This document shows positions 1 through 64,000 of a DNA stretch of 64,000 nt, piece by piece. The translations under genes were made by a program, and so were the position numbers. Each line of letters begins with the position of its first letter. The stretch's first letter is position 1. Source of the stretch: Beroe forskalii (Eukaryota; Ctenophora; Nuda; Beroida; Beroidae); NCBI GenBank assembly GCA_011033025.1, contig WFMF01000450.1:78351-142350 (forward strand), in the 5' to 3' direction. A model generated the notes under the pieces. That model saw only the letters and a list, made by a program, of their open reading frames with translations, did no database searches and was not told where the DNA came from.

Positions 1-472
1 GAAAGTTAGTGTTTTTTTAATGAAATTTTTCAATTTTACAAGCATTTTTTAACGCAAGCTTTTTTGCTATTTTATCTAGATAAAAATAATTTTTATCTAG
101 ATAAACCGATAATTTATTTTGACGAATTATCGGAGACAATTATCGGTTTCGATTATCGGACTGGAAAGCCTAACTTTTACTTGAATGCAGTATGCAACCT
201 GTACCATGTACCACGTACCTTGTTCTCGTGTAAGTGGTGTAGAGCTCTGAAGAGTTGAAGAAGGAGCAAACACACCTGGTACTCGTATTCTTCAACCTGA
301 GGGAGTTATTATTTGTATGGAATTAAGTTATTGGCATCGAAACAAAAGGGATTGTCACTTGAGTGTTGCATAGTTGACTGTTGCAAAGTTGCATTTGGAA
401 TCAAAATATCTAAGATGTTTGAAAAACAAAGTCGCCTCTCCACTCCGAATACATTCCGCAATGTCAACCTAC
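1..472. other. Noncoding left edge with short palindromes
   Basis: No coding exon is supported here. Two copies of the 14-bp perfect palindrome TTTATCTAGATAAA lie at 71-84 and 92-105, followed by three spaced copies of ATTATCGG between about 120 and 168. If the minus-strand gene to the right continues off the window, this is intron, since the exon at 473-620 ends with a splice donor facing it. Confidence 0.5.
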
Positions 473-620
473 CCTGTGTTCTAAGAGATGCTGGTTCTCC
501 TTAACAAACGTCCTCAAGTTGTTCTCTGAGAGGAAGTCTGAGATGACGAATGTTGACTCCAGAGCAGCCGAGTCTGAGTAGGGGTAGTCAGGAAGATTCT
601 CTGGCACTTTGTCAGTGAAC
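473..620 (-). CDS. Internal exon of an unidentified minus-strand gene
   Basis: This 148-nt exon is seen as a pyrimidine-rich acceptor (CTCTCCCTTGGCAG, ending at 621) followed by an open frame and a donor AGG|GTAGGT at 472. It needs two bases from the previous exon and ends in phase 0. The upstream exon at 823-961 supplies exactly those two bases (AG), giving AGG. The encoded peptide starts FTDKVPENLPDYPYSDSAAL and continues through FVISDFLSENNLRTFVKE to NQHLLEHR. It has ordinary amphipathic helical composition with no low complexity. I do not recognise the family and see no catalytic motif. The gene continues past the left edge. Coding status is well supported by splice signals and phase. Function is unknown. 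Confidence 0.65.
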
Positions 621-822
621 CTGCCAAGGGAGAGTTTAAATCAAGGGGGGGGGGGGTCAAAAACAGGGGAGTGTCACAAGAAGGCCAAACATAATACAAA
701 TAGTTAACTTACTGCCCTTTCGAGCTGGTATCAGAGGACATGCTGATTCATGATTGAGACACTCCACTCATTGAAAATCTTAAAACTACATTAAAACTTC
801 CCGAATGTCACGAGCGTGTTAC

Positions 823-961
823 CTGGCGTAAGCAGAGGAAATGTTAGGGTGAGCAGGTAACGCAGTGCTGATCTTAAAGTCGTTCTCAAAACACGTTCTC
901 TGCTGAGGATCCGGGGGCACCGAGCACTGAATCTTAGGGGATACCAGGTTTAGAGTGGGTA
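823..961 (-). CDS. Internal exon upstream of 473-620, unidentified gene
   Basis: The 139-nt exon has the acceptor ATTTCCCCTCAG ending at 962 and the donor GCCAG|GTAACA at 822. It enters in phase 1 and leaves in phase 2, matching the next exon (620-473). The peptide includes PTLNLVSPKIQCSVPPDPQQ, then TCFENDFKISTALPAHPNIS and SAYA, and joins to RFTDKVPENL across the intron of about 200 bp. It is proline-rich at the start and more helical later. The exon upstream of it was not found. The first-exon candidate at 8764-9870 ends in phase 0, so at least one intervening exon would be needed if they are one gene. The family is not recognised. Confidence 0.62.
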
Positions 962-1900
962 CTGAGGGGAAATAATAGGCAGGATAATCTGAGATAACGC
1001 TATTCATTCCTTCGAACAGTGAGGCATGGCAAATCGCGCGCTTCTGTGTTTAAGGGTTTTGACAGATACACACACACACACAAACAGGTATTCATGTTAC
1101 AGACATTTTTACACACAGTATAGTCATTAGCCAATGTCTAAACACAAAGTATACTCGTATACTGTATAGGTATAGTGTATGTCCATTTCCATACTCTATA
1201 CACTGCATACTGTATAGTGTATGAAAATACACACAGACAAGCAGTCAACGGCTTCCCACACTGTGTGCATGTTAGATCAATACAATCAATCATACTGCTG
1301 ATGTTGTACGTATTACTAGTTAGTTGGTCATCACCGATATGAACTGATGGAGCCGAAAGGATAAAGCCCCAATCTGGCGATACTGTTTGTATCGTATAAG
1401 TATGGTGTGTAACCCCTGTTTTTGCTGAATTTCCTGTTTGTTTATGTCTGAAATGCGAATGTTTGTGCAATTTAAATGTGTGTGGCGCCATGTACAATGC
1501 AAGTGTAATAAGGAGTTAGCATTTTAACTCGAGTGACCTTGTCATTGGGGTATATTTAGCACATTTGAGTGTTAAAGAAGACCGTGATAAACTCCATTTT
1601 TTAAAGGTTTTTCAGCATCAAACACCAAACCTAATAACATGCACAATGTATAACGTATGTAAGTATAGGGCAAGGTCACCTGTCTTGGTAGACGTGACTA
1701 GTGTAATTGCGTGAACATTTTCAAGCATTTTTAGATCCAAAACAAAAAGAAAAGAGGCGTGAAAATGGAAGGACACTGGAAGGCCAATCATTGAGGTTTA
1801 AAAGTTTAAAGAAATAGTTTTTCCACTTTTTGACAGTCCTGGTGTTCCTCCGGTCTGTTAGGATCTCCCTGGCGCCCTCCTTCCTCTCCTACCTCAGTGT
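962..1900. other. Noncoding stretch, probable intron
   Basis: Contains a short (CA)n at about 1069-1082 and AT-rich sequence. Several overlapping minus-strand open frames at 1138-1500 look like chance. No supported gene. It ends at the first copy of the 8-bp duplication CTCAGTGT (1893-1900) that flanks the transposon at 1901-2669. Confidence 0.45.
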
Positions 1901-2669
1901 GGTAACCGTACCCTATGCCCACAGTCGCGTTTGCCCACAGTCCTCTATGCCCACAGTCCTCTATGCCCACTAGGAATTTAGTGGTCAATGAGGACCGTGG
2001 GCATACAGGACCCCTGTCCTAATTACCCACAGTCCTGTATGCCCACTACTAATCAGGATATCATTAAAGGGAGACTGGAACCTCGTAAGTCGTACCATTG
2101 TTAGCCTTGTTACAACGTTTCGTACTGGAAGATTGGCTAGTATTGCTGGTAAACAGAATTTAAAATAGACTCATCAGGCTAATTGCCATGCGTGAACATT
2201 GCTGCTAAGATACCAGGGCACCTGGATGAGTCACAGACGTCTAACAATGCTACGAAATCGGTCACGAAAAGTATTTTACTAGAATACTACAGATGTATCA
2301 GAGACATTCCCTTTACTATGCCAACCCATTATCAATCTTTCGTGTGATGTAGTTTCTCGTATCGTATTCAAGTGTCCACTTTTTTACTGAATAAACAGAC
2401 GCTTTCCCTTAACCTATTGCAATGAAAGAAAGCAATTACCCGATACATTAGTAAGGATTAGTCAGCAACGTGGCGTGTAATGTAAATTCAAAGCTGAAAT
2501 GTAGGGTTATACTTGTTTATGTAACTACCTCATAGTGGGCAACGGCGACTGTGGGTAATGGGGTCGATTTGGTACTCTATGACCACGATCAGTACCTGTG
2601 GTCATAGGGGACTGGTGGTCATAGGGGACCGTGGGCATACGGGACTGTGGGCATACAGTACCGGAATCC
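1901..2669. mobile_element. Non-autonomous inverted-repeat element, 769 bp, with 8-bp TSD
   Basis: The element is bounded by direct copies of CTCAGTGT at 1893-1900 and 2670-2677. Its ends are imperfect inverted repeats: the left end GGTAACCGTACCCTATGCCC pairs with the right end, which ends GCATACAGTACCGGAATCC. Inside each end there are several further copies of the unit TATGCCCACAGTCC or its complement, for example 1913-1975, 2035-2045 and 2615-2655. No transposase frame is visible. An 8-bp duplication with GG...CC termini fits Merlin-type or hAT-type elements. The assignment is inference. Confidence 0.7.
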
Positions 2670-2677
2670 CTCAGTGT

Positions 2678-3900
2678 GTATTAATAGCAGACTAGGGCTC
2701 ATCTAATAAGATTACATCCCCTCTACAATCCATATCCTATATCAGGGAACCTATAACACCGGGTGAGATTACAACTTTAGGGCAACTACTGTAATCAAAT
2801 TACCAGGTATCAGCCAGCCCACAGGAATGCTTGTGTAACATGTAAAACGCTATCGAATGTGTGTTACACTGTATACAGACATGTACCGATCATAACATAT
2901 TATTGCAGCTCTACTTTGCTCTGCGGTATGCAGATAAAAGCTATACCTACACTCTCATACACACACATACACTCCCATACACTCTCAAACACTCATAATA
3001 ATACACTCCAACATGTAGAATGTTAGAATGTGTCATGCACTTTGTGGTGTAGAATGTAGATGTTATTGATTGCACCGCAAACGGTAGAAATACCGTTGTT
3101 ATGGTGCTATTTGTGGTATGTGTTGTGTGTTATGTACATCAAGATATTACACTAAACATGATGTTTTATTAAATTGACTGTACATTGTATTTGAATAATT
3201 GAATATTTATTGTACTGATTCTGAAAGTTAAGAAAATTTGTAAACACGTAAACTTAGCCTTGACTCTTGAGTCAGGAGGCATTATGGCATTTCTTTCTCA
3301 GGGGGCCTTTAGGACGGCTCCCTTGAATCTTTGAAAGGTTGAGTATGAGCTATTTTAAAACATGACTATTAGAATTCATTGAATTTTAGGAATGTTTCAT
3401 TGTTTGAACTTTTCAAGTTCTACCGAAGCTAACAATAGTTACTTTGTCTGAAAAGGTGCCCTGAGATTTGAGAATCACACCACACCACGCGGTTAAAGAA
3501 ACTCCAGTAAAAACACAATGTAACTCCATTACACAGAATATAGCAGAATGTTGCTAAGGTAAAAAGACAATACCCAGTGAATCATCATGAGATGTCCGTG
3601 TGTACTTAGTGTTTACTGTGTATAACACAAACAAGCAACACACATTGTGTTGTTGTTGTTGTTACCAAGAACACGCATTGTGTGTTTCTGTTACCAACAC
3701 ACACTGCTCTTATAACGGTATGCTATTGATTGAGATTACATCACCCCAATACTTTGTCCTCTAAAGTGTAAAACCTTCTCACATAATATTGGCCAGGTGT
3801 TACGATGATAACAAAGTGATAAGGCAGCCCCCTCTCCAAGGTCCATTATCACCCCTTCACCCAACCTTTACAGGTCTCACAGGAATGATAGACTGTAACT
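2678..3900. other. Noncoding stretch with ACAC/TACAC-rich simple repeats
   Basis: Holds degenerate CATACACTC repeats (about 2945-3010) and scattered AACACACATTGTGTTG sequence (3640-3700), including a short TGTTGT run. No exon with convincing splice sites and composition was seen. Confidence 0.4.
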
Positions 3901-3942
3901 AGTGATGTCATTATCAGGGTTTAGTATGGTGAGAAGATGACC
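3901..3942 (+). repeat. CRE/GATA hairpin repeat, copy 1
   Basis: Reads AGTGATGTCATTATCAGGG, then TTTAGTATGGTGAGAAGATG. It matches the family consensus RGTGACGTCATTATCA...TTARNGTRGTGAGTTGATGACG with few mismatches. It lies in noncoding DNA. The terminal TAGGCG arms are absent or decayed. Confidence 0.75.
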
Positions 3943-6900
3943 TGTATTTCCATGTCAGGAGAGGTGTCGTAATGCGTCCATTATCTGTGAGGCGCACCAT
4001 ATCACCGCAGTAATTGTATAATTAGTAGGTCCCACAATGGGGAAGTCACAGGTCAGGAAAATGGCGGGAAAACATACACACAGAGAAGAGAAGGGGAAGG
4101 AGAAGGGAAGAATACAGGGAAGAATGCAGGGAGAGACAGGGGGGAGGTTGTCAAAAGTGGAATTTGGAGCCAAGATGTTCCGGTTACGTGACAGAGTGAA
4201 CACACTGCTTTTCTGGAGTGTGACGACCCTTCTCTTCTCCTGTGTGCTCTTACACACAGTGCTGGTTCCGGTAGACAGCAGAGTGTTTGCAGTAGACACA
4301 CTGATAATACGACAAGTACACTGTCTCCCTTAAGGGACATGACGTAGTGTGTGTCCTTCTCAAGTGGGAACAATGGACCCCTAAAATACTCTTTTCCAGT
4401 AAAAAGGTGTACGTAATGAACATCTTTTCCTGTACACAGGAGTGCGTAATCCCTCGACAGTGGTTCAGAGCAGGATACAATTACAATGTTTGTACCAAAC
4501 TGGCTGATATTGCAATTGTTATTTCTAGACATGACACACATATTACAATTATTGAAGTGCTCCTGTGCAGTTGTTTAAAACTAACATATGTCACATTGGT
4601 GATGTGATGAACAATGCAGTGAAACATTAAATCTAATTACATCTGAAGGTGGAAGAAACAGGAATACGGGCTGTGTTCCTGCCACGTTATGAGATCAGAG
4701 TGTGATCTTATGGTGAACTCACTGAAAGATGACAGGGAAGAGGTTTTGAGGGTTAGTAGTAATTATTTCCAGTCCTTTAACCCTTCAAGTACGAATCCTT
4801 GACAGAGGGGTATTAAGTCCAGACTTTTAGGTACAAGAATTCTTGGCAGCTGCTAAGTTTTTAAACTCAATTTTAAACGTACTATACAGACAAAAAGAGA
4901 TATACGAATACACAGGTATCCTTGCCAACAAAGTGATTACACATGGTGTTTTGTACGCTTGTAGCTCACTACATCGCCTTAAAGCAGCTATTAAGGCACT
5001 TTCATTGTTCATGCCCAACCTGAGCAAAATACAGTTCGTTTTAAGCCACGATGATGGTGTCAGTTTCGGCCAGACAGAAGTCTGGAGGCCCTTTCCAAGA
5101 ACAGACTTTTTGAAATAAGATTTAAGAACTAATTTGCAATTAACTGTTTTACTTGAGTTAGTTTTTTTTCGGGCTCACTTTCGGAATGGACCCCCACAAG
5201 TGTGCATGTAGGTCGGAGGAAAAGCTGTTACAGTGGAAGGTTCGAGAAGAGAATTACTGCAGTGAAGTCTGAAACTTATAAGTTGCTAACACGAAAGAGA
5301 GATATCCTTGTGTTTGGAATGTACGAAATCCAGTATCCTTATTAACACTAATATCACATGTTCAAATGTGATATGGGCTCCCATCCTGAGATTTTATTGA
5401 CGCTAGAGGGGCGGCGCTCAGGAGAGTTTTTACCATTGACGAACTGAATTACAGCAGATCAAATTATATACACTCACACCCCATTTCGTAAACTCGATTA
5501 AGTACACCACCTCTCTCTCGTGATCTAACCATGTACATCCCAACACACAGTGGGGAATTGCATACTTTCATCATATTCCTGGGTGTATGGAAGTGAGGGT
5601 TTCAACTTTCAGAAGTTCAGGTTTCGACAGCAGATGTCCGGAAAATCAGACAAATTACAATATCATGTACCAGACAGGATTACTTTGGTTATTTATTTCG
5701 AAAGTAGACTGTTCAACCAAAACTAGAGTCTAGAATATTAGTAGAGTTTAGAATATTGATATGTCTCATGGATACTTGGAATCAGCCAGGGCCCAGGAAT
5801 CGTTCTTCCCCACAATGTTTTAATTTGAAGTTGGTAGGGTGTCAAATTTGATGAATTGCGATCGGCTGCAGCATCTAGAATCATGTACATTCTACACAGT
5901 GATCTCCTTGCTAATAAACAGCCACAATCCACCTACTCCTTCATCAAATCTATTGCTTACGAAGCTCTAATGCACTATACATGTCATTACATGTGAGGAG
6001 TACTTTTCATAATGTATACATGCGATAGCGTGTGTGACGTGTGTGTGTGTGTAATGCACTCAGAGCCTTCAGTCAGTGCACTCAGTCAGAGGATTTAATT
6101 ATTTTCTACTAATACAACGTGTCCTTTGAAGATCTTAATAAAGCAACCATCATGTCGGAGTATTTTATTGTGATTTCAAGAAGCAGATCCTTTGTATTCA
6201 ATGATTTTCAGAGAAACATTATTCTTTCTTTAAGATACGAGAAAGCCCCAGCCACTATAAAAAAGGTTCTGTAATAGGGTAACGCTGCAGCGTTGCTAGT
6301 ACACTTCTGAGTTTCTGAAGCACAGGTGCGTGAAATGAACTAGAAGTCATAATCAAAGCCCTCTCAACACCAGAGTCCAGCTTTAATGCAGAGAATTGAG
6401 TAGCAGGATAATATATCGACCAATCCGCATTGATTATAATGCCCAAAGAGCAGATCGAAACATGAGTATCGTTTTGATACACTCGAAAGTGTAGGACCAT
6501 TCTACATATTGTCTAGTTCATATTCAATGCATGCATGAATCCTGATCATCTAACGAACACTACCCGAAGTGTATGTTGTATGGTTTGTATCAGAGTACAC
6601 TGATTAGTCTTCACGGTACAGTGGGACGCAGCCGCTGCTGTGAGATTGTTGACAAGTCAGTGACAGGTGTCTAAATCACACAAGTACTCCCAAGGGACAA
6701 ACCCTCACAAACCCTCACCGGAACACACACTTCCCTATTTCACATATTGTTTAACACAGATAGTTTTTAATTTTCTTAAAAGATCCAGAAACCACTTCAA
6801 GTACGATGATAACACTATGAACATAACATTTTTTCAGAACTTTAAAACATAAATCCTTGTGTTTGGAAAGCAGTTAAAGTGCAGGGAGTACCGACAAAGT

Positions 6901-8361
6901 TTACATCATTGCCCAAAGATAAGGGTTGAGTAGGGTTGCACTTGTCAGGTTACATTAACAGACACACCCTACGTCAGATGACATATTATAAAGGAGTACA
7001 GCAGTAATTATAAAGGAGTACAGCATGTTATTATGAAGGAGCATAACAGCCAGGTGAACATGTCACAGAAAACAGGCTGGTTTTTAAAAGCGTGACACTC
7101 TGCACAGACTCCTCCCAGTAATAACTGCATGTCTTACATCACACTGTGTTGGAGGCGGCGCTAAGACGGCGTTAACATGGCAGTAATCCACTGAGGCGGC
7201 ACTTTCAGTGAGAGGGAGGGAGAGTGGCAGAATGGGAAGCCGATATGGCTCCCGAACTTTAAAACAACGCGCAGATCATATTCTCATATTGCAATGCCGA
7301 TATTGGTAGCATGACGAAAGGTTTGTCAAAATGGAAATATGGTCATGTGTCTCAGGACTGTGAGTTTCATTGAAAATTCGAATAATATTCAAATGATATT
7401 CATACAATAACGCATTACTATAATTATTCGGCCTAAAACATCATTCTATCCATCTTTCGTTGAATTTCTCAGAAAACCGAATGTCGGACCGACGTATGAT
7501 TGCTCAATCTAAATGTGCGTTGTAGCTAAGCTTTTCAATTAGCACGCCGTAATTACTGCCGGTTGCCAGGTTATTATAGCTATATTGGAAAATTGCCAAT
7601 CAAAGAGTTTGATTATGTCACAGCCAGTCCAATTAGTGATGAAATAGCTAATTACGTTATCGTGAGACGATTGCTATATTGTAGAAAATGGCTGCAAATC
7701 TACAGCACTCTTTTATTTCCTTCTTTTACAAATTTATGTAAAAGGATTTTAGTAATTTTGTTAAATGAGCTCGGACTCCGTTACTTCTCTTCATATTTTC
7801 AGCTGGTTATTTGTAATTTTGTAAATTAAAATAATGAAAATAATGTTGAGTGTGGCTCTCTGGCTGGCTCACTTTTACATTACATTACCATGGTGGCTTA
7901 ATGCACGACGCAGTGTCAGATAACACAACGTCTGATAACGCAATCTCAGAACCATAATAAGGTCATGCTGGTGACGTAGGAAAATTCTTATGAATTACGA
8001 GTTAAATTTATATTTTAGAGAAAACTTATGCCACTTGGATTTGATTAATTATGAAATTCAAAATGAATTGAAATTAGAATTTCAGAAATATACGGTTCGT
8101 AACAGACGAAACATGCGTCACAGGAGGGATAATTCCGTTCTATTTTGTAATAATATACCGCAAAACTTTTCAAAAACTCGGGACATATAACATATATTTA
8201 TATTATCTCATTTCGGTCTCCTCTTTATAGTACAAATCATCAGAGAGAAAACATCCCAGGAATGTAATTAACCGCTGGTGGTTGCTGATGAATTCCAGCT
8301 CAGTAAGGTATGCCCAAATAAGGGATTCTTCAGAGATTACAGTAACTTAGGCTGCCCTAAG
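3943..8361. other. Long noncoding stretch, no supported gene apart from a weak ORF
   Basis: Mostly AT-rich unique sequence with a purine-rich tract at 4076-4145 and a CA-rich patch. Several 60-90 codon open frames on both strands lack splice context or family resemblance. If the left-edge gene and the 8764-9870 exon belong together, this is intron sequence. I could not find the linking exon(s). Confidence 0.4.
4037..4333 (+). CDS. Weak hypothetical ORF with one predicted membrane segment
   Basis: This open frame of 98 codons has a Lys/Arg/Glu-rich first third and then a hydrophobic stretch (LLFWSVTTLLFSCVLLHTVL, about residues 56-75). An internal ATG at 4174 (context GCCAAGATGTTC) would put the basic RLRDRVN directly before this segment, as in a single-pass signal-anchor protein. 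A possible donor (CAA|GTACAC) lies near 4313. Two other frames on the opposite strand are open across the same bases, so the open frame may be chance. No downstream exon was found. I considered a small signal-peptidase subunit but rejected it. The product is unknown. Confidence 0.15.
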   Translation: MGKSQVRKMAGKHTHREEKGKEKGRIQGRMQGETGGRLSKVEFGAKMFRLRDRVNTLLFWSVTTLLFSCVLLHTVLVPVDSRVFAVDTLIIRQVHCLP

Positions 8362-8413
8362 GATGTTAATTACACCCGGCCATAATATAGCATGGCCGGG
8401 TATAACTAACATC
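8362..8413. repeat. Hairpin with 22-nt arms around CCCGGCCAT
   Basis: The left arm GATGTTAATTACACCCGGCC continues with AT. It pairs, with few mismatches, with a right arm starting ATGGCCGGGTATAACTAACA across an 8-nt loop (AATATAGC). It lies in noncoding DNA just beyond the minisatellite and could be a tiny foldback repeat or an RNA hairpin. No other copy was seen in the window. Confidence 0.6.
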
Positions 8414-8528
8414 TTACCATACATATTTCCATGCGTTACAATTGGAAATAAACAAATAATGAATTAAAATTATCAGACATCAGTTAGATTGATCATAAAT
8501 TGAAATGGTGTTTAAAATCTAGACAATC

Positions 8529-8763
8529 ACTGACCTAGACAAAAATAACTGAGCTGAATTGGAAAAAAGTGAGATGGCTATTTAAATCTAGACACACTGA
8601 CCTTTAATAAAGTGAAATGGTTATTAAAATCTGGACAAACACTGACTTTTAAAGTTAAATGGTCATTAAAAACTAGACACACTGATATGACCTTTATTAA
8701 TAAAGTGAAAAGGTGATTAATAAAAGCTACAAACACTGACCTTTAACAAACACAGACACTGAC
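8529..8763 (-). repeat. Degenerate minisatellite carrying splice-donor-like motifs
   Basis: Tandem, irregular units (about 23-67 bp) each contain CACTGACCTTTA or a close variant. Copies start near 8529, 8596, 8641, 8681, 8735 and 8758. On the minus strand this reads TAAAGGTCAGTG, the same sequence as the donor of the adjoining coding exon (AAAG|GTCAGTG at 8764/8763). The rest of each unit is rich in AAAATCTAGACA-like sequence. It lies immediately inside the intron. Confidence 0.6.
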
Positions 8764-9870
8764 CTTTATAGAGAGTTTCTTGTTCGGGAACATGAGATCG
8801 TCAGTAGACACGAGTTTAGCCGGGTATATAACCCCGGTGTAGTGGAGTGACTCGCTGTGGACGAAGGCTCTGTCCACCCTGCGTCCACACACAGCCACAT
8901 CCTGCAGAGTGAAGTGAGCCAGGTCATCCCTTGCTAACTGTCTCCTCCTCACCAACACCAGCAGCTGGGCTATCTTGCTCTTGTGCTCCCTAGATAACAC
9001 TCGGCTGAGGTTCTCCTTGCCCAGGATACCCTCCTCTCTCTGACAGTGCGAGTTGACGGACCCTATTGACTGGAAGGAGGACATGCTCCCGAAGGAGGAG
9101 AGAGAAGTTACACTCGTCAGCTCTGTGGGTGTCTCCACATCACGTGATACGCTCCGTCCCAGATCCCCTACTTTCTGTGAGAGTCTGGAGGCACTGCGTC
9201 TGTGCGCTGCGTTCCGCAGCAGGTACTTGCAGTAGGTCGCTTCTCTTCGGTTACGAGACATGGCCAGAGACCGGTCCCCTCGGGAGAGGTCTCCGCGGGA
9301 GAGACCGTCACAACGAGGCGAAGGCGAGGGGAGACTCGTGCCCCCACTGGTCAGACTGGAGGGCGTGTCAGGGCTCGAGGACTTGTTGCTCGGGCAGTGG
9401 TTGTTGTTGCTGAGACTGTTGTTGCTTAAGTTGTTGCTTAGGTTGTTGCTTAGGCTGTTGTTGCTTAGGTTGTTGCTGCCTAAGTTGTTGTTGTTCATGT
9501 GGTAGTTGTTATGGTTTATCAAGGTCTGGATGTCGTTGAAACTCTCAGTTTGTGGCATCCCGGAGGGAGGTGGAGGGTTGGAAACCAGGTAGCTGTTGAA
9601 ACCAGTGTCACTCTTCGACTTGGGCAGCCCCAGCGTCAGTTCGTCTAGTTTCTTTGCAATAGCCTTCTCCTCATCTATGAAGTCTATGGGTTGCTCTGGC
9701 ATGGTCTCAATCACCTCCTCCCTAGGAATAGGTCTCACTGTGGCTGTGGAGGAGTGGGAGTTTGTCTCTGACTTCTGGGAGGATGCGGATTCAGGGCGTT
9801 TCTTATCGTTCTTCTTGCCCCGAGCTGCCTTCAGCAGGCTCGTTTTCCGGTTCGAGAGAAATGAGGGCAT
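8764..9870 (-). CDS. First coding exon of an unidentified Ser/Asn-rich protein (369 codons)
   Basis: The ATG at 9870 sits in an ideal Kozak context (GACGCCACCATG) with an upstream in-frame stop. The frame runs 369 codons to a donor AAAG|GTCAGTG, ending in phase 0. The unspliced frame would stop six codons later. The N-terminus is basic and Ser-rich (MPSFLSNRKTSLLKAARGKK). Residues 60-100 contain an acidic/helical patch (IDEEKAIAKKLDELTLGL). Residues about 120-160 are an Asn-Leu-Ser repeat (NNLSNNSLSNN units) encoded by a small in-frame trinucleotide-type repeat. Residues 165-200 are Ser/Pro-rich. The C-terminal 80 residues look more ordered (KSKIAQLLVLVRRRQLARDD, then HFTLQDVAVCGRRVDRAF). It is probably a cytoplasmic or nuclear regulatory protein with a disordered N-terminal half. 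I do not recognise the family. Downstream exons were not located with certainty. Confidence 0.75.
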
Positions 9871-12122
9871 GGTGGCGTCTGGGAGCTCTAATCTACATAG
9901 AATCTAACAAACTACTGTAAGGTAACAACGTTAGGTGAGGTTAATAACAAATTCTTAAATTTCAAAGGATGGGAAAGAAAGCCTGATGCTACGGCGTGCT
10001 TGTTGAAAAAATACTCAAGTATGTGGCATTTGAACTAGGAAGAAGAGGAAATGTTTCAGGTAAGAGACTGGCAGTTATATTTAGACTTGACATTGGGGTG
10101 TAAAGTTTCGAATCACAATAGATTACATTAAAATTCCCATGGAAGATATGAGGTACTACCTAAAACTTTTAAATTCCTTGTCAGAGATAACATTGAACAA
10201 GGCTTTGAAACATCAACAGCCAAGAAAGTTAAAACTTCAAAAGATGTCAATTCGAAAAGTGAGACAATGACGAGAAAACGGATAAAAACGACTCTGACCT
10301 CGTACGCTCAGAGCAGCAAAATCTTTTAAAAATTTCGGAAAAATCAATTTACAATTTCCTATTGAATGCCATAACAATATACAATTACTTAAGAAATTAT
10401 AAAACAAAATAAGTTAAACTGGTAAAACGCTGTGATATCACAACATATTATTATTTTCACGGGGTGTCTGGGTATATTTCTTTGAAGGATAATGCGTATA
10501 CCGCTGCATTGCTACACGGCCCTCTCCTTTCAGGTGTACAAATATAGCACACATTGAATTAAAGATCTCCAATTTCACGAGATACTCAATACTCCCGGGC
10601 TACTTCTAGACTGAGCTTTCAGAGAGGAAAAGGAGGAGCTATGGGGGTGAGAAAACGAGATATCACAGGCACATGATAGATATTGAGAGTGATGTAATTA
10701 TCATAGTTTTATGCAGTGATTTGATAACATCACAAGGGCTATCTTCTATGTGGGGCATGTTTAAGTCCTGATAACGTATAGTGATAGCTCGTATATTGGC
10801 TAATGATAAACAACTGGATTATCAATGTATTGCTGTTGCACTATATCATTATCAGAGCTGATATCGTTTATTGGAGGGGGCTTGTAGGTAATGAAAGCCT
10901 GGATACAATGTGTCAATGTACTATAAAGTGTTTGGATGTATTTGGGTCTAGGAATATTGGATGTATTTATCTATTGACCCTATAGTAATTGTACAATCGT
11001 AATCCATTTTGACTCTTCAGAATTTGAAGAATCAAAATAAAAGCTGTAATTTTGAAGGTATCATTGTGACATATGAGTGGTGGTGCGCATTTATCACACT
11101 CAGGAAGAAAGTAGAAACTACGGAAAACGCAGTCATAAAAGAAAACATCACATCACGTGAAAGAAAATTTAAAAAAATGCCCGACACACTCCATTTCCAA
11201 GTCAAATTATCCCTATCGTGCAATAAACAACACACTGCAGATGACCGCGCGCAGGTACGCTGCGTTTGCTCGCAGTGTACTTATTAAATTCCAGAACTTC
11301 TATCACCCTATTGTCTTGTTGAATTGAGAAAGGAACTCAACACGAAACTGTACCTGAACTGAGTCCAGATGATAATTCGATTTAATGGTTTTTATTTCAA
11401 CCATGTCATGCGCCAATAATAAGAATTAATTTCCATGCGTACTTCTAATAACTTCTTCACGTGAAATTTCAGTAGCTCATTATATCAACATGCCGAGAAT
11501 ATAACAGTGAATATGAACCAGTGAAATTCACACATAAGGAGGCTTGAAAACAAATAAAAATGCTTTAAGCTTCGTTTATTTTTTATGGTTTTTACTGATA
11601 TCAAAGATAGAATCTCTGGGAAGTTTTATTAAACGACTTTCCTACTGATATTTCTAATCATGTGAGATTAAAGTAATATGTCTCGAGCATATTACAAGAG
11701 TAGGACATTTCACGTAGCAGCACTCTAGCAGTTCTATTATACCAAATAAGCGAATGGGAAGGAGTTGTGCAAAGCTGACAAGCTAATTACAGCAGCAGTT
11801 TGAAATTAGCTTTATCGCAGGAAATACGCAGAGGAAATATCGATAGGAATACCAAAGCTTGAATGGGGCGTATCAAATTATGGACCAGATATTGGACAGT
11901 CAGAACTTATTCTTTAACAATGAGATTGAGGTTTGGAGCCGATGACAACAGATAGATCTCGTGATTCAGAAAATAAATGCATCATTCGAGCTGCACCTGA
12001 CAACATGAAAAAGTCATTCCGCATTAGATTTAAATTTCATCACCTTTCTTGAAATGAACCGAAATGACAGAAAATCGCTTACGAAAAACAAAGTACAACT
12101 AAAGCTGTAAACGTGACAGATC
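9871..12122. other. Upstream region of the 8764-9870 gene; noncoding
   Basis: This should hold the 5' UTR, promoter or first intron of the minus-strand gene. The sequence is AT-rich with no recognisable TATA or CpG island. One hairpin repeat of the CRE family lies at 10688-10733. No further gene is supported. A 92-codon plus-strand frame at 11009-11287 has no supporting features. Confidence 0.4.
10688..10733 (+). repeat. CRE/GATA hairpin repeat, copy 2
   Basis: Reads AGTGATGTAATTATCATAG, then a TTTTATGCAGTGATTTGATA core, then ACATCAC. GTGATGT and ACATCAC at the ends are perfect inverted repeats. The middle matches the family in order and spacing. Confidence 0.7.
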
Positions 12123-12161
12123 CTTACCTTATTGAACCTTATTGATCTGTTTAGTAGGATC

Positions 12162-14402
12162 CTACAGGGTCGTCAACTTCTTCCGAAGGCCACCCGACTG
12201 GCTTGACCAATCCAATACAGAGTTGTTGTTAGTTGCAATGTAGCTAGTTACAGGAGGATGGTCAGGGAAAGTCTTGAGGAAGTTACCAAGGCGTACTTTG
12301 AATGCATCCAAGTCGTCAGATACTGTGTTTACATCCTTGGGCAGGAGATTCCATAACTTTGCTCCCGTCACAGCAAAAGATGCATCATACAGCGTTTTAG
12401 CAGATGATTTTGCTCTCCCATGTAGCTTAGGTAGTTTTGCTTTCCAGCCTAGTCTTTCGTTGTAGCTGAACTCCATATTGATGTCATTGGGTACTTTTGT
12501 TGTTAAGGAGTTTCCACGTGTATTGTGATGAATCTCTCACGTCTTCTTTGAAGTGATTGTAATCCAAGGACTTGTAACCGTGCCCAGTAACTCATGTCCT
12601 TTAGGCCACAGATGTGCCTTGTGAAGAAGCGTTGTACATCCTCTATAGCTTTGGTGTCCCCCAGCTTGTGGGGTGCCACAAGGGGCTGCAGTATTCCAGC
12701 TTGCATCGAATGAGAGATTTCCACAGTGTTAGCATCACCGGTGTACTTCGGTCTCTAAATACCCAAGAGCCCATCCTGCCAGTTTTCTAGCTCCAGCAAC
12801 CATCGAGTTTATGTGGGTGGACCAATGATAGTTGGAAGACAGTAAACTCCCAAGTCCTTCACAACATCCTTGGAATCAAGGCTAAAACCCGCTGGAGTGT
12901 TGTAGTTGAACGTGCTAAATGGTAGTTCGTCCAGCCAATTGGGTCTCCCTGCTCTGTAACACAGGTACCAAACTTACCCTCGTGCAAGACCATATTGTTT
13001 TTGTATCGACCAGTCCACAACCTTGTTGAGATCGCTTTGTAGGAGGGTCATTTCAGTCTCCTGGGTGATCGGTGCTGTGAGTCGAGTATCGTCAGCAAAA
13101 CTTGCAGAGGATGCAAAGTCCACGACTTCTTCAAGGTCATTCACGTCAAGGGAGGGAAAAGCAAGGGGCCCAGAACAGTCCCCTGTGGTACTCCACTGGT
13201 AACATCTTCAGCTACAGAGTGTTGACCATCAACAGTTACAATCTGCCTCCTGCCTGAAAGAAAGTCCTTGATCCATTGGTAGAGGCGACCTCCTATGCCA
13301 TAGAACCGGAGCTTCTTCAGAAGTAAACGGTGATCGACCTTGTCAAACGCTTTGGAGAAATCCAGGTAAATCACGTCTGTTTCTATACCCATGGTCATGT
13401 TCCGGACTATGTTGTCGTATTGAGCTAGAAGCTGGGTGAGGCAGCTGCGCCTTTTTCGGAATCCATGTTGTTTTGGATATCAGGAGTTACCTTCTAGGTA
13501 GTCAACCAGCCTGTTCCTTATAAACCTGTTCAAACACCTTTATGATGTGATGTAAGGGAAACTGGGCGATAGTTTTGTGGGTCAGCTTTACTATCTTTTT
13601 TTGTGGATAGGAGTTATAAATTGCTCTTTGAGCATGCTGGGTATTTTCCGTTGGCAAAAGAATGATCCCAAAGCATGTGAATGGGGATGCAGAGATATTG
13701 CTTACATGCCTTGAGTATACATGCAGGGATACATTCGTGGGATGTGGAGGAGTAGGCATCAATCTCGTCAATGGCTTCTACTATGTCGTCCAGTGTAAAA
13801 TCCATGTCGGTGATACTACACGTTGGGGGAGTGAGGTTCTCTGTTGTGTCGCGTATGTCGGGATTTGATGGGTCACTAAACACCGAAACATATTGCTTCT
13901 GAAGGATGTCCGCCATTGTCTTTGGGTCTGTCTGGAGTTCGTTGTTATCATCCCTCAACGGCCCAATATTGCTCTTCAGCTTCGAGAACTTCTTAGCATA
14001 ACTGAAGAAAAACTTTGGATTTGTCTTCACTGCAGTTACAGCCTTTACTTCCTTCCTAGTGAACTCAGTGTCGATTGCATCTCTGATATCGATGCAAAGA
14101 AGGCTGATACTGTCCCTGGTTTGCTGTATTAGAGGAGAGTTGGGGTCACTGGCTTCAATGGCCCTGAGTCTGCATATCTGTTTTCTCATCCTCCGTTTGA
14201 GGACCTGCTTCTTCCTGTTCCTAGGCTTGGGCTTTGCAGTATTGGAGGTGCTAGTTTGCGACTTTTTGGGGCAGTGTTGTAAGGCAATTTGGAGGATGGT
14301 AAGCCTTATGAGTTCCATGAACATTGCACCATCGTCATCACCCTCTAGTAAACATGACTTCTGTAGTCCGTTCCAGTCGATGCCCTGCAAGTCCTCATTC
14401 AT
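12162..14402 (-). pseudogene. LINE reverse transcriptase and linker, frameshifted
   Basis: The first block (14402-13614, 262 codons) is the linker and fingers region, with KKQVLKRRMRKQICRLRAIE and FFFSYAKKFSKLKSNIGPLR typical of CR1/Jockey-like elements. The palm follows in pieces. GFRKRRSCLTQLLAQYD is near 13460-13410. Motif A (YLDFSKAFDKVDH) and motif B (SGVPQGTVLGPLLF) lie in 13398-13141. After a frameshift, motif C reads FADD near 13100 instead of the usual YADD. The C-terminal thumb region is split between 12724-12503 and 12476-12162 and includes KLWNLLPKDVN, FLKTFPDHPP and SVLDW, all usual for this clade. In life it would copy the element RNA at nicked DNA. Here it is dead. Confidence 0.85.
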
Positions 14403-14499
14403 CTTGTCGAAGTCGCCCTCAAAGCAGTTGAGGGATTTGAATGAGTAGGGGTCGATATGTAGAACCCCTGTGGTGAGTTGGTAGGTGCCCAGTCGATTG

Positions 14500-15224
14500 C
14501 AGATGTCACAGTCACTATGTCATGGTCAGAGATGGGTGTTTTTTCACAGTCGACGTCACAAATGTAGTTAGGGGCAATTAGTCAGTACGAGATCAAGAGT
14601 ATTGTTACCTCTAGTAGGCCTAGTGACAACCTGACTCAAGAAGTTCCTACCCATGAAGTCAAAAAGCCGCTGTGCAGGCGTGACTCCTCTCGCTAACCCT
14701 TGTGAGTGGTCGATACAGTGAGTTGTCCAGTCTACAACTGGCAAGTTAAAGTCACCAGTTATGTACAAGTCATGGTGCTTCAGTTTCTGAGCTCCGTCGA
14801 GGTATTGCTGGACCTCGCTAAACTGGTAAACTTAGCGTCGTTAGCAGTGGGTGGTCTGTAAATTGTTACAAGTATCGTGTCAATACTGGCTAGCGTGCAC
14901 ATTACAGCCTCACAGACGCCGTTATCAAAGACTTCAGTCCTCGATATTGGTAAACTGTCATGTACGTAAAGTATGACACCCCCACACTTGATTTTCTCGG
15001 TCAGCCCGAATGGAAGTATATCCCTCAATAGCTACCTGACTGTCTGAGTGGTAAGATTTAAGCCAGGATTCAGTTATACTGATAAAGGGTATAAACTTGT
15101 TACAGTTCTCAAGGATTGTATCAACGAGGTATGGTAGCTTCCAACGCTGAGAACTGCTTGCCTCGGGTGTAATACCCTGGGCATTTAGCAGAATGAAGGA
15201 GCTTGGTTCGCCCACTGGTACCAT
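14500..15224 (-). pseudogene. LINE endonuclease domain (EEP family), frameshifted
   Basis: The conserved order of an APE-like endonuclease is visible across three frames: LLNAQGI at the start (metal-binding Asn region), FISITESWL (catalytic Glu), GGVILYVHDSLPI, VTIYRPP, then GDFNLPVVDW (Asp/Asn active site), NTLDLVLT, and PISDHDIVT (the SDH motif) near 14520. All catalytic landmarks are recognisable but lie in different frames, so the protein cannot be made. In intact elements this domain nicks the target site to prime reverse transcription. Confidence 0.8.
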
Positions 15225-16200
15225 TGGGCTTGTGTTGGGGCCTGCATGTGCAATGGGTTGGGTAAGGGAACCTGTTGCTGAGGCATTGGTGGAGGGAGTT
15301 GCTGCTGTTTGATGCTGGGTATCACAAACTGTTGGAGGGTCAGCATGTTCTGTTGAAGCTCTCTCTGAGTGCCTTTCAGATCCTCGATCATGGTTACCAG
15401 AAAAGAAATGTCTTCCTGATTAGACTTCTTTTTCTGATTCGCCCTCTGAATATGTGCTTCCATTGGCGTTGTAGCACTACGTTCCTTCCAGGAAACGTTG
15501 GAGCCAATGCTGTCAGATCTGTTCCGTGTGGGAAGCCGGAACTGATCGTTTTTTCAGGATACCTGAGGGTACTGAATCCTCTTGGGCCTTCCTACGTGTA
15601 CCCTTAAGGTGGGTGAAGGTACAATCCTGGTTTGTACAAACCTTGACCTAACGCTGGATCTGCACAGCTTGGGGTGGAGGAATTTGCAGTCTTTTTCCCT
15701 TCTTGCAACCTCCTTCGTTATGAAGGCTCTACACAGTCGTGGATGTGAGAAGGGACAGATTCCGCCGTCCACCTCTTTTTTTACCTGAAACACCATGGGC
15801 ATTGGTGCCTCCTGTATTTGTCACAGATGGCACTGGTGTTGTTGCCATTTGGGGCTGGAAGGGTCGATGAGCCAGCATCTCCAAGGCTCGTCGGTGGGCA
15901 TGTTGCGTCGAGGGCTATGGCGGTTTTGGCTTGTTTCCTGTTCTTCTGTCTCATCTCCAGCAGCTATTTCCTCAGCCTCTTCTTCTTGTTCCTCGAGGCG
16001 CGCATCTCCTCTGTCAGTATCAGCATGGCTTGCAACGCTGGGAATCAGCTGATTCTTCTTCTTACAGTCGTGACAAAGCCATACATATCCAGAGGGTAGG
16101 CTATCAAACTCATCAAGACTCTGTTTCTGGTCTAAAAGAGTCTGACAGTTATGTGAGCCTTGCCAGCAGATGAAGCAAGTGAAGGGCGTCTCATAAACAA
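15185..16200 (-). pseudogene. LINE ORF1 with PHD-like and CCCH-like zinc fingers
   Basis: The upstream part shows FTCFICWQGSHNC followed about 25 residues later by YVWLCHDCKKKN. This is a Cys-rich finger with the W-x-C-x2-C ending of PHD-like domains found in some CR1-group ORF1 proteins. An acidic EEQEEEAEEI stretch follows. Next come two short Cys/His clusters, CPFSHPRLC and CKFLHPKLC (15802-15554), resembling ORF1 nucleic-acid-binding fingers. Last is a coiled-coil, Gln/Pro-rich tail (DISFLVTMIEDLKGTQREL, then QQQLPPPMPQQQ; 15463-15185) that runs into the endonuclease. Frames are broken between the pieces. Confidence 0.7.
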
Positions 16201-16300
16201 ACACAAGGAAATAATTCAATCCTGGGTTGCGGTATATAATACAAACGAAAGAGCGACACACGCAAGGAAAAGATATAGAATTTCCGAGGCTCATTAGAGG

Positions 16301-17385
16301 AATTAATGAAGGCAAACAATACACTGCAAGGAAGAGAGAAAACAGAGGAGGAGGAGGCTGTACAAACAATGGTTTCCTGGGTCTCACTACGTAAGGGATC
16401 ATTAATCCCCCAGTCAATTTAGGAGAGCCACTCAGACTTCCTCCAACAACGTTAGGAGTGGTAGACGTTAACTCTACACTCTACAGACTACTCAACAGCA
16501 GGGATTATACAGACTACAGCAAAGATTAGTGTGTAGTGGGAGCATGTACCTGACTCAGAGAGGTAGACAGGATGAAGATAGTGGGGGGGGGTGCGGTAAG
16601 TAATCGTGGTAGTAAGGATGGGGAATGAGGGAGCGTGGTAAGTTATTTGGGGGGCCTGGAAATGGCAAGTGAGTTGGTGTGATAAGCGATGGCAAGTCAG
16701 GAGGCTTATGGCAAGGAAAGGGGCGTGGTAAGGAAAGGGGGTGTGATTTGTAATGATGGCGAGATGTGGCAATTAAGAAGGAAAAAGTGAGGAGAACAGA
16801 AGGATCATGGTCGAGTACAGACTACCTGCTTACCTGAGTACCTGGAGTATTATAGGTACTGAGAGAATACCCACTGTGTTTTAATTAACACCTACTAACA
16901 TTATACTGCATGTACACAGATGGTATAGTTTTACATGCTCGATATCCCTCATGTTTGTAGGGCTGGTTATTCCTTATATGAGCATATTGTAAACTACGAT
17001 AGCTGTAAGCATAATAACATGTTAGGAGCAGGCAGCTATGCGTCTATACGTTATCAATTCACAACTCCAAGCTATGAGGATGACATCCTGAATCACTCCC
17101 GACTACCTGAAACACTCCCGACCACCAAAATCACTCTCCGTAGAGGTCGATAGCTTGAATCACTCTCGATACTTCGATAACCTAAATCACTCTCGCTGAT
17201 GATATGCTTAGAAATACGTACGGGTAAACAGAACCGAGATGTCTAATAGGGCACATATAAGAAGACAATTGAGAAATGTGTACTGGGAAAACACCATGTA
17301 GAAGTTGGTCACGCTGAGAAATGAGGAGCGTCCTATGATAGGAAATGAGCGCGAGTGTGTGATCTCCTCTCTCTACAAACCTTTA
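16301..17385. other. Noncoding stretch with degenerate GTGGTAAG repeats
   Basis: At about 16570-16760 short imperfect repeats of GTGGTAAG(T/G) mixed with G runs are visible. The rest is unique and AT-rich. No gene is supported. Confidence 0.4.
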
Positions 17386-17576
17386 ATCCACCCAATTTTT
17401 GCAAAAATTCCAGCTTACCTGGAAATTTTTTATAACAATTCATTAACTATTTCAGGGGCTAGTACTGGGTCTCAGGAGCCCAGAAAAAAAGTTTACCAAC
17501 CTACCCCCATGGGGGGCGGTGGTTTTTGGGCCACGCCCTTTTTATATTTATACGCTATGTCGTTTTATCATAACTC

Positions 17577-18436
17577 GGCTTAGGAAGGTCGTAGAGACTT
17601 CATCTTGGGCTCAAACGAATCGCAACAAACATGTTTTTATACAATTGTTGACACCAATATGCCGTAGAACCCTCAGGGAAGAAGTTATGGGCCAAAAACC
17701 ATTTTCGGAGTAGTCTGCGGACCATTATTCGGGCTATATTGGTTTCTTGGCTCAGGAAGGTCGTAGAGGCTTTATCTTGGGCGCAAAAGAATCGCAACAG
17801 CCGTGTTATTATACAATTGTTGACACCAATATGCCGTAGAACCCTCAGGGAAGAAGTAATGGACCAAAAACCATCTTCAGAGTAGTCTGCGAACCATTAT
17901 TTGGGCTATATTGGTATCTTGGCTCAGGAAGGTCGTAGAGGCTTTATCTTGGGCGCAAAAGAATCGCAACAGCCGTGTTTTTATACAATTGTTGACTCCA
18001 ATATGCCGTAGAACTCTCAGGGAAGAAGCTATGGGCCAAAAACCATTTTCGGAGTAGTCCGCGAACCATTATTTGGGCTATATTGGTACCTTGGCTCAGG
18101 AAGGTCGTAGAGGCTTTATCTTTGGCGCAAATGAATCGAAGCGACCATGTTTTTATTCGATTGTCGTCACAAATATTCTCGAAAGCTCTCAGGAAAGAAG
18201 TTATGGGCCAAAAACCACTTTTCAGGGTACTTGCAACCCATTCTTTGGGGTATAGTGGAATCTTGGCGGAGGAAGCTCATAGAACTCAAGAAGCTTCATT
18301 TTGAACTCAAGTGAATCACAATGGCAATGTTTTTATTTGATTGTTGCCACAAATATGCTTGTAAACCCTCAGGAAAGAAGTTATGGATCGAAACCATGTT
18401 TCTACCTACCCTTGAGTCGAAATACCAATATATCCC
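17577..18436 (+). repeat. 172-bp tandem repeat, left arm
   Basis: Five successive units start with GGCTCAGGAAGGTCGTAGAG or variants and share ATACAATTGTTGACACCAAT and GGGAAGAAGTTATGGGCC. Units 2-4 are nearly identical. Units 1 and 5, at the ends, are more diverged, as expected if inner units are homogenised. Confidence 0.85.
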
Positions 18437-18484
18437 GAGCAATGGGTATACCCATTGCTCGGGATATATTGGTATTTCGACTCA
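18413..18484. repeat. 72-bp perfect palindrome
   Basis: The 36-nt half beginning TGAGTCGAAATACCAATATA is followed directly by its exact reverse complement, ending TTGGTATTTCGACTCA, with the centre GGGTA|TACCC at 18448/18449. The opposite arm has only one half of this sequence (around 19165-19210). The palindrome is therefore a left-arm-specific event. Confidence 0.9.
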
Positions 18485-19074
18485 TGACCTCAGGTGGGCT
18501 CAGGTAGTTCCTAGTGACCCAAAACCCATGATTTCATGGAGCTTTTGAAGTTTTGTTCGTAGGTAAGTAGTTATTCACTCACTGTCCTACAGCTTTAGGT
18601 CTAGGACATTATCCTACAGCTTTAGCTTTAACAATAGGGAACGATTCATTGGTCTCTTCTGACCAATCATGTTCTTATTTGACATGGTAGAAATCCAGAA
18701 CTTAATAATACCATGATATAAGCATCTGCACTCTTTTCCCTTCACTTCAGATTCTGTTCATTCCTCAACAACTAACAAAGTTTTACACAAACATAAATTT
18801 TAGCATACTTAGTTATTTAGCATACTTAGGTATCTATTAATACTTTAAGCTTTGGAGCTTAAATGGTTGAAATTTGTAGTCACCTTATAATTTAAAGACA
18901 TTTGGTGTCTCTATGAAAGAAAATAGATGCACTTGCCTGTCACTGACAAGCTGACACGTCTTGTTCATCCAGCTGCCGACACCAGCTGCTTCACAGCTGG
19001 AGTCAACAGGCCTAGCAGCACTAGGCAAATAAGCACCAACAGAATATATATGAATACTTCACATCAAGAATGGG

Positions 19075-20027
19075 TTGCGGGTACCCTGAAAAATGGTTTG
19101 TGGCCACTATGAAATGAAATCGCGTTTTTTGTCTATAGGAATTGCCTGAGCCCGCCTGAGTTCATGAGTCGAAGTACCAATTTAAAATCCCGAGCAATGG
19201 GTTATGGGCAGCCAAAAACATGGTTTTGATCCATACCTTCTTTCCTGAGGGTTTTAAAGCATATTTGTGGCAGCAGTCAAATAAAAACATTGCCAAATTT
19301 GCGAGCAATTTCATTTTAAGATGAATCTTCCACGAGCTTCCCCAGCCAAGATACCACTATAACCCAAAGAATGGGTTGTGAGTACTCTGAAAAATGATTT
19401 TTGGCCCATAACATCTTCCCTGAGAGTTTTTGAGTATATTGGAGTCAACAATTGTATAAAAATACGGCTGTTGCGATTCTTTTGCGCCCAAGATAAAGCC
19501 TCTACTACCTTCCTGAGCCAAGATACCAATATAGCCCAAATAATGGTTCACGGACTACTCCGAAAATGGTTTTTGGCCCATAACTTCTTCCCTGAGAGTT
19601 CTACGGCATATTGGAGTTAACAATTGTATAAAAACACGGCTGTTGCGATTCTTTTGCGCCCAAGATAAAGCCTCTACGACCTTCCTGAGCCAAGATACCA
19701 ATATAGCCTAAGTAATGGTTCGCAGACTACTCCGAAAATGGTTTTTGGCCCATAACATCTTCCCTGAGAGTTCTACGGCATATTGGAGTCAACAATTGTA
19801 TAAAAACACGGCTGTTGCGATTCTTTTGCGCCCAAGATAAAGCTTCTACGACCTTCCTGAGCCAAGATACCAATATAGCCCAAATAATGGTCAGCGGACT
19901 ACTCCGAAAATGGTTTTTGGCCCATAACGTCTTCCCTGAGGGTTCTACGGCATATTGGTGTCAACAATTGTATAAAAACATGTTTGTTGCGATTCGTTTG
20001 AGCCCAAAATGAAGTCTCTACGACCTT
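19075..20027 (-). repeat. 172-bp tandem repeat, right arm (inverted)
   Basis: The reverse complement of the left-arm array, with four to five units. Repeated blocks such as CAAGATAAAGCCTCTACGAC and TCTACGGCATATTGGAGT occur near 19490-19610, 19660-19790 and 19840-19960. Units match the left arm closely. Confidence 0.82.
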
Positions 20028-20219
20028 CCTAAGCCGAGTTATGAAAAAACGACATAGCGTATAAATATAAAAAAGGGCGTGGCCCAAAAAACCACCGCCC
20101 CCATGGGGTAGGTTGGTAAACTTTTTTTTCTGGGCTCCTGAGACCCAGTAATAGCCCCTGAAATAGTTAATGAATTGTTATAAAAAATTTCCAGGTCATT
20201 GCAAAAATCGGGTGGATTA

Positions 20220-23116
20220 CTTCTAATTACCGGAACTAACTTATGACTCATCCCCGCGAGAATATGTTTGCTGTCAGTTTAATATAATTGATAATCCCGT
20301 TCGCTTTGTGTTCAATATAATTCCCAACTAATTAGTCCATAACAATATATACTTATTATTATAAATTCTGGAAATATGAATTATTAAATTCTGGAAATGA
20401 TCTCGGTCAGAGATCGATTTACTTAGCTAAGGAGTTGAATATATAAGAGCTTGCGGTGTCAGGCAACAGATAACACGTGCAGGAAACGAGTACCGATTAA
20501 TCGCGATTATTAATCAAAGCAATTAGTCAAATTACAGCAATGACTTACTGAGTTGCTTTGGTAACCGATAGTATTGAATTGTACTGAAACTATTGGTTAA
20601 TTGAGTAATTACTGACTCAAATTCGTGAGAATCGCTGACTACTTATTCGATATTTGATTTCGGCATACTGTAATTGGCATGAATCTCGAGCATTAGCAGA
20701 CCTTAGCATGGTAGGCACCATTGTGTAGGCATTATCACATCAAACTAGAGAATACAGAACACAATAAGATTATCGAGATCGCTTGACAGGCAAAAATGAG
20801 GAACTAATCAAATGAATTTCGTGAGGCAACCTTAATGAAGTCAAATAAACTTTGCATTAAGTCTCATCCGATCAATACAACTCGAGCGATACTGACATGC
20901 CACAAGAATTCAACAAAATCAAACATAAACTGAACCTTCAAGTTAACAACTAGAACTTAGTTAACAACAAAACCACCTCAGCAACATCAAACGTAACAGA
21001 TCCCACATCTCACAGAACGTTCCCCAAATTAAAGGTATAAAAGTGCAACACATTTGCCTCTCGTACTAATATCATGTCGTGTGCTGGTAATGACTGTAAT
21101 TTACTAATTACCGAGCCTCTACATTACTGCGCGGTCAGGGCATCATGTAATATGTTATGTGTAATTATGTTTAATTTGGATATAATGTGTGGAAGGGAGT
21201 TAGAGGGAGCAGTAACGCGCGCTTATGCCACCAGATCGGCTGAATTGTTGGTGAAGCAATCAGCTAGTTTTGAAGTTTTTCAGGCATGAATCTTATTTAA
21301 AAGTTATCTAATCAATACTTTAATCAAAAAGGGGTAAACCCTCAAGAAAATTTTAGGAACTGATTCACGGGAAAGTTTTGAAGCTGAAAGATTTACTGAA
21401 TTTACGGAAAATTGAGAAGTTGAAAAGGAATTTTTGGTGCACCATCCAGCACCACATACTTCCCGGCCACAAAGAAAGAAGCAACTTTGCAGACAAGTCA
21501 CAGGCTGCAGGTTCTTCCTGACAACAAAACAATTTGTTTAGAATACAGAAAAACGGTAAAATCTCATCGGAAACGGGAGTCTGGAATATGAAACTATCTG
21601 TTCGGGAAATGTGCGATTGACGAGTTGCAGAAAGAACAAAGCAACCAGGTCACAACTCACAAATGTCGTGCTCTGATCTGTACTAATTATCTTATCGCAC
21701 ATAACATCACTATGTAAACTGTAATAATAATATTATGTATAACTGTTAATAATTATAACGAGAAGTGTTGTTATAAACTTGTTTCACGAATTTTTCATCG
21801 GGTTTGTTAAAAACACAGCTAGCAGAGGAGCTAGTTTGCGACACAAAGCGTATTCATTGCACGTACATGATGATGAGTAATTGTAATGTTGTGATGATCA
21901 TGCCGGTTGTTATTTTCACAGATCATTAATTTATAGCACAACTTTGGGAACTGTCGTCAGTCTGATGTATGTACCTAGTTTAGAAAAACAGCAAAGCAGT
22001 CGTGGAACAGGCTGACAAAACGAAAAATACGTTTCTTTATTTCTTGTGAAAAAGACAAGTTTTCAATGTTACAATTATCAGTTTAACATAGGTTTAATTG
22101 CATGCGGAGTACATTTTAATGCTCTGCAGTCCAATGAGTTGACTAGCGTGTTATAACAGAGGAAATCTTGTAAGTTATGATGTTTTCGATGGCTTCTAAT
22201 GACAATAATATAACGTTAGGCCTCGGAGTTTGACGTAATTATCATGTATTATAGAGTGGAAAGTCGCTGATAATGAAATGCATATTGTTAGGTGCACAGC
22301 ACGTATCCAACATAATATGGGAGAGAAGGGCTTCGGTGTTAAAACTGATAACTGAATATATACTACTGCTGTCAGTAATGAGTGAAATCGACGATGACCC
22401 TTCTTGGTACGATGCAAGGTAATCGTGAAAGGATAAATACCATAATTGACTTACACCACCCCACTCTACCATCGTAAATGATTGGAAGTGAAAACACCAG
22501 TAGTAGGATATATGCATATTCTTTTCATGACCAAATACTCAAGTACCCATAGCCAGTAATAACATAATATCGTGCCTAAATATCTTCATAAATATTCCTC
22601 ATAAAGATATAAACGATTCCTTTGTCCGTGAATCTTTTGACAAACATGTTTACACGTACTCAAGGGATTGGAGTTAAAGCGATGTAACTGATACGAGAGA
22701 GTTGTAATCAGAAGAATTCGAAAATCATGTGATTATGGTCGTCAACTGTACACTTTCTAATTTCTACAGATGACGCTTTTATTTCATATTTGTATTCGGA
22801 ACTTTCACACACATTATTATTAAACAAGATACATACAGTATGCAGTACATTATACACGAATTAATATCATAGAGGAGAGTAGGAGATAAGAAAATTAACA
22901 CAATTCTCATTGTGAACGAAACGCTAATAAGGTGAAAATACCTTGAAGATAAAAAAGATACAACCTGTATTATATATATACCAAGATGAATGGAACATTG
23001 AAACAAACGCACGATACCAAATGATTCTCCCCAGGTGAAATGGTGCTGGGGAGTGATAATGGAGTGGTGAGTCATCCCCTCTCAAACAACACCCCTGTAG
23101 TAGGCCGTGTCTTAAC
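20220..23116. other. Noncoding stretch, AT-rich
   Basis: No exon or element boundary was recognised. A few short runs of AATTA/ATTAAT are present. Open frames here (for example at 21074-21289) lack splice context or family resemblance. Confidence 0.35.
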
Positions 23117-23185
23117 AATAGGCGAGTGGAGGGGGTGTAATGATCATTGTTTTAAGGGCAGATTTAATCTCGTCAAACGCCTACT
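23117..23185. repeat. Divergent CRE-family hairpin with TAGGCG termini
   Basis: Bounded by AATAGGCG on the left and CGCCTACTT on the right. The interior GTGTAATGATCATTGTTTTA and GGGCAGATTTAATCTCGTCA keep the family order but the CRE core has decayed. Intact arms with a decayed core suggest the arms are part of the element. Confidence 0.45.
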
Positions 23186-24863
23186 TTTTACCAGTGATCT
23201 TTTGTACTGACCGACCACATACAGGAGCAAGATGAAATATCACCAATTAACCTACCATATAACATTGCATTAGGCACTGGAGACCTAATAAACCATCTGG
23301 GTCAATTACCCAATTAGACTTGTCCTATCACCATGGTGGTACACCAAGAAACAGATGGGGAAAAGAACTTTATGTCATGATTCGGGAGACAAATACAGAA
23401 ACAGATGGATGTGAGGACACAAACTTGAGTAATCGATAATCGAAAGGTTTGAGCCTAGAGGTCTTAGGGAGACAGGAATAAATAATTAGAATTAGACATA
23501 TCATGGGGTTTCTAGGGCACAAACCAAAAAGAGGAGACATGTCATACAGTCCCTGTTCACCTAGAGAGCACAAGCCCAGAGAGCAGGCTGAAGCTAAGAA
23601 AAGATAATCAAATGGGATAGTCAAGTTCCAAATATTCTAAAATGCAATAACACAGTAGAGAGAGAAACACAAGAGAAACACTACTTACTATCAGGTGATG
23701 AATATATGCACAAGACAAACAAAGTACAATGTGTAGTGAGTGTGTGAGTGTAACATGGAATCCGGGAAGAGAAACACTGATTAAAGGAGGAGGAGGGGTA
23801 GACTGTGCACCCTGTCATTAGCAGATATACATCTCCTGTGTAGGTAGAATTACGTCATTACTCTATCATCATACTCCTATATCATCAGAAATCAATGAAC
23901 ATGACTTTCTACAAGAGACGCAGTTCAAATATTTAGCAGTGAGAGAAATCATGAACCACAGACAATCGACTGGCATTGGAAGGCTAAGCTGTTCCAGGTT
24001 CCTTGGGATGTTATTTCTATAGAAATAGTGAATTGACCAGACAAAACCATCAAGTATCCAACATCGCGCGCGACGAAAAGCTCATTACAATCCAAAATAC
24101 TTTATAGTATAGGTATGCAATTAACTCAACGACTCAATTAAATATATTGACATAAACAATATCTTTCATTGAAGAGGGTTAAAGAATCGAAGACCATACC
24201 AATGACATAGCAATGATATCCAATAAGACCACTATAATGCCTAATGGTAATCTGACCTTGTTCACCAGTTGAATTAACTAGGAGTAAATTGTGTCTCAAA
24301 ATACATAATTTCAACTCCTCAAATCAATTAGAGAATTAGATATCAAGACACCCCAAAACAACATAATTATGCAATCAAATAATTTCAGCAAAGATATATG
24401 CAACATGACTACGCGACCACAAACTGAAACCGGTGCAACATTTAGTGTCTTCTGAAGTAACGTCTGGTAAAATCGTTTCCTATCTTCCACATTGGAACTT
24501 AGGAAGGTTACCATTTCAACGTCTACTTCAAAATCCAGACAGATCAATCGGAATCAAAATGAATATAAAACACGAATTATACCTATCGATCTGAAGAATT
24601 CTCGTTTTCTAAGGAATTAATCTGAGAGAGAGTGAACAATTTGAAGCCTTTTGAATTCAAGAGGTGTTAGATATTTCTGACGATCATACCTTCATACGTT
24701 CCTAGACTTATTCAGTTACATCTGGTGGGTGGCCGAGATCAGGTTAAACAGTTTGAATATTTAGAAAGCTGTGACTCTCGGACTCTCTTTGAAACTTGGA
24801 GAGAAGCCTGTCATACTTCGTGGAAGCCGCGCAAAATTAATCGTATACAAACGTACCTCATAC
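23186..24863. other. Noncoding stretch
   Basis: AT-rich. A minus-strand frame at 24420-24547 reads like protein (FLSSNVEDRKRFYQTLLQK) but its candidate splice sites are poor, so I do not call it. Nothing else is supported. Confidence 0.35.
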
Positions 24864-25015
24864 AGTGAACATTCTTATAACTTTATAAGCATTCGAATTG
24901 TGAAGTAGCGTTTTTAATGAACTGACAAAATCTTCAGGACCCTTTTCTTCGTCATTACCCCAACCAAACCCTATTTCTCTGCGATCTTTTCTTTCTACTT
25001 CTCTAGCACCAACAC
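24864..25015 (-). CDS. Possible isolated exon, unidentified
   Basis: A strong acceptor (TGTGTGTGTTACAG, ending at 25016) is followed by the only open frame, entering in phase 1: VGAREVERKDRREIGFGWGN, then DEEKGPEDFVSSLKTLLHNS and NAYKVIRMFT. It can leave through ACT|GTATGA in phase 0, or terminate at TGA 24858-24860. The composition looks like a charged, helical, cytosolic protein. No neighbouring exon with matching phase was confirmed, and the TG repeat could itself mimic an acceptor. Function unknown. Confidence 0.3.
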
Positions 25016-25254
25016 CTGTAACACACACATCTACACACAGACACACCATCCCCTCTAACTATTCTCAATGCTACCTGGACCAACACACAGGTGCACCTAC
25101 ACATAATATCACATGATACTGTATTCCTGAGACCCGACTCACATATTATATAATGTAATTACACGCAATATTATTACTACGAGACACACAGCATACGAGA
25201 CACACTGCTGTTATCAGGGGAGGAATGCCTCGTAATTACGATGCTACCCATCAC

Positions 25255-25770
25255 AGACCAGGTGTGTGACTCTGTGAGTTGTGAAGTGTGCTGTGACTTG
25301 TGTGAAGACTGAAGTGTGCTGTGACTCTGTGTGTGAGTTGTGAAGTGTGCAGCTGTGGGGCACTGTAAACTGTGAAGACTGGAGAAATATGCAGTGAAGC
25401 GAGCAATGAAATGCGCCGGTTAGGAACTCTCACTTGTGAAGTCTGGTGAAATGTTCCGTGAGGCACTGTGACTTGTGAAGTCTTGTGGAATGTGCCGGTG
25501 AGGCACTGTAAAATGTGCAATGAAGCCTAAAATGCAGTGCAGCTGTAAGGCACTATAAGTGAGCTTTGAGCTGTGACTGCGTGTGAATTGTGCTGTGAGA
25601 ATTAAGAAGTGAACTCTGAAGTTCGCTGTGAAGTCTAAAGTGCAGCTGTGAGAACTGAGAAAATGAGAATTACAGGCTGTATGCTATGAATAGCAACAGG
25701 GGAATGAGTATGCAGGGATGTGTGTGAAATTCAGCCTGAGAGCTTGAGAGCTGTGACTGAGTGTGTTACG
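25255..25770. repeat. Degenerate minisatellite, GTGAAGTGTGCTGTGACT family
   Basis: Irregular repeats of GTGAAGTGTGCTGTGACT and TGAGGCACTGT are spread over about 500 bp, with unit lengths between 15 and 50 bp. One strand reads almost entirely as CTGTGA/GTGAAG words. No coding potential is supported. Confidence 0.6.
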
Positions 25771-27201
25771 CGCGCTCCCTTGCGAGCCCCATCATAATCA
25801 ATTGTCTCCGAGTCACATTAGTTTCAGAGAGTCACATTATAGTAACTCATCCCAGAGTCACATCTCAAATTAATAGTAAAATAGGGTGATAAAACAGGCT
25901 GTGTGACGCGTTGTCATAATATGTTACTTGTGTTGTTAATAACAACCCTAATACCATGTGACAACTTGTTATATACATACCACTGAATTAGAGCACGAAG
26001 TAGTATCATAGTAGTAATATGTTAAAATATATGGCATATATTCCACATAATATCCCGGCAATTAGAAGTATAGCATAATATTACATACATATCAATACAC
26101 ACAGAGAGACATGGTAATATATGTACATGTTATGCATGACTGTGTGATACATTGTTCCTATTGTCCATGTACACAACTAACGATACACTGAAAGGTAGCT
26201 ACTGTTTCTGAAGATCAGCTACTGTTTTAGAGGCTCAGTACTCAGGAGAAAGTTAAAAAGGTTGGGGACTCAGTGAAATCACAAGAGCCCGGTAAGAAAA
26301 GCTCAGTGAACGAAACTGAGTGGTGGGTGTTCAGTCTTTTTTCAAACTCTCCAAGTGCCGGAATTCTGCCCAAGATTCCTGCAACCCATCCCCAGATCCC
26401 CAAGGCATTTCGATATTGACATGATACTGATGATACGCATTACGCATTCAAGCTACCGAGTACTCAAAAAAGAGAAAAGAACAATGCTGCAAGGCAATTA
26501 TGATGAGAGTCTTGATACAAAAAAAACGGGAAAATGTAAACTACGTTCTGTTAGAGCCTCATTTACCTAACAAAAGCGAGATATTAACTCAGAGAACAGG
26601 AGTTAGAACTCGGAAAAAGAGTAATAAAAGAGTCCAGATAGGCGGGTGTAGTTTTTACCACGCACTGCACTCCATTATACTACTCCATTAGCACGATGAC
26701 AGCCAGCCGGCGCAGCTCTGAGGCCGGAATTTAAATTAGCCAGCCTTTAAATTCTACCCGTTCATCTGTTAGCACTCAAATTAGATCTCAACCTCTCTCT
26801 TCTCTCCTTCCTCTGTTTTTTCTCTGGTACTAAACAGAGCTGGAGTGAGGAAACGTGCATGAAACGTGCAGCACGCTCAGGCCGTGTCATGCGGACACCG
26901 GTAGTAGCACTACCGGATCACGCCACTAACCTGGAAACACCTGCTTCAAAACACGCCCGTGTGAGGGGAACTAGAAACACGGAAATCGGAAGCAAAAAGC
27001 CTAACAACTGAAAAACGAAATCAGCCCGTAACGCAGCTAATATAATTAGCAATCAATAATCAGCTCCACCCTCAAATAGATTATAATCTGATGATTTAAC
27101 ATGTCAGCTAGCAGCAGTCAGCACTTCCAACTCTCCACTGTATTCCACTACCTGTTGATTGGCGTACAAAAACCAGGGTTTTTTGCGGAGGGTTTAGGTG
27201 A
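25771..27201. other. Noncoding stretch with a CpG-richer patch
   Basis: Around 26640-26960 GC and CpG content rise compared with the flanks (for example CAGCCGGCGCAGCTCTGAGG and CACCGGTAGTAGCACTACCG), which could mark a promoter. A 50-codon plus-strand frame starts at the ATG at 26859 (MKRAARSGRVMRTPVVALPD, ending at TGA 27009-27011). No gene family is recognised. I report it only as a candidate first exon or uORF. Confidence 0.25.
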
Positions 27202-27260
27202 GAGATAGGCGGCGTGTCGTCGTCAATAGAACATGTTAATCTATGATAATGACGTCACTC
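27202..27260 (-). repeat. CRE/GATA hairpin repeat, copy 3
   Basis: Read on the minus strand: AGTGACGTCATTATCATAG, then ATTAACATGTTC, TATTGACGACGACACGCC and GCCTATCTC. It contains the full CRE palindrome TGACGTCA and the terminal GCCTAT motif. Confidence 0.75.
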
Positions 27261-29376
27261 TCAGTGCTGAGTGATGGGTAGGGTAGAATTCTTAAAATCA
27301 GCAAAAAGCAGTCCACTCAACCACACATGAGCTGGTATGTGTGAGTGGTATTGGTAGGAGACCGGACAGTCTGTCGGAACTAAATATAGAACACATATTA
27401 GGTGTGACAGGAATTTAGACAGAATTTAGTGAGAACGTAGTCAGAAGTTAGTCGACAGAAGTTAATGCGAGGAGTTAGACAGAGATAATACTGCGCTGAA
27501 TAGACAACCAACCACTTTTTAGCTTTCTAGACAAGTTAGATGTTCAGACAGACGTAGTTAAGTAGTTGTAGTTTTCTTTGAGCTCCCGTGCAGTAGCATA
27601 AAATCGGTTGCATAACAGCATAACGCCAACACTTTCGTAAAAACATCCATTTCATTAACTCCTACTGGTTCATCGAATATTGACTTAACGAAAAATCATT
27701 CGTAAGTTCATACTTTCTGGGCTTTTATCACCTTTATAATCGAGTACCTACCAGAAAAGTTTCAAACTGCAAACTGTAAAGTGATTCACGAACCACTTAT
27801 CACTTTGAACGTCGACGATTCTAATTTCAGCAAGAACGTCAACACTTCTAATACAACAATACCAGGCAACAGTCTTTAAGACGAAATACAGTGCAATATA
27901 GTTAATCTCTCCCATCGCACTGATAATACGTCTGCACAAAGTTGTGCAGGTATTATCATCCTGCAGAAACTGTCAGGTAGTTTTAACACACCTCTTATAT
28001 CAGCTGAACAACCATTCCATCACTCTGTGTCATCCTATCACTTCATCTGAGATGTGACATCCTATCACCTCTAAGATTGTCATCCTATCACTTCTGCGTG
28101 ACATTCACTGCGTATCACGAGAGAGTGATATAGATTACTATTGGAAGAACCCGGCCACAAACATTAGAGTCCTGACAGATTCTGATACCAGTAGCAGTGG
28201 AGAGGTGGTACTAACCCAATATACCTTTCAACAGAAGGAACAGTACACATATTATTATAATGAGTTTGACATTATTACAATGCGGTGCAGTAGGAATATA
28301 TTGAGCTTTATTCCTCAGAAGCGTAGGATAGTGAAGTGACTTCTCCTGGGTAATGGGTTATTTCACTGATCACAGTGATCACACTATCACAGCAAACCAG
28401 TCACAACCAGAACTCGGAAAACAAAACCAGTCACAACAAGATCTCGAAAAACAAAACCAGAATCCATCAACCTGTGCTCAGAAACCTGAACTAACAAAAC
28501 CCTTACTCCCAGATTTTCAGCCATCAAAATATCGTCAGAAACGCAACTGCAAATTGCAGAAAGATACGGCACAAGACCTGCTCAACTCATTGGCTGATAA
28601 CCAGCAAATTACAAAATAGCATGAAGGAGTAAATGGAAACGATTCGAATTTGATGCTCAAATGATCTTTTAAATGTTTTAAATTCGCTAAATACCACTGA
28701 CCGTCGGCCGCATGGGATAATGTTATTGACAGATCCTGCAACTCAGAGTTAGCTATCAAGGTCACATACTATTATTACTACCAGAGGTGGCTAACAAATT
28801 ATATACTCTAACGTCAGGAAATGAAATGAACCATTTCATCTAATGGAAGTGTTCGAGAATATCAGATATATACATTCAAAGGATGACTGGATAACGCTCT
28901 AAAATGGATCACTTTTACGAAACTTGATATGCAAGTTAGATATATCACTTGATCAAATGGAAAGTTACTGGTGGATCACACTAAAATATATTAAGTATCA
29001 TGAATATTATTCCGACATGAATGGAGGATTGTTTTCAAAGTCCATCACATTTCACGGTAACTTATTAACAATGTATCAAAGCAGCTTGTAAAGTATGCCA
29101 TTCAATGTGAGCCACACAGTTTAAACAAAACTAAGAACATGCGAGAAGGAGGAGATATGACCACAGCATTCCACTCAATGACTATTGACCAGTGAGTTCA
29201 GCGAACACTAACTTCAGCAAACATTAGTGAGTTCAATGAGCACACTTCTACATGAAGAGTAAAGTGTGGAGTGTCAGCATTGCAGGTCTCAATGATGATC
29301 AGTATAACACAGATCATGATAAGTGAAGGAGTGCACAATGGACTGTGTTTAATAATGTAATTCACACAGACTCATA
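27261..29376. other. Noncoding stretch, a few ambiguous ORFs
   Basis: Contains degenerate CATCCTATCAC repeats (28025-28095) and an 88-codon Gln/Asn/Lys-rich plus-strand frame (28353-28619) with tandem AACCAGTCACAACCAGAACT-type repeats, probably a coding-like simple repeat. Minus-strand frames at 27748-27939 and 28535-28765 look protein-like but lack convincing splice sites. Confidence 0.3.
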
Positions 29377-29402
29377 GACACACACACACACACACACACA
29401 CA
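29377..29402. repeat. (CA)n microsatellite
   Basis: Uninterrupted CA dinucleotide run of about 26 bp. Confidence 0.95.
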
Positions 29403-29597
29403 TAAAAACACCAGATGGTAGTATTTAGAATGTTTGGCACACAGTTCAAGGAACACACAGAACAGCTCTAGAGAGAGGGTGGGTCTGTGTTATACACATT
29501 GACAACAGATGAGAGAGATGGTGTACTATATAACAAAGAGGCGACCTGGATCAGAAGAAGTAGAGAGAAGAAGAGGAGGAGAGGAGTAGAGAGGAGC

Positions 29598-29717
<120 letters not shown>

Positions 29718-30402
29718 GACTCATGTGTGTGAGCATTAGACCGTGTACAGAGCGCGGGAAAAGGACAAAAAGGAGGAATATAGTGGGGAGAAGTAATGGA
29801 AGCGAAGAGAGAAAAGATGTAATGGAAGGCATAATGTAGAGAAGGGGAGTAATGGAAAAGAGAAGTAATGGAAGAGAGGAAAGAGAGAAATGGAAGAGAG
29901 GGAGGGGGAGACGAGAGAGAAGGAGTGTATAGCGTAACGCGGCAAAGAGTAAAGGCAACAGGGAAGGGGCGAAGGGAGCTGTAGCATACAAAGAAAAGGG
30001 AGAAAGAAAGCAAACGAAGGACAAACGCTCGGAAAGTGGCAATACCAGAATTCAGAAAAAATGGAAAATTTCGGCGTGAAAACTTGAAAATAATCGATCG
30101 CAGTAAACAAAGTGAAATGAAACGTTCGAAGTTCAGACAAATGAAAAGTTCAAAGTAAAGATGTGTCTAATATAATGAAATAAAGCAAATTGCAATAATT
30201 ATAACACCAGTTTACCGACAACAAGTACCTCGCCAACAACTGCATGTAATAATACGGATGACATCAAAACTTGGAGTTGTGTTAATATACCGCTGCAGGA
30301 TATATACTGTGTTATAGACTGACAACACGTAGGTTCATGCTGTCGGTGAGCTAACAACCCAGAAACAACGCCGTACTTCTGAAATGTGTGTATGTGGGTC
30401 GT

Positions 30403-30450
30403 TGTGTCGTCATTATCAGGCGTTAGAATAGTGAGTTGATGACGTAAACC
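30403..30450 (+). repeat. CRE/GATA hairpin repeat, copy 4
   Basis: GTGTCGTCATTATCAGGCG, then TTAGAATAGTGAGTTGATGA and CGTAAACCC. The flanks GTGGGTCGTT and GTAAACCCAC form short additional inverted ends. Confidence 0.78.
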
Positions 30451-30631
30451 CACGCTGTTTTCCAGGACAATCTAACCCAGGAAAGTAGGAACTGGACCGT
30501 ACCTTCCCGAAAACATAACACCGTCTCTCAGGCAAGTAGTGGACAACATGCGGCTTCCCGTCTAATAATCGGCTAACTGCCAAACTGTCAGTGAATCAAA
30601 ACCATACGTGAGTACTTAAACTACCAGTACG

Positions 30632-31526
30632 TCGGGGGGGGGTTCAGCAGTAAGTGGGAGGACGGCATCACCCTATCTGGTCGAGAATCCCAACCACCCA
30701 CCCACCCACCAGATAGCGGCATGCCTGTAACTGGTCAAGCTGAACTGAAAATTAGACCCACCCCTACAAGCTACAGAAATTGTTTCAGGGACCACAAATT
30801 GGTTGCAAAAAGCGACCCTTTGTTTCATATAATCTTAGTTTCTCACTCTTATCAAATATATAAAGTCACTTACTCTTTACGAAGTGATTCCTTTCTAGGG
30901 ACACAATCAATTTAATACCCATAATTGCTACAGATTTTAAAAACAAAAGAGAATTTTACCATACAACTGCCTAGATATCTAGATACCTAGAACTATCTAG
31001 ACTGCACTGGGTGCAATGGGTAGGTATTGATGTGACCCGCAACATTTTTTACGAACTCAAAACTTTTTTTACTAACTAGGTACTAATCAACTTGAAACTT
31101 TGAAGTCTTATCTCCATAGTAACATTTATGTCACGTGAATTCTTCAAACAATTGTGCCAAATCATTGGCATATATCATCGATATTAGAAATCAGCTGGTT
31201 ACGTCATCTTTTGTAGCATGTAATAGTCCATGATGACGTCACACCAATTTAAGGTTAAGATTCCTGATTCATAATTAAATTTACTTAGAGCGCTAGGAGC
31301 AGCCGAGAAATCCAGTTTCAATATCCAAAATTTCTGAAAATGGGCATTTTTGACAAATTTTTCACAAATTTCGTAACAAATTTAGTGGATTTACTGCATT
31401 TTACCCTAAAATTTATACCATTTACCGTCTGCCGCTATCTGGTCGCTAGTTCGAAGTACCCACCCACCCCCCATGCCCTTAAGTGTGATGCCGTCCATAC
31501 CACTTACCGCTGAACCCCCCCCCCGA
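30632..31526. mobile_element. Non-autonomous TIR element with G-run termini, 895 bp
   Basis: The left end TCGGGGGGGGGTTCAGCAGT and the right end, whose complement starts TCGGGGGGGGGGTTCAGCGG, are inverted repeats. They extend through GTAAGTGG and GGACGGCATCAC. Both are flanked by GTACG (AGTACG if one end base is shared), a 5-6 bp target duplication at 30627-30631 and 31527-31531. Subterminal copies of CTATCTGGTCG and the (CACC)n-like CCACCCACCCACC occur at both ends in inverted arrangement. The interior is AT-rich with no transposase frame. The superfamily is not assigned. Confidence 0.8.
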
Positions 31527-31531
31527 GTACG

Positions 31532-32719
31532 TAACAGTTTACGGTAAGTAGTGACCTTTCATAATGTTGCCTTTTATAGACAAACATGGATGAAGTCAAC
31601 GATACCAAATCCAAACTTGGGATAAACAAAAATAATTTTGTTCACAAAGAAACAAAGATTCTATCATGTTATGTGAATTATAGTCACAGTTTTCAGGTGA
31701 CGAAATCCTAAATGAGCAAATGAGCATCCAGTGCGCATTCCTGTATCTCTATAAGATTAAGCGACAAACAAGCTAACAATTGCGTTTATAATACTTATGT
31801 TAAACTCTAGGGTTTACAAATTGATGGATCCTTATCAAAAATAAAAACTACGCAAGAGTATTCTTGCTGGGTTGCTATATAAAAATGCTTGCCTTATTGA
31901 TACCTTTATTAACATTGCAATCATTCCAAAGATACCATAAAAATCAGTGATAAATGAATCAAAGAATAAATCAGTAAATCACAATATGCAGCCCATTTCA
32001 CATAACACTAAAATAAAATGAACTGCGAACCGAATAAAAACTGAAAAAACACAAACGGAACAACTGAACAAAGCGCCTCAGCAGCACAATATTCCGTCTA
32101 GTATGAAGTGCAAACTGCCATCCACGCAACCAGAGCTAAGAGAATGCTGTGAACTGTCGTCAAGAGGTCCTCCTACGATACGAGATACTGATATCACATA
32201 ATATAATACGTCCGGGGTATACGATAATTGTCGTAGTTGTGTACACAGCGCCCACCGTCTAATTGGACATGTAAATTGCTCCGTGAAATAATATAATTCT
32301 GTATACTACAACCTGTTGGTATATATTGGAAAGCAAATATAATTATTTTTACGCGGAATAGCACCGGTACGTTCTGAGAAAAACAACACCAAGTGAGAAA
32401 AACAAGTGTTTCGCGAAGCATGATGAATAATAATAATTTGGAGGTAATTAAGCTCAATATTATTGGTAGTTTCAGAGACGAGGATGCTAACAATATATCA
32501 TGGACAATGAAAAATATAATGAATTAAAGTAGAGTTTTTTGGAGGCATCGGTCAATATATAAACGATAAATCACGTGCGTCAGTGGGCTAAGTCGTCCGC
32601 GGAGCGCTAATCAAGGAGGAGACCTTGTCAACAATGTTAGAGAGTCTATGTTTGATAGTAAGGAAAGACACAGGGTCACCAAGAGGCAACAGCCCGGCAC
32701 TAATTGATCTAATCAGAGC
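31532..32719. other. Noncoding stretch, AT-rich
   Basis: No exon is supported. A minus-strand frame at 32588-32800 has a protein-like tail (RALIRSISAGLLPLGDPVSF) but its start runs through a purine-repeat poly-Arg tract and no splice sites support it. Confidence 0.3.
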
Positions 32720-33003
32720 TCTCTCTATTCCTCTATCTGCCTCTCTTCTCCCTATCACATCAAGACAGGACCTCCTCCTTCTCCTCCTTCTCCTCTTCAT
32801 CTAATCCTGAGGAGAGAGGACACAGTGACGATGTCCCCTGGCCCCTCTTTTTAACCCCTAACTCCCTCTTTAAACTCCCTATTCCCCTTTCTACTCCCTA
32901 ATTCCCTTCACCCTATCTCTCTTCTCCTTCCTCCCTATCACATTGTCAGGTCCTCCTCCGCCTCCTCATCTAATCCGAGGAGAGAAGACAGAGTGACGAT
33001 GTT
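32720..33003. repeat. Tandemly duplicated pyrimidine-rich segment, about 100 bp
   Basis: Copy 1 (about 32729-32832) and copy 2 (about 32905-33000) share the order CTCTCTTCTCCCTATCACAT, CAGG(A)CCTCCTCC, CTCATCTAATCC and GAGGAGAGA, then GTGACGATGT. CCCTAACTCCC-type repeats lie between them. Confidence 0.7.
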
Positions 33004-35574
33004 CAGCAGGAAATTAGCTGGGTAACTGTTATATTTGCAGTTAATACGTCAACTAAATACCGAATCTAAACAATATGTACGTAATGCTGTTGACTGACAT
33101 GGTTCAAATGAGCCAGTTCATTAGCTGACGGGATTAAAGCGCAGCGAAGGCAAGAGACGCTGTACAGTACACATAGGACTATAATACAAGGATGCTGGAT
33201 GATTTCCATAAGTAATGAATATACTAGGAGGTCAAAAATAAAGAATATTATGATTATATTCTGGCAACGATCCAATATGTACGCGGTACGCTCAGATACG
33301 GTCTTATGCTACGACTTGTATGGATTTTCTGTCTGATTTTGTTTACTAAAGAAGGAAAGTGAACTGCAAGAGTAGAAGGGTACAGTACAAGCGATTTATC
33401 AATCATTGGTCAACAGATTGATAGACCGCATGAGCTGGGAATGAGAGGCGAAAGAAGACATCAAAAGAGCAAAAGCAATGAACAGTGAAAACCATATTCA
33501 AGGGTTCAGGGAAAATGAGTTGATGGAACACTTGCAAACCTATGTTATCAGCATGAGATTGATGGGGAATGCACCACAGGTTGAGGTATGACGTATTATG
33601 AAGCGCTGTGATGGCTCCGGCATTACGGATTGTAATAATTTACGGCGAACTCGTCACACTAAAAAGCAAAAACAACAGGCAAACCACTTTTGTTTTAGCG
33701 AATGTGTAAATTGCGGTTACCATCCTTACGTAATACAAAGTAACATCACAAAACATACCTCAATCGCAGCTCAAGCAATGATTGGAATTCGGATGACATA
33801 GAGAAGTGCTGCTTACTGTGAAAAGGAACAGAGGGAATGATGAGGTGCTTCTACCCTCCCTACTAATGGTACCTTGAGAGGGTGATGTCATGCGGTGCAT
33901 ATTATAATCATGCGAGACAGTGGCGAGTATCATGGCATGATAGCCCCTCAGGATATGGGATGATGGTTTCATAGCTCATCGGATAAAACATAGAGGGAAG
34001 AAACAGCTAATTTGATACGGTCTCATTCCAAAAACAAAGCTACTGGACATCAAAACAACTTGAGTAAAAACGACGAGTAGTAGTGCATAGTTGAAGGTTC
34101 AATGCAAAACAAAGGGGAATTTGACAAACTCACACTTGATTAAAAGCCCCGCCCATCCTATATCACTGATACATGTCAAAGAAGGAGATACAAGACACTA
34201 GATACAAACACACAAAGTGTTTATACACGGGGATCTCAACAAAACACAAACAAAAGGGAAGTCTTTGAGGGAGGGAAGCTAACATGGCCGGCAGGAGGTA
34301 AATCCATTTTAAAAGGACAAACTATTCAAGTGATATATAATTTGATTTCTTTGAATAACACCGGAAACTATACACCTTCATTTACATATACTGTTACGTC
34401 GTGGAAATCGCATTAATAAGTTAAAGCTGGGGTGAAAGTTAAGTGCTTGATCCGTAGTAAGTGGTCAGAGAGAAAAGTCACGTGACTGGACTGTGTCACG
34501 TGGTAACCTGCCCGGTTACCATGGTAACTATTTTAATAAGTTTACAGACACCTTGCAATAATAGGGTGGTCTTCAGCACTCATCAATGGTACCATACCTC
34601 TGTAAACTTCCATCGCAAAATTGTCGCAAATGCAACAGCATGGATTTTGATAAGCATTACCGTTAAACTTTAGTTAGGTTTCAAAGTTTAATAAATCGGT
34701 TTGGATGAAAGAGTCGGTATTCGACTATGCGAAATCCACCAACACAGCCCAAAGAAGTGCCGTTGACAAGGTTGCACGTGATCAGTGCGTTTGCACGTGC
34801 AGTCAAGAGTGTCGGTGTCGATTAGTGAAACTCCCTAGCTCCCTAGAAACATTACCACTCACCACTATATGGTATACAAGTACCCATCACTAAACTTCTA
34901 CTGTTTCAAAGAGTTTCCATCTAGTTATATCTTGTTTTCAATTTCATTGTAAGTTCATACATTAACGGGGATAATTCCAGTCACCTGCCCAAGCAAATTT
35001 CACACGATTCAGGAGGCTACATCGGCAAGAAAATTTGATTTCTAACAGATGCAGAGTTTTATGTTAAGGGGACATAATCATGTAATGGGAGTCTCCATCA
35101 AAAATTAAAATGCATAGCATGCTTCAATCAAACAAGCTGCTTGAAAAGTTAAAACAATGCACAAGATATTTAGCAAGATACATTCAGAATTGAGAATTTA
35201 ACATCATTAAACACAGCATTTAAAAAGTTTTAAAGCACAAGTCTCAACATTCAACGTTCCAGAACATTGAGGTTATCATAAGTAAGGCTGCTTAATAAAA
35301 GTTCCTTTTTACCTAAAAAGGCTCGCACTACTCAATTCTACTCCTTTTCATTCATTAGTTTGGTATTAATTTCAGCCTGATGATTTCAGATAGCTACGTT
35401 TAATTCACGTTGATTTTTGCAAAATTTTCCGTTGAAAGCGATTGTTTTGATTGTGAGTTATTTAACTGTTTTCATACCGTTTGCTGCTTGACCATCTGTT
35501 TTCTGTAACAAGCACGTTTCACACAGAGGGCCCCAGTTTTCGTGAGCTCATATCTGACTTAAACCGCGCGCGCG
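33004..35574. other. Noncoding stretch with a palindromic E-box cluster
   Basis: Unique AT-rich DNA. A possible start ATGGCCGGCAGGAG|GTAAAT at about 34284 has no supporting downstream exon. A Cys-rich plus-strand 62-codon frame at 34705-34893 is unsupported. Confidence 0.3.
34476..34528. promoter_or_regulatory. Clustered CACGTG and GGTAACC palindromes
   Basis: Within 53 bp lie AGTCACGTGACT (34476-34487, a perfect palindrome), a second CACGTG (34497-34502), GGTAACC/GGTTACC as inverted halves and the 14-bp palindrome GTTACCATGGTAAC (34515-34528). CACGTG is the classical E-box bound by bHLH factors in animals. A regulatory role is inference. Confidence 0.35.
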
Positions 35575-35633
35575 AAAAATAGGCGATTCACTGTCATCAA
35601 CTTACTACATTTCGCTATGATAATGACGTCATC
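35575..35633 (-). repeat. CRE/GATA hairpin repeat, copy 5
   Basis: Minus strand: GATGACGTCATTATCATAG, then CGAAATGTAGTAAGTTGATG and ACAGTGAATCGCCTATTTTT. It is complete, with the CGCCTATTT end, and is preceded by an alternating CGCGCGCGCG run (35564-35574). Confidence 0.85.
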
Positions 35634-36452
35634 TTAGCGTACGCGGCCTGCGTACGTGCGCATTCTGTGTGTGAGTACATTACGTGCATACGAACAACAA
35701 CAACAACAAACTCAGGAGCGAATCTATTGGATCCTCTGTGCTAACACTGTGTTATACAAGTGACACTTACGAGCATGAAATCTCAAATCATCGGGATGTT
35801 GCAGGGTTAGGGATGCATGTAACACCCGACATTACATAATATGGGTTCCATGGAATGTGAAAGCGGTATGTACCTAGACATGTATCGGTGGGTACGTCGG
35901 TGGGTACCTATAGTACGTTCAGTATACTGAACGTGCTATGGAAGTATGGAAACAAATCTGATCTTCAATCCGATCAAACATTGTGGTAACATGGGGCAAG
36001 ATATGGAATCTGATTTGAGTAACCAAGGGACGAAACTAGCACAGAAAATAAAATGAAACCTCACGTTTAGTAGCGAGGTTTTAGAAAACAACTGGAGTTG
36101 GCACTGAGTACTACAGATCAAAGAAAGAAAGGTAGAGAGAGAAAGGGATAAGTTTTAAACAAGGGTTTTACAACACCTCTCTGCAGTACACGTTAGATAA
36201 TTCACTGATAATACGCTATCATTCCCTCCCCCTATCATAATATCAAGTCCCGTACAGTTCCGTCAGACTTCCAGCCAGCTACTTCCAGCAGGAATTTAAT
36301 CGAGACAAAGAGACTGAGATAAAGAGAAACTTTGGGAAGATATTTCAGAGCATGCAGGTTGTTATGGTCGTGTTAACACGGTGTTATACCAGCATGGTAA
36401 CACCCTGCAGCCACATTATCATAGGACCCGGACTAACTTGGAGTGGGTAAAC

Positions 36453-36494
36453 GTTACGTCACTATTAGGAGTTACAATAATGAGTTACTGACGC
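36453..36494 (+). repeat. CRE/GATA hairpin repeat, copy 6
   Basis: GTTACGTCACTATTAGGAG, then TTACAATAATGAGTTACTGA and CG. It aligns base for base with the consensus except for scattered substitutions. Confidence 0.65.
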
Positions 36495-36579
36495 AGAATC
36501 AGCTACTCTTCCTGCATGTTCCTGAGCCACATTACCTCAGTCACAGGTAATTTACACTAATTTTCACCTGTCACAGCTC

Positions 36580-36629
36580 TCTGGGTAGGACTCAGGTCTG
36601 GGTAGGACTCAGCTCTGGGTAGGACTCAG
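36580..36629 (+). repeat. 17-bp tandem repeat, three units
   Basis: TCTGGGTAGGACTCAGS is repeated exactly every 17 bp at 36580, 36597 and 36614. Confidence 0.9.
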
Positions 36630-36713
36630 AAGGAGTGTTTTGTGCAGAGGAGAGAGTGTGGCTGATCTATCTGTAAACATGACCGACAGTACCCTCCTAC
36701 TTACACTAAACAC

Positions 36714-36787
36714 GGCCAACATGTTGTATATGGCCAACATGTTGTAAACTTACCTACCCTTCTACTTATCATGGCCGACATGTTGTA
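36714..36787. repeat. Repeated ACATGT-centred motif
   Basis: GGCCAACATGTTGTA occurs at 36714 and 36732 and as GGCCGACATGTTGTA at 36773. The core CAACATGTTG is palindromic. Confidence 0.8.
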
Positions 36788-36795
36788 AACATGCT

Positions 36796-39700
36796 CTAAC
36801 ACTGCATGCTATATAACTCGGTCAGTGATAATTGGGATGATTCTTTAGAGCAGTCGGTCATGTAGTCATAATCAGATGGATTATCATGGATGAGTTGCGG
36901 TGTGTTGTCAGGGATCGTGTGAATTTACAAAATGAAAATCTAAGCAAGTATTTTATGATTAACGGTTTGAAAAAAAACTCAGTATAGTAAGTTAATGATA
37001 ACGAGATATCATGTGAAAATCGGTCGACAGAATGAACTTATTGATTTATCTGTCATAGCACAGTCTATCAATCTTATCAAAAGACTAATGACAGATGAAT
37101 TGAAATTTTGAGGTGTTCGATTGCAATTCAATTATCAGTTCCACAATTCCCAATAATATGCATTGCAAATCCGGCAATTTTATTGAAGGGAATTTTGCAG
37201 TTTAGCGGACAAAAGTCATTCGCTGTACTTCAGACTCGTAGCTCTAGCTGTCCGTATCAGCGTATGTCGTTAAAACGCAACTTCTTGAGTCATGATATAA
37301 CTTCATCGTAGCAGAGTCAATTTGTTTGATTTCATTGAAACCCTAAAACTATAAAATTCATAGATGATACTTAAAATTAATTATTAAGTTTCCGCAATTG
37401 GGCAGTGGGTAGTAAGCGTGCGTTGTATTGCGTGAATAAGTGCTCAACAGAATATTTACTCTTTTACAACACTTTTTCCATTTTTATTGAGATTTGAAAA
37501 GAACAATACATAACAGTTTTTATTATGTGCACATATTATGTTATGTATTACATAATGATAAACTTTAATGAGAGCAGTGATTTTTCCGTAGGCGTGTTAG
37601 GTCATGCAGCACAAAAATGTGAGGGAAACGAATCACGAATCAGGAATATTTCAATTGAGCTTCAAAAATTTAACAAAATCGTAGCACACCATTTGAAGAA
37701 ATCACGAACTTGTAAAACATTTAATACAGTAATCAATAATCAACTGCATTTACTGTTGGTTAATAAGCTTTCAGAAAAGAATTTAAAAAAGGGGTTTTCA
37801 TAAAATTTCGCAAATTCTGCAAGTTAGATAATACAATTTTTGATAAATTCAAGTCAAAAAGCGCGATCATGCAATCTACAATCTAAATCCAACGAGTCGC
37901 GACAACATGCAACGTTGAAACCTAAACAAGACAGATGTAGGAGGGTGAAGTCTAAGACCAAATGTCGAATGTTTGAGAATTCGTAGAATGGTATGCTATC
38001 GACACGCGAGAAATAGACGTCTAGAATCAAGATTATCTGAGCATTATGTGGTATTGCAGTAAGTTCGGTGCATAAATCATAGAAAAATGATAAATAGCGA
38101 ATTTCTATAGTCATACATTTCAGTGTGGTCGCACTGGGTCGTCAGCACATCAGCTAAATTCAAAGAACGACTTATTAGGTCTGAAATTAATATATTCAAA
38201 ACGGAATTCCAAATGTCTGCGTCACTATTGATTTAATATTTCACGTTGAATTTAATAATTAATCTTAATTAACAGAAGACCTAGTTATTCTAACCTCCGT
38301 ATCCCAATATCATCAAGACACGTACGCAATGTCACGTATATAAAAAGACAAGAATGCGATTCTCCACAAAACATCCCACCAAACGTTATAAACAGCTCCC
38401 AAACACTCATACAACATCTCACCAAACATTTAAATGAACTGCCCCCCCACACAACATATTCTACCAGCTGAGGTGGTACAACAAACCAGGCAACCACTAG
38501 CAGTATTTGTAGTTATAGCATTATTACCAAGAAATACGCCTCTTTAACAATGAACACGATGCTAATCAGTGCCCTAACAAAGCAAGAAATGATCTGCCTT
38601 GCCCCTCTCGGATAATGACAATTTATAAAGTGAGCAATATGAACCGCCGAATAAACATTCGAGGAGGGGAGGAGGAGGAGGAGGGAGGTGTGTGTTCGTA
38701 TGTGTAATGATTGTAATTACAAGCTATTCTTACTTCCTCTTTTTTACCTCTTTTTTCTTCGTTATTCTGCTCATTGTCTACTTTTTTCAGCTCTCCGTTT
38801 TCCTCTCTCTCTTTTCGTAGCAAGTTCCATCCCCCACTTTCCGTTTACCTCTGACAATTGCCGCTATCGAAATTGCTCCAATAACTCAACTCTCTGTTTT
38901 CTGTCTAAAACTTAGTTCTCATTTCATCTCTAATATTTCTCTAACCGAATACCGTTTAACCATCTGCCAAGCCCTAATTACTCTATTAAATTAATCCCCA
39001 AATCATCAAAACTGGTTCTAGATATTGGAAAAAGTGGCTCAATCACAGTCCATAGCTCAACCATTCCAGTACCAGGCTGTGAAATGGAGAAGAATCCTCA
39101 AAACAGCGGAAGAGAAATCAGAGAATAAGCAGATATGGGTAAAACACGTACGATAGACTGAGCAGCCACCACCAACTACAGCAGAAGCAATGATCTACTT
39201 TGACACGGTCTACACAATAGAGAGTTAGATCACTCAGATACCACGACTATTTGCAATTTCCTGCTAAGTTCAGCCCAAATGTCTACTCTAATTGGTGAGA
39301 TAAGCAGGCTTTGTAAGGGATAACTGTCAATATATTCGGATGATTTACCGCCCTAAAAGCCGTAATTTGGACATACTGCGATCAGTTGATCAACGGTAAA
39401 ACGCAAAACGCCAAAAAATAAAGTGCGAAGTTTTATTCCCTTCTGAGGAGTTAGAAGGGACACTTTTGGTGAACTTGAGGTCTGGAAGTTTGGGATATTA
39501 CAAGATAATCCCTTCTGACAATCTGACCAGCATTGCGAAAGATTTAAAGATAATAGAAACATAGCAATGATAATCTCTTGTGTCCGGAATCATGTTTGGA
39601 ACTGTCTTATGGTCGATTGTCTGTTATCTGTTGTCTAATGTCTATCTCAAATTCCGCATAATTCGGTACTGTAAATATATTGTTGAGTTGTTGACAGCGG

Positions 39701-40356
39701 ATATTAATAAACGCGTCCACATCAAATTATCATAATAAACTTCGCGAAATCTTGCAGTTGGATTTTCTGATCAACTAACTAACTACTTATGTAAATCTAC
39801 ATGGAAACATTTGAGAGTTGCAAAATCGGGCGAAATTTAACAACTCAGACTATCATGACTTGCCAAAATTTATGTCTATCTTGATCAATTAACTTTTGGT
39901 TAGCCATTAGATAATTTTAGCTATTACAACAGCATTACTTCACTTTAGTACTAAGTATCTGACTAATATCTGAATTCTGACTGGTGATAATAAATGCACC
40001 TGTCTAGAAATTAGTAATTCTGTACGGATAACTCTTCAACAGAATACGAAGGATGCCCGACAACGTTTTGAAAGGATGATATCATAATGCAACACATTTG
40101 GAGATAATTCATTGGTAGTCATAGGTTAGCCATATTGTCTACAAGACAACACGTAGTACAATTCAGAACACCAAAATCTCTCAAACTCTTATTTAAAACT
40201 CTTATTTCGCTAGATTGACTGAAACAAGCAAAACCTACATGATCGGATGGTATGTAGCTCTAGAGATTACAAACGCAAGATGTAGCTCAGTGACGTCCTG
40301 CTGTAACACAAGCAGGAGTTAATGTATCTACCATCTGGAGGGAGCACCCATCTGAC
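36796..40356. other. Long noncoding stretch
   Basis: AT-rich unique DNA. A T/C-rich tract lies at 38700-38830. No exon with adequate splice signals was found on either strand. Open frames (for example 37525-37803) lack any recognisable feature. Confidence 0.35.
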
Positions 40357-40426
40357 AATAGGCGCTCATCAGTGACGACATTATCATGGTTTAGAGTGGT
40401 GAGTTGATGAGGTAGAAACGCCTATT
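40357..40426 (+). repeat. CRE/GATA hairpin repeat, copy 7, with complete terminal inverted repeats
   Basis: Starts AATAGGCG (40357-40364) and ends CGCCTATT (40419-40426), a perfect 8-bp inverted repeat. Between them lie AGTGACGACATTATCATGG, TTTAGAGTGGTGAGTTGATG and AGGTAGAAA. At 70 bp this is the best candidate for a full-length family member in this orientation. Confidence 0.85.
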
Positions 40427-42019
40427 CTCCCTCTGTTACTGCTCTAATAACAACGCGGTCCACACAGGGCGTGTCGACATGCAGTGGAGTGATGGCAGAC
40501 TCATCGGTTCCAAGGAGTGAGGGAGTAAATAACACTATGTGAGGAGGGAGTAAACACAATGTGGAACAGGCAGTCTCCATTGTTTTATTGTTGCCAGTGA
40601 AGCAGTGGGGGAGTAGGACTAGCAGGGGCAGAGAGCAGGATGACTGGAAAATGGCGACAAGGAGACAGACTGATAAGCAGAATTCATCTGAATGTCTATA
40701 TACGATTCAAGGAGCGATAAGTAAGACAAAAGAGATAGTAGGATACGAAATGAACAGTGATGGTGAAGCGCTCTGTTATTGATCAATCACTCCTGGCAAA
40801 GTTCCAGCATCCTCCCATGAACATATGAAGTAGATGAATTGACTTGATTATTCCATGGTTCTTGCATGACTGGAAACATCCCGCCTGACTGTGAACTATT
40901 GACGCATATTAGTATTACTGTATGCTTGGAGATGGTGGGGCCGGGTCATCTAGTTTCAGGTTGTGAAATTAATCAAATCTTGTTGCTCCCCCACGTAATG
41001 TACTGTTAAGCAAGTAGACTAGAAACAACAGGGTATTGTGCTATTTAGAACCAGGTAATAGCGGTTACAGAAGGGGCCAAAAACATGAAATTGAACGTGG
41101 AACTGCTGGGAAATTCTATTAATTTTTATTATTTCCTGTTTACAAAGTTTTAAATGTAGTTCAAAATAAGCAAAATATAGACGACTAAGAAATGAGATTT
41201 GCATAATGAAGGTTTAAAAGTATGGCTTCTCATCAAAATTATAATTATCTGGATATTTCTCGAAATGACAGTGTCGAAACTGAATATCGAAATTCGTTAT
41301 ATAATCGAAAAGCGAACATACTTGCTCACTTGGACGAATTAGACAGTCGAAAAACGAAATGAATATAACGAAAAATATCCAACATAACTGAAAACATACT
41401 TGATTTTTATTAAGGAATAAAAAAGTTGATGAAGGAATACTCAGCCTAAACGCAAGTATTATTACGGCTTACTACTAAGTAGTTTAGCAGTTTCTTGCCG
41501 TGTATACCGTAGTGATGACACCACAGCGAGCAAATACAATCTAACACAGTCGGGTGCATGGAATTCTTACGAAATTTCAAGCAATTATTGAAACAAATGA
41601 AACTTCTCTGAACAGACCAACAAAAACTACTCTGAATACTCAGACTTGAAAGAGAAGCGGGAGAGTTGTTTCAAAAGAGAAGAGTGAGAAGGAGAACAGA
41701 GGATGGGAGGAGAACTAGGCTGCATGTGCAGAACACTGTCTTTCCACATTAGCCGCCCCTGATCATCACCAATTCCCACTATTTTCCCTGACAACTCCCT
41801 CACTCCTCCTCGCCTGCTTTTCACCCTGACATGTTGTGTGTGTCAGAGAGTGATGTGTCTAATGTAGCTCGACTGAGGAGAGTGCAATCTGTTGGCACTT
41901 CACTGAGGGTTTTACAGCTCAGTAATTACCTGTTAAGTTGCCCTGTTTTCCTGCAGAACTACTCCTTGCAGCTAATAAGTGACACTACGTGAGGTACTAC
42001 AGTAAACGCCGCGCACGAG
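40427..42019. other. Noncoding stretch
   Basis: AT-rich with no supported exon. The 73-codon plus-strand frame at 40561-40782 is unsupported. Confidence 0.3.
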
Positions 42020-42076
42020 AAATAGGCGCTTCAACGTCATCAACTCACTACATCATGATATGATAATGACGTCATC
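42020..42076 (-). repeat. CRE/GATA hairpin repeat, copy 8
   Basis: Minus strand: GATGACGTCATTATCATATC, then ATGATGTAGTGAGTTGATGA and CGTTGAAGCGCCTATTTC. Complete, with the CGCCTATTT end, and flanked by GCGCAC and GCGCGC sequence. Confidence 0.88.
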
Positions 42077-42387
42077 CTATCCGCCAATTTCTCGCAAGGT
42101 TTGGTATGGTGTACGTGACAGGCGAGCTGCGCGCTGAAATAAGGCGCGGACAGTGAAATGACACTTAATAAAATGACACTTTTAATAATGTGAACTGTCA
42201 CATCAAACCATCTAGTTTCACATTCATCAAGGAAATCAGTGTTACCAATCACTATAAAATGTGAACTTTTAAAGGGACGATTCACAAAAAACACGGAATA
42301 ATGGCTAAGTACAACTCCCTCCTACTTAGTACTCAACACCAGTGGGTTTATCTCCAGTCAACACAGCCACTTACAAGTAGTGCAAAC

Positions 42388-42449
42388 CATGACTAAGTGT
42401 CAAATTGACCGAGGATGCAACCATGACTCAGTGTCAAATTGACCAAGGA
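42388..42449 (+). repeat. 33-bp direct duplication
   Basis: CCATGACTAAGTGTCAAATT GACCGAGGA recurs 33 bp later with two changes (CTCAG for CTAAG, CAAGGA for CGAGGA). Confidence 0.85.
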
Positions 42450-43310
42450 GGAAAGTATCACCTCTCCTCCTCTTGAAGACAATGCCCTCAGACGACAGTA
42501 ATTGGGCAAGTGTCTCGTCTGCTGCTGATTAGCTAGAGTACCTAATAGGGCACCTCCTATCTACTTCAGTGGCTTATTATAGTCGGGGTAAAGGTAAACG
42601 ATGCAAAGAGGAGACTTTGTACAAAAACACTGGGAGTATAGTGATAAAACACAGGGTGATAGATGGCAGTACTTGACTAATAAACAAAAACACGGAGCTA
42701 TTTAAGTCTTAATGATAATGGAACCTATAAAAGAACGATAACTAGACGTAATTTCGGGCAATTCTGGGAAAATTAAAAACGACAGAGAAGGACATCCCAC
42801 TACTAAATGAGGGCCATCATGGGGGAGATAAGATACTGGATAAATGTTTGAGTACACACATGACATGTCATACTGACAGCTGTGAACTTGTAGTAGTGCT
42901 ATGTGTACTTCGTATAATACGTCATGTATTAGTTTTCGTTAATCTTTAGATATCATAATTAATTTCATATCGTAATGTAGTGACGTAGTTCGCAGCACGA
43001 TGCGTCATGTGTTTTGTGTCGGAGTAAAAACACACGCCGATCATCATGATATAATGTCTTGTTAAGAACTAGACTTTGGTGGCTTCAAAGCGAGCCGATA
43101 TGTCAATGGCAGAATACGCGGTCGTTCAGCAAAAACTAACGGAAAGGGAGTAGTACAGATACTCCTTGATAAGCTAATAGTGCGAAATGAGCTGTTTGCT
43201 CGGCGACTTAAGAATAAGATGTCAGTTTAGGCTTTCACGCCACAGTGACCTATGGTTTTTTCTACCAGAGTACAAGTACATCTTACGAACTAGTTTCATA
43301 GGAAATTTTC
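42450..43310. other. Noncoding stretch
   Basis: Unique AT-rich sequence with nothing recognised. Confidence 0.3.
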
Positions 43311-43631
43311 ATGAGACATTCTATTGGAACTCAACCAAGAAACAAAATATGGTCCCATAAAGGGAGAGATAGCGCTAAACAAAGATCATGGAATCACGCG
43401 ATGTACGTGAAAAGAGGAGTGAAATTCACAAAACAAAAACAAAGGAAGAGTATTACCACTCGCAAATTAGGTAGCACTACAGGCCCTCCTACTGGCTCCT
43501 CCGACACTAAAGGCCCTCCTCCTAGTGGCTCCTCCAACACAGACGCAGAACTAGAGAACGTGGTGTCCTGCAATACATATACAAGCTCCCCTAGCTCTAC
43601 ATATAATAATACTACTGCTACCGGGGGTTGA
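43311..43631 (+). CDS. Hypothetical 106-codon ORF, low confidence
   Basis: The frame starts at an ATG and ends at TGA. Its first half is basic and its second half carries a small internal repeat, GPPTGSSDTKGPPPSGSSN, encoded by GGCCCTCCT(CCT)AGTGGCTCCTCC-type units. The tail is Ser/Thr/Tyr-rich. The opposite strand is also open across the repeat (a Gly/Pro/Glu-rich frame), so either may be chance. No family is recognised and no splice partner was found. Confidence 0.2.
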   Translation: MRHSIGTQPRNKIWSHKGRDSAKQRSWNHAMYVKRGVKFTKQKQRKSITTRKLGSTTGPPTGSSDTKGPPPSGSSNTDAELENVVSCNTYTSSPSSTYNNTTATGG

Positions 43632-43727
43632 TTCAGAGGTTGCCATGTAGGGTATAATGTCAGGAGATCTTTGTTCATAGCGAGCATTACAGAGAGATGT
43701 TTTATATATGAACACGCAAATGGTGGA

Positions 43728-43771
43728 GAGTGATGTCATGATGAGGGGTTAGAGTGGGGTGTTGATGACGA
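43728..43771 (+). repeat. CRE/GATA hairpin repeat, copy 9
   Basis: GAGTGATGTCATGATGAGGG, then GTTAGAGTGGGGTGTTGATG and ACG. The left arm has TGATG where the consensus has TTATC. Confidence 0.7.
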
Positions 43772-44353
43772 TCAGGCAACCGATATATAGAGGTTCTCAT
43801 TATTAGTATTATATAAATGTGATCACCTTGACGGGCAGCATGCTACCTAATGATTAAATAGATCAATATGTTGAGTCGTTCAGGTCAACATGATGATTTC
43901 TCATTAGTCAATCATACTCAAGTAATTTCTCATTAGCAAATCGTAAACGTTATAAATGCGTTGGTTGGAGATTATCTTGAGGCTATAAAAGGAATATGAC
44001 TTTAACGATAAACGGACGCGTAAGGTGGTGTATCATGACTGAACTCTGAATTGTCATGGCATCCCACGAAGATCCATCAAAAGCAATATCAGCTTTCAAG
44101 ATGGCTCAATGGTCATATTTCAATCGCAATACCAAACGGTTGAAAAGTTCACTTGAGATGATGCACAACTGAAAATAGCCATGAAAATCTAACAAATAAA
44201 TAATGGATGTGCTCCAAAGAACAAGAGCCAAGGCCTCGGATATTTTCGATAGCCTAACCTTCCAACGTTACACAAGCTTACACGGAACTCTGACCACAGT
44301 TGCCGAGATGCTACAAGAAACCGATGAGCCCTGGTTATATCTGGTATTCTGGT
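43772..44353. other. Noncoding stretch
   Basis: No supported gene. The 62-codon plus-strand frame at 44203-44391 is unsupported and overlaps the duplication that follows. Confidence 0.3.
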
Positions 44354-44470
44354 CCACATTCCATAGAATTCCTGGGTATCTCCAACACTAAGGCACAGAG
44401 GAGAGACATTCCACACAATTCCTAGGTATCTCAAACTCACCAAACCAAGACTAAGGCACAGAGAGGAGAG
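44354..44470 (+). repeat. Tandem duplication of about 50-60 bp
   Basis: ACATTCC(A/C)..AATTCCT(G/A)GGTATCTC followed by ACTAAGGCACAGAG occurs twice in succession (44355-44400 and 44406-44465). Confidence 0.75.
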
Positions 44471-44853
44471 TGACAGCAATTAGGAGAGGGAACGTGACAG
44501 AGCAACAACCTCACAAGGAAGTGTATGACCCCACTGAAGCAACTAACAAGGAAGGACAAGGACCGTGTAACAGAGGAACAAGAAATGGACATCCCCCGAC
44601 CTACAGTCTAGAAAGAACAAGCACATCATATTCTGACACATGAGTAAGTAGCGGTGTGTGAGCGGCTGCTAAAAGAGAGAAAGAGAGGGAAACTGAGAAA
44701 CCTGAAACAGGCCGAACTCTCAAAGTTCATATTAGCACTCCCTAACAAACTGCCAAGTGTTTGAAGTGGCAGGAAGTGCTCAAGCAGCTGACAAAATGTG
44801 AGTAATTCTACCTGACAGAACGCAGTCACGCTCGAGTTAACATGTTGGTAAAC

Positions 44854-44894
44854 ATAACGTCATTCTCAGGGTTTGAACTGGTCAATCATTGACA
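44854..44894 (+). repeat. CRE/GATA hairpin repeat, copy 10
   Basis: ATAACGTCATTCTCAGGG, then TTTGAACTGGTCAATCATTG and ACAC. It matches the consensus through ACGTCATTNTCAGGGTTT. The right arm is diverged. Confidence 0.6.
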
Positions 44895-45610
44895 CAGGAT
44901 GGTCGGTTTAACTTCAGAGATGGTTGGTTTAATAACTTCAGAGAGCTCTGTAAGATGAGGGGTGGAGCTGAGCTAGCCGGCATGTCGGAAGATATGGGAA
45001 ACACACAAGGTAGATGTATCTAAGGGCACGTTTAGTGCTGCTGAAACAATCTGTTTGAGTGACAGATTAGCACAGTTCATACCTTAAAACCAGGTGTGAG
45101 AGGGTGTGTGTGAGTGTGTGTGAGTGTGTGTGTGTGTTTGTTGGTATGTGACATGTGTGTTCTGTGTTCTAAGTATGTATGTAATTGTGTTTTATTTTTG
45201 TTTTGTTTTACTTTTGTATTATCCATGATAGGCGGGCTTGTGTCGGCTGAAATAGCTTATTGTATCCAAAATCCAGCATATGGTCCCAAATGTAACAGAT
45301 GAATGACAGCTTGTTTTCCAGTTTATGAGGAAGACCTTTATCTAGTCTACTTCAAAAAGATAGGTCCTGATAGATGCTGATGCCTGCTAATATGACAGCC
45401 TTCAGACTCTGATTATTTGGATTATTTGGATAATTATATTCGGAAGAACCTCAGCACAATTACAGTTAGTTTTCACAGAGCGCTAACAGTAGGTCCTATA
45501 ATTAAAACAAACAAGGATTACCTAACTGATTCGTTAATCCTAAGATGCAGTCACTGTGTAAGGTGTTTTACCAACTTGAAGGGTAACAAGCAACTCCACT
45601 AAGTCCTAAG

Positions 45611-45667
45611 AATAGGAGGTTAAACGTCATCACTTCACAACTTTAACCCCTGATAATGACGTCATCT
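45611..45667 (-). repeat. CRE/GATA hairpin repeat, copy 11
   Basis: Minus strand: AAGATGACGTCATTATCAGG, then GGTTAAAGTTGTGAAGTGAT and GACGTTTAACCTCCTATT. Both arms are intact and the CCTATT end has one change from CGCCTATT. It is followed on the plus strand by GATCGCGCGCGCAG. Confidence 0.82.
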
Positions 45668-45851
45668 TCACAGCGTTCTGATCGCGCGCGCAGTAGCTGC
45701 TTATCATGCTACATGATGACATGACACATACTAAACCATGACTGGCTCAACAACTCATCTTGAGAATCATGACTTGAGAGACATGACTTGAGAGGGACAC
45801 ATGAGTTGAAGCAGAGGCGATAGTGCGAATAATCATGGGACGCGCGCAAAA

Positions 45852-45902
45852 AGTAGGCGTTTTGTTTTTCAATGATAAATACGGCATTTCCAACCGCCTA
45901 TA
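45852..45902. repeat. Possible decayed CRE-family hairpin with TAGGCG/CGCCTA ends
   Basis: AAGTAGGCG on the left and CCGCCTATA on the right frame a 40-nt AT-rich interior containing CAATGATAAAT. It is preceded by a GCGCGC run like the complete copies. The CRE core is lost. Confidence 0.4.
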
Positions 45903-46910
45903 ATTCACATAAGGACATCAGTAGAGTCGATTATGCGTAAATATTATCATATAGTAAGGAATGACACCGACTAGAGTCTATTATTAGAATGATGATCATG
46001 TGAGCCCCCTAGGTGACATGATACAAATTTAGTTCGAAGAGTTCCCAGTTTATTAAAGTTTTCAAAATTCGTACTCGGTTTCGAACAAAATATATACAAA
46101 ATTAGATTACACAGACGTTAATAAATGGCCAAATAATATGTTATTCCGTATTTCGTTACACCTAATTATGTAAAAATATATTCTATTAGATTTAAATAAC
46201 AGGTGATATTATTATTATTGGAGTTCTAGAAATTAACACATCGCGTCTAGGAAATAAAAGAATATAAATAATTATTATTTGAATATTACACATGCATTAT
46301 TAATGTTAAGGAATCATATGTTAATACGGAGCATGTGGCATATTTATACATGCTGGACGACGGTGTTTATGTTGTGTAGATGCTTTTAAAACAGAGGGAA
46401 CCACTTTCCTCTGTATTTTTCAAGCAATAACTTTGCCGGGGACACAAACCCCTGGACATGCTCATGGTACAATTTCACCGCGTGAGCTTTAGGTGTTTTC
46501 AGCAACATAAAATAGGATATAATTCAAATTCAAGGGGTCTGGAGAAGGTAATATTTATTCGTATTATCCAGTGACCTGTGAGAACTATAGCCACAGGACC
46601 TGGTAAGGACAAGGAATCAATGATTCCTAGTCCTCAGTGAAGATTTGGAATCATCGCGTCGACCACCTACACAGAAATATTCACACCCAAAAACTCAAAA
46701 TTATACAAGCTCACTGTTTAGGGTTTACACAGACGTACAGAATTAACGGTATGGACGTGACTTACAACTTGATACACAGACGGAAAAACAACAGATGCAT
46801 TCGCTAATCGAACAGACCTCGCCATGCCTCTTAAACGCATGATTTCATCTGTAAGCGCTGATAATGACAGATCTGTCATAAGGAGAATTATCATGTAATA
46901 TTATGGCAGA
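45903..46910. other. Noncoding stretch, very AT-rich
   Basis: No exon or element is recognised. Confidence 0.35.
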
Positions 46911-47326
46911 TCTCTGTCTACAAACAACTCCTACCTTAGCTAGGTAGTTCTCTGTCTACAAACAACTCCTACCTTAGCTAGGTATATCTCTGTCTACAAA
47001 CAACTCTTACCTTAGCCAGGTATATCTCTGTCTACGAACAACTCCTACCTTAGCGAGGTAGATTTCTAAGTAACAACTCCTACCTTAGCTAGGTATATCT
47101 CTGTCTACGAACAACTCCTACCTTAGCCAGGTATATCTCTGTCTACGAACAACTCCTACCTTAGCCAGGTAGATCTCTGTCTACGAACAACTCCTACCTT
47201 AGCCAGGTAGATCTCTGTCTACGAACAACTCCTACCTTAGCGAGGTATATCTCTGTCTACGAACAACTCCTACCTTAGCCAGGTATATCTCTGTCTACGA
47301 ACAACTCCTACCTTAGCGAGGTATAT
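46911..47326 (+). repeat. 38-bp minisatellite, left block
   Basis: About eleven units of TCTCTGTCTACGAACAACTC plus CTACCTTAGCCAGGTATA start at 46911, 46949, 46987 and 47025 and continue to 47326, with one unit partly deleted at about 47062-47075. Units differ mainly at A/G in CTAC(A/G)AAC and at AGC(T/C/G)AGG. The array is split by two insertions; further units occur at 48663-48782 and 51109-51142. Confidence 0.95.
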
Positions 47327-47443
47327 CCATAGCTGCCAAACTTTAGAAATCCTCCGACAGGGCATAAAAATGGACCAAAAAGCAGGGCTAATGCAGAAAA
47401 AAACAGGGCATATATCCTTATGTATCTTTTCAAAAAGTGTCGA

Positions 47444-47474
<31 letters not shown>

Positions 47475-48451
47475 GGACGCCACCCTGAAAAGGCCATCCG
47501 AGGTAGTGCTTATTAGGTATATTTTCCCATTTTCAGGTATATTTCAGATATATTTTAGGTACATTTCATGAGAATTCGTTCACCAAAGGTATATTTTTAC
47601 TTTATTACGTATGTTTCCAAAATTTATCCGAGACAGTGCTTAATAGGTATATTTCCAAAATCCATCCGAGACAGTGCTCAATAGGTATATTTCTAAATTC
47701 AACCCGGAACAGTGCTTGATAATTTAATAGGTATATTTCAAAAATCCATCCGAGACAGTGCTTAATGCTTAAAAAGGTATATTTTCAAATTCCGTCGGAG
47801 ACAGCGCTTAATAATTTAATAGGTATATTTCAAAATTCCATCCGAGACAGTGCTTAATGCTTAAAAAGGAATATTTTCAAATTCCGTTGGAGACAGTGCT
47901 TAATACTTGAAAAGGTATATTTCCAAATTATATCCAAGACAGTGCTTCTTGCTTAATAGTATATTTCCAAATTCCATCCGAGACAGTGCTTGATAATATA
48001 ATACTAAAAAAGGTAAATTTCCAAATTCCATTCGAGACAGTGCTTAATACTAAAAAAGGTATATTTTCAAATCCTATTCGAAACAGTGCTTCATAATTTA
48101 ATAGGTATATTTTAAAATTTCGTCGGAAACAGTGCTTAATACTTGAAAAGGTTTATTTCCAAATTCCATCCGAGACAGTGCTTATTGCTTAATAGGTATA
48201 TTTCCAAATTCCATCCGAGCCAGTGCTTAACACTAAAAAAGGTATATTTCCAAATTCCATCCGAGACAGTGCTTATTGCTTAATAGGTATATAAATCCTA
48301 ATTGTATCCGAAACAGTGCTTAATAAGTTAACAGGTATCTGGTATATTTTCAAATTCCATCCGAGACAGTGATAAATAGACGAATAGGTATATTTCAAAG
48401 TTCTGAGGCAGACCCATATAAATTAATAGGTATATTTCTGGAAAGTGGCGA

Positions 48452-48484
<33 letters not shown>

Positions 48485-48662
48485 GAGGCGACCCAAAAAT
48501 GGTAATCTAATTGCTGGGTATATTTTACGAAGAAAAAACAGGGCAAATTGTTCGAAAAGCGGGGGCAAAAGAAGGGCTTCCCAGGGCAAGGGCCCAAAAA
48601 CAGGGCAAAAACAGGGCATGACAGGGCGCCCTGTCAAAAACAGGGCATTTTGGCAGCTATGG
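47327..48662. mobile_element. 1336-bp non-autonomous TIR element inserted in the minisatellite
   Basis: The ends CCATAGCTGCCAAA (47327) and TTTTGGCAGCTATGG (48648-48662) are inverted repeats. They are flanked by GTATAT at 47321-47326 and 48663-48668, and the uninterrupted minisatellite unit has GTATAT once, so a 6-bp target duplication is directly visible. Inside each end are CAGGGCA-rich stretches, including the 18-bp palindrome TGACAGGGCGCCCTGTCA (48619-48636). Next are two similar poly-T blocks in direct orientation (CGACC-T29-GGA at 47441-47477 and CGACC-T30-GGA at 48449-48486). The centre is an internal minisatellite. No transposase frame is present. Confidence 0.85.
47497..48410 (+). 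repeat. Internal minisatellite of the TIR element
   Basis: About twenty degenerate units of GGTATATTTCCAAATTCCAT plus CCGAGACAGTGCTTAATA occur with spacing between about 40 and 65 bp. Variation is mostly in the AATACTTAATA linker. Confidence 0.85.
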
Positions 48663-48782
48663 GTATATCTCTGTCTACGAACAACTCCTACCTTAGCCAG
48701 GTATATCTCTGTCTACGAACAACTCCTACCTTAGCCAGGTATATCTCTGTCTACGAACAACTCCTACCTTAGCGAGGTATAT
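48663..48782 (+). repeat. 38-bp minisatellite, middle block
   Basis: Three further units identical in type to 46911-47326, lying between the TIR element and the LINE. A partial unit also follows the LINE at 51109-51142. Confidence 0.93.
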
Positions 48783-50900
48783 TACAGATGTCAATGAAGC
48801 CCTGGACATCTATAACCAAGAACTTGGTAAGTTGACTGATAAACATGCTCCTATTATTGACATTAAGCTCAAAGAATATCAAGCAAAATGGATCAATACT
48901 GAGTGTCAAAAAGCTAGATGTGAGAGAAGGAAGCTTGAAAGAACATACAATAAGCAAAAAACTGAAGAATCCAAAAGAGAATATAATGCTGCATGCATAA
49001 AAACAGCTGCTATTCTAATAAATGCTCAAAACTCTTACTATTCCAGACAATTATCTCTATGTGAGAAGGACAAGAAGAAAACATACTCAATAGTGAACAA
49101 CTTGATGGATAGAAATATTGAGTTTGGATGTAGACCAAAGCACAAAGAAGACTGTGTTATTGCAGAAGAGATGAGCAGTTATTTTAAAGAAAAGGTTGAC
49201 AAGATCTATCATGACATTGATAATGAGCACAATTACCAGTTTTTTGTTGGCAGTAACTATGAAGAGTCTTTAACTTTTGATGGCAATTCATTTGATGAAT
49301 TCAGTCCTGTTACTGAATCTGAACTGCTAGATATAATCTCAGAAATTAGCAAAAAGGAATGCCAACTCGACCCCACACCAGTCAGTGTCCTAACCCAATA
49401 CAGAGTTGTTACCCACACTCTTATTCATTGTTAATGAGTCCCCACATCAGGTGTGTTTCCACATTCTCTCTCAAAGAAGCTTTGGTTAGACCAAAAGTTA
49501 AAGACATAAATGGGGATTTGGATGATTACAGTAATTACAGACCAATTAGTAACCTTCCTTTCATTTCAAAACTGATTGAAAAGTGTGTTCATAAGCAGTT
49601 GTGTAGTCATCTCAACAGAAACAATCTTCATGCTAAATTCCAAAGTGGCTATCGTTCTTCTCATAGCTGTGAAACAGCAACTCTGTCTATTTATAATGAT
49701 CTTCTTTGCCTAAGTGATACCGCGTCTAAAGTTGTTCTACTTCTTCTTGACCTTTCAGCTGCCTTTGATACAGTATGTCACAAAACACTTCTTAGTAAAC
49801 TTGAAAGGAATTTTGGAATCAAGGGAAAAGTTTTAGAATGGTTTGACTCATATTTACATGAAAGATCATTTACAGTTCACGTGACACCTCCAAGTCAAGA
49901 AAATGTTTTCTGAAGATAGGTGTTCCTCAAGGCTCAATCCTTTGGGCCCATCTTATTCATTTTGTACACAGAAAAGAATTAGAGGTAATTGCCAGGAAAA
50001 CATGGGTTCAGTGTTTACATGTATGCTGATGATACACAAATATATATCAATTTAGACCTTTGTTCGACAACTTTGATGATGTTGAATCTAGAATAATCAA
50101 CTGCTTTGAAGAAATTAAATCATGGATGTCACAAAATCATCTGAAAATAAATCCATCAAAAACTGAAGCTCTTGTTGTTAAATCAAAAACCATTTCTGAT
50201 CCAAATATAGATTCAATAAAAAGAAGTCAAGGTCAGTCATACAACTGCCATTAAATGTTCTAATGTAGTAAAAAGTCTTGGAATTTGGTTTGACGATTTC
50301 TGGTTACATTTGATTCCCATATCAGTAAGATTGTCCAGGCATGCAACATAACTCTCAGAAACCTCTGGGTTATAAGTTCAAAATTGAGTTTCAGCATAAA
50401 GAAGCAGCTTGTGCACTGTCTTATTCTGTCAAGACTAGACTTTTACCAATGGTCTGTTCTATAATCTCCCAGCATACCAAATAAAGAGACTGCAGAAAGT
50501 ACAAAATGATTGTGTCAGGTTTCTCTATGGAAAGAGGATCAAACATTTTGACAGGATAACACCTTTCCTTAAAAGAAGCTCATTTCCTACCTGTCAAAGA
50601 ACGTATTAGATTCAAAAATTGCACTTTTGGTCTTCAAAAGCGAACAATGATGTCCCCAGATTATCTCAGGCAACATCTACAAATCAAAACTGAACCAATC
50701 CATTCTCTGCGGACAGAGGATGATTTCTTTTATTGAAAATTCTTGTGTTCCTCATTTGCAAAGAACTGAAAAGAGCCTTCTCACATGCTGCACCAGCTGT
50801 CTGGAACAAACTCCCCTATGGACTTAGAAGTGCTAGACACTCAAACTTTTAAAAAGGATTTGAAAACATATTTGTTCGCAAATTATTTTACATAAATGGA
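48783..50900 (+). pseudogene. LINE reverse transcriptase, frameshifted and truncated
   Basis: The linker occupies the frame to 49434 (KWINTECQKARCERRKLERT, FKEKVDKIYHDI). After a frame change near 49390 come YRPISNLPFISKLIEK, FQSGYRSSHSCETATL and LLLDLSAAFDTVCHKTLL (motif A; 49500-49800), then WFDSYLHERSF. GVPQGSIL (motif B) is near 49920. YADDTQIYI (motif C) is near 50027, again in another frame. WMSQNHLKINPSKTE follows in 50060-50254. The thumb retains APDYLR and PAVWNKLPYGLRSA near 50660-50830. The sequence is in the CR1/L2/Crack-like range of LINEs. Cys replaces the usual Asp in VCHKTLL. Confidence 0.85.
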
Positions 50901-51108
50901 CTAAAACTACAATTAGTTTATTGACAATTTGAACTAATAAGTCATTAAATTATATGCCATTATATCTATGCCCCTTTGCTAAGTTTTAAGATTATGAGAC
51001 GCTTTAGAAAGGGTTGAACTTTTTAGATGACTCTTTAAGGTTTTGAATCTCATGATAGCTATTAAGCGTTTACTAAGAATGTAACATTTATTTTATTTAT
51101 TTATATAT
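48783..51108 (+). mobile_element. 5'-truncated CR1/L2-like LINE inserted in the minisatellite
   Basis: The element begins abruptly in the region just after the endonuclease (NEALDIYNQELGKLTDKHAP). It continues through the linker, reverse transcriptase and thumb, and ends in an AT-rich TTTATTTTATTTATTTATAT tail directly against a resumed minisatellite unit (TGTCTACAAACAACTCC). Missing 5' sequence is the normal result of incomplete target-primed reverse transcription. Frameshifts split the RT, so it is dead. Its target is the same array as the TIR element. Confidence 0.88.
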
Positions 51109-51142
51109 TGTCTACAAACAACTCCTACCTTAGCGAGGTATA

Positions 51143-51739
51143 TCTTGTGAGGTAGTGCCAGGTTGTCTGTGTTCGCACATCTCACTTTGTAACACGCTCT
51201 GCTCTTCTCTTGGTCAACCAGCACTCTGTGATAGGGAATAATCAATACCACCTGTCAGTCATGGGTTGGTGAAAATAAGCAAAAAATTGTGATATAACTC
51301 TATTCCGACAGAATTAGAAATTAAAGTAAACGAAGAAAGAATAAATATAAGGAATTTGCCTCTTCCCGTGAGCCTTAGAGCAGCCGCAGCGCCCCCTAAA
51401 TATCAACAAAATTTCTTTAATCTTGATTTTATAATATGTTGTGTAGTTGCTAGAAGCAACCCTTCATAAGTGTAAGGATTATCATGTGTTACATTATCAG
51501 CTTTACAAAATACAAGCGTATAAGTTAAATCCAGAATATCGGTACGTAATACGCTTAAATCACAGCATATTTTAATACAACCATGTGTAATTTGGGTAGT
51601 CTCCACTGCGGCACTCAAATAACTCTAATACACTCCAATAAATCTTACACGGGTTTTCAATCCATTCGCATAATACCCATGTGACATATCGAGCATATTA
51701 TGTATGTGATAACTTTGATATTTCGGAAGGGACCCAAGC
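51143..51739. other. Probable 3' flank or UTR of the minus-strand gene; noncoding
   Basis: No supported exon. It should contain the 3' UTR of the minus-strand gene ending at 51740. I did not recognise a strong poly(A) signal. A 71-codon minus frame at 51403-51618 is unsupported. Confidence 0.35.
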
Positions 51740-51860
51740 TCAATGGAAGCACTGAAATGCATTCTCATTCCAACTGAGGGTGCCAGAGGCTTCTAGCAGC
51801 ATTTGTGCATCTGTACTGAAATTTCCATCAGGGAACTGTCCCCTATCTTTGATGGAGAAA
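51740..51860 (-). CDS. Candidate terminal exon of unidentified minus-strand gene
   Basis: The acceptor GTATTGTATTGTAG ends at 51861 and the exon enters in phase 2, exactly matching the preceding exon (51929-52036). The joined peptide reads ...CSE|SFSIKDRGQFPDGNF, then STDAQMLLEASGTLSWNENA and FQCFH, ending at TGA 51740-51742. If the intron between 51929 and 51861 is not removed, the protein would instead stop after SERWVLK, so this exon may be optional. No domain is recognised. Confidence 0.45.
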
Positions 51861-51928
51861 CTACAATACAATACGGGTAGTAATCTAAGATGAGGTTCAT
51901 AACTTAACAACTTTACTTTAAAACCCAC

Positions 51929-52036
51929 CTCTCACTGCACACGAAGAATTCAGACCAGGACTTGTTGGAGAGGTCATCTCTCATAGTCTGACGGGTGTTG
52001 AGCAGCTTCAGGAGCTCGGTAAGAGCTCGCTTCTTC
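51929..52036 (-). CDS. Exon of unidentified minus-strand gene (helical, KKRALTELLKLL)
   Basis: An excellent acceptor (CCTCCTGTTTTCAG at 52037) is followed by 108 nt open in one frame: KKRALTELLKLLNTRQTMRD, then DLSNKSWSEFFVCSE. The donor AGAG|GTGGGT is moderate. Entry phase 2 fits the preceding exon, giving ...EFIQ-G-KKRAL. The peptide is a strongly amphipathic helix followed by a short aromatic segment. Third-position GC is high compared with the surrounding intron, which supports coding status. I do not recognise the family. Confidence 0.65.
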
Positions 52037-52606
52037 CTGAAAACAGGAGGAAAAGTCAGAAATTAGAAAATCTTTAACAATACACGACACAAATTAAACT
52101 ATTTTTCGTCAGATTTTTTGTTAATCAATTACTTCAGTCAAAAGTTCAATTCCTTGACACAGTCTCACATAAACAGCCAGCAACCTGATAATTGACTTTC
52201 AGCTCGTAACAAGACGTGAGAAATATCTTTCACTTTCCTTGTCTAGATTTAGTAATTTGTGGTCACGTACTGCTAACTAAGTGTAAGTATAACAACTACA
52301 ACTTCAAATGAACGACCGACTACAATTATCATCTTTCAGTTTTTTTGTAATTTGTGGTCACTAACCCATCCGCCCACACCCAATAGCCGCTATCTATCCA
52401 CAGTCCGCAAATCAATTTCTGACTCAAATTATCATTACCCAACTTTTTAATATTTCACCCCTCACAACTCATCCCGCACTTCACATATACCCACAACTCA
52501 CCCACAACTCACCCCTGAATGAACTCACAGACATGAACCACTGACCCATCTGCCCACTGACCCACAACTCACCCACTGACCTTCCCGTATACTCCTCACT
52601 ACTCAC

Positions 52607-52809
52607 CCCTGAATGAACTCCTTGCAGACATGGACCCTACTGCCATGCTGTGAACAGTTGCTAGCATTGGAGTTGATGGTGGTGGAACTAGCATGGGGGG
52701 AGCTGTTGTTAACACTGTGTAGGTGCAGAGAGTTGTTACTGCTGCTGTGGTTACTGACCCCGGTCATTACGGAAGAGGTTCCTCCACTGCTCTCCTCTTC
52801 TACTGACGA
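52607..52809 (-). CDS. Exon of unidentified minus-strand gene (Ser/Asn-rich)
   Basis: The acceptor region CCCCTCCTCCCTTATTTGAG precedes a 203-nt frame entered in phase 0: SSVEEESSGGTSSVMTGVSN, a Ser/Asn/His-rich stretch, then SNCSQHGSRVHVCKEFIQG. The donor is CAGGG|GTGAGT, phase 2. Entry phase matches the exit phase of 58329-58474 and exit phase matches 52036. The low-complexity linker suggests an unstructured segment before the helix in the next exon. Both exon edges have near-identical copies in the adjacent introns (53038-53068 and 52508-52526), which is unusual. Confidence 0.55.
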
Positions 52810-53130
52810 CTCAAATAAGGGAGGAGGGGTTAGAGTTGTGGGAAGAGGGGTTACAGGGGGTGAGATAGAGGGGGATTTAGAGGGGTGAGGTAGAGGACTG
52901 AGTTAGAGAGGTGAGTAAGAGGTGAAATAGAGAGGGGTATTAGAGGGGGTAATTTAGTAGAGTAGTAGGTGTTATATAGAGAGAGAGGGGTTATAGGGCA
53001 TGAGTAAAAGGGGAGGGGCATTAGAGGGTAAGATGTGCCTCCACTGCTCTCCTCTTCTACTGACGACTATAACGGGAATGGAGGGGTTAGAGGGGAGAGG
53101 GAGTGAAGGAAGAGGGAGGGTTAGAACTTG
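52810..53130. repeat. Degenerate GGGGTTAGAGGGG-type minisatellite in intron
   Basis: Imperfect repeats of AGAGGGGTTA, GTGAGATAGAGGGGG and similar words lie directly upstream (on the minus strand) of exon 52607-52809. They include at 53038-53068 a 31-bp exact copy of the exon's first bases with its splice junction. Confidence 0.6.
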
Positions 53131-55587
53131 AATATACAATAGTTATTTGATTTTATGGGAGTGAAATGTAAAACTATGGGGGTGAAGGTCCAAGTATAAA
53201 GGTATGATCTCAGAAGTTGAATAAAAGGAAGTATAATTGAGGAAATGTGTTATTTCATCGGTCACAAGTCAGGACGTGTGAGATGCTATGAGTTGTGCTC
53301 AAATTTCAGAGTTTCTAGCAGTAATATCGGAGTATCGGTACTAAATGTCAAATTTTGAGAGTTTGAGCTCTGCTCAATTCTCATTCGTACACACTACACT
53401 AAAGAAGTAAAAGGAAGTAAAGAACTGTCGCTAGAGCAATAGGTCTCAATTCCCACGGATCATATTCCTCGACTAACATCAAGATTGAAAAGTAAAGTTC
53501 AGCTATCTGCCTTAAAGCCATATTCTTTAAACCAGTAACCACTTAGTACTAACTATAGTGGTGATCATTATTAGTTTTATTACTCTCATAAAGTAAGCGA
53601 CGCATAATAAAACGGCTCTATGATGCGGTGGGCGTGAGAAAATTATAGTACGTCTAGTGAGAATCTAGCGAATAATATAGTGTATGTTTACTGATAAATT
53701 GAATATAATATTGTGTATGTAATTATTCAATATGAGAATAAAATCACAATTCACGTAATTGAGAAAATGGTTTGCAAGCCCATATGATTATCTGAAATAT
53801 CAGTAAGCGTAGGGAACCAACAAAGTAAAAACCAAAGAAAGAAATCTGAAAACCCAGAAAAACCTAAAAGAGACTGTAAACTAGAGCACTACACCAGAAT
53901 AAACCCCTAAAGAGAGACATGACAAACTGAAGCACTACACCAGAATAACAAGGAACAATAAACTCTCCGAGGCACACTAAGCCTCCCGGAAAATAACTGT
54001 ATTTCACTCCGCTCATTATACCCACTTGGCAAGTGTATTTCAAGCACTGGAGTCACCGTGCTGCAGGAAATCATTCGCTCTTAATTATCCTACTAATCTG
54101 TGTGGCTAAACGATTATTAATTTCCGGATTACAAGTCCCTGATTTTCTAACTCCTGCTCTGGTTTGAGAAGGTCTACCTTATTAGCATTCCGTCATGACA
54201 GCAGCTATGTCTTTTGGCATCGGCGCTAAAACGCGAGTTCAAAGCCTCAGCCTGCGCTCAGATCGATCTCCAAACAAATGAAGATTCTTTTATCTTCCTA
54301 GGTATGTTAATAACTTGCTAAACTCATTTACTTCAAACATGTCTAAATGACATTGTATAAATTTCTTCTTGGCTTCCGAACCATGAAGAAAATTCAGCTA
54401 AGTCTAAATTTAAGTACTCTAATTATTTAGCTAAAATAATCAGCAGGATTGCATTTGTATGAATGGAATTTTATAAAATTGCAGGCCAGATACAATTGGT
54501 TTGTATACAATTGGATTTATGGTTTGACTGACGATTGCCAATATCGTCGTCAAACAATCGAATTATTGTCAATTTTGGACCTTTATAAAATTTTCAGGTG
54601 ATTCCAAAATTATATTTATCTGATTGTCAAGCCATCGCTCCATATTATTATATTTACTAAAAATTATCTCTCATAATGAATAGATAAATACGTTTATGAC
54701 CATAATTTATATTCATCATATGCAAGGTTTTGCATAAAATAACATGGCATTGTTCGAGAATCAGTGAGAATAACACACCAAGTGTGTGTGTAAGAAGAGG
54801 TCAAGTGACTCCCCCTCTCACCCATGTCTGAACACAAGACCACATCACTCTATGATGGGGCACACTGGGCAGTATTGTTTAATGTATTCCTTTCTAGGGT
54901 ATAAAACACTAGTGGGTTCGAGTTCTGCGTAAACAGTTCATGGGCGTGACAAATGCGAAATAGAAACTGCCGCGACATCTAGTGGACAACATGACCATAT
55001 TTCGCATGGTATATTTTCTAATCCAAGCACTGAGTCCTTAAGTACCGCTTGAATTCCATTACTTAGGAGACAGTCAGCCTGGAAGACGACAGAGAGACTA
55101 GTGACTCGTGTGTCTACACAGCACCTCTACAGTTGTCTACACACCAGCAGTAACCGCGGCAATAAGGCGTGTCAAAGTGTGACCTACTGACTTGCTAGAG
55201 AGTTTAAAGCAAACTCAGGATGTACTGTGCTTGTGACAAAACGCTTACACGCAAACAAGTACACATCCCTCCTAGAGCACAGTTGAAAGCAACGGTGGAT
55301 ATAAAGCTCACTCTGGTGTTCGTTGTCAAAGCATACAAGCACAAACAGCAGGAGATATAATATACAGGACAAGAGCTGCTCAAAGAGTCACGGGGTTTAA
55401 GAACCCATCCTCTCTCTCAAGTATACAGCGTGTGTTTTAAACCCTACTTCACGTCACGTTATATCATACCTTATATGATACCCGGCACGTTGTTCTATCT
55501 CCAGTACTCTACCTAAAGCTCAGAGTTCCAAGGATTCTACCTAGAGGAATGTGGGAGTGGCCCTGTTAAACTTGCAGCTCTCTCTAC
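53131..55587. other. Noncoding stretch, probable intron
   Basis: AT-rich with short CACTACACCAGAATAA duplications (53887-53945). A minus-strand frame at 55184-55372 (HQSELYIHRCFQLCSRRDVY) looks protein-like but I could not support its splice sites. Confidence 0.35.
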
Positions 55588-55708
55588 TCGAGAATAGTCT
55601 CAGCCTCCCTCTGCATATCGTCAAGACGTTGCAAGTACATGGTAGTGTTGTCTTGTAGTCTCAAGATGCACGGGTATGGGTGGTGAAATGAGCGGTATTC
55701 CACACACC
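55588..55708 (-). CDS. Possible alternative terminal exon of the minus-strand gene
   Basis: Minus-strand frame VEYRSFHHPYPCILRLQDNT, then TMYLQRLDDMQREAETILE and a TAG at about 55588. The composition (Leu, Gln, Arg, Glu, Met heptad-like spacing) is that of a real coiled-coil helix. The weakness is the 5' end: candidate acceptors (ACACAG at about 55709, or AAAGAG slightly upstream) lack a pyrimidine tract. If real, it gives an alternative C-terminus lying in the intron between 58329 and 52809, or ends a separate gene. Confidence 0.35.
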
Positions 55709-56390
55709 TGTGTTCGCACGCTCTTTTTGGTTACAGTCTCGAAATAACACTACATGGTGAAAGTGAAGTCCATCCTTGCGCCGTGAGGTATGTTTTGCGA
55801 CTTCAATGTTACAGTCAGCAAGGCATGAGTCAAGGATTCAGTATTACAAAGCGTTGTTAAAGCACCCTATTCACAATACCCTGGGCATTACACCTGGCAC
55901 TACTGGATTACATTCAAACAGCCGCGTTTCCGGTATTTTAATCGGAAGAAATACACACATATTATAAAATCACATAAATTTATCATTAAACGGAGTTAAA
56001 TTAAACGAACTTGCGGCCTACTCAAGTTGCGCTGCGGGGCAATTAATCAAAGGTCAAGTCTTGCTGGAGCTTGCAAATACACACACTCAACAAAGCATAA
56101 TATTAACGATGTGTAACCGTAAACCAGGAGAAGTATCACGGAAGAAGAAGATGAAAAGACCGGGGTCTATACAATATATTATATAAACCTAATGAAGGAA
56201 GGAGGGAGACATCAAAATACAGGAAACACGCGGATACACACTCTCTCACACCCCCAAGGAGAAGGGGGAGAGAAGTGAGAGGGGGAGATCGTTATCTGAC
56301 AAAAAGAATGGAATATTATACCTAAACTAATTAGAAATGATATCATTACAATATACTATTACAGGTAACGCGGTATTTATATAAAATGAT
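55709..56390. other. Noncoding stretch before the (TA)n tract
   Basis: No supported gene. The 63-codon plus frame at 55776-55967 is unsupported. Confidence 0.3.

Positions 56391-57332
<942 letters not shown>

Positions 57333-57374
<42 letters not shown>
57333..57374. repeat. (TA)n microsatellite, right flank of retroelement fragment
   Basis: 42 bp of TA dinucleotides directly after the 3' end of the fragment (GAATTTTGAAAC). Confidence 0.93.
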
Positions 57375-57379
<5 letters not shown>

Positions 57380-58328
57380 TGTTTTACATATTAGACACCA
57401 AATTATTACGAGTGTGTGTAAGGCGTCCCAGTACGAAATGACACATTTTTACATCATCAAATATGCGAATATACACACGTCACCCAGATAAGGGGCATGT
57501 GTCATGATGCTCAGGATGATGTGAGGGATGCTTGCAGAGGAGAGGTCACGTGACCAGTAGGAGCAGGGAAATATTCCGCTATTTTTAGCAAGGAATGTCC
57601 CAATCCCAGCATTGCGACTGAGTGTAGGTGCACGTTACTTTTCCCACATCTATCTGTTACACACATTCCCATTCCCCCATTCACTGTAGAAGAGTGAGCT
57701 CTATTTTAGTGTTTTAGAAGTTGAGAGGAGTGTTTTAAAATAGCTACCAGGGTATGGGAGGATTCGGAGTTCGGATGTTATGTAATATGACATTAGATCA
57801 GTCGAAAGCGAATACTTGTATGGTAACATCCCAGAAAGGGAATTATCTCACTCACATAATCACGGTTCTAGCTTCCTAGAGAAGTAATTCTATACTCGTG
57901 GACTGTGGCTTGTAATATACGAAATTCACGGCTTTTGATTTAAAATTCAAACAATTCTTGAACGCGCAGTCAGAATTAATATCACATACCATATCCAAAC
58001 TTTCGAACCTGTTTGCATTAAAAGAGTATGTTAATTGTTGGCGTATCAGTATGTAATTAGCATGTTAATTGATTCAAGTAGAATTAAACAATAGAGCATT
58101 GTGAACGCGAGGGCTTATTAATTATGAACTGGAGCCTTGGATATTTCTCCGCCTCTCCTCATTGCAAAGTAGCGGTTACCTTGCGAGCCAATACAGTAAT
58201 CATGTTGAAATTGTTCCTGAATCCACGTTAATCCACTTCTGGACCGTCCCAAGCTCAACCCGGAATTCTCAATGACCACTAATAGCTTCTAACATTGATA
58301 ACCGTGGATTCCTATCACATATACTCAC
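57375..58328. other. Noncoding stretch, probable intron
   Basis: Two short minus-strand frames (about 57490-57540 and 58150-58260) translate plausibly and have GT/AG neighbours, but their phases do not fit the flanking exons, so they are not called. Confidence 0.35.
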
Positions 58329-58474
58329 CCAATGGACTGTCTTGGGGTTTGGAGGGGAGGCTAGCCTCTTGAAAGCTGTCCAGTTCAAGTCGCAGATGTC
58401 ACTTTCATGGTCAATCTTGAGACACGGGCATCCCTTGAACTTCTCCCCATACCTCACGTATATGTACAAATATA
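58329..58474 (-). CDS. Exon of unidentified minus-strand gene
   Basis: 146 nt between an acceptor (TTGAATTTTGTACAG at 58475) and a strong donor (TTGG|GTGAGTAT at 58328). Entered in phase 1, it reads YLYIYVRYGEKFKGCPCLKI, then DHESDICDLNWTAFKRLASP and PNPKTVHW, and exits in phase 0. The preceding 38-nt exon exits in phase 1, giving ALQQEA-V-YLYIYVRYGEKF across the junction. The segment looks like part of a folded domain (alternating hydrophobics, two Cys in GCPCL, a conserved-looking DLNW). I do not recognise it. Confidence 0.6.
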
Positions 58475-59073
58475 CTGTACAAAATTCAACAATATAACGA
58501 TAATATACTCGCAGTCGGTATAATATTATCTTCCGTAAACTGACGACAGAATAACGACTCTTATATTAGCACATCAAACTGTACGAGAACACTAATCAAA
58601 GCAAGTGTATACAAGCAAGACAAGCAATCCGGTTTAAACAAAAGTAATGTGGTTTGGGGTACAATATGAAAGAAAAATGTGTGTGCGGGGTACCAAAGTG
58701 GAAAAGGGAACGGGAAACAGAGAGTGCGTGTTGCTGAGCTGCAGCTGCGGTAAGATGAACACAAAAAGCAATGGAAATTGCGTCAGTTACTGTTAACTAC
58801 AAGGAGCTGTTGACAAGTGGAGAACAGACACCAGCCAAGTGCAGCACTCGCACACTACATCAGATATATAGCTATATAGCATGTACTGCGTGTGTGTAGG
58901 GAGGATTAGAGCGGAGGATTTAGTGTATCCGGGGGAGGGGGAGTGAGGGGAGACAGGATTAGAGGGGGACACCAAGTCATGTGATGTGTTTAACGCAGGT
59001 GTCAGAGTACAGACATGATCTGAGTCTGGGTTACTCCTCAGTGGGTAAGAGAGAGAGTGGTTTAGAGTGGTAC

Positions 59074-59111
59074 CTGCCTCCTGTTGCAGAGCTGACTGGG
59101 ATACGAAAGAC
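59074..59111 (-). CDS. Small exon of unidentified minus-strand gene
   Basis: 38 nt flanked by TCGCTTGTAG| (acceptor at 59112) and GGCAG|GTACCA (donor at 59073). Entered in phase 2 it gives SFVSQSALQQEA and exits in phase 1, fitting the next exon. If entered directly from the phase-0 end of 60140-60895 it would put a stop in the following exon, so a further exon between 60139 and 59112 is required and was not found. Confidence 0.5.
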
Positions 59112-60139
59112 CTACAAGCGAGCAGAACGGACTTTAGAGAATGCCGTGTGATGTGTTCGATATAATAACAGATAAGTATTTTATATATATATAACGACAA
59201 AAATATGTATATACGGTATTAATAGCGAAGAATGTTATATATGTATTACTTGATACAGTATTTCTATGTATGCACACTGTCATCATGACTGCTGTTATAA
59301 TGATATCAAATACTTGCAATGGAATGGGTGCAATAGGGCTTAGTGAGTAATGTCATCTGTCACAAGGGTGATTTTAACACCGCGATGATGTTGATAAAAA
59401 CGCTACGTCAGACTTCAAGTCCCCGTTCATACGTCATATCATTGGGATCAGCCGGCATCAGAAAGCTCTATAACACGTGATGTTTGAAGATCACTCGAAA
59501 GCGAAATGAGTTCAGAACACACTAGAAAAAAATGGAAGATAGTATGATTACCATTACCAAGAGATTTAAGCCAATGACCGAAAAAGATCATACCTTAGGA
59601 GGTGTATTTATGAGGGATGAAATTTTGGTGTTTTAAATTTTGCCAATTTTTACTCTTGAACATATGATAACGTCAAGTCGAAATTTCGTGGTGGGTGATA
59701 AAATGGGGATAAATAAACCTCTAGACGATCGGTACATTGTGTGGCTCAATTTTTTGGTTGATTTGGTTGGCACAGAATCTCGGTAATGAGTAGATGAGTA
59801 GTAGGCAGTTCGTAATAAATAGTAGCCAAATAAATACCAAGATTGTACGGCACTGTTTTATAAAAATTTTCACCAGTGCACCCATATGTATATTATCAGG
59901 TTTTAAAATATTTAAATATTTTCAACGCACTAATTTACTGTATAATATCATTTGAGGCGAATTTCTATGGGAATTGTGAGAGTTAGTCCGTCATATTAAT
60001 ATGAATATTATAATACATGCATATGATAAAACTAAAGCTTTGGAACCACAGAATAGCTTTTTTACATTCGTGAAGAAGTGAATGATAGAATGAGCGTCTC
60101 ATTATTACATGAAAAGGAATTAAGATAAGCATAGCATAC
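59112..60139. other. Intron sequence; missing exon expected
   Basis: AT-rich, with one short TA run (59180-59193). At least one exon changing phase from 0 to 2 should lie here if 60140-60895 and 59074-59111 are one transcript. Confidence 0.4.
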
Positions 60140-60895
60140 CTGTCTAACAGACGGCTGAATTTCCCCCTGTACAAATGAAGGTTTATTAGCATAGAACGCC
60201 ATTGTTGTTTTTACTCGATCAGTTGAAGGACGTTTTGGCTTTGGAGGGGCATTCAATACAGGTCCAGCTTGAACGTCTTCAACAAGAGAAAGCTGGTTCA
60301 AAGACTGGTTGATAGATTGGATTAGTTCAGCATGTTCAGCATGCCCAAAGCCATTGCTAACATTATTTGAAAATGACCCAGTCGAAGACATAGATGAGTT
60401 AGAAGATAGGGATGATGATGACCCATGCTTAGCACCATTCACTGCCCCAACAGCTCGGGCATATCGTGCAGAACCTGGCCGCTTGCGTTGTAGGTTCCCA
60501 AGTTGGTCTGTTTCCTGATGGGCTACAGATGGTTGATCCATGGCGTTTGAGGAGAATTGCTGACTTTGGGGAGTAAAAACATGTGACTGAGCCAATTTTC
60601 TATCAGCTGAACTTAGATTATTCACAGTAGTTATACTGCTTTGATTCAATCGTCCACTATTTTTAGATTCAACACCTTCATTAAATGACTGACGATTCTC
60701 ACTTCTTTCAAAACCAGGCTGTTCAGGGTTTTGACTAGCAGGAACACTTGAGTTGTCTAAAATAGATGCCCTATTCTCCAGCTGATATGGTTTATCTTGG
60801 AACGAAACACATTCAAAATCAGAACATTCTACAGCTCCCTCATATCGCTTTGATGCAGATGATCTTTTAGAAAGTTTGCTGATCAACTTACTCAT
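60140..60895 (-). CDS. First coding exon of unidentified minus-strand gene (252 codons)
   Basis: I take the ATG at 60895 because an in-frame TGA lies seven codons upstream and there is no other ATG in between. The exon ends at a good donor (AGACAG|GTATGC at 60139), phase 0, after 252 codons. The unspliced frame runs on to 60062. The protein starts basic and Ser/Lys-rich (MSKLISKLSKRSSASKRYEG). It has a Gln/Ser/Asn-rich middle, a poly-Ser tract (HGSSSSLSSNSSMSSTGSFS, about residues 156-175), a Leu-spaced helix (ELIQSINQSLNQLSLVEDV) and a final, more ordered segment (PPKPKRPSTDRVKTTMAFYA, then NKPSFVQGEIQPSVRQ). Mostly disordered, probably a signalling or scaffold protein. The family is not recognised. 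Confidence 0.72.
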
Positions 60896-61799
60896 CACTA
60901 CATTGACAATCCATCACCTCAAAATGAGAGATGAAATTGTACTATAGCTTGAAAAACATGTGCCAAATAATATTTTATTGATTTTTGAGTAGGTTTGTTC
61001 TGACAAAATTGCTTGAATTTCTATCATTACAATAGATGCCAAGTAGTTATGTTTGCAACAGATTACATCATTATCTGCAGTTCACAAAAAATGTCGAAAT
61101 GAATGAAGTTCATGTTTTATTTATTTATTAAGAATGAGCACATTCTGCCAATAGTCCAGTTGGATAAAAGATAGCATCATATCATTAATATAATCGAAAT
61201 AGGTAGTTTTAAGTAGGAGCCTTTGCTCTCCCAGAAAATCTGACACACTAGGAGTGGAAAACCCGCAATTTTTTGCAGGGTGGTAGAAAAAAGGTGTCTT
61301 CGTATTACATCGTTTTAGATTTTCTGTAATTATTAATGCTCAAAGCTGGAAAAAGGGGCACAAAAAACAAGATCAAGTAATAGGATAAATTCACCAGTTC
61401 TGTGTGTTACTATGGCTATATCATGTTGTAGCGTGTGCAAAACTGCAGGTGCATTTCAATGAAAAATCTGCCATTTTGTTATGGTGTATTTTAAAAACAT
61501 TTCGACCATTGAAATTGATAGTTTACATTCTCAATGGAATTTTCGAGTACGGAAAAAAATTTAAGACATAAGTCTATCAACCCTCATCACTATTATAGGA
61601 GAACAGTTAAGAGTTGATAATTTTGTCCAATTTAATTTTTAATTATGATGCAGCAACTTGAAAAAGATAAACACACAAAGTACCTCTAAACTGAAAATTC
61701 TGTGAATGTGATATTTTATCAAAGTATGATTAATTTTCATTAATTGCTGGTAAGGTGGTTCTCTGTGGTCGGTATTGAATAGGTTGGTTGTCCTGTGAC

Positions 61800-61824
61800 C
61801 TAAAAGGCCCAACAGGCCTTTTAG
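61800..61824. repeat. Perfect 10-bp inverted repeat with 5-nt loop
   Basis: CTAAAAGGCC, loop CAACA, GGCCTTTTAG. It could form a stem-loop. No function is implied in a eukaryote. Confidence 0.8.
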
Positions 61825-62103
61825 TTTTGTATATAACTAGAATTAAAATTAACAAATAATGCAGTATTCTGAGCTATGCATTCCATTACCTGCTACTGTT
61901 GAAAAAGCATATTCTTAAAACTTTCATTTTAAAACTTCCCAAATGCTGTGTAGCAGCAATATTGAGATATATTTTACTCTAAGCATGATGTGCCAAAAGG
62001 TAAAATTTCATTGCTTAATCAACTACAGTGCCACCTCATCATAAACTATCTCTTATCCTCCAATTGAACAGGCAAAAGTGTCACAACAATGGTGAATCAT
62101 GTC

Positions 62104-62220
62104 CAATGGATCCATTGACATGATGTCTATTGGAAAAAAATTGTTCAATTGATCCATTGGATCCATTTCTGATGTCCAATGGATCAAGTGGACATAGACA
62201 ATGGATCCATCTGAGTGGAT
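62104..62220. repeat. Clustered CAATGGATCC words, including a 14-bp palindrome
   Basis: CAATGGATCCATTG (62104-62117) is a perfect palindrome. TTGATCCATTGGATCCATT, CCAATGGATCAAG and ACAATGGATCCATC follow within 100 bp. A small degenerate repeat of the ATGGATCC core. Confidence 0.8.
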
Positions 62221-62464
62221 CTAATAGGCACAATCATGAAATGATTTTTTTCATATGCATAGGAAAGGATTTACATATCATTACAAATGTTTATTTGCAT
62301 ACCAAATGTACTGACTGCTGATGTGCTATTTAAAACAAGAATTGCGCCTGCAGGCTCAATTCTTGTTTGTCCGATGTTCCTGTATGCAGGCGCTTAATTT
62401 CCCTCCCCCGTGGTGATTGATGTAACCTTTGCATCATGATACAACACACAGTCGTTTGCAGTAA

Positions 62465-62902
62465 GAGTATAAATATAAGTTTCTGAACAAATTTAAAACA
62501 TGTGCTAGAACCAGAATATTAGACCAAAAATTAGACTCTTCATTTTTTGATAAAGAACCGAGTAAGCCAATTTTCCAGACAAACAATATCCTATCACTGT
62601 TCAATCTCTATAACTATCACTGTATAATGGAAATATTTAAGATCCTTAAATTTCATTATCCTATCCCACTTTACACAAGCTATAATATTTCCAAGAGGAG
62701 GCAGACCACACTAATCCTTGATAAACCTTCTCAAACATTTATCTATCGATCTGCTGCCTTATGGAATGCTGTAGTAAAAAAGCTGAAAGTAACTGATTAC
62801 TCAGATAATGTTAGCTCTGTCCGTGCAAGGCTCAAGCAGCTTCTACTAGGCTTCAGCATAAGGACCTTCCAACTTCATGGAGCACTGAGGATTATAATGT
62901 AA
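62465..62902 (+). pseudogene. C-terminal fragment of LINE reverse transcriptase
   Basis: An open frame from 62465 to the stop at 62900-62902 reads FKTCARTRILDQKL, PIFQTNNILSLFNLY, IFKILKFHYP, TFIYRSAALWNAV and SSVRARLKQLLL. This is the usual order of the region following the thumb in LINE reverse transcriptases (R-x-A-x-x-W-N...F-K-x-x-L-K-x-x-L-L). The palm and endonuclease are absent, so it is a 5'-truncated copy. It differs from both other LINEs in the window in sequence, so it is a third lineage. The 3' end is not delimited; a TTTATTATTTATTGTTTGTTGATTG stretch near 63070 may be near it. Confidence 0.65.
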
Positions 62903-64000
62903 GCAAGTTGGCATGCCTCATAATTTTTTCTTTTTTCTTCTTTTTTGTTGACTGTAGCTCTCTTATGTGAATGATGAATCTACACCCAATGAAACTCAAT
63001 AGTATTAGGTAGGTATCGAGGTTGACTGGCCCTCATCTCATTTTTTGATCTTTAATAGTTGCCCATTTTATTATTTATTGTTTGTTGATTGATTAATAAA
63101 TTGATTTGCTATATTTTATTTGATAGAATATTAAAGACAAGATAGTAAAAAATGATCCTCTTTACAAACAAGTCCAAAGGCTTCTCAAAATAGAACCATA
63201 AAATCAATGCTGGAGTACTCTGCATCATCATCAATGATAAGTACCTGCCTAATCAACATCAATCAAACCTAGTTATAAAAGTTGCTATACAATATTAAAA
63301 CGTGGAACAGCTTGAGTTGTGGTGTACACACAACAGCACAAGTACCTTGTGCCCCTTAAGCTGTTCATAGCTCTTTGAGATGGTGCAGGCATACTAGCCT
63401 ATATTTCAAAAGGTGTTATATTTTAATTGTCCCAAAGATTGGCTAAATATTAATTTCTTTGTTTTACTGAATTTTCTTGTTTTACTGAAATGTTGTTCAC
63501 TGCTGCACACAACCACCGAGAAAATGCATTGGCACGTACATTTCTTCTAAAATTTTGTGCGCACATTCGTACCTACCAAGTTGTTGTACCAGTTAATTGT
63601 AGATTTGGCGCCCATTTTGTTGAATTGGTTTACGCTTTCGCATCAGATTGTGCCACTGTTCTTGACACGCTGTATTTTCCTGAGTTCCTGAAGCAGCTTC
63701 ATTAAGCCTCAAATCACCTATGCACTTTTGCCACCTGGGAAATTTTCAAGTCAACTAGTTATTATTGAGTGATCATCAAGGAATTGAAATTTTGTACCGT
63801 GATGTGGAATTTATGAAATTTAAGCAGATGTTAGATTATGACACTGATTTAATGATAATGATTTTCTATACACTCCAGGACTTTATAACAGTTGTTCACT
63901 GCTGATATCACTTTCAAATTTTATGCTTTCGTTTTCTTGTTTCAATGCTGTTGCTTGTTCCTAAAAAGCAATATTTGTCTTTCACATTGACCATAGTATT
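62903..64000. other. Noncoding right edge
   Basis: LINE 3' flank followed by AT-rich DNA. A short hairpin (CACAAGTACCTTGTG, 63338-63352) and a 71-codon plus frame (63490-63705) with no recognisable feature are present. Confidence 0.35.

Follow-up and report, generated by a model that had tools for sequence, protein, structure and literature searches.

A likely TA-flanked MITE family with a paired CRE-type core in the genome of Beroe forskalii

Repeat copies in the window

The stretch analysed here (the window) comprises 64,000 nucleotides of Beroe forskalii contig WFMF01000450.1. Pfam scans of 16 of its open reading frames returned only reverse-transcriptase and endonuclease pieces. An earlier note had listed 11 copies of a short dispersed repeat in the window, and the motif was present at 11 of 11 places, in both orientations. 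A 43-column profile scan of 264 kb (the window and 20 loci, among them L012, chosen for holding copies) gave 52 matches versus 0 in reversed decoys, and 12 of the 52 were located inside the window. The family is thus real, with one window copy more than had been listed. Two weaker window matches at 23131 and 27248 (scores 17–18) were left out of the copy count. The window copies are as follows, with an nhmmer E-value for three of them.

3901..3943, plus strand: core-only copy with a type B-like spacer, GGGTTTAGTATGG
10688..10730, plus strand: core-only copy, diverged
17048..17090, minus strand: twelfth copy, diverged core, absent from the earlier list
27217..27259, minus strand: left CRE block exact, right TIR remnant CGCCGCCTAT
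30403..30445, plus strand: core well kept, TIRs unrecognisable
35559..35639 (core 35591–35633), minus strand: right TIR kept (AAAAATAGGCG in the plus reading); nhmmer E 5.8e-21
36452..36494, plus strand: strongly diverged copy
40357..40426 (core 40371–40413), plus strand: inner TIR stubs present on both sides, AATAGGCG/CGCCTATT
42003..42101 (core 42034–42076), minus strand: the most complete copy of the window, with both TIRs; nhmmer E 1.4e-27
43729..43771, plus strand: core-only copy, type B-like
44853..44895, plus strand: strongly diverged copy
45596..45695 (core 45624–45666), minus strand: left CRE exact, one TIR remnant; nhmmer E 8e-14

The consensus proposed earlier holds as a motif but not as an exact string. 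The 43-mer has 2 to 13 mismatches per copy; of the 11 listed copies, one (27202) contains the exact 16-mer RGTGACGTCATTATCA and four (27202, 35575, 42020 and 45611) contain the exact 14-mer TGACGTCATTATCA. The ends reported for the copy at 40357–40426 are correct. The size of 45–70 bp describes the surviving core with terminal inverted repeat (TIR) stubs, not the full element, which is 101 bp long.

Elsewhere in the assembly, contig C1134 carries a divergent, T-rich COX1 gene with TGA read as tryptophan and with AGA at a position that we take to be a conserved arginine, features suggestive of a ctenophore. However, ~1.8 kb separates COX1 from the COX3 that follows it on this contig, unlike the COX1–COX3 order as described for Mnemiopsis and Bolinopsis (PMC9585324).

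Element architecture and abundance

The best-preserved copies are 101-bp fold-backs with 27-bp TIRs and a TA at either end. The idealised TIR is (TA)AACGCCGCGCRCGAGAAATAGGCGG, with its complement at the other end, and short linkers join the TIRs to a 43-bp middle, RRTGACGTCATTATCA-N15-AGTTGATGACGT, within which two CRE-type sites lie 35 bp apart. The TA-to-TA length was measured in 12 clean-ended copies from a set of 20, using the nearest TA within 8 bp; one copy (L087), whose measurement was faulty, was dropped. The length was exactly 101 bp in 8 of the 11 measured copies and 96, 97 and 99 bp in the others. Among 30 type A copies not selected for TA, the dinucleotide occupied one fixed left offset in 14 and one fixed right offset in 14, at a background TA frequency of 0.072. 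The element is non-coding and too short for a transposase gene.

The whole-genome search with the consensus that the earlier note had proposed was run over the 216 Mb genome. The core TGACGTCATTATCA occurred 7,719 times versus 3 for the reversed control, and the exact 16-mer 2,686 times versus 1. The combination TGACGTCATTATCA-N12-16-AGTTGATGACG was found 779 times versus 0, with a spacer of 15 in all but 7 among the matches listed (counted by eye). The TIR 14-mer gave 850 matches versus 0, the left TIR followed by 6N and the core 243 versus 0, and 123 elements had both TIR 14-mers exact, 48–54 bp apart. A chance cluster of CRE-like words, contradicted by 7,719 versus 3 and 779 versus 0, is refuted, and we give it virtually no credence. 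The family is dispersed at high copy number in both orientations, and sampling suggests a total of 18,000–30,000 copies. Viral contigs and prokaryote contigs each contained 0 exact matches.

We take TGACGTCA to be a CRE and CREB/ATF to be the corresponding factors. In a 289-kb sample (the window and 26 loci not chosen for copies), 41 TGACGTCA sites were observed versus 4.8 expected; family copies hold 18 of them, 23 lie outside the family and the motif is also borne by other repeats.

The insertion at L052 has no counterpart in two paralogues of 74% identity, at C156:200509-200589 and at C825:477690-477770; these two paralogous sites were the element-free sites found for 11 queried copies, all belonging to this one copy. 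For 23 further copies, of type B or poor in TIRs, the best candidates scored included no such site, and at L059 and L061 the flanks recur elsewhere with the spacing still as if filled. TA is present on both sides of the element; since the L052 paralogues are too diverged to fix a target duplication, the flanking TA may instead belong to the element itself. The only TIR pair read as a potential autonomous partner, 1.4 kb apart (L098), was several small copies side by side. The MITE reading put forward earlier gains from the TIRs, the TA ends, the fixed length, the very high copy number and the element-free paralogous site, and the copies are likely members of one TA-flanked MITE family. Their mobilisation would have been in trans, with a TA-targeting transposase of Tc1/mariner-like type as the putative agent; the feature bearing on that superfamily is the TA ends, and no transposase was found at the one TIR pair read. 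Stowaway-type (Tc1/mariner) MITEs target TA and are short, high-copy and non-coding. The present family is likewise short, high-copy and non-coding, but its TIR sequence differs from the usual Stowaway TIR.

The middle also forms head-to-tail 35-bp tandem arrays (e.g., C163:422339-422928), which it can do because TGACGT is common to both CRE-type sites. The exact array junction was found 566 times genome-wide versus 0 for the control. Such satellite-type arrays are a minority of copies, the exact junctions amounting to 7% of exact cores (566/7,719). Composite copies, with two units and then the right TIR, were found at L044 and L055. The two CRE sites are direct repeats, and slippage or unequal exchange between them would have given rise to the arrays.

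Retention of the core and loss of the TIRs

Held-out block identity in the 289-kb sample (25–29 matches per block) was 0.88 for the left CRE, 0.75 for the right CRE, 0.61 for the spacer, 0.51 for the right inner TIR and 0.34 for the left inner TIR, at random values of 0.23–0.27. The CRE named in the earlier note is thus present as a motif and retained in old copies; its binding by CREB/ATF factors is putative, as is that of GATA factors to the core. In ten settings of a neutral-decay simulation (a substitution-only model without indels, in which all copies start with TIRs), the TIR and the left CRE stayed within 0.06 of each other. Detection bias was rejected as the source of the core/TIR contrast, since the simulation does not reproduce it, and CpG loss alone was rejected after a simulation with a fivefold CpG rate also failed. 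Indel-bearing TIRs come out too low both with gapless scoring and in the indel-free simulation, but shift-tolerant tests agree with the contrast. Over all sampled loci, sites selected by their TIR (≤1 mismatch) kept the core in 6 of 8 cases, whereas core-selected sites kept a TIR in 8 of 63; without the three loci chosen for copies, these values were 3/4 and 4/36.

We lean towards one MITE family whose 43-bp paired-CRE middle is kept as a putative protein-binding module as the best explanation of the whole. The paired-CRE core is probably kept as putative protein-binding DNA; that the 43-bp middle is under constraint as such a module we judge, from sequence comparison, to be evenly balanced. 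The middle outlasts the TIRs within the same copies, and constraint would act on the 43-bp module. Its simplest content would be a pair of candidate CRE (bZIP, CREB/ATF-type) sites, and dead insertions would remain available to a host factor for docking.

The family may also be an ordinary MITE with a core lacking host function, the asymmetry coming from an old, differently ended subfamily (type B) and from copies spawned TIR-less from the 35-bp arrays. We consider this possible but on balance doubtful. It agrees with the many TIR-less copies (34 of 60 exact-core copies lack both inner TIRs at ≤2 mismatches), with arrays at many places, with the composite copies and with the retention of the spacer together with the CREs. 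However, the TIR-less matches have a mean information of 0.19 and 0.14 beside the core versus 0.05–0.06 farther out, and this faint family flank indicates that at least some once had TIRs. The low share of exact array junctions also argues against it, as do 33 TIR-less copies in which no other inverted ends were found (own-arm score 7.39 versus cross-copy 7.23, with 79 of 300 permutations as high). Type B arms (24 copies) matched their own partner at 7.71 versus 7.15 for those of others, with 14 of 300 permutations as high; given this slight excess, the TIRs are not wholly gone there, a point against the preferred reading.

The 15-bp spacer, at 0.61, scores like fairly young copies in neutral simulations (0.54–0.65), and therefore retention extends beyond the two CREs. 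A long footprint would agree with this, as would copies born without TIRs. Rather than two bZIP sites, the middle could be a single long site for an architectural zinc-finger protein that leaves an extended footprint (a chromatin-loop anchor), which we regard as distinctly unlikely. Besides the retained sequence and length of the spacer, this possibility draws on another ctenophore, M. leidyi, in which loop anchors are described as bearing a two-CpG motif to which CTEP1/CTEP2 bind, and on a placozoan Mutator element with a loop motif in its TIR (PMC12221973). Against it, the ctenophore motif is described as GC-rich and the core here is not, a comparison made by description only (PMC12221973).

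That the family is a conserved RNA hairpin or gives rise to small RNAs is very unlikely. Folded as one long hairpin, the type A consensus reaches −68.3 kcal/mol. The TIR arms of type A pair at 0.66 versus 0.60 when shuffled (maximum 0.62), and their compensatory cells number 51 versus a shuffle mean of 39.5 (maximum 54), with 16 versus 10.4 (maximum 16) in the inner 14 pairs. Young inverted repeats give such an excess anyway, and any inverted-repeat element folds. The compensatory changes suggested as a check in the earlier note are limited to a slight surplus for the arms of type A; neither type B arms (41 versus 45.2 cells; pairing 0.42 versus 0.41) nor the core stem (4 versus 5.1 on average after shuffling; pairing 0.73 versus 0.74) show any. 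With this result for the core, and with no window match to Rfam reaching the gathering score, the idea of a conserved RNA module in the core is not supported.

Relation to known systems and implications

MITEs bearing factor sites and MITE-derived satellites are already known. The Xenopus MITEs Xstir and miDNA4, the latter a Tc1/mariner element, are described as short inverted-repeat elements with internal sequence also present as tandem arrays and in MITE-array composites, as here (PMC12628747). Compared by description only, the present family differs in its CRE-to-CRE array unit with a 35-bp period, and in a core that outlasts the TIRs in dispersed single copies (PMC12628747). Brassicaceae MITEs are described as carrying E2F sites, a similar case of a transcription-factor motif multiplied by MITEs and other repeats, but in plants; here the host is an animal, the motif is a CRE and two sites stand in a fixed array (PMC12595863). 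The placozoan Mutator motif, located at chromatin-loop promoters, is likewise transposon-borne, proposed to be domesticated and found in an early-branching animal; it is described as lying in the TIR (PMC12221973), whereas the present family loses its TIRs and retains the inner core. An exact-string literature search with five strings never found the core strings, the matches always being GTTGATGACGT, and literature searches returned no description of the present family in titles or abstract openings.

Wholesale domestication of the family in an early-branching animal, in which thousands of TIR-less insertions would carry the 43-bp paired-CRE module under purifying selection as genome-wide regulatory or architectural docking sites, seems unlikely on the sequence data. 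If the core is selected, thousands of similar two-site control modules in an animal genome would have come from a single small transposon, and their 35-bp spacing would be a concrete prediction of the protein complex reading them. Taken as plain MITEs, the copies still account for part of the TGACGTCA excess in the sample, and through the family many candidate protein-docking sites may have been spread across the genome. It also illustrates a simple route from transposon to satellite via a motif at both ends of the core.

Abundance and structure of the probable MITE family

All 11 window sites of the earlier note, which had described a hairpin repeat with a CRE and a GATA-like core, contain the motif. 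A profile scan of 264 kb (the window and 20 loci, including L012, which was selected because of its copies) gave 52 matches and none in reversed-sequence decoys, and added one copy in the window:

17048-17090, minus strand, twelfth copy, from the profile scan with reversed decoys

The genome-wide search proposed in the earlier note (216 Mb) bore out a dispersed family. The exact 16-mer of the motif occurs 2,686 times (reversed control, 1), the 14-mer TGACGTCATTATCA 7,719 times (reversed control, 3) and core halves spaced 12-16 bp apart 779 times (control, 0). Across 26 sampled loci with positions not copy-selected, the density was 24 matches above 20 bits per 225 kb; copies were clustered, with 10 of the 26 loci carrying at least one. 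Scaled to the whole genome, this is roughly 23,000 copies, with a range of 18,000 to 30,000 depending on the threshold. The sample looks representative, since it and the window together hold 10 exact cores against 10.3 expected from the genome-wide count.

The anatomy of the element was read from slices around exact-core copies (60 matches shown). Type A copies (n = 30) feature clear ends and a 15-bp spacer starting with ATAGC or ATATC; the remaining 27, type B, are heterogeneous, with GGGTTTARAATGGTG as the most frequent spacer and mostly decayed ends. The idealised type A consensus, TA-AACGCCGCGC(A/G)CGAGAAATAGGCGG-linker-TGACGTCATTATCA-N15-AGTTGATGACG-linker-CCGCCTATTTCTCGTGCGCGGCGTT-TA, folds on itself at -68.3 kcal/mol, and the outer positions of its terminal inverted repeats (TIRs) are only about half conserved across the 30 copies. 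Inner TIRs with at most 2 mismatches were present on both sides in 20 of the 60 copies, on the left only in 3, on the right only in 3 and on neither side in 34. TA stands at one fixed offset in 14/30 type A copies on each side, and in 13 (left) and 12 (right) of the 19 copies with both TIRs, against a TA frequency of 0.072; among 11 copies selected for their clean ends and measured, 8 span 101 bp from TA to TA. Across the genome, both 14-bp TIR cores occur without mismatch 48-54 bp apart in 123 elements, the left TIR and core are exact at 243 sites, and the right core and right TIR at 148. The copies in L053 (C37) and L039 (C1:341298-341597) have a shortened right TIR and, by eye, apparent flanking direct repeats longer than TA (CATACACAGTCAATTA, CAACCATTA); they are possible aberrant insertions.

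Insertion and preservation of the core and ends

Empty sites were sought with joined flanks from 11 type A copies as queries. For locus L052 (C14), contigs C156 and C825 carry element-free matches across the flank junction (74%), and C347 and C783 match one flank only. The 97-bp element is aligned between CAA and GCGG of a host repeat, with three unalignable bases at the insertion point in the empty paralogues. The element was thus inserted as a discrete unit; divergence of the paralogues is too great to tell whether TA or a longer word was duplicated. For type B or TIR-poor copies, none of the 23 queried, 18 from slices and 5 from the window, gave an empty site in the joined-flank search.

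The core persists longer than the element ends. Block identity was scored in 289 kb (the window with its 12 copies and 26 loci not copy-selected), using matches found with the scored block masked (25-29 per block; random 0.23-0.27). It reached 0.88 and 0.75 for the left and right CRE blocks, 0.61 for the spacer, 0.34 and 0.51 for the left and right inner TIRs, 0.33 and 0.38 for the outer TIRs and 0.34 and 0.35 for the linkers. In neutral simulations under the same detection, with or without fivefold CpG decay, TIR and left CRE differed by at most 0.06 in 10/10 settings. The CpG of the left CRE is retained in 48/64 copies.

Sites selected by TIR (at most one mismatch) carry the core in 6/8 cases, and those selected by core halves carry a TIR in 8/63 (3/4 and 4/36 without three copy-selected loci). 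Among the first 50 listed elements with both TIRs exact, 32 also have an exact core at the standard linker, whereas 246/850 exact TIRs have an exact partner. In 74 profile matches, a TIR at 10/13 or better was found 7 times on the left and 11 on the right (controls 0, 0 and 1). No TIR at 9/13 was found in 45/74, their left CRE block identity averaging 0.84, a rough figure because ten of the 74 matches score no higher than 20 and a few of those lacking a TIR resemble other repeats.

Tandem arrays, other CRE carriers and neighbouring features

TGACGT direct repeats lie at both core ends, 35 bp apart, and head-to-tail 35-bp arrays occur in many places, each with its own spacer variant (566 exact junctions in total), for example:

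C163:422339-422928, 35-bp array
C77:428745-429041, 35-bp array
C88:171907-172016, 35-bp array

At loci L044 and L055, two units are combined with a right TIR in a composite copy. The period and content of the arrays would follow from slippage, or from unequal exchange, at the CRE direct repeats. MITEs are documented to seed satellites (Xstir, miDNA4; PMC12628747) and to multiply factor sites (E2F in Brassicaceae; PMC12595863). Among the papers listed in literature searches, outside Repbase and Dfam, none described the present family.

Among palindromic 8-mers in the 289 kb, TGACGTCA ranks third in over-representation (41 against 4.8 expected). Of these 41, 23 fall outside the family, several of them in other repeats, some of which carry it twice per unit:

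L014, 7884-8303, repeat with TGACGTCA
L019, 6934-7102, repeat with TGACGTCA
L028, 5000-6226, repeat with TGACGTCA
L022, 5701-5720, repeat with TGACGTCA

The motif may be favoured within repeats here, or repeats may have captured copies. CGCGCGCG and GCGCGCGC exceed it in over-representation (26 each against ~2 expected, window and 26 loci).

The GC-content is ~40%, in a genome of 216 Mb; for comparison, M. leidyi assemblies have 39.1% GC at 248 Mb (PMC11797021) or measure 215.8 Mb (PMC13231562). The window also holds a large fold-back at 17417-20196 (801-nt arms, 91% complementary, ~1 kb apart, made of 172-bp tandem repeats). Tandem arrays of 38-bp and 46-bp units occupy 46867-48858; a poly-T block and the array of 38-bp units recur there ~1.0-1.4 kb apart and run into a reverse-transcriptase ORF pair. 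Fragments of two non-LTR-type retroelements lie at 13144-14831 (minus) and 49350-49913 (plus), with RVT_1 matches at E 1.8e-13 and 1.7e-15, and an endonuclease match below cut-off lies at 14571-14831. Contig C1134 is mitochondrial, with a divergent, T-rich COX1 (TGA = W, AGA = Arg) and COX3 at 3326-4027. This COX1, taken with the GC-content and genome size, suggests a ctenophore, but the COX1-COX3 distance is unlike the order described for Mnemiopsis and Bolinopsis (PMC9585324).

Readings of the retained core

The main rival holds that many of the type B copies lacked TIRs from the start. No alternative inverted ends were found in 33 TIR-less copies above 20 bits; such copies retain faint remnants of the family flanks, and therefore at least some formerly had TIRs. 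A core consisting of two CREs only is a further reading, against which spacer retention counts. An RNA role, the conserved structure entertained in the earlier note, finds little support: pairing in type A arms is somewhat above the shuffled level (0.66 against 0.60; compensatory cells 51 against 39.5), as young inverted repeats would show, and neither the core nor the type B arms show an excess of compensatory changes.

In the ctenophore M. leidyi, more than 75% of loop anchors carry a GC-rich motif with two CpGs, bound by CTEP1/CTEP2 (PMC12221973); it is a possible counterpart of the core here. The simplest single reading of the retained core in B. forskalii would be constraint on a 43-bp protein-bound module.
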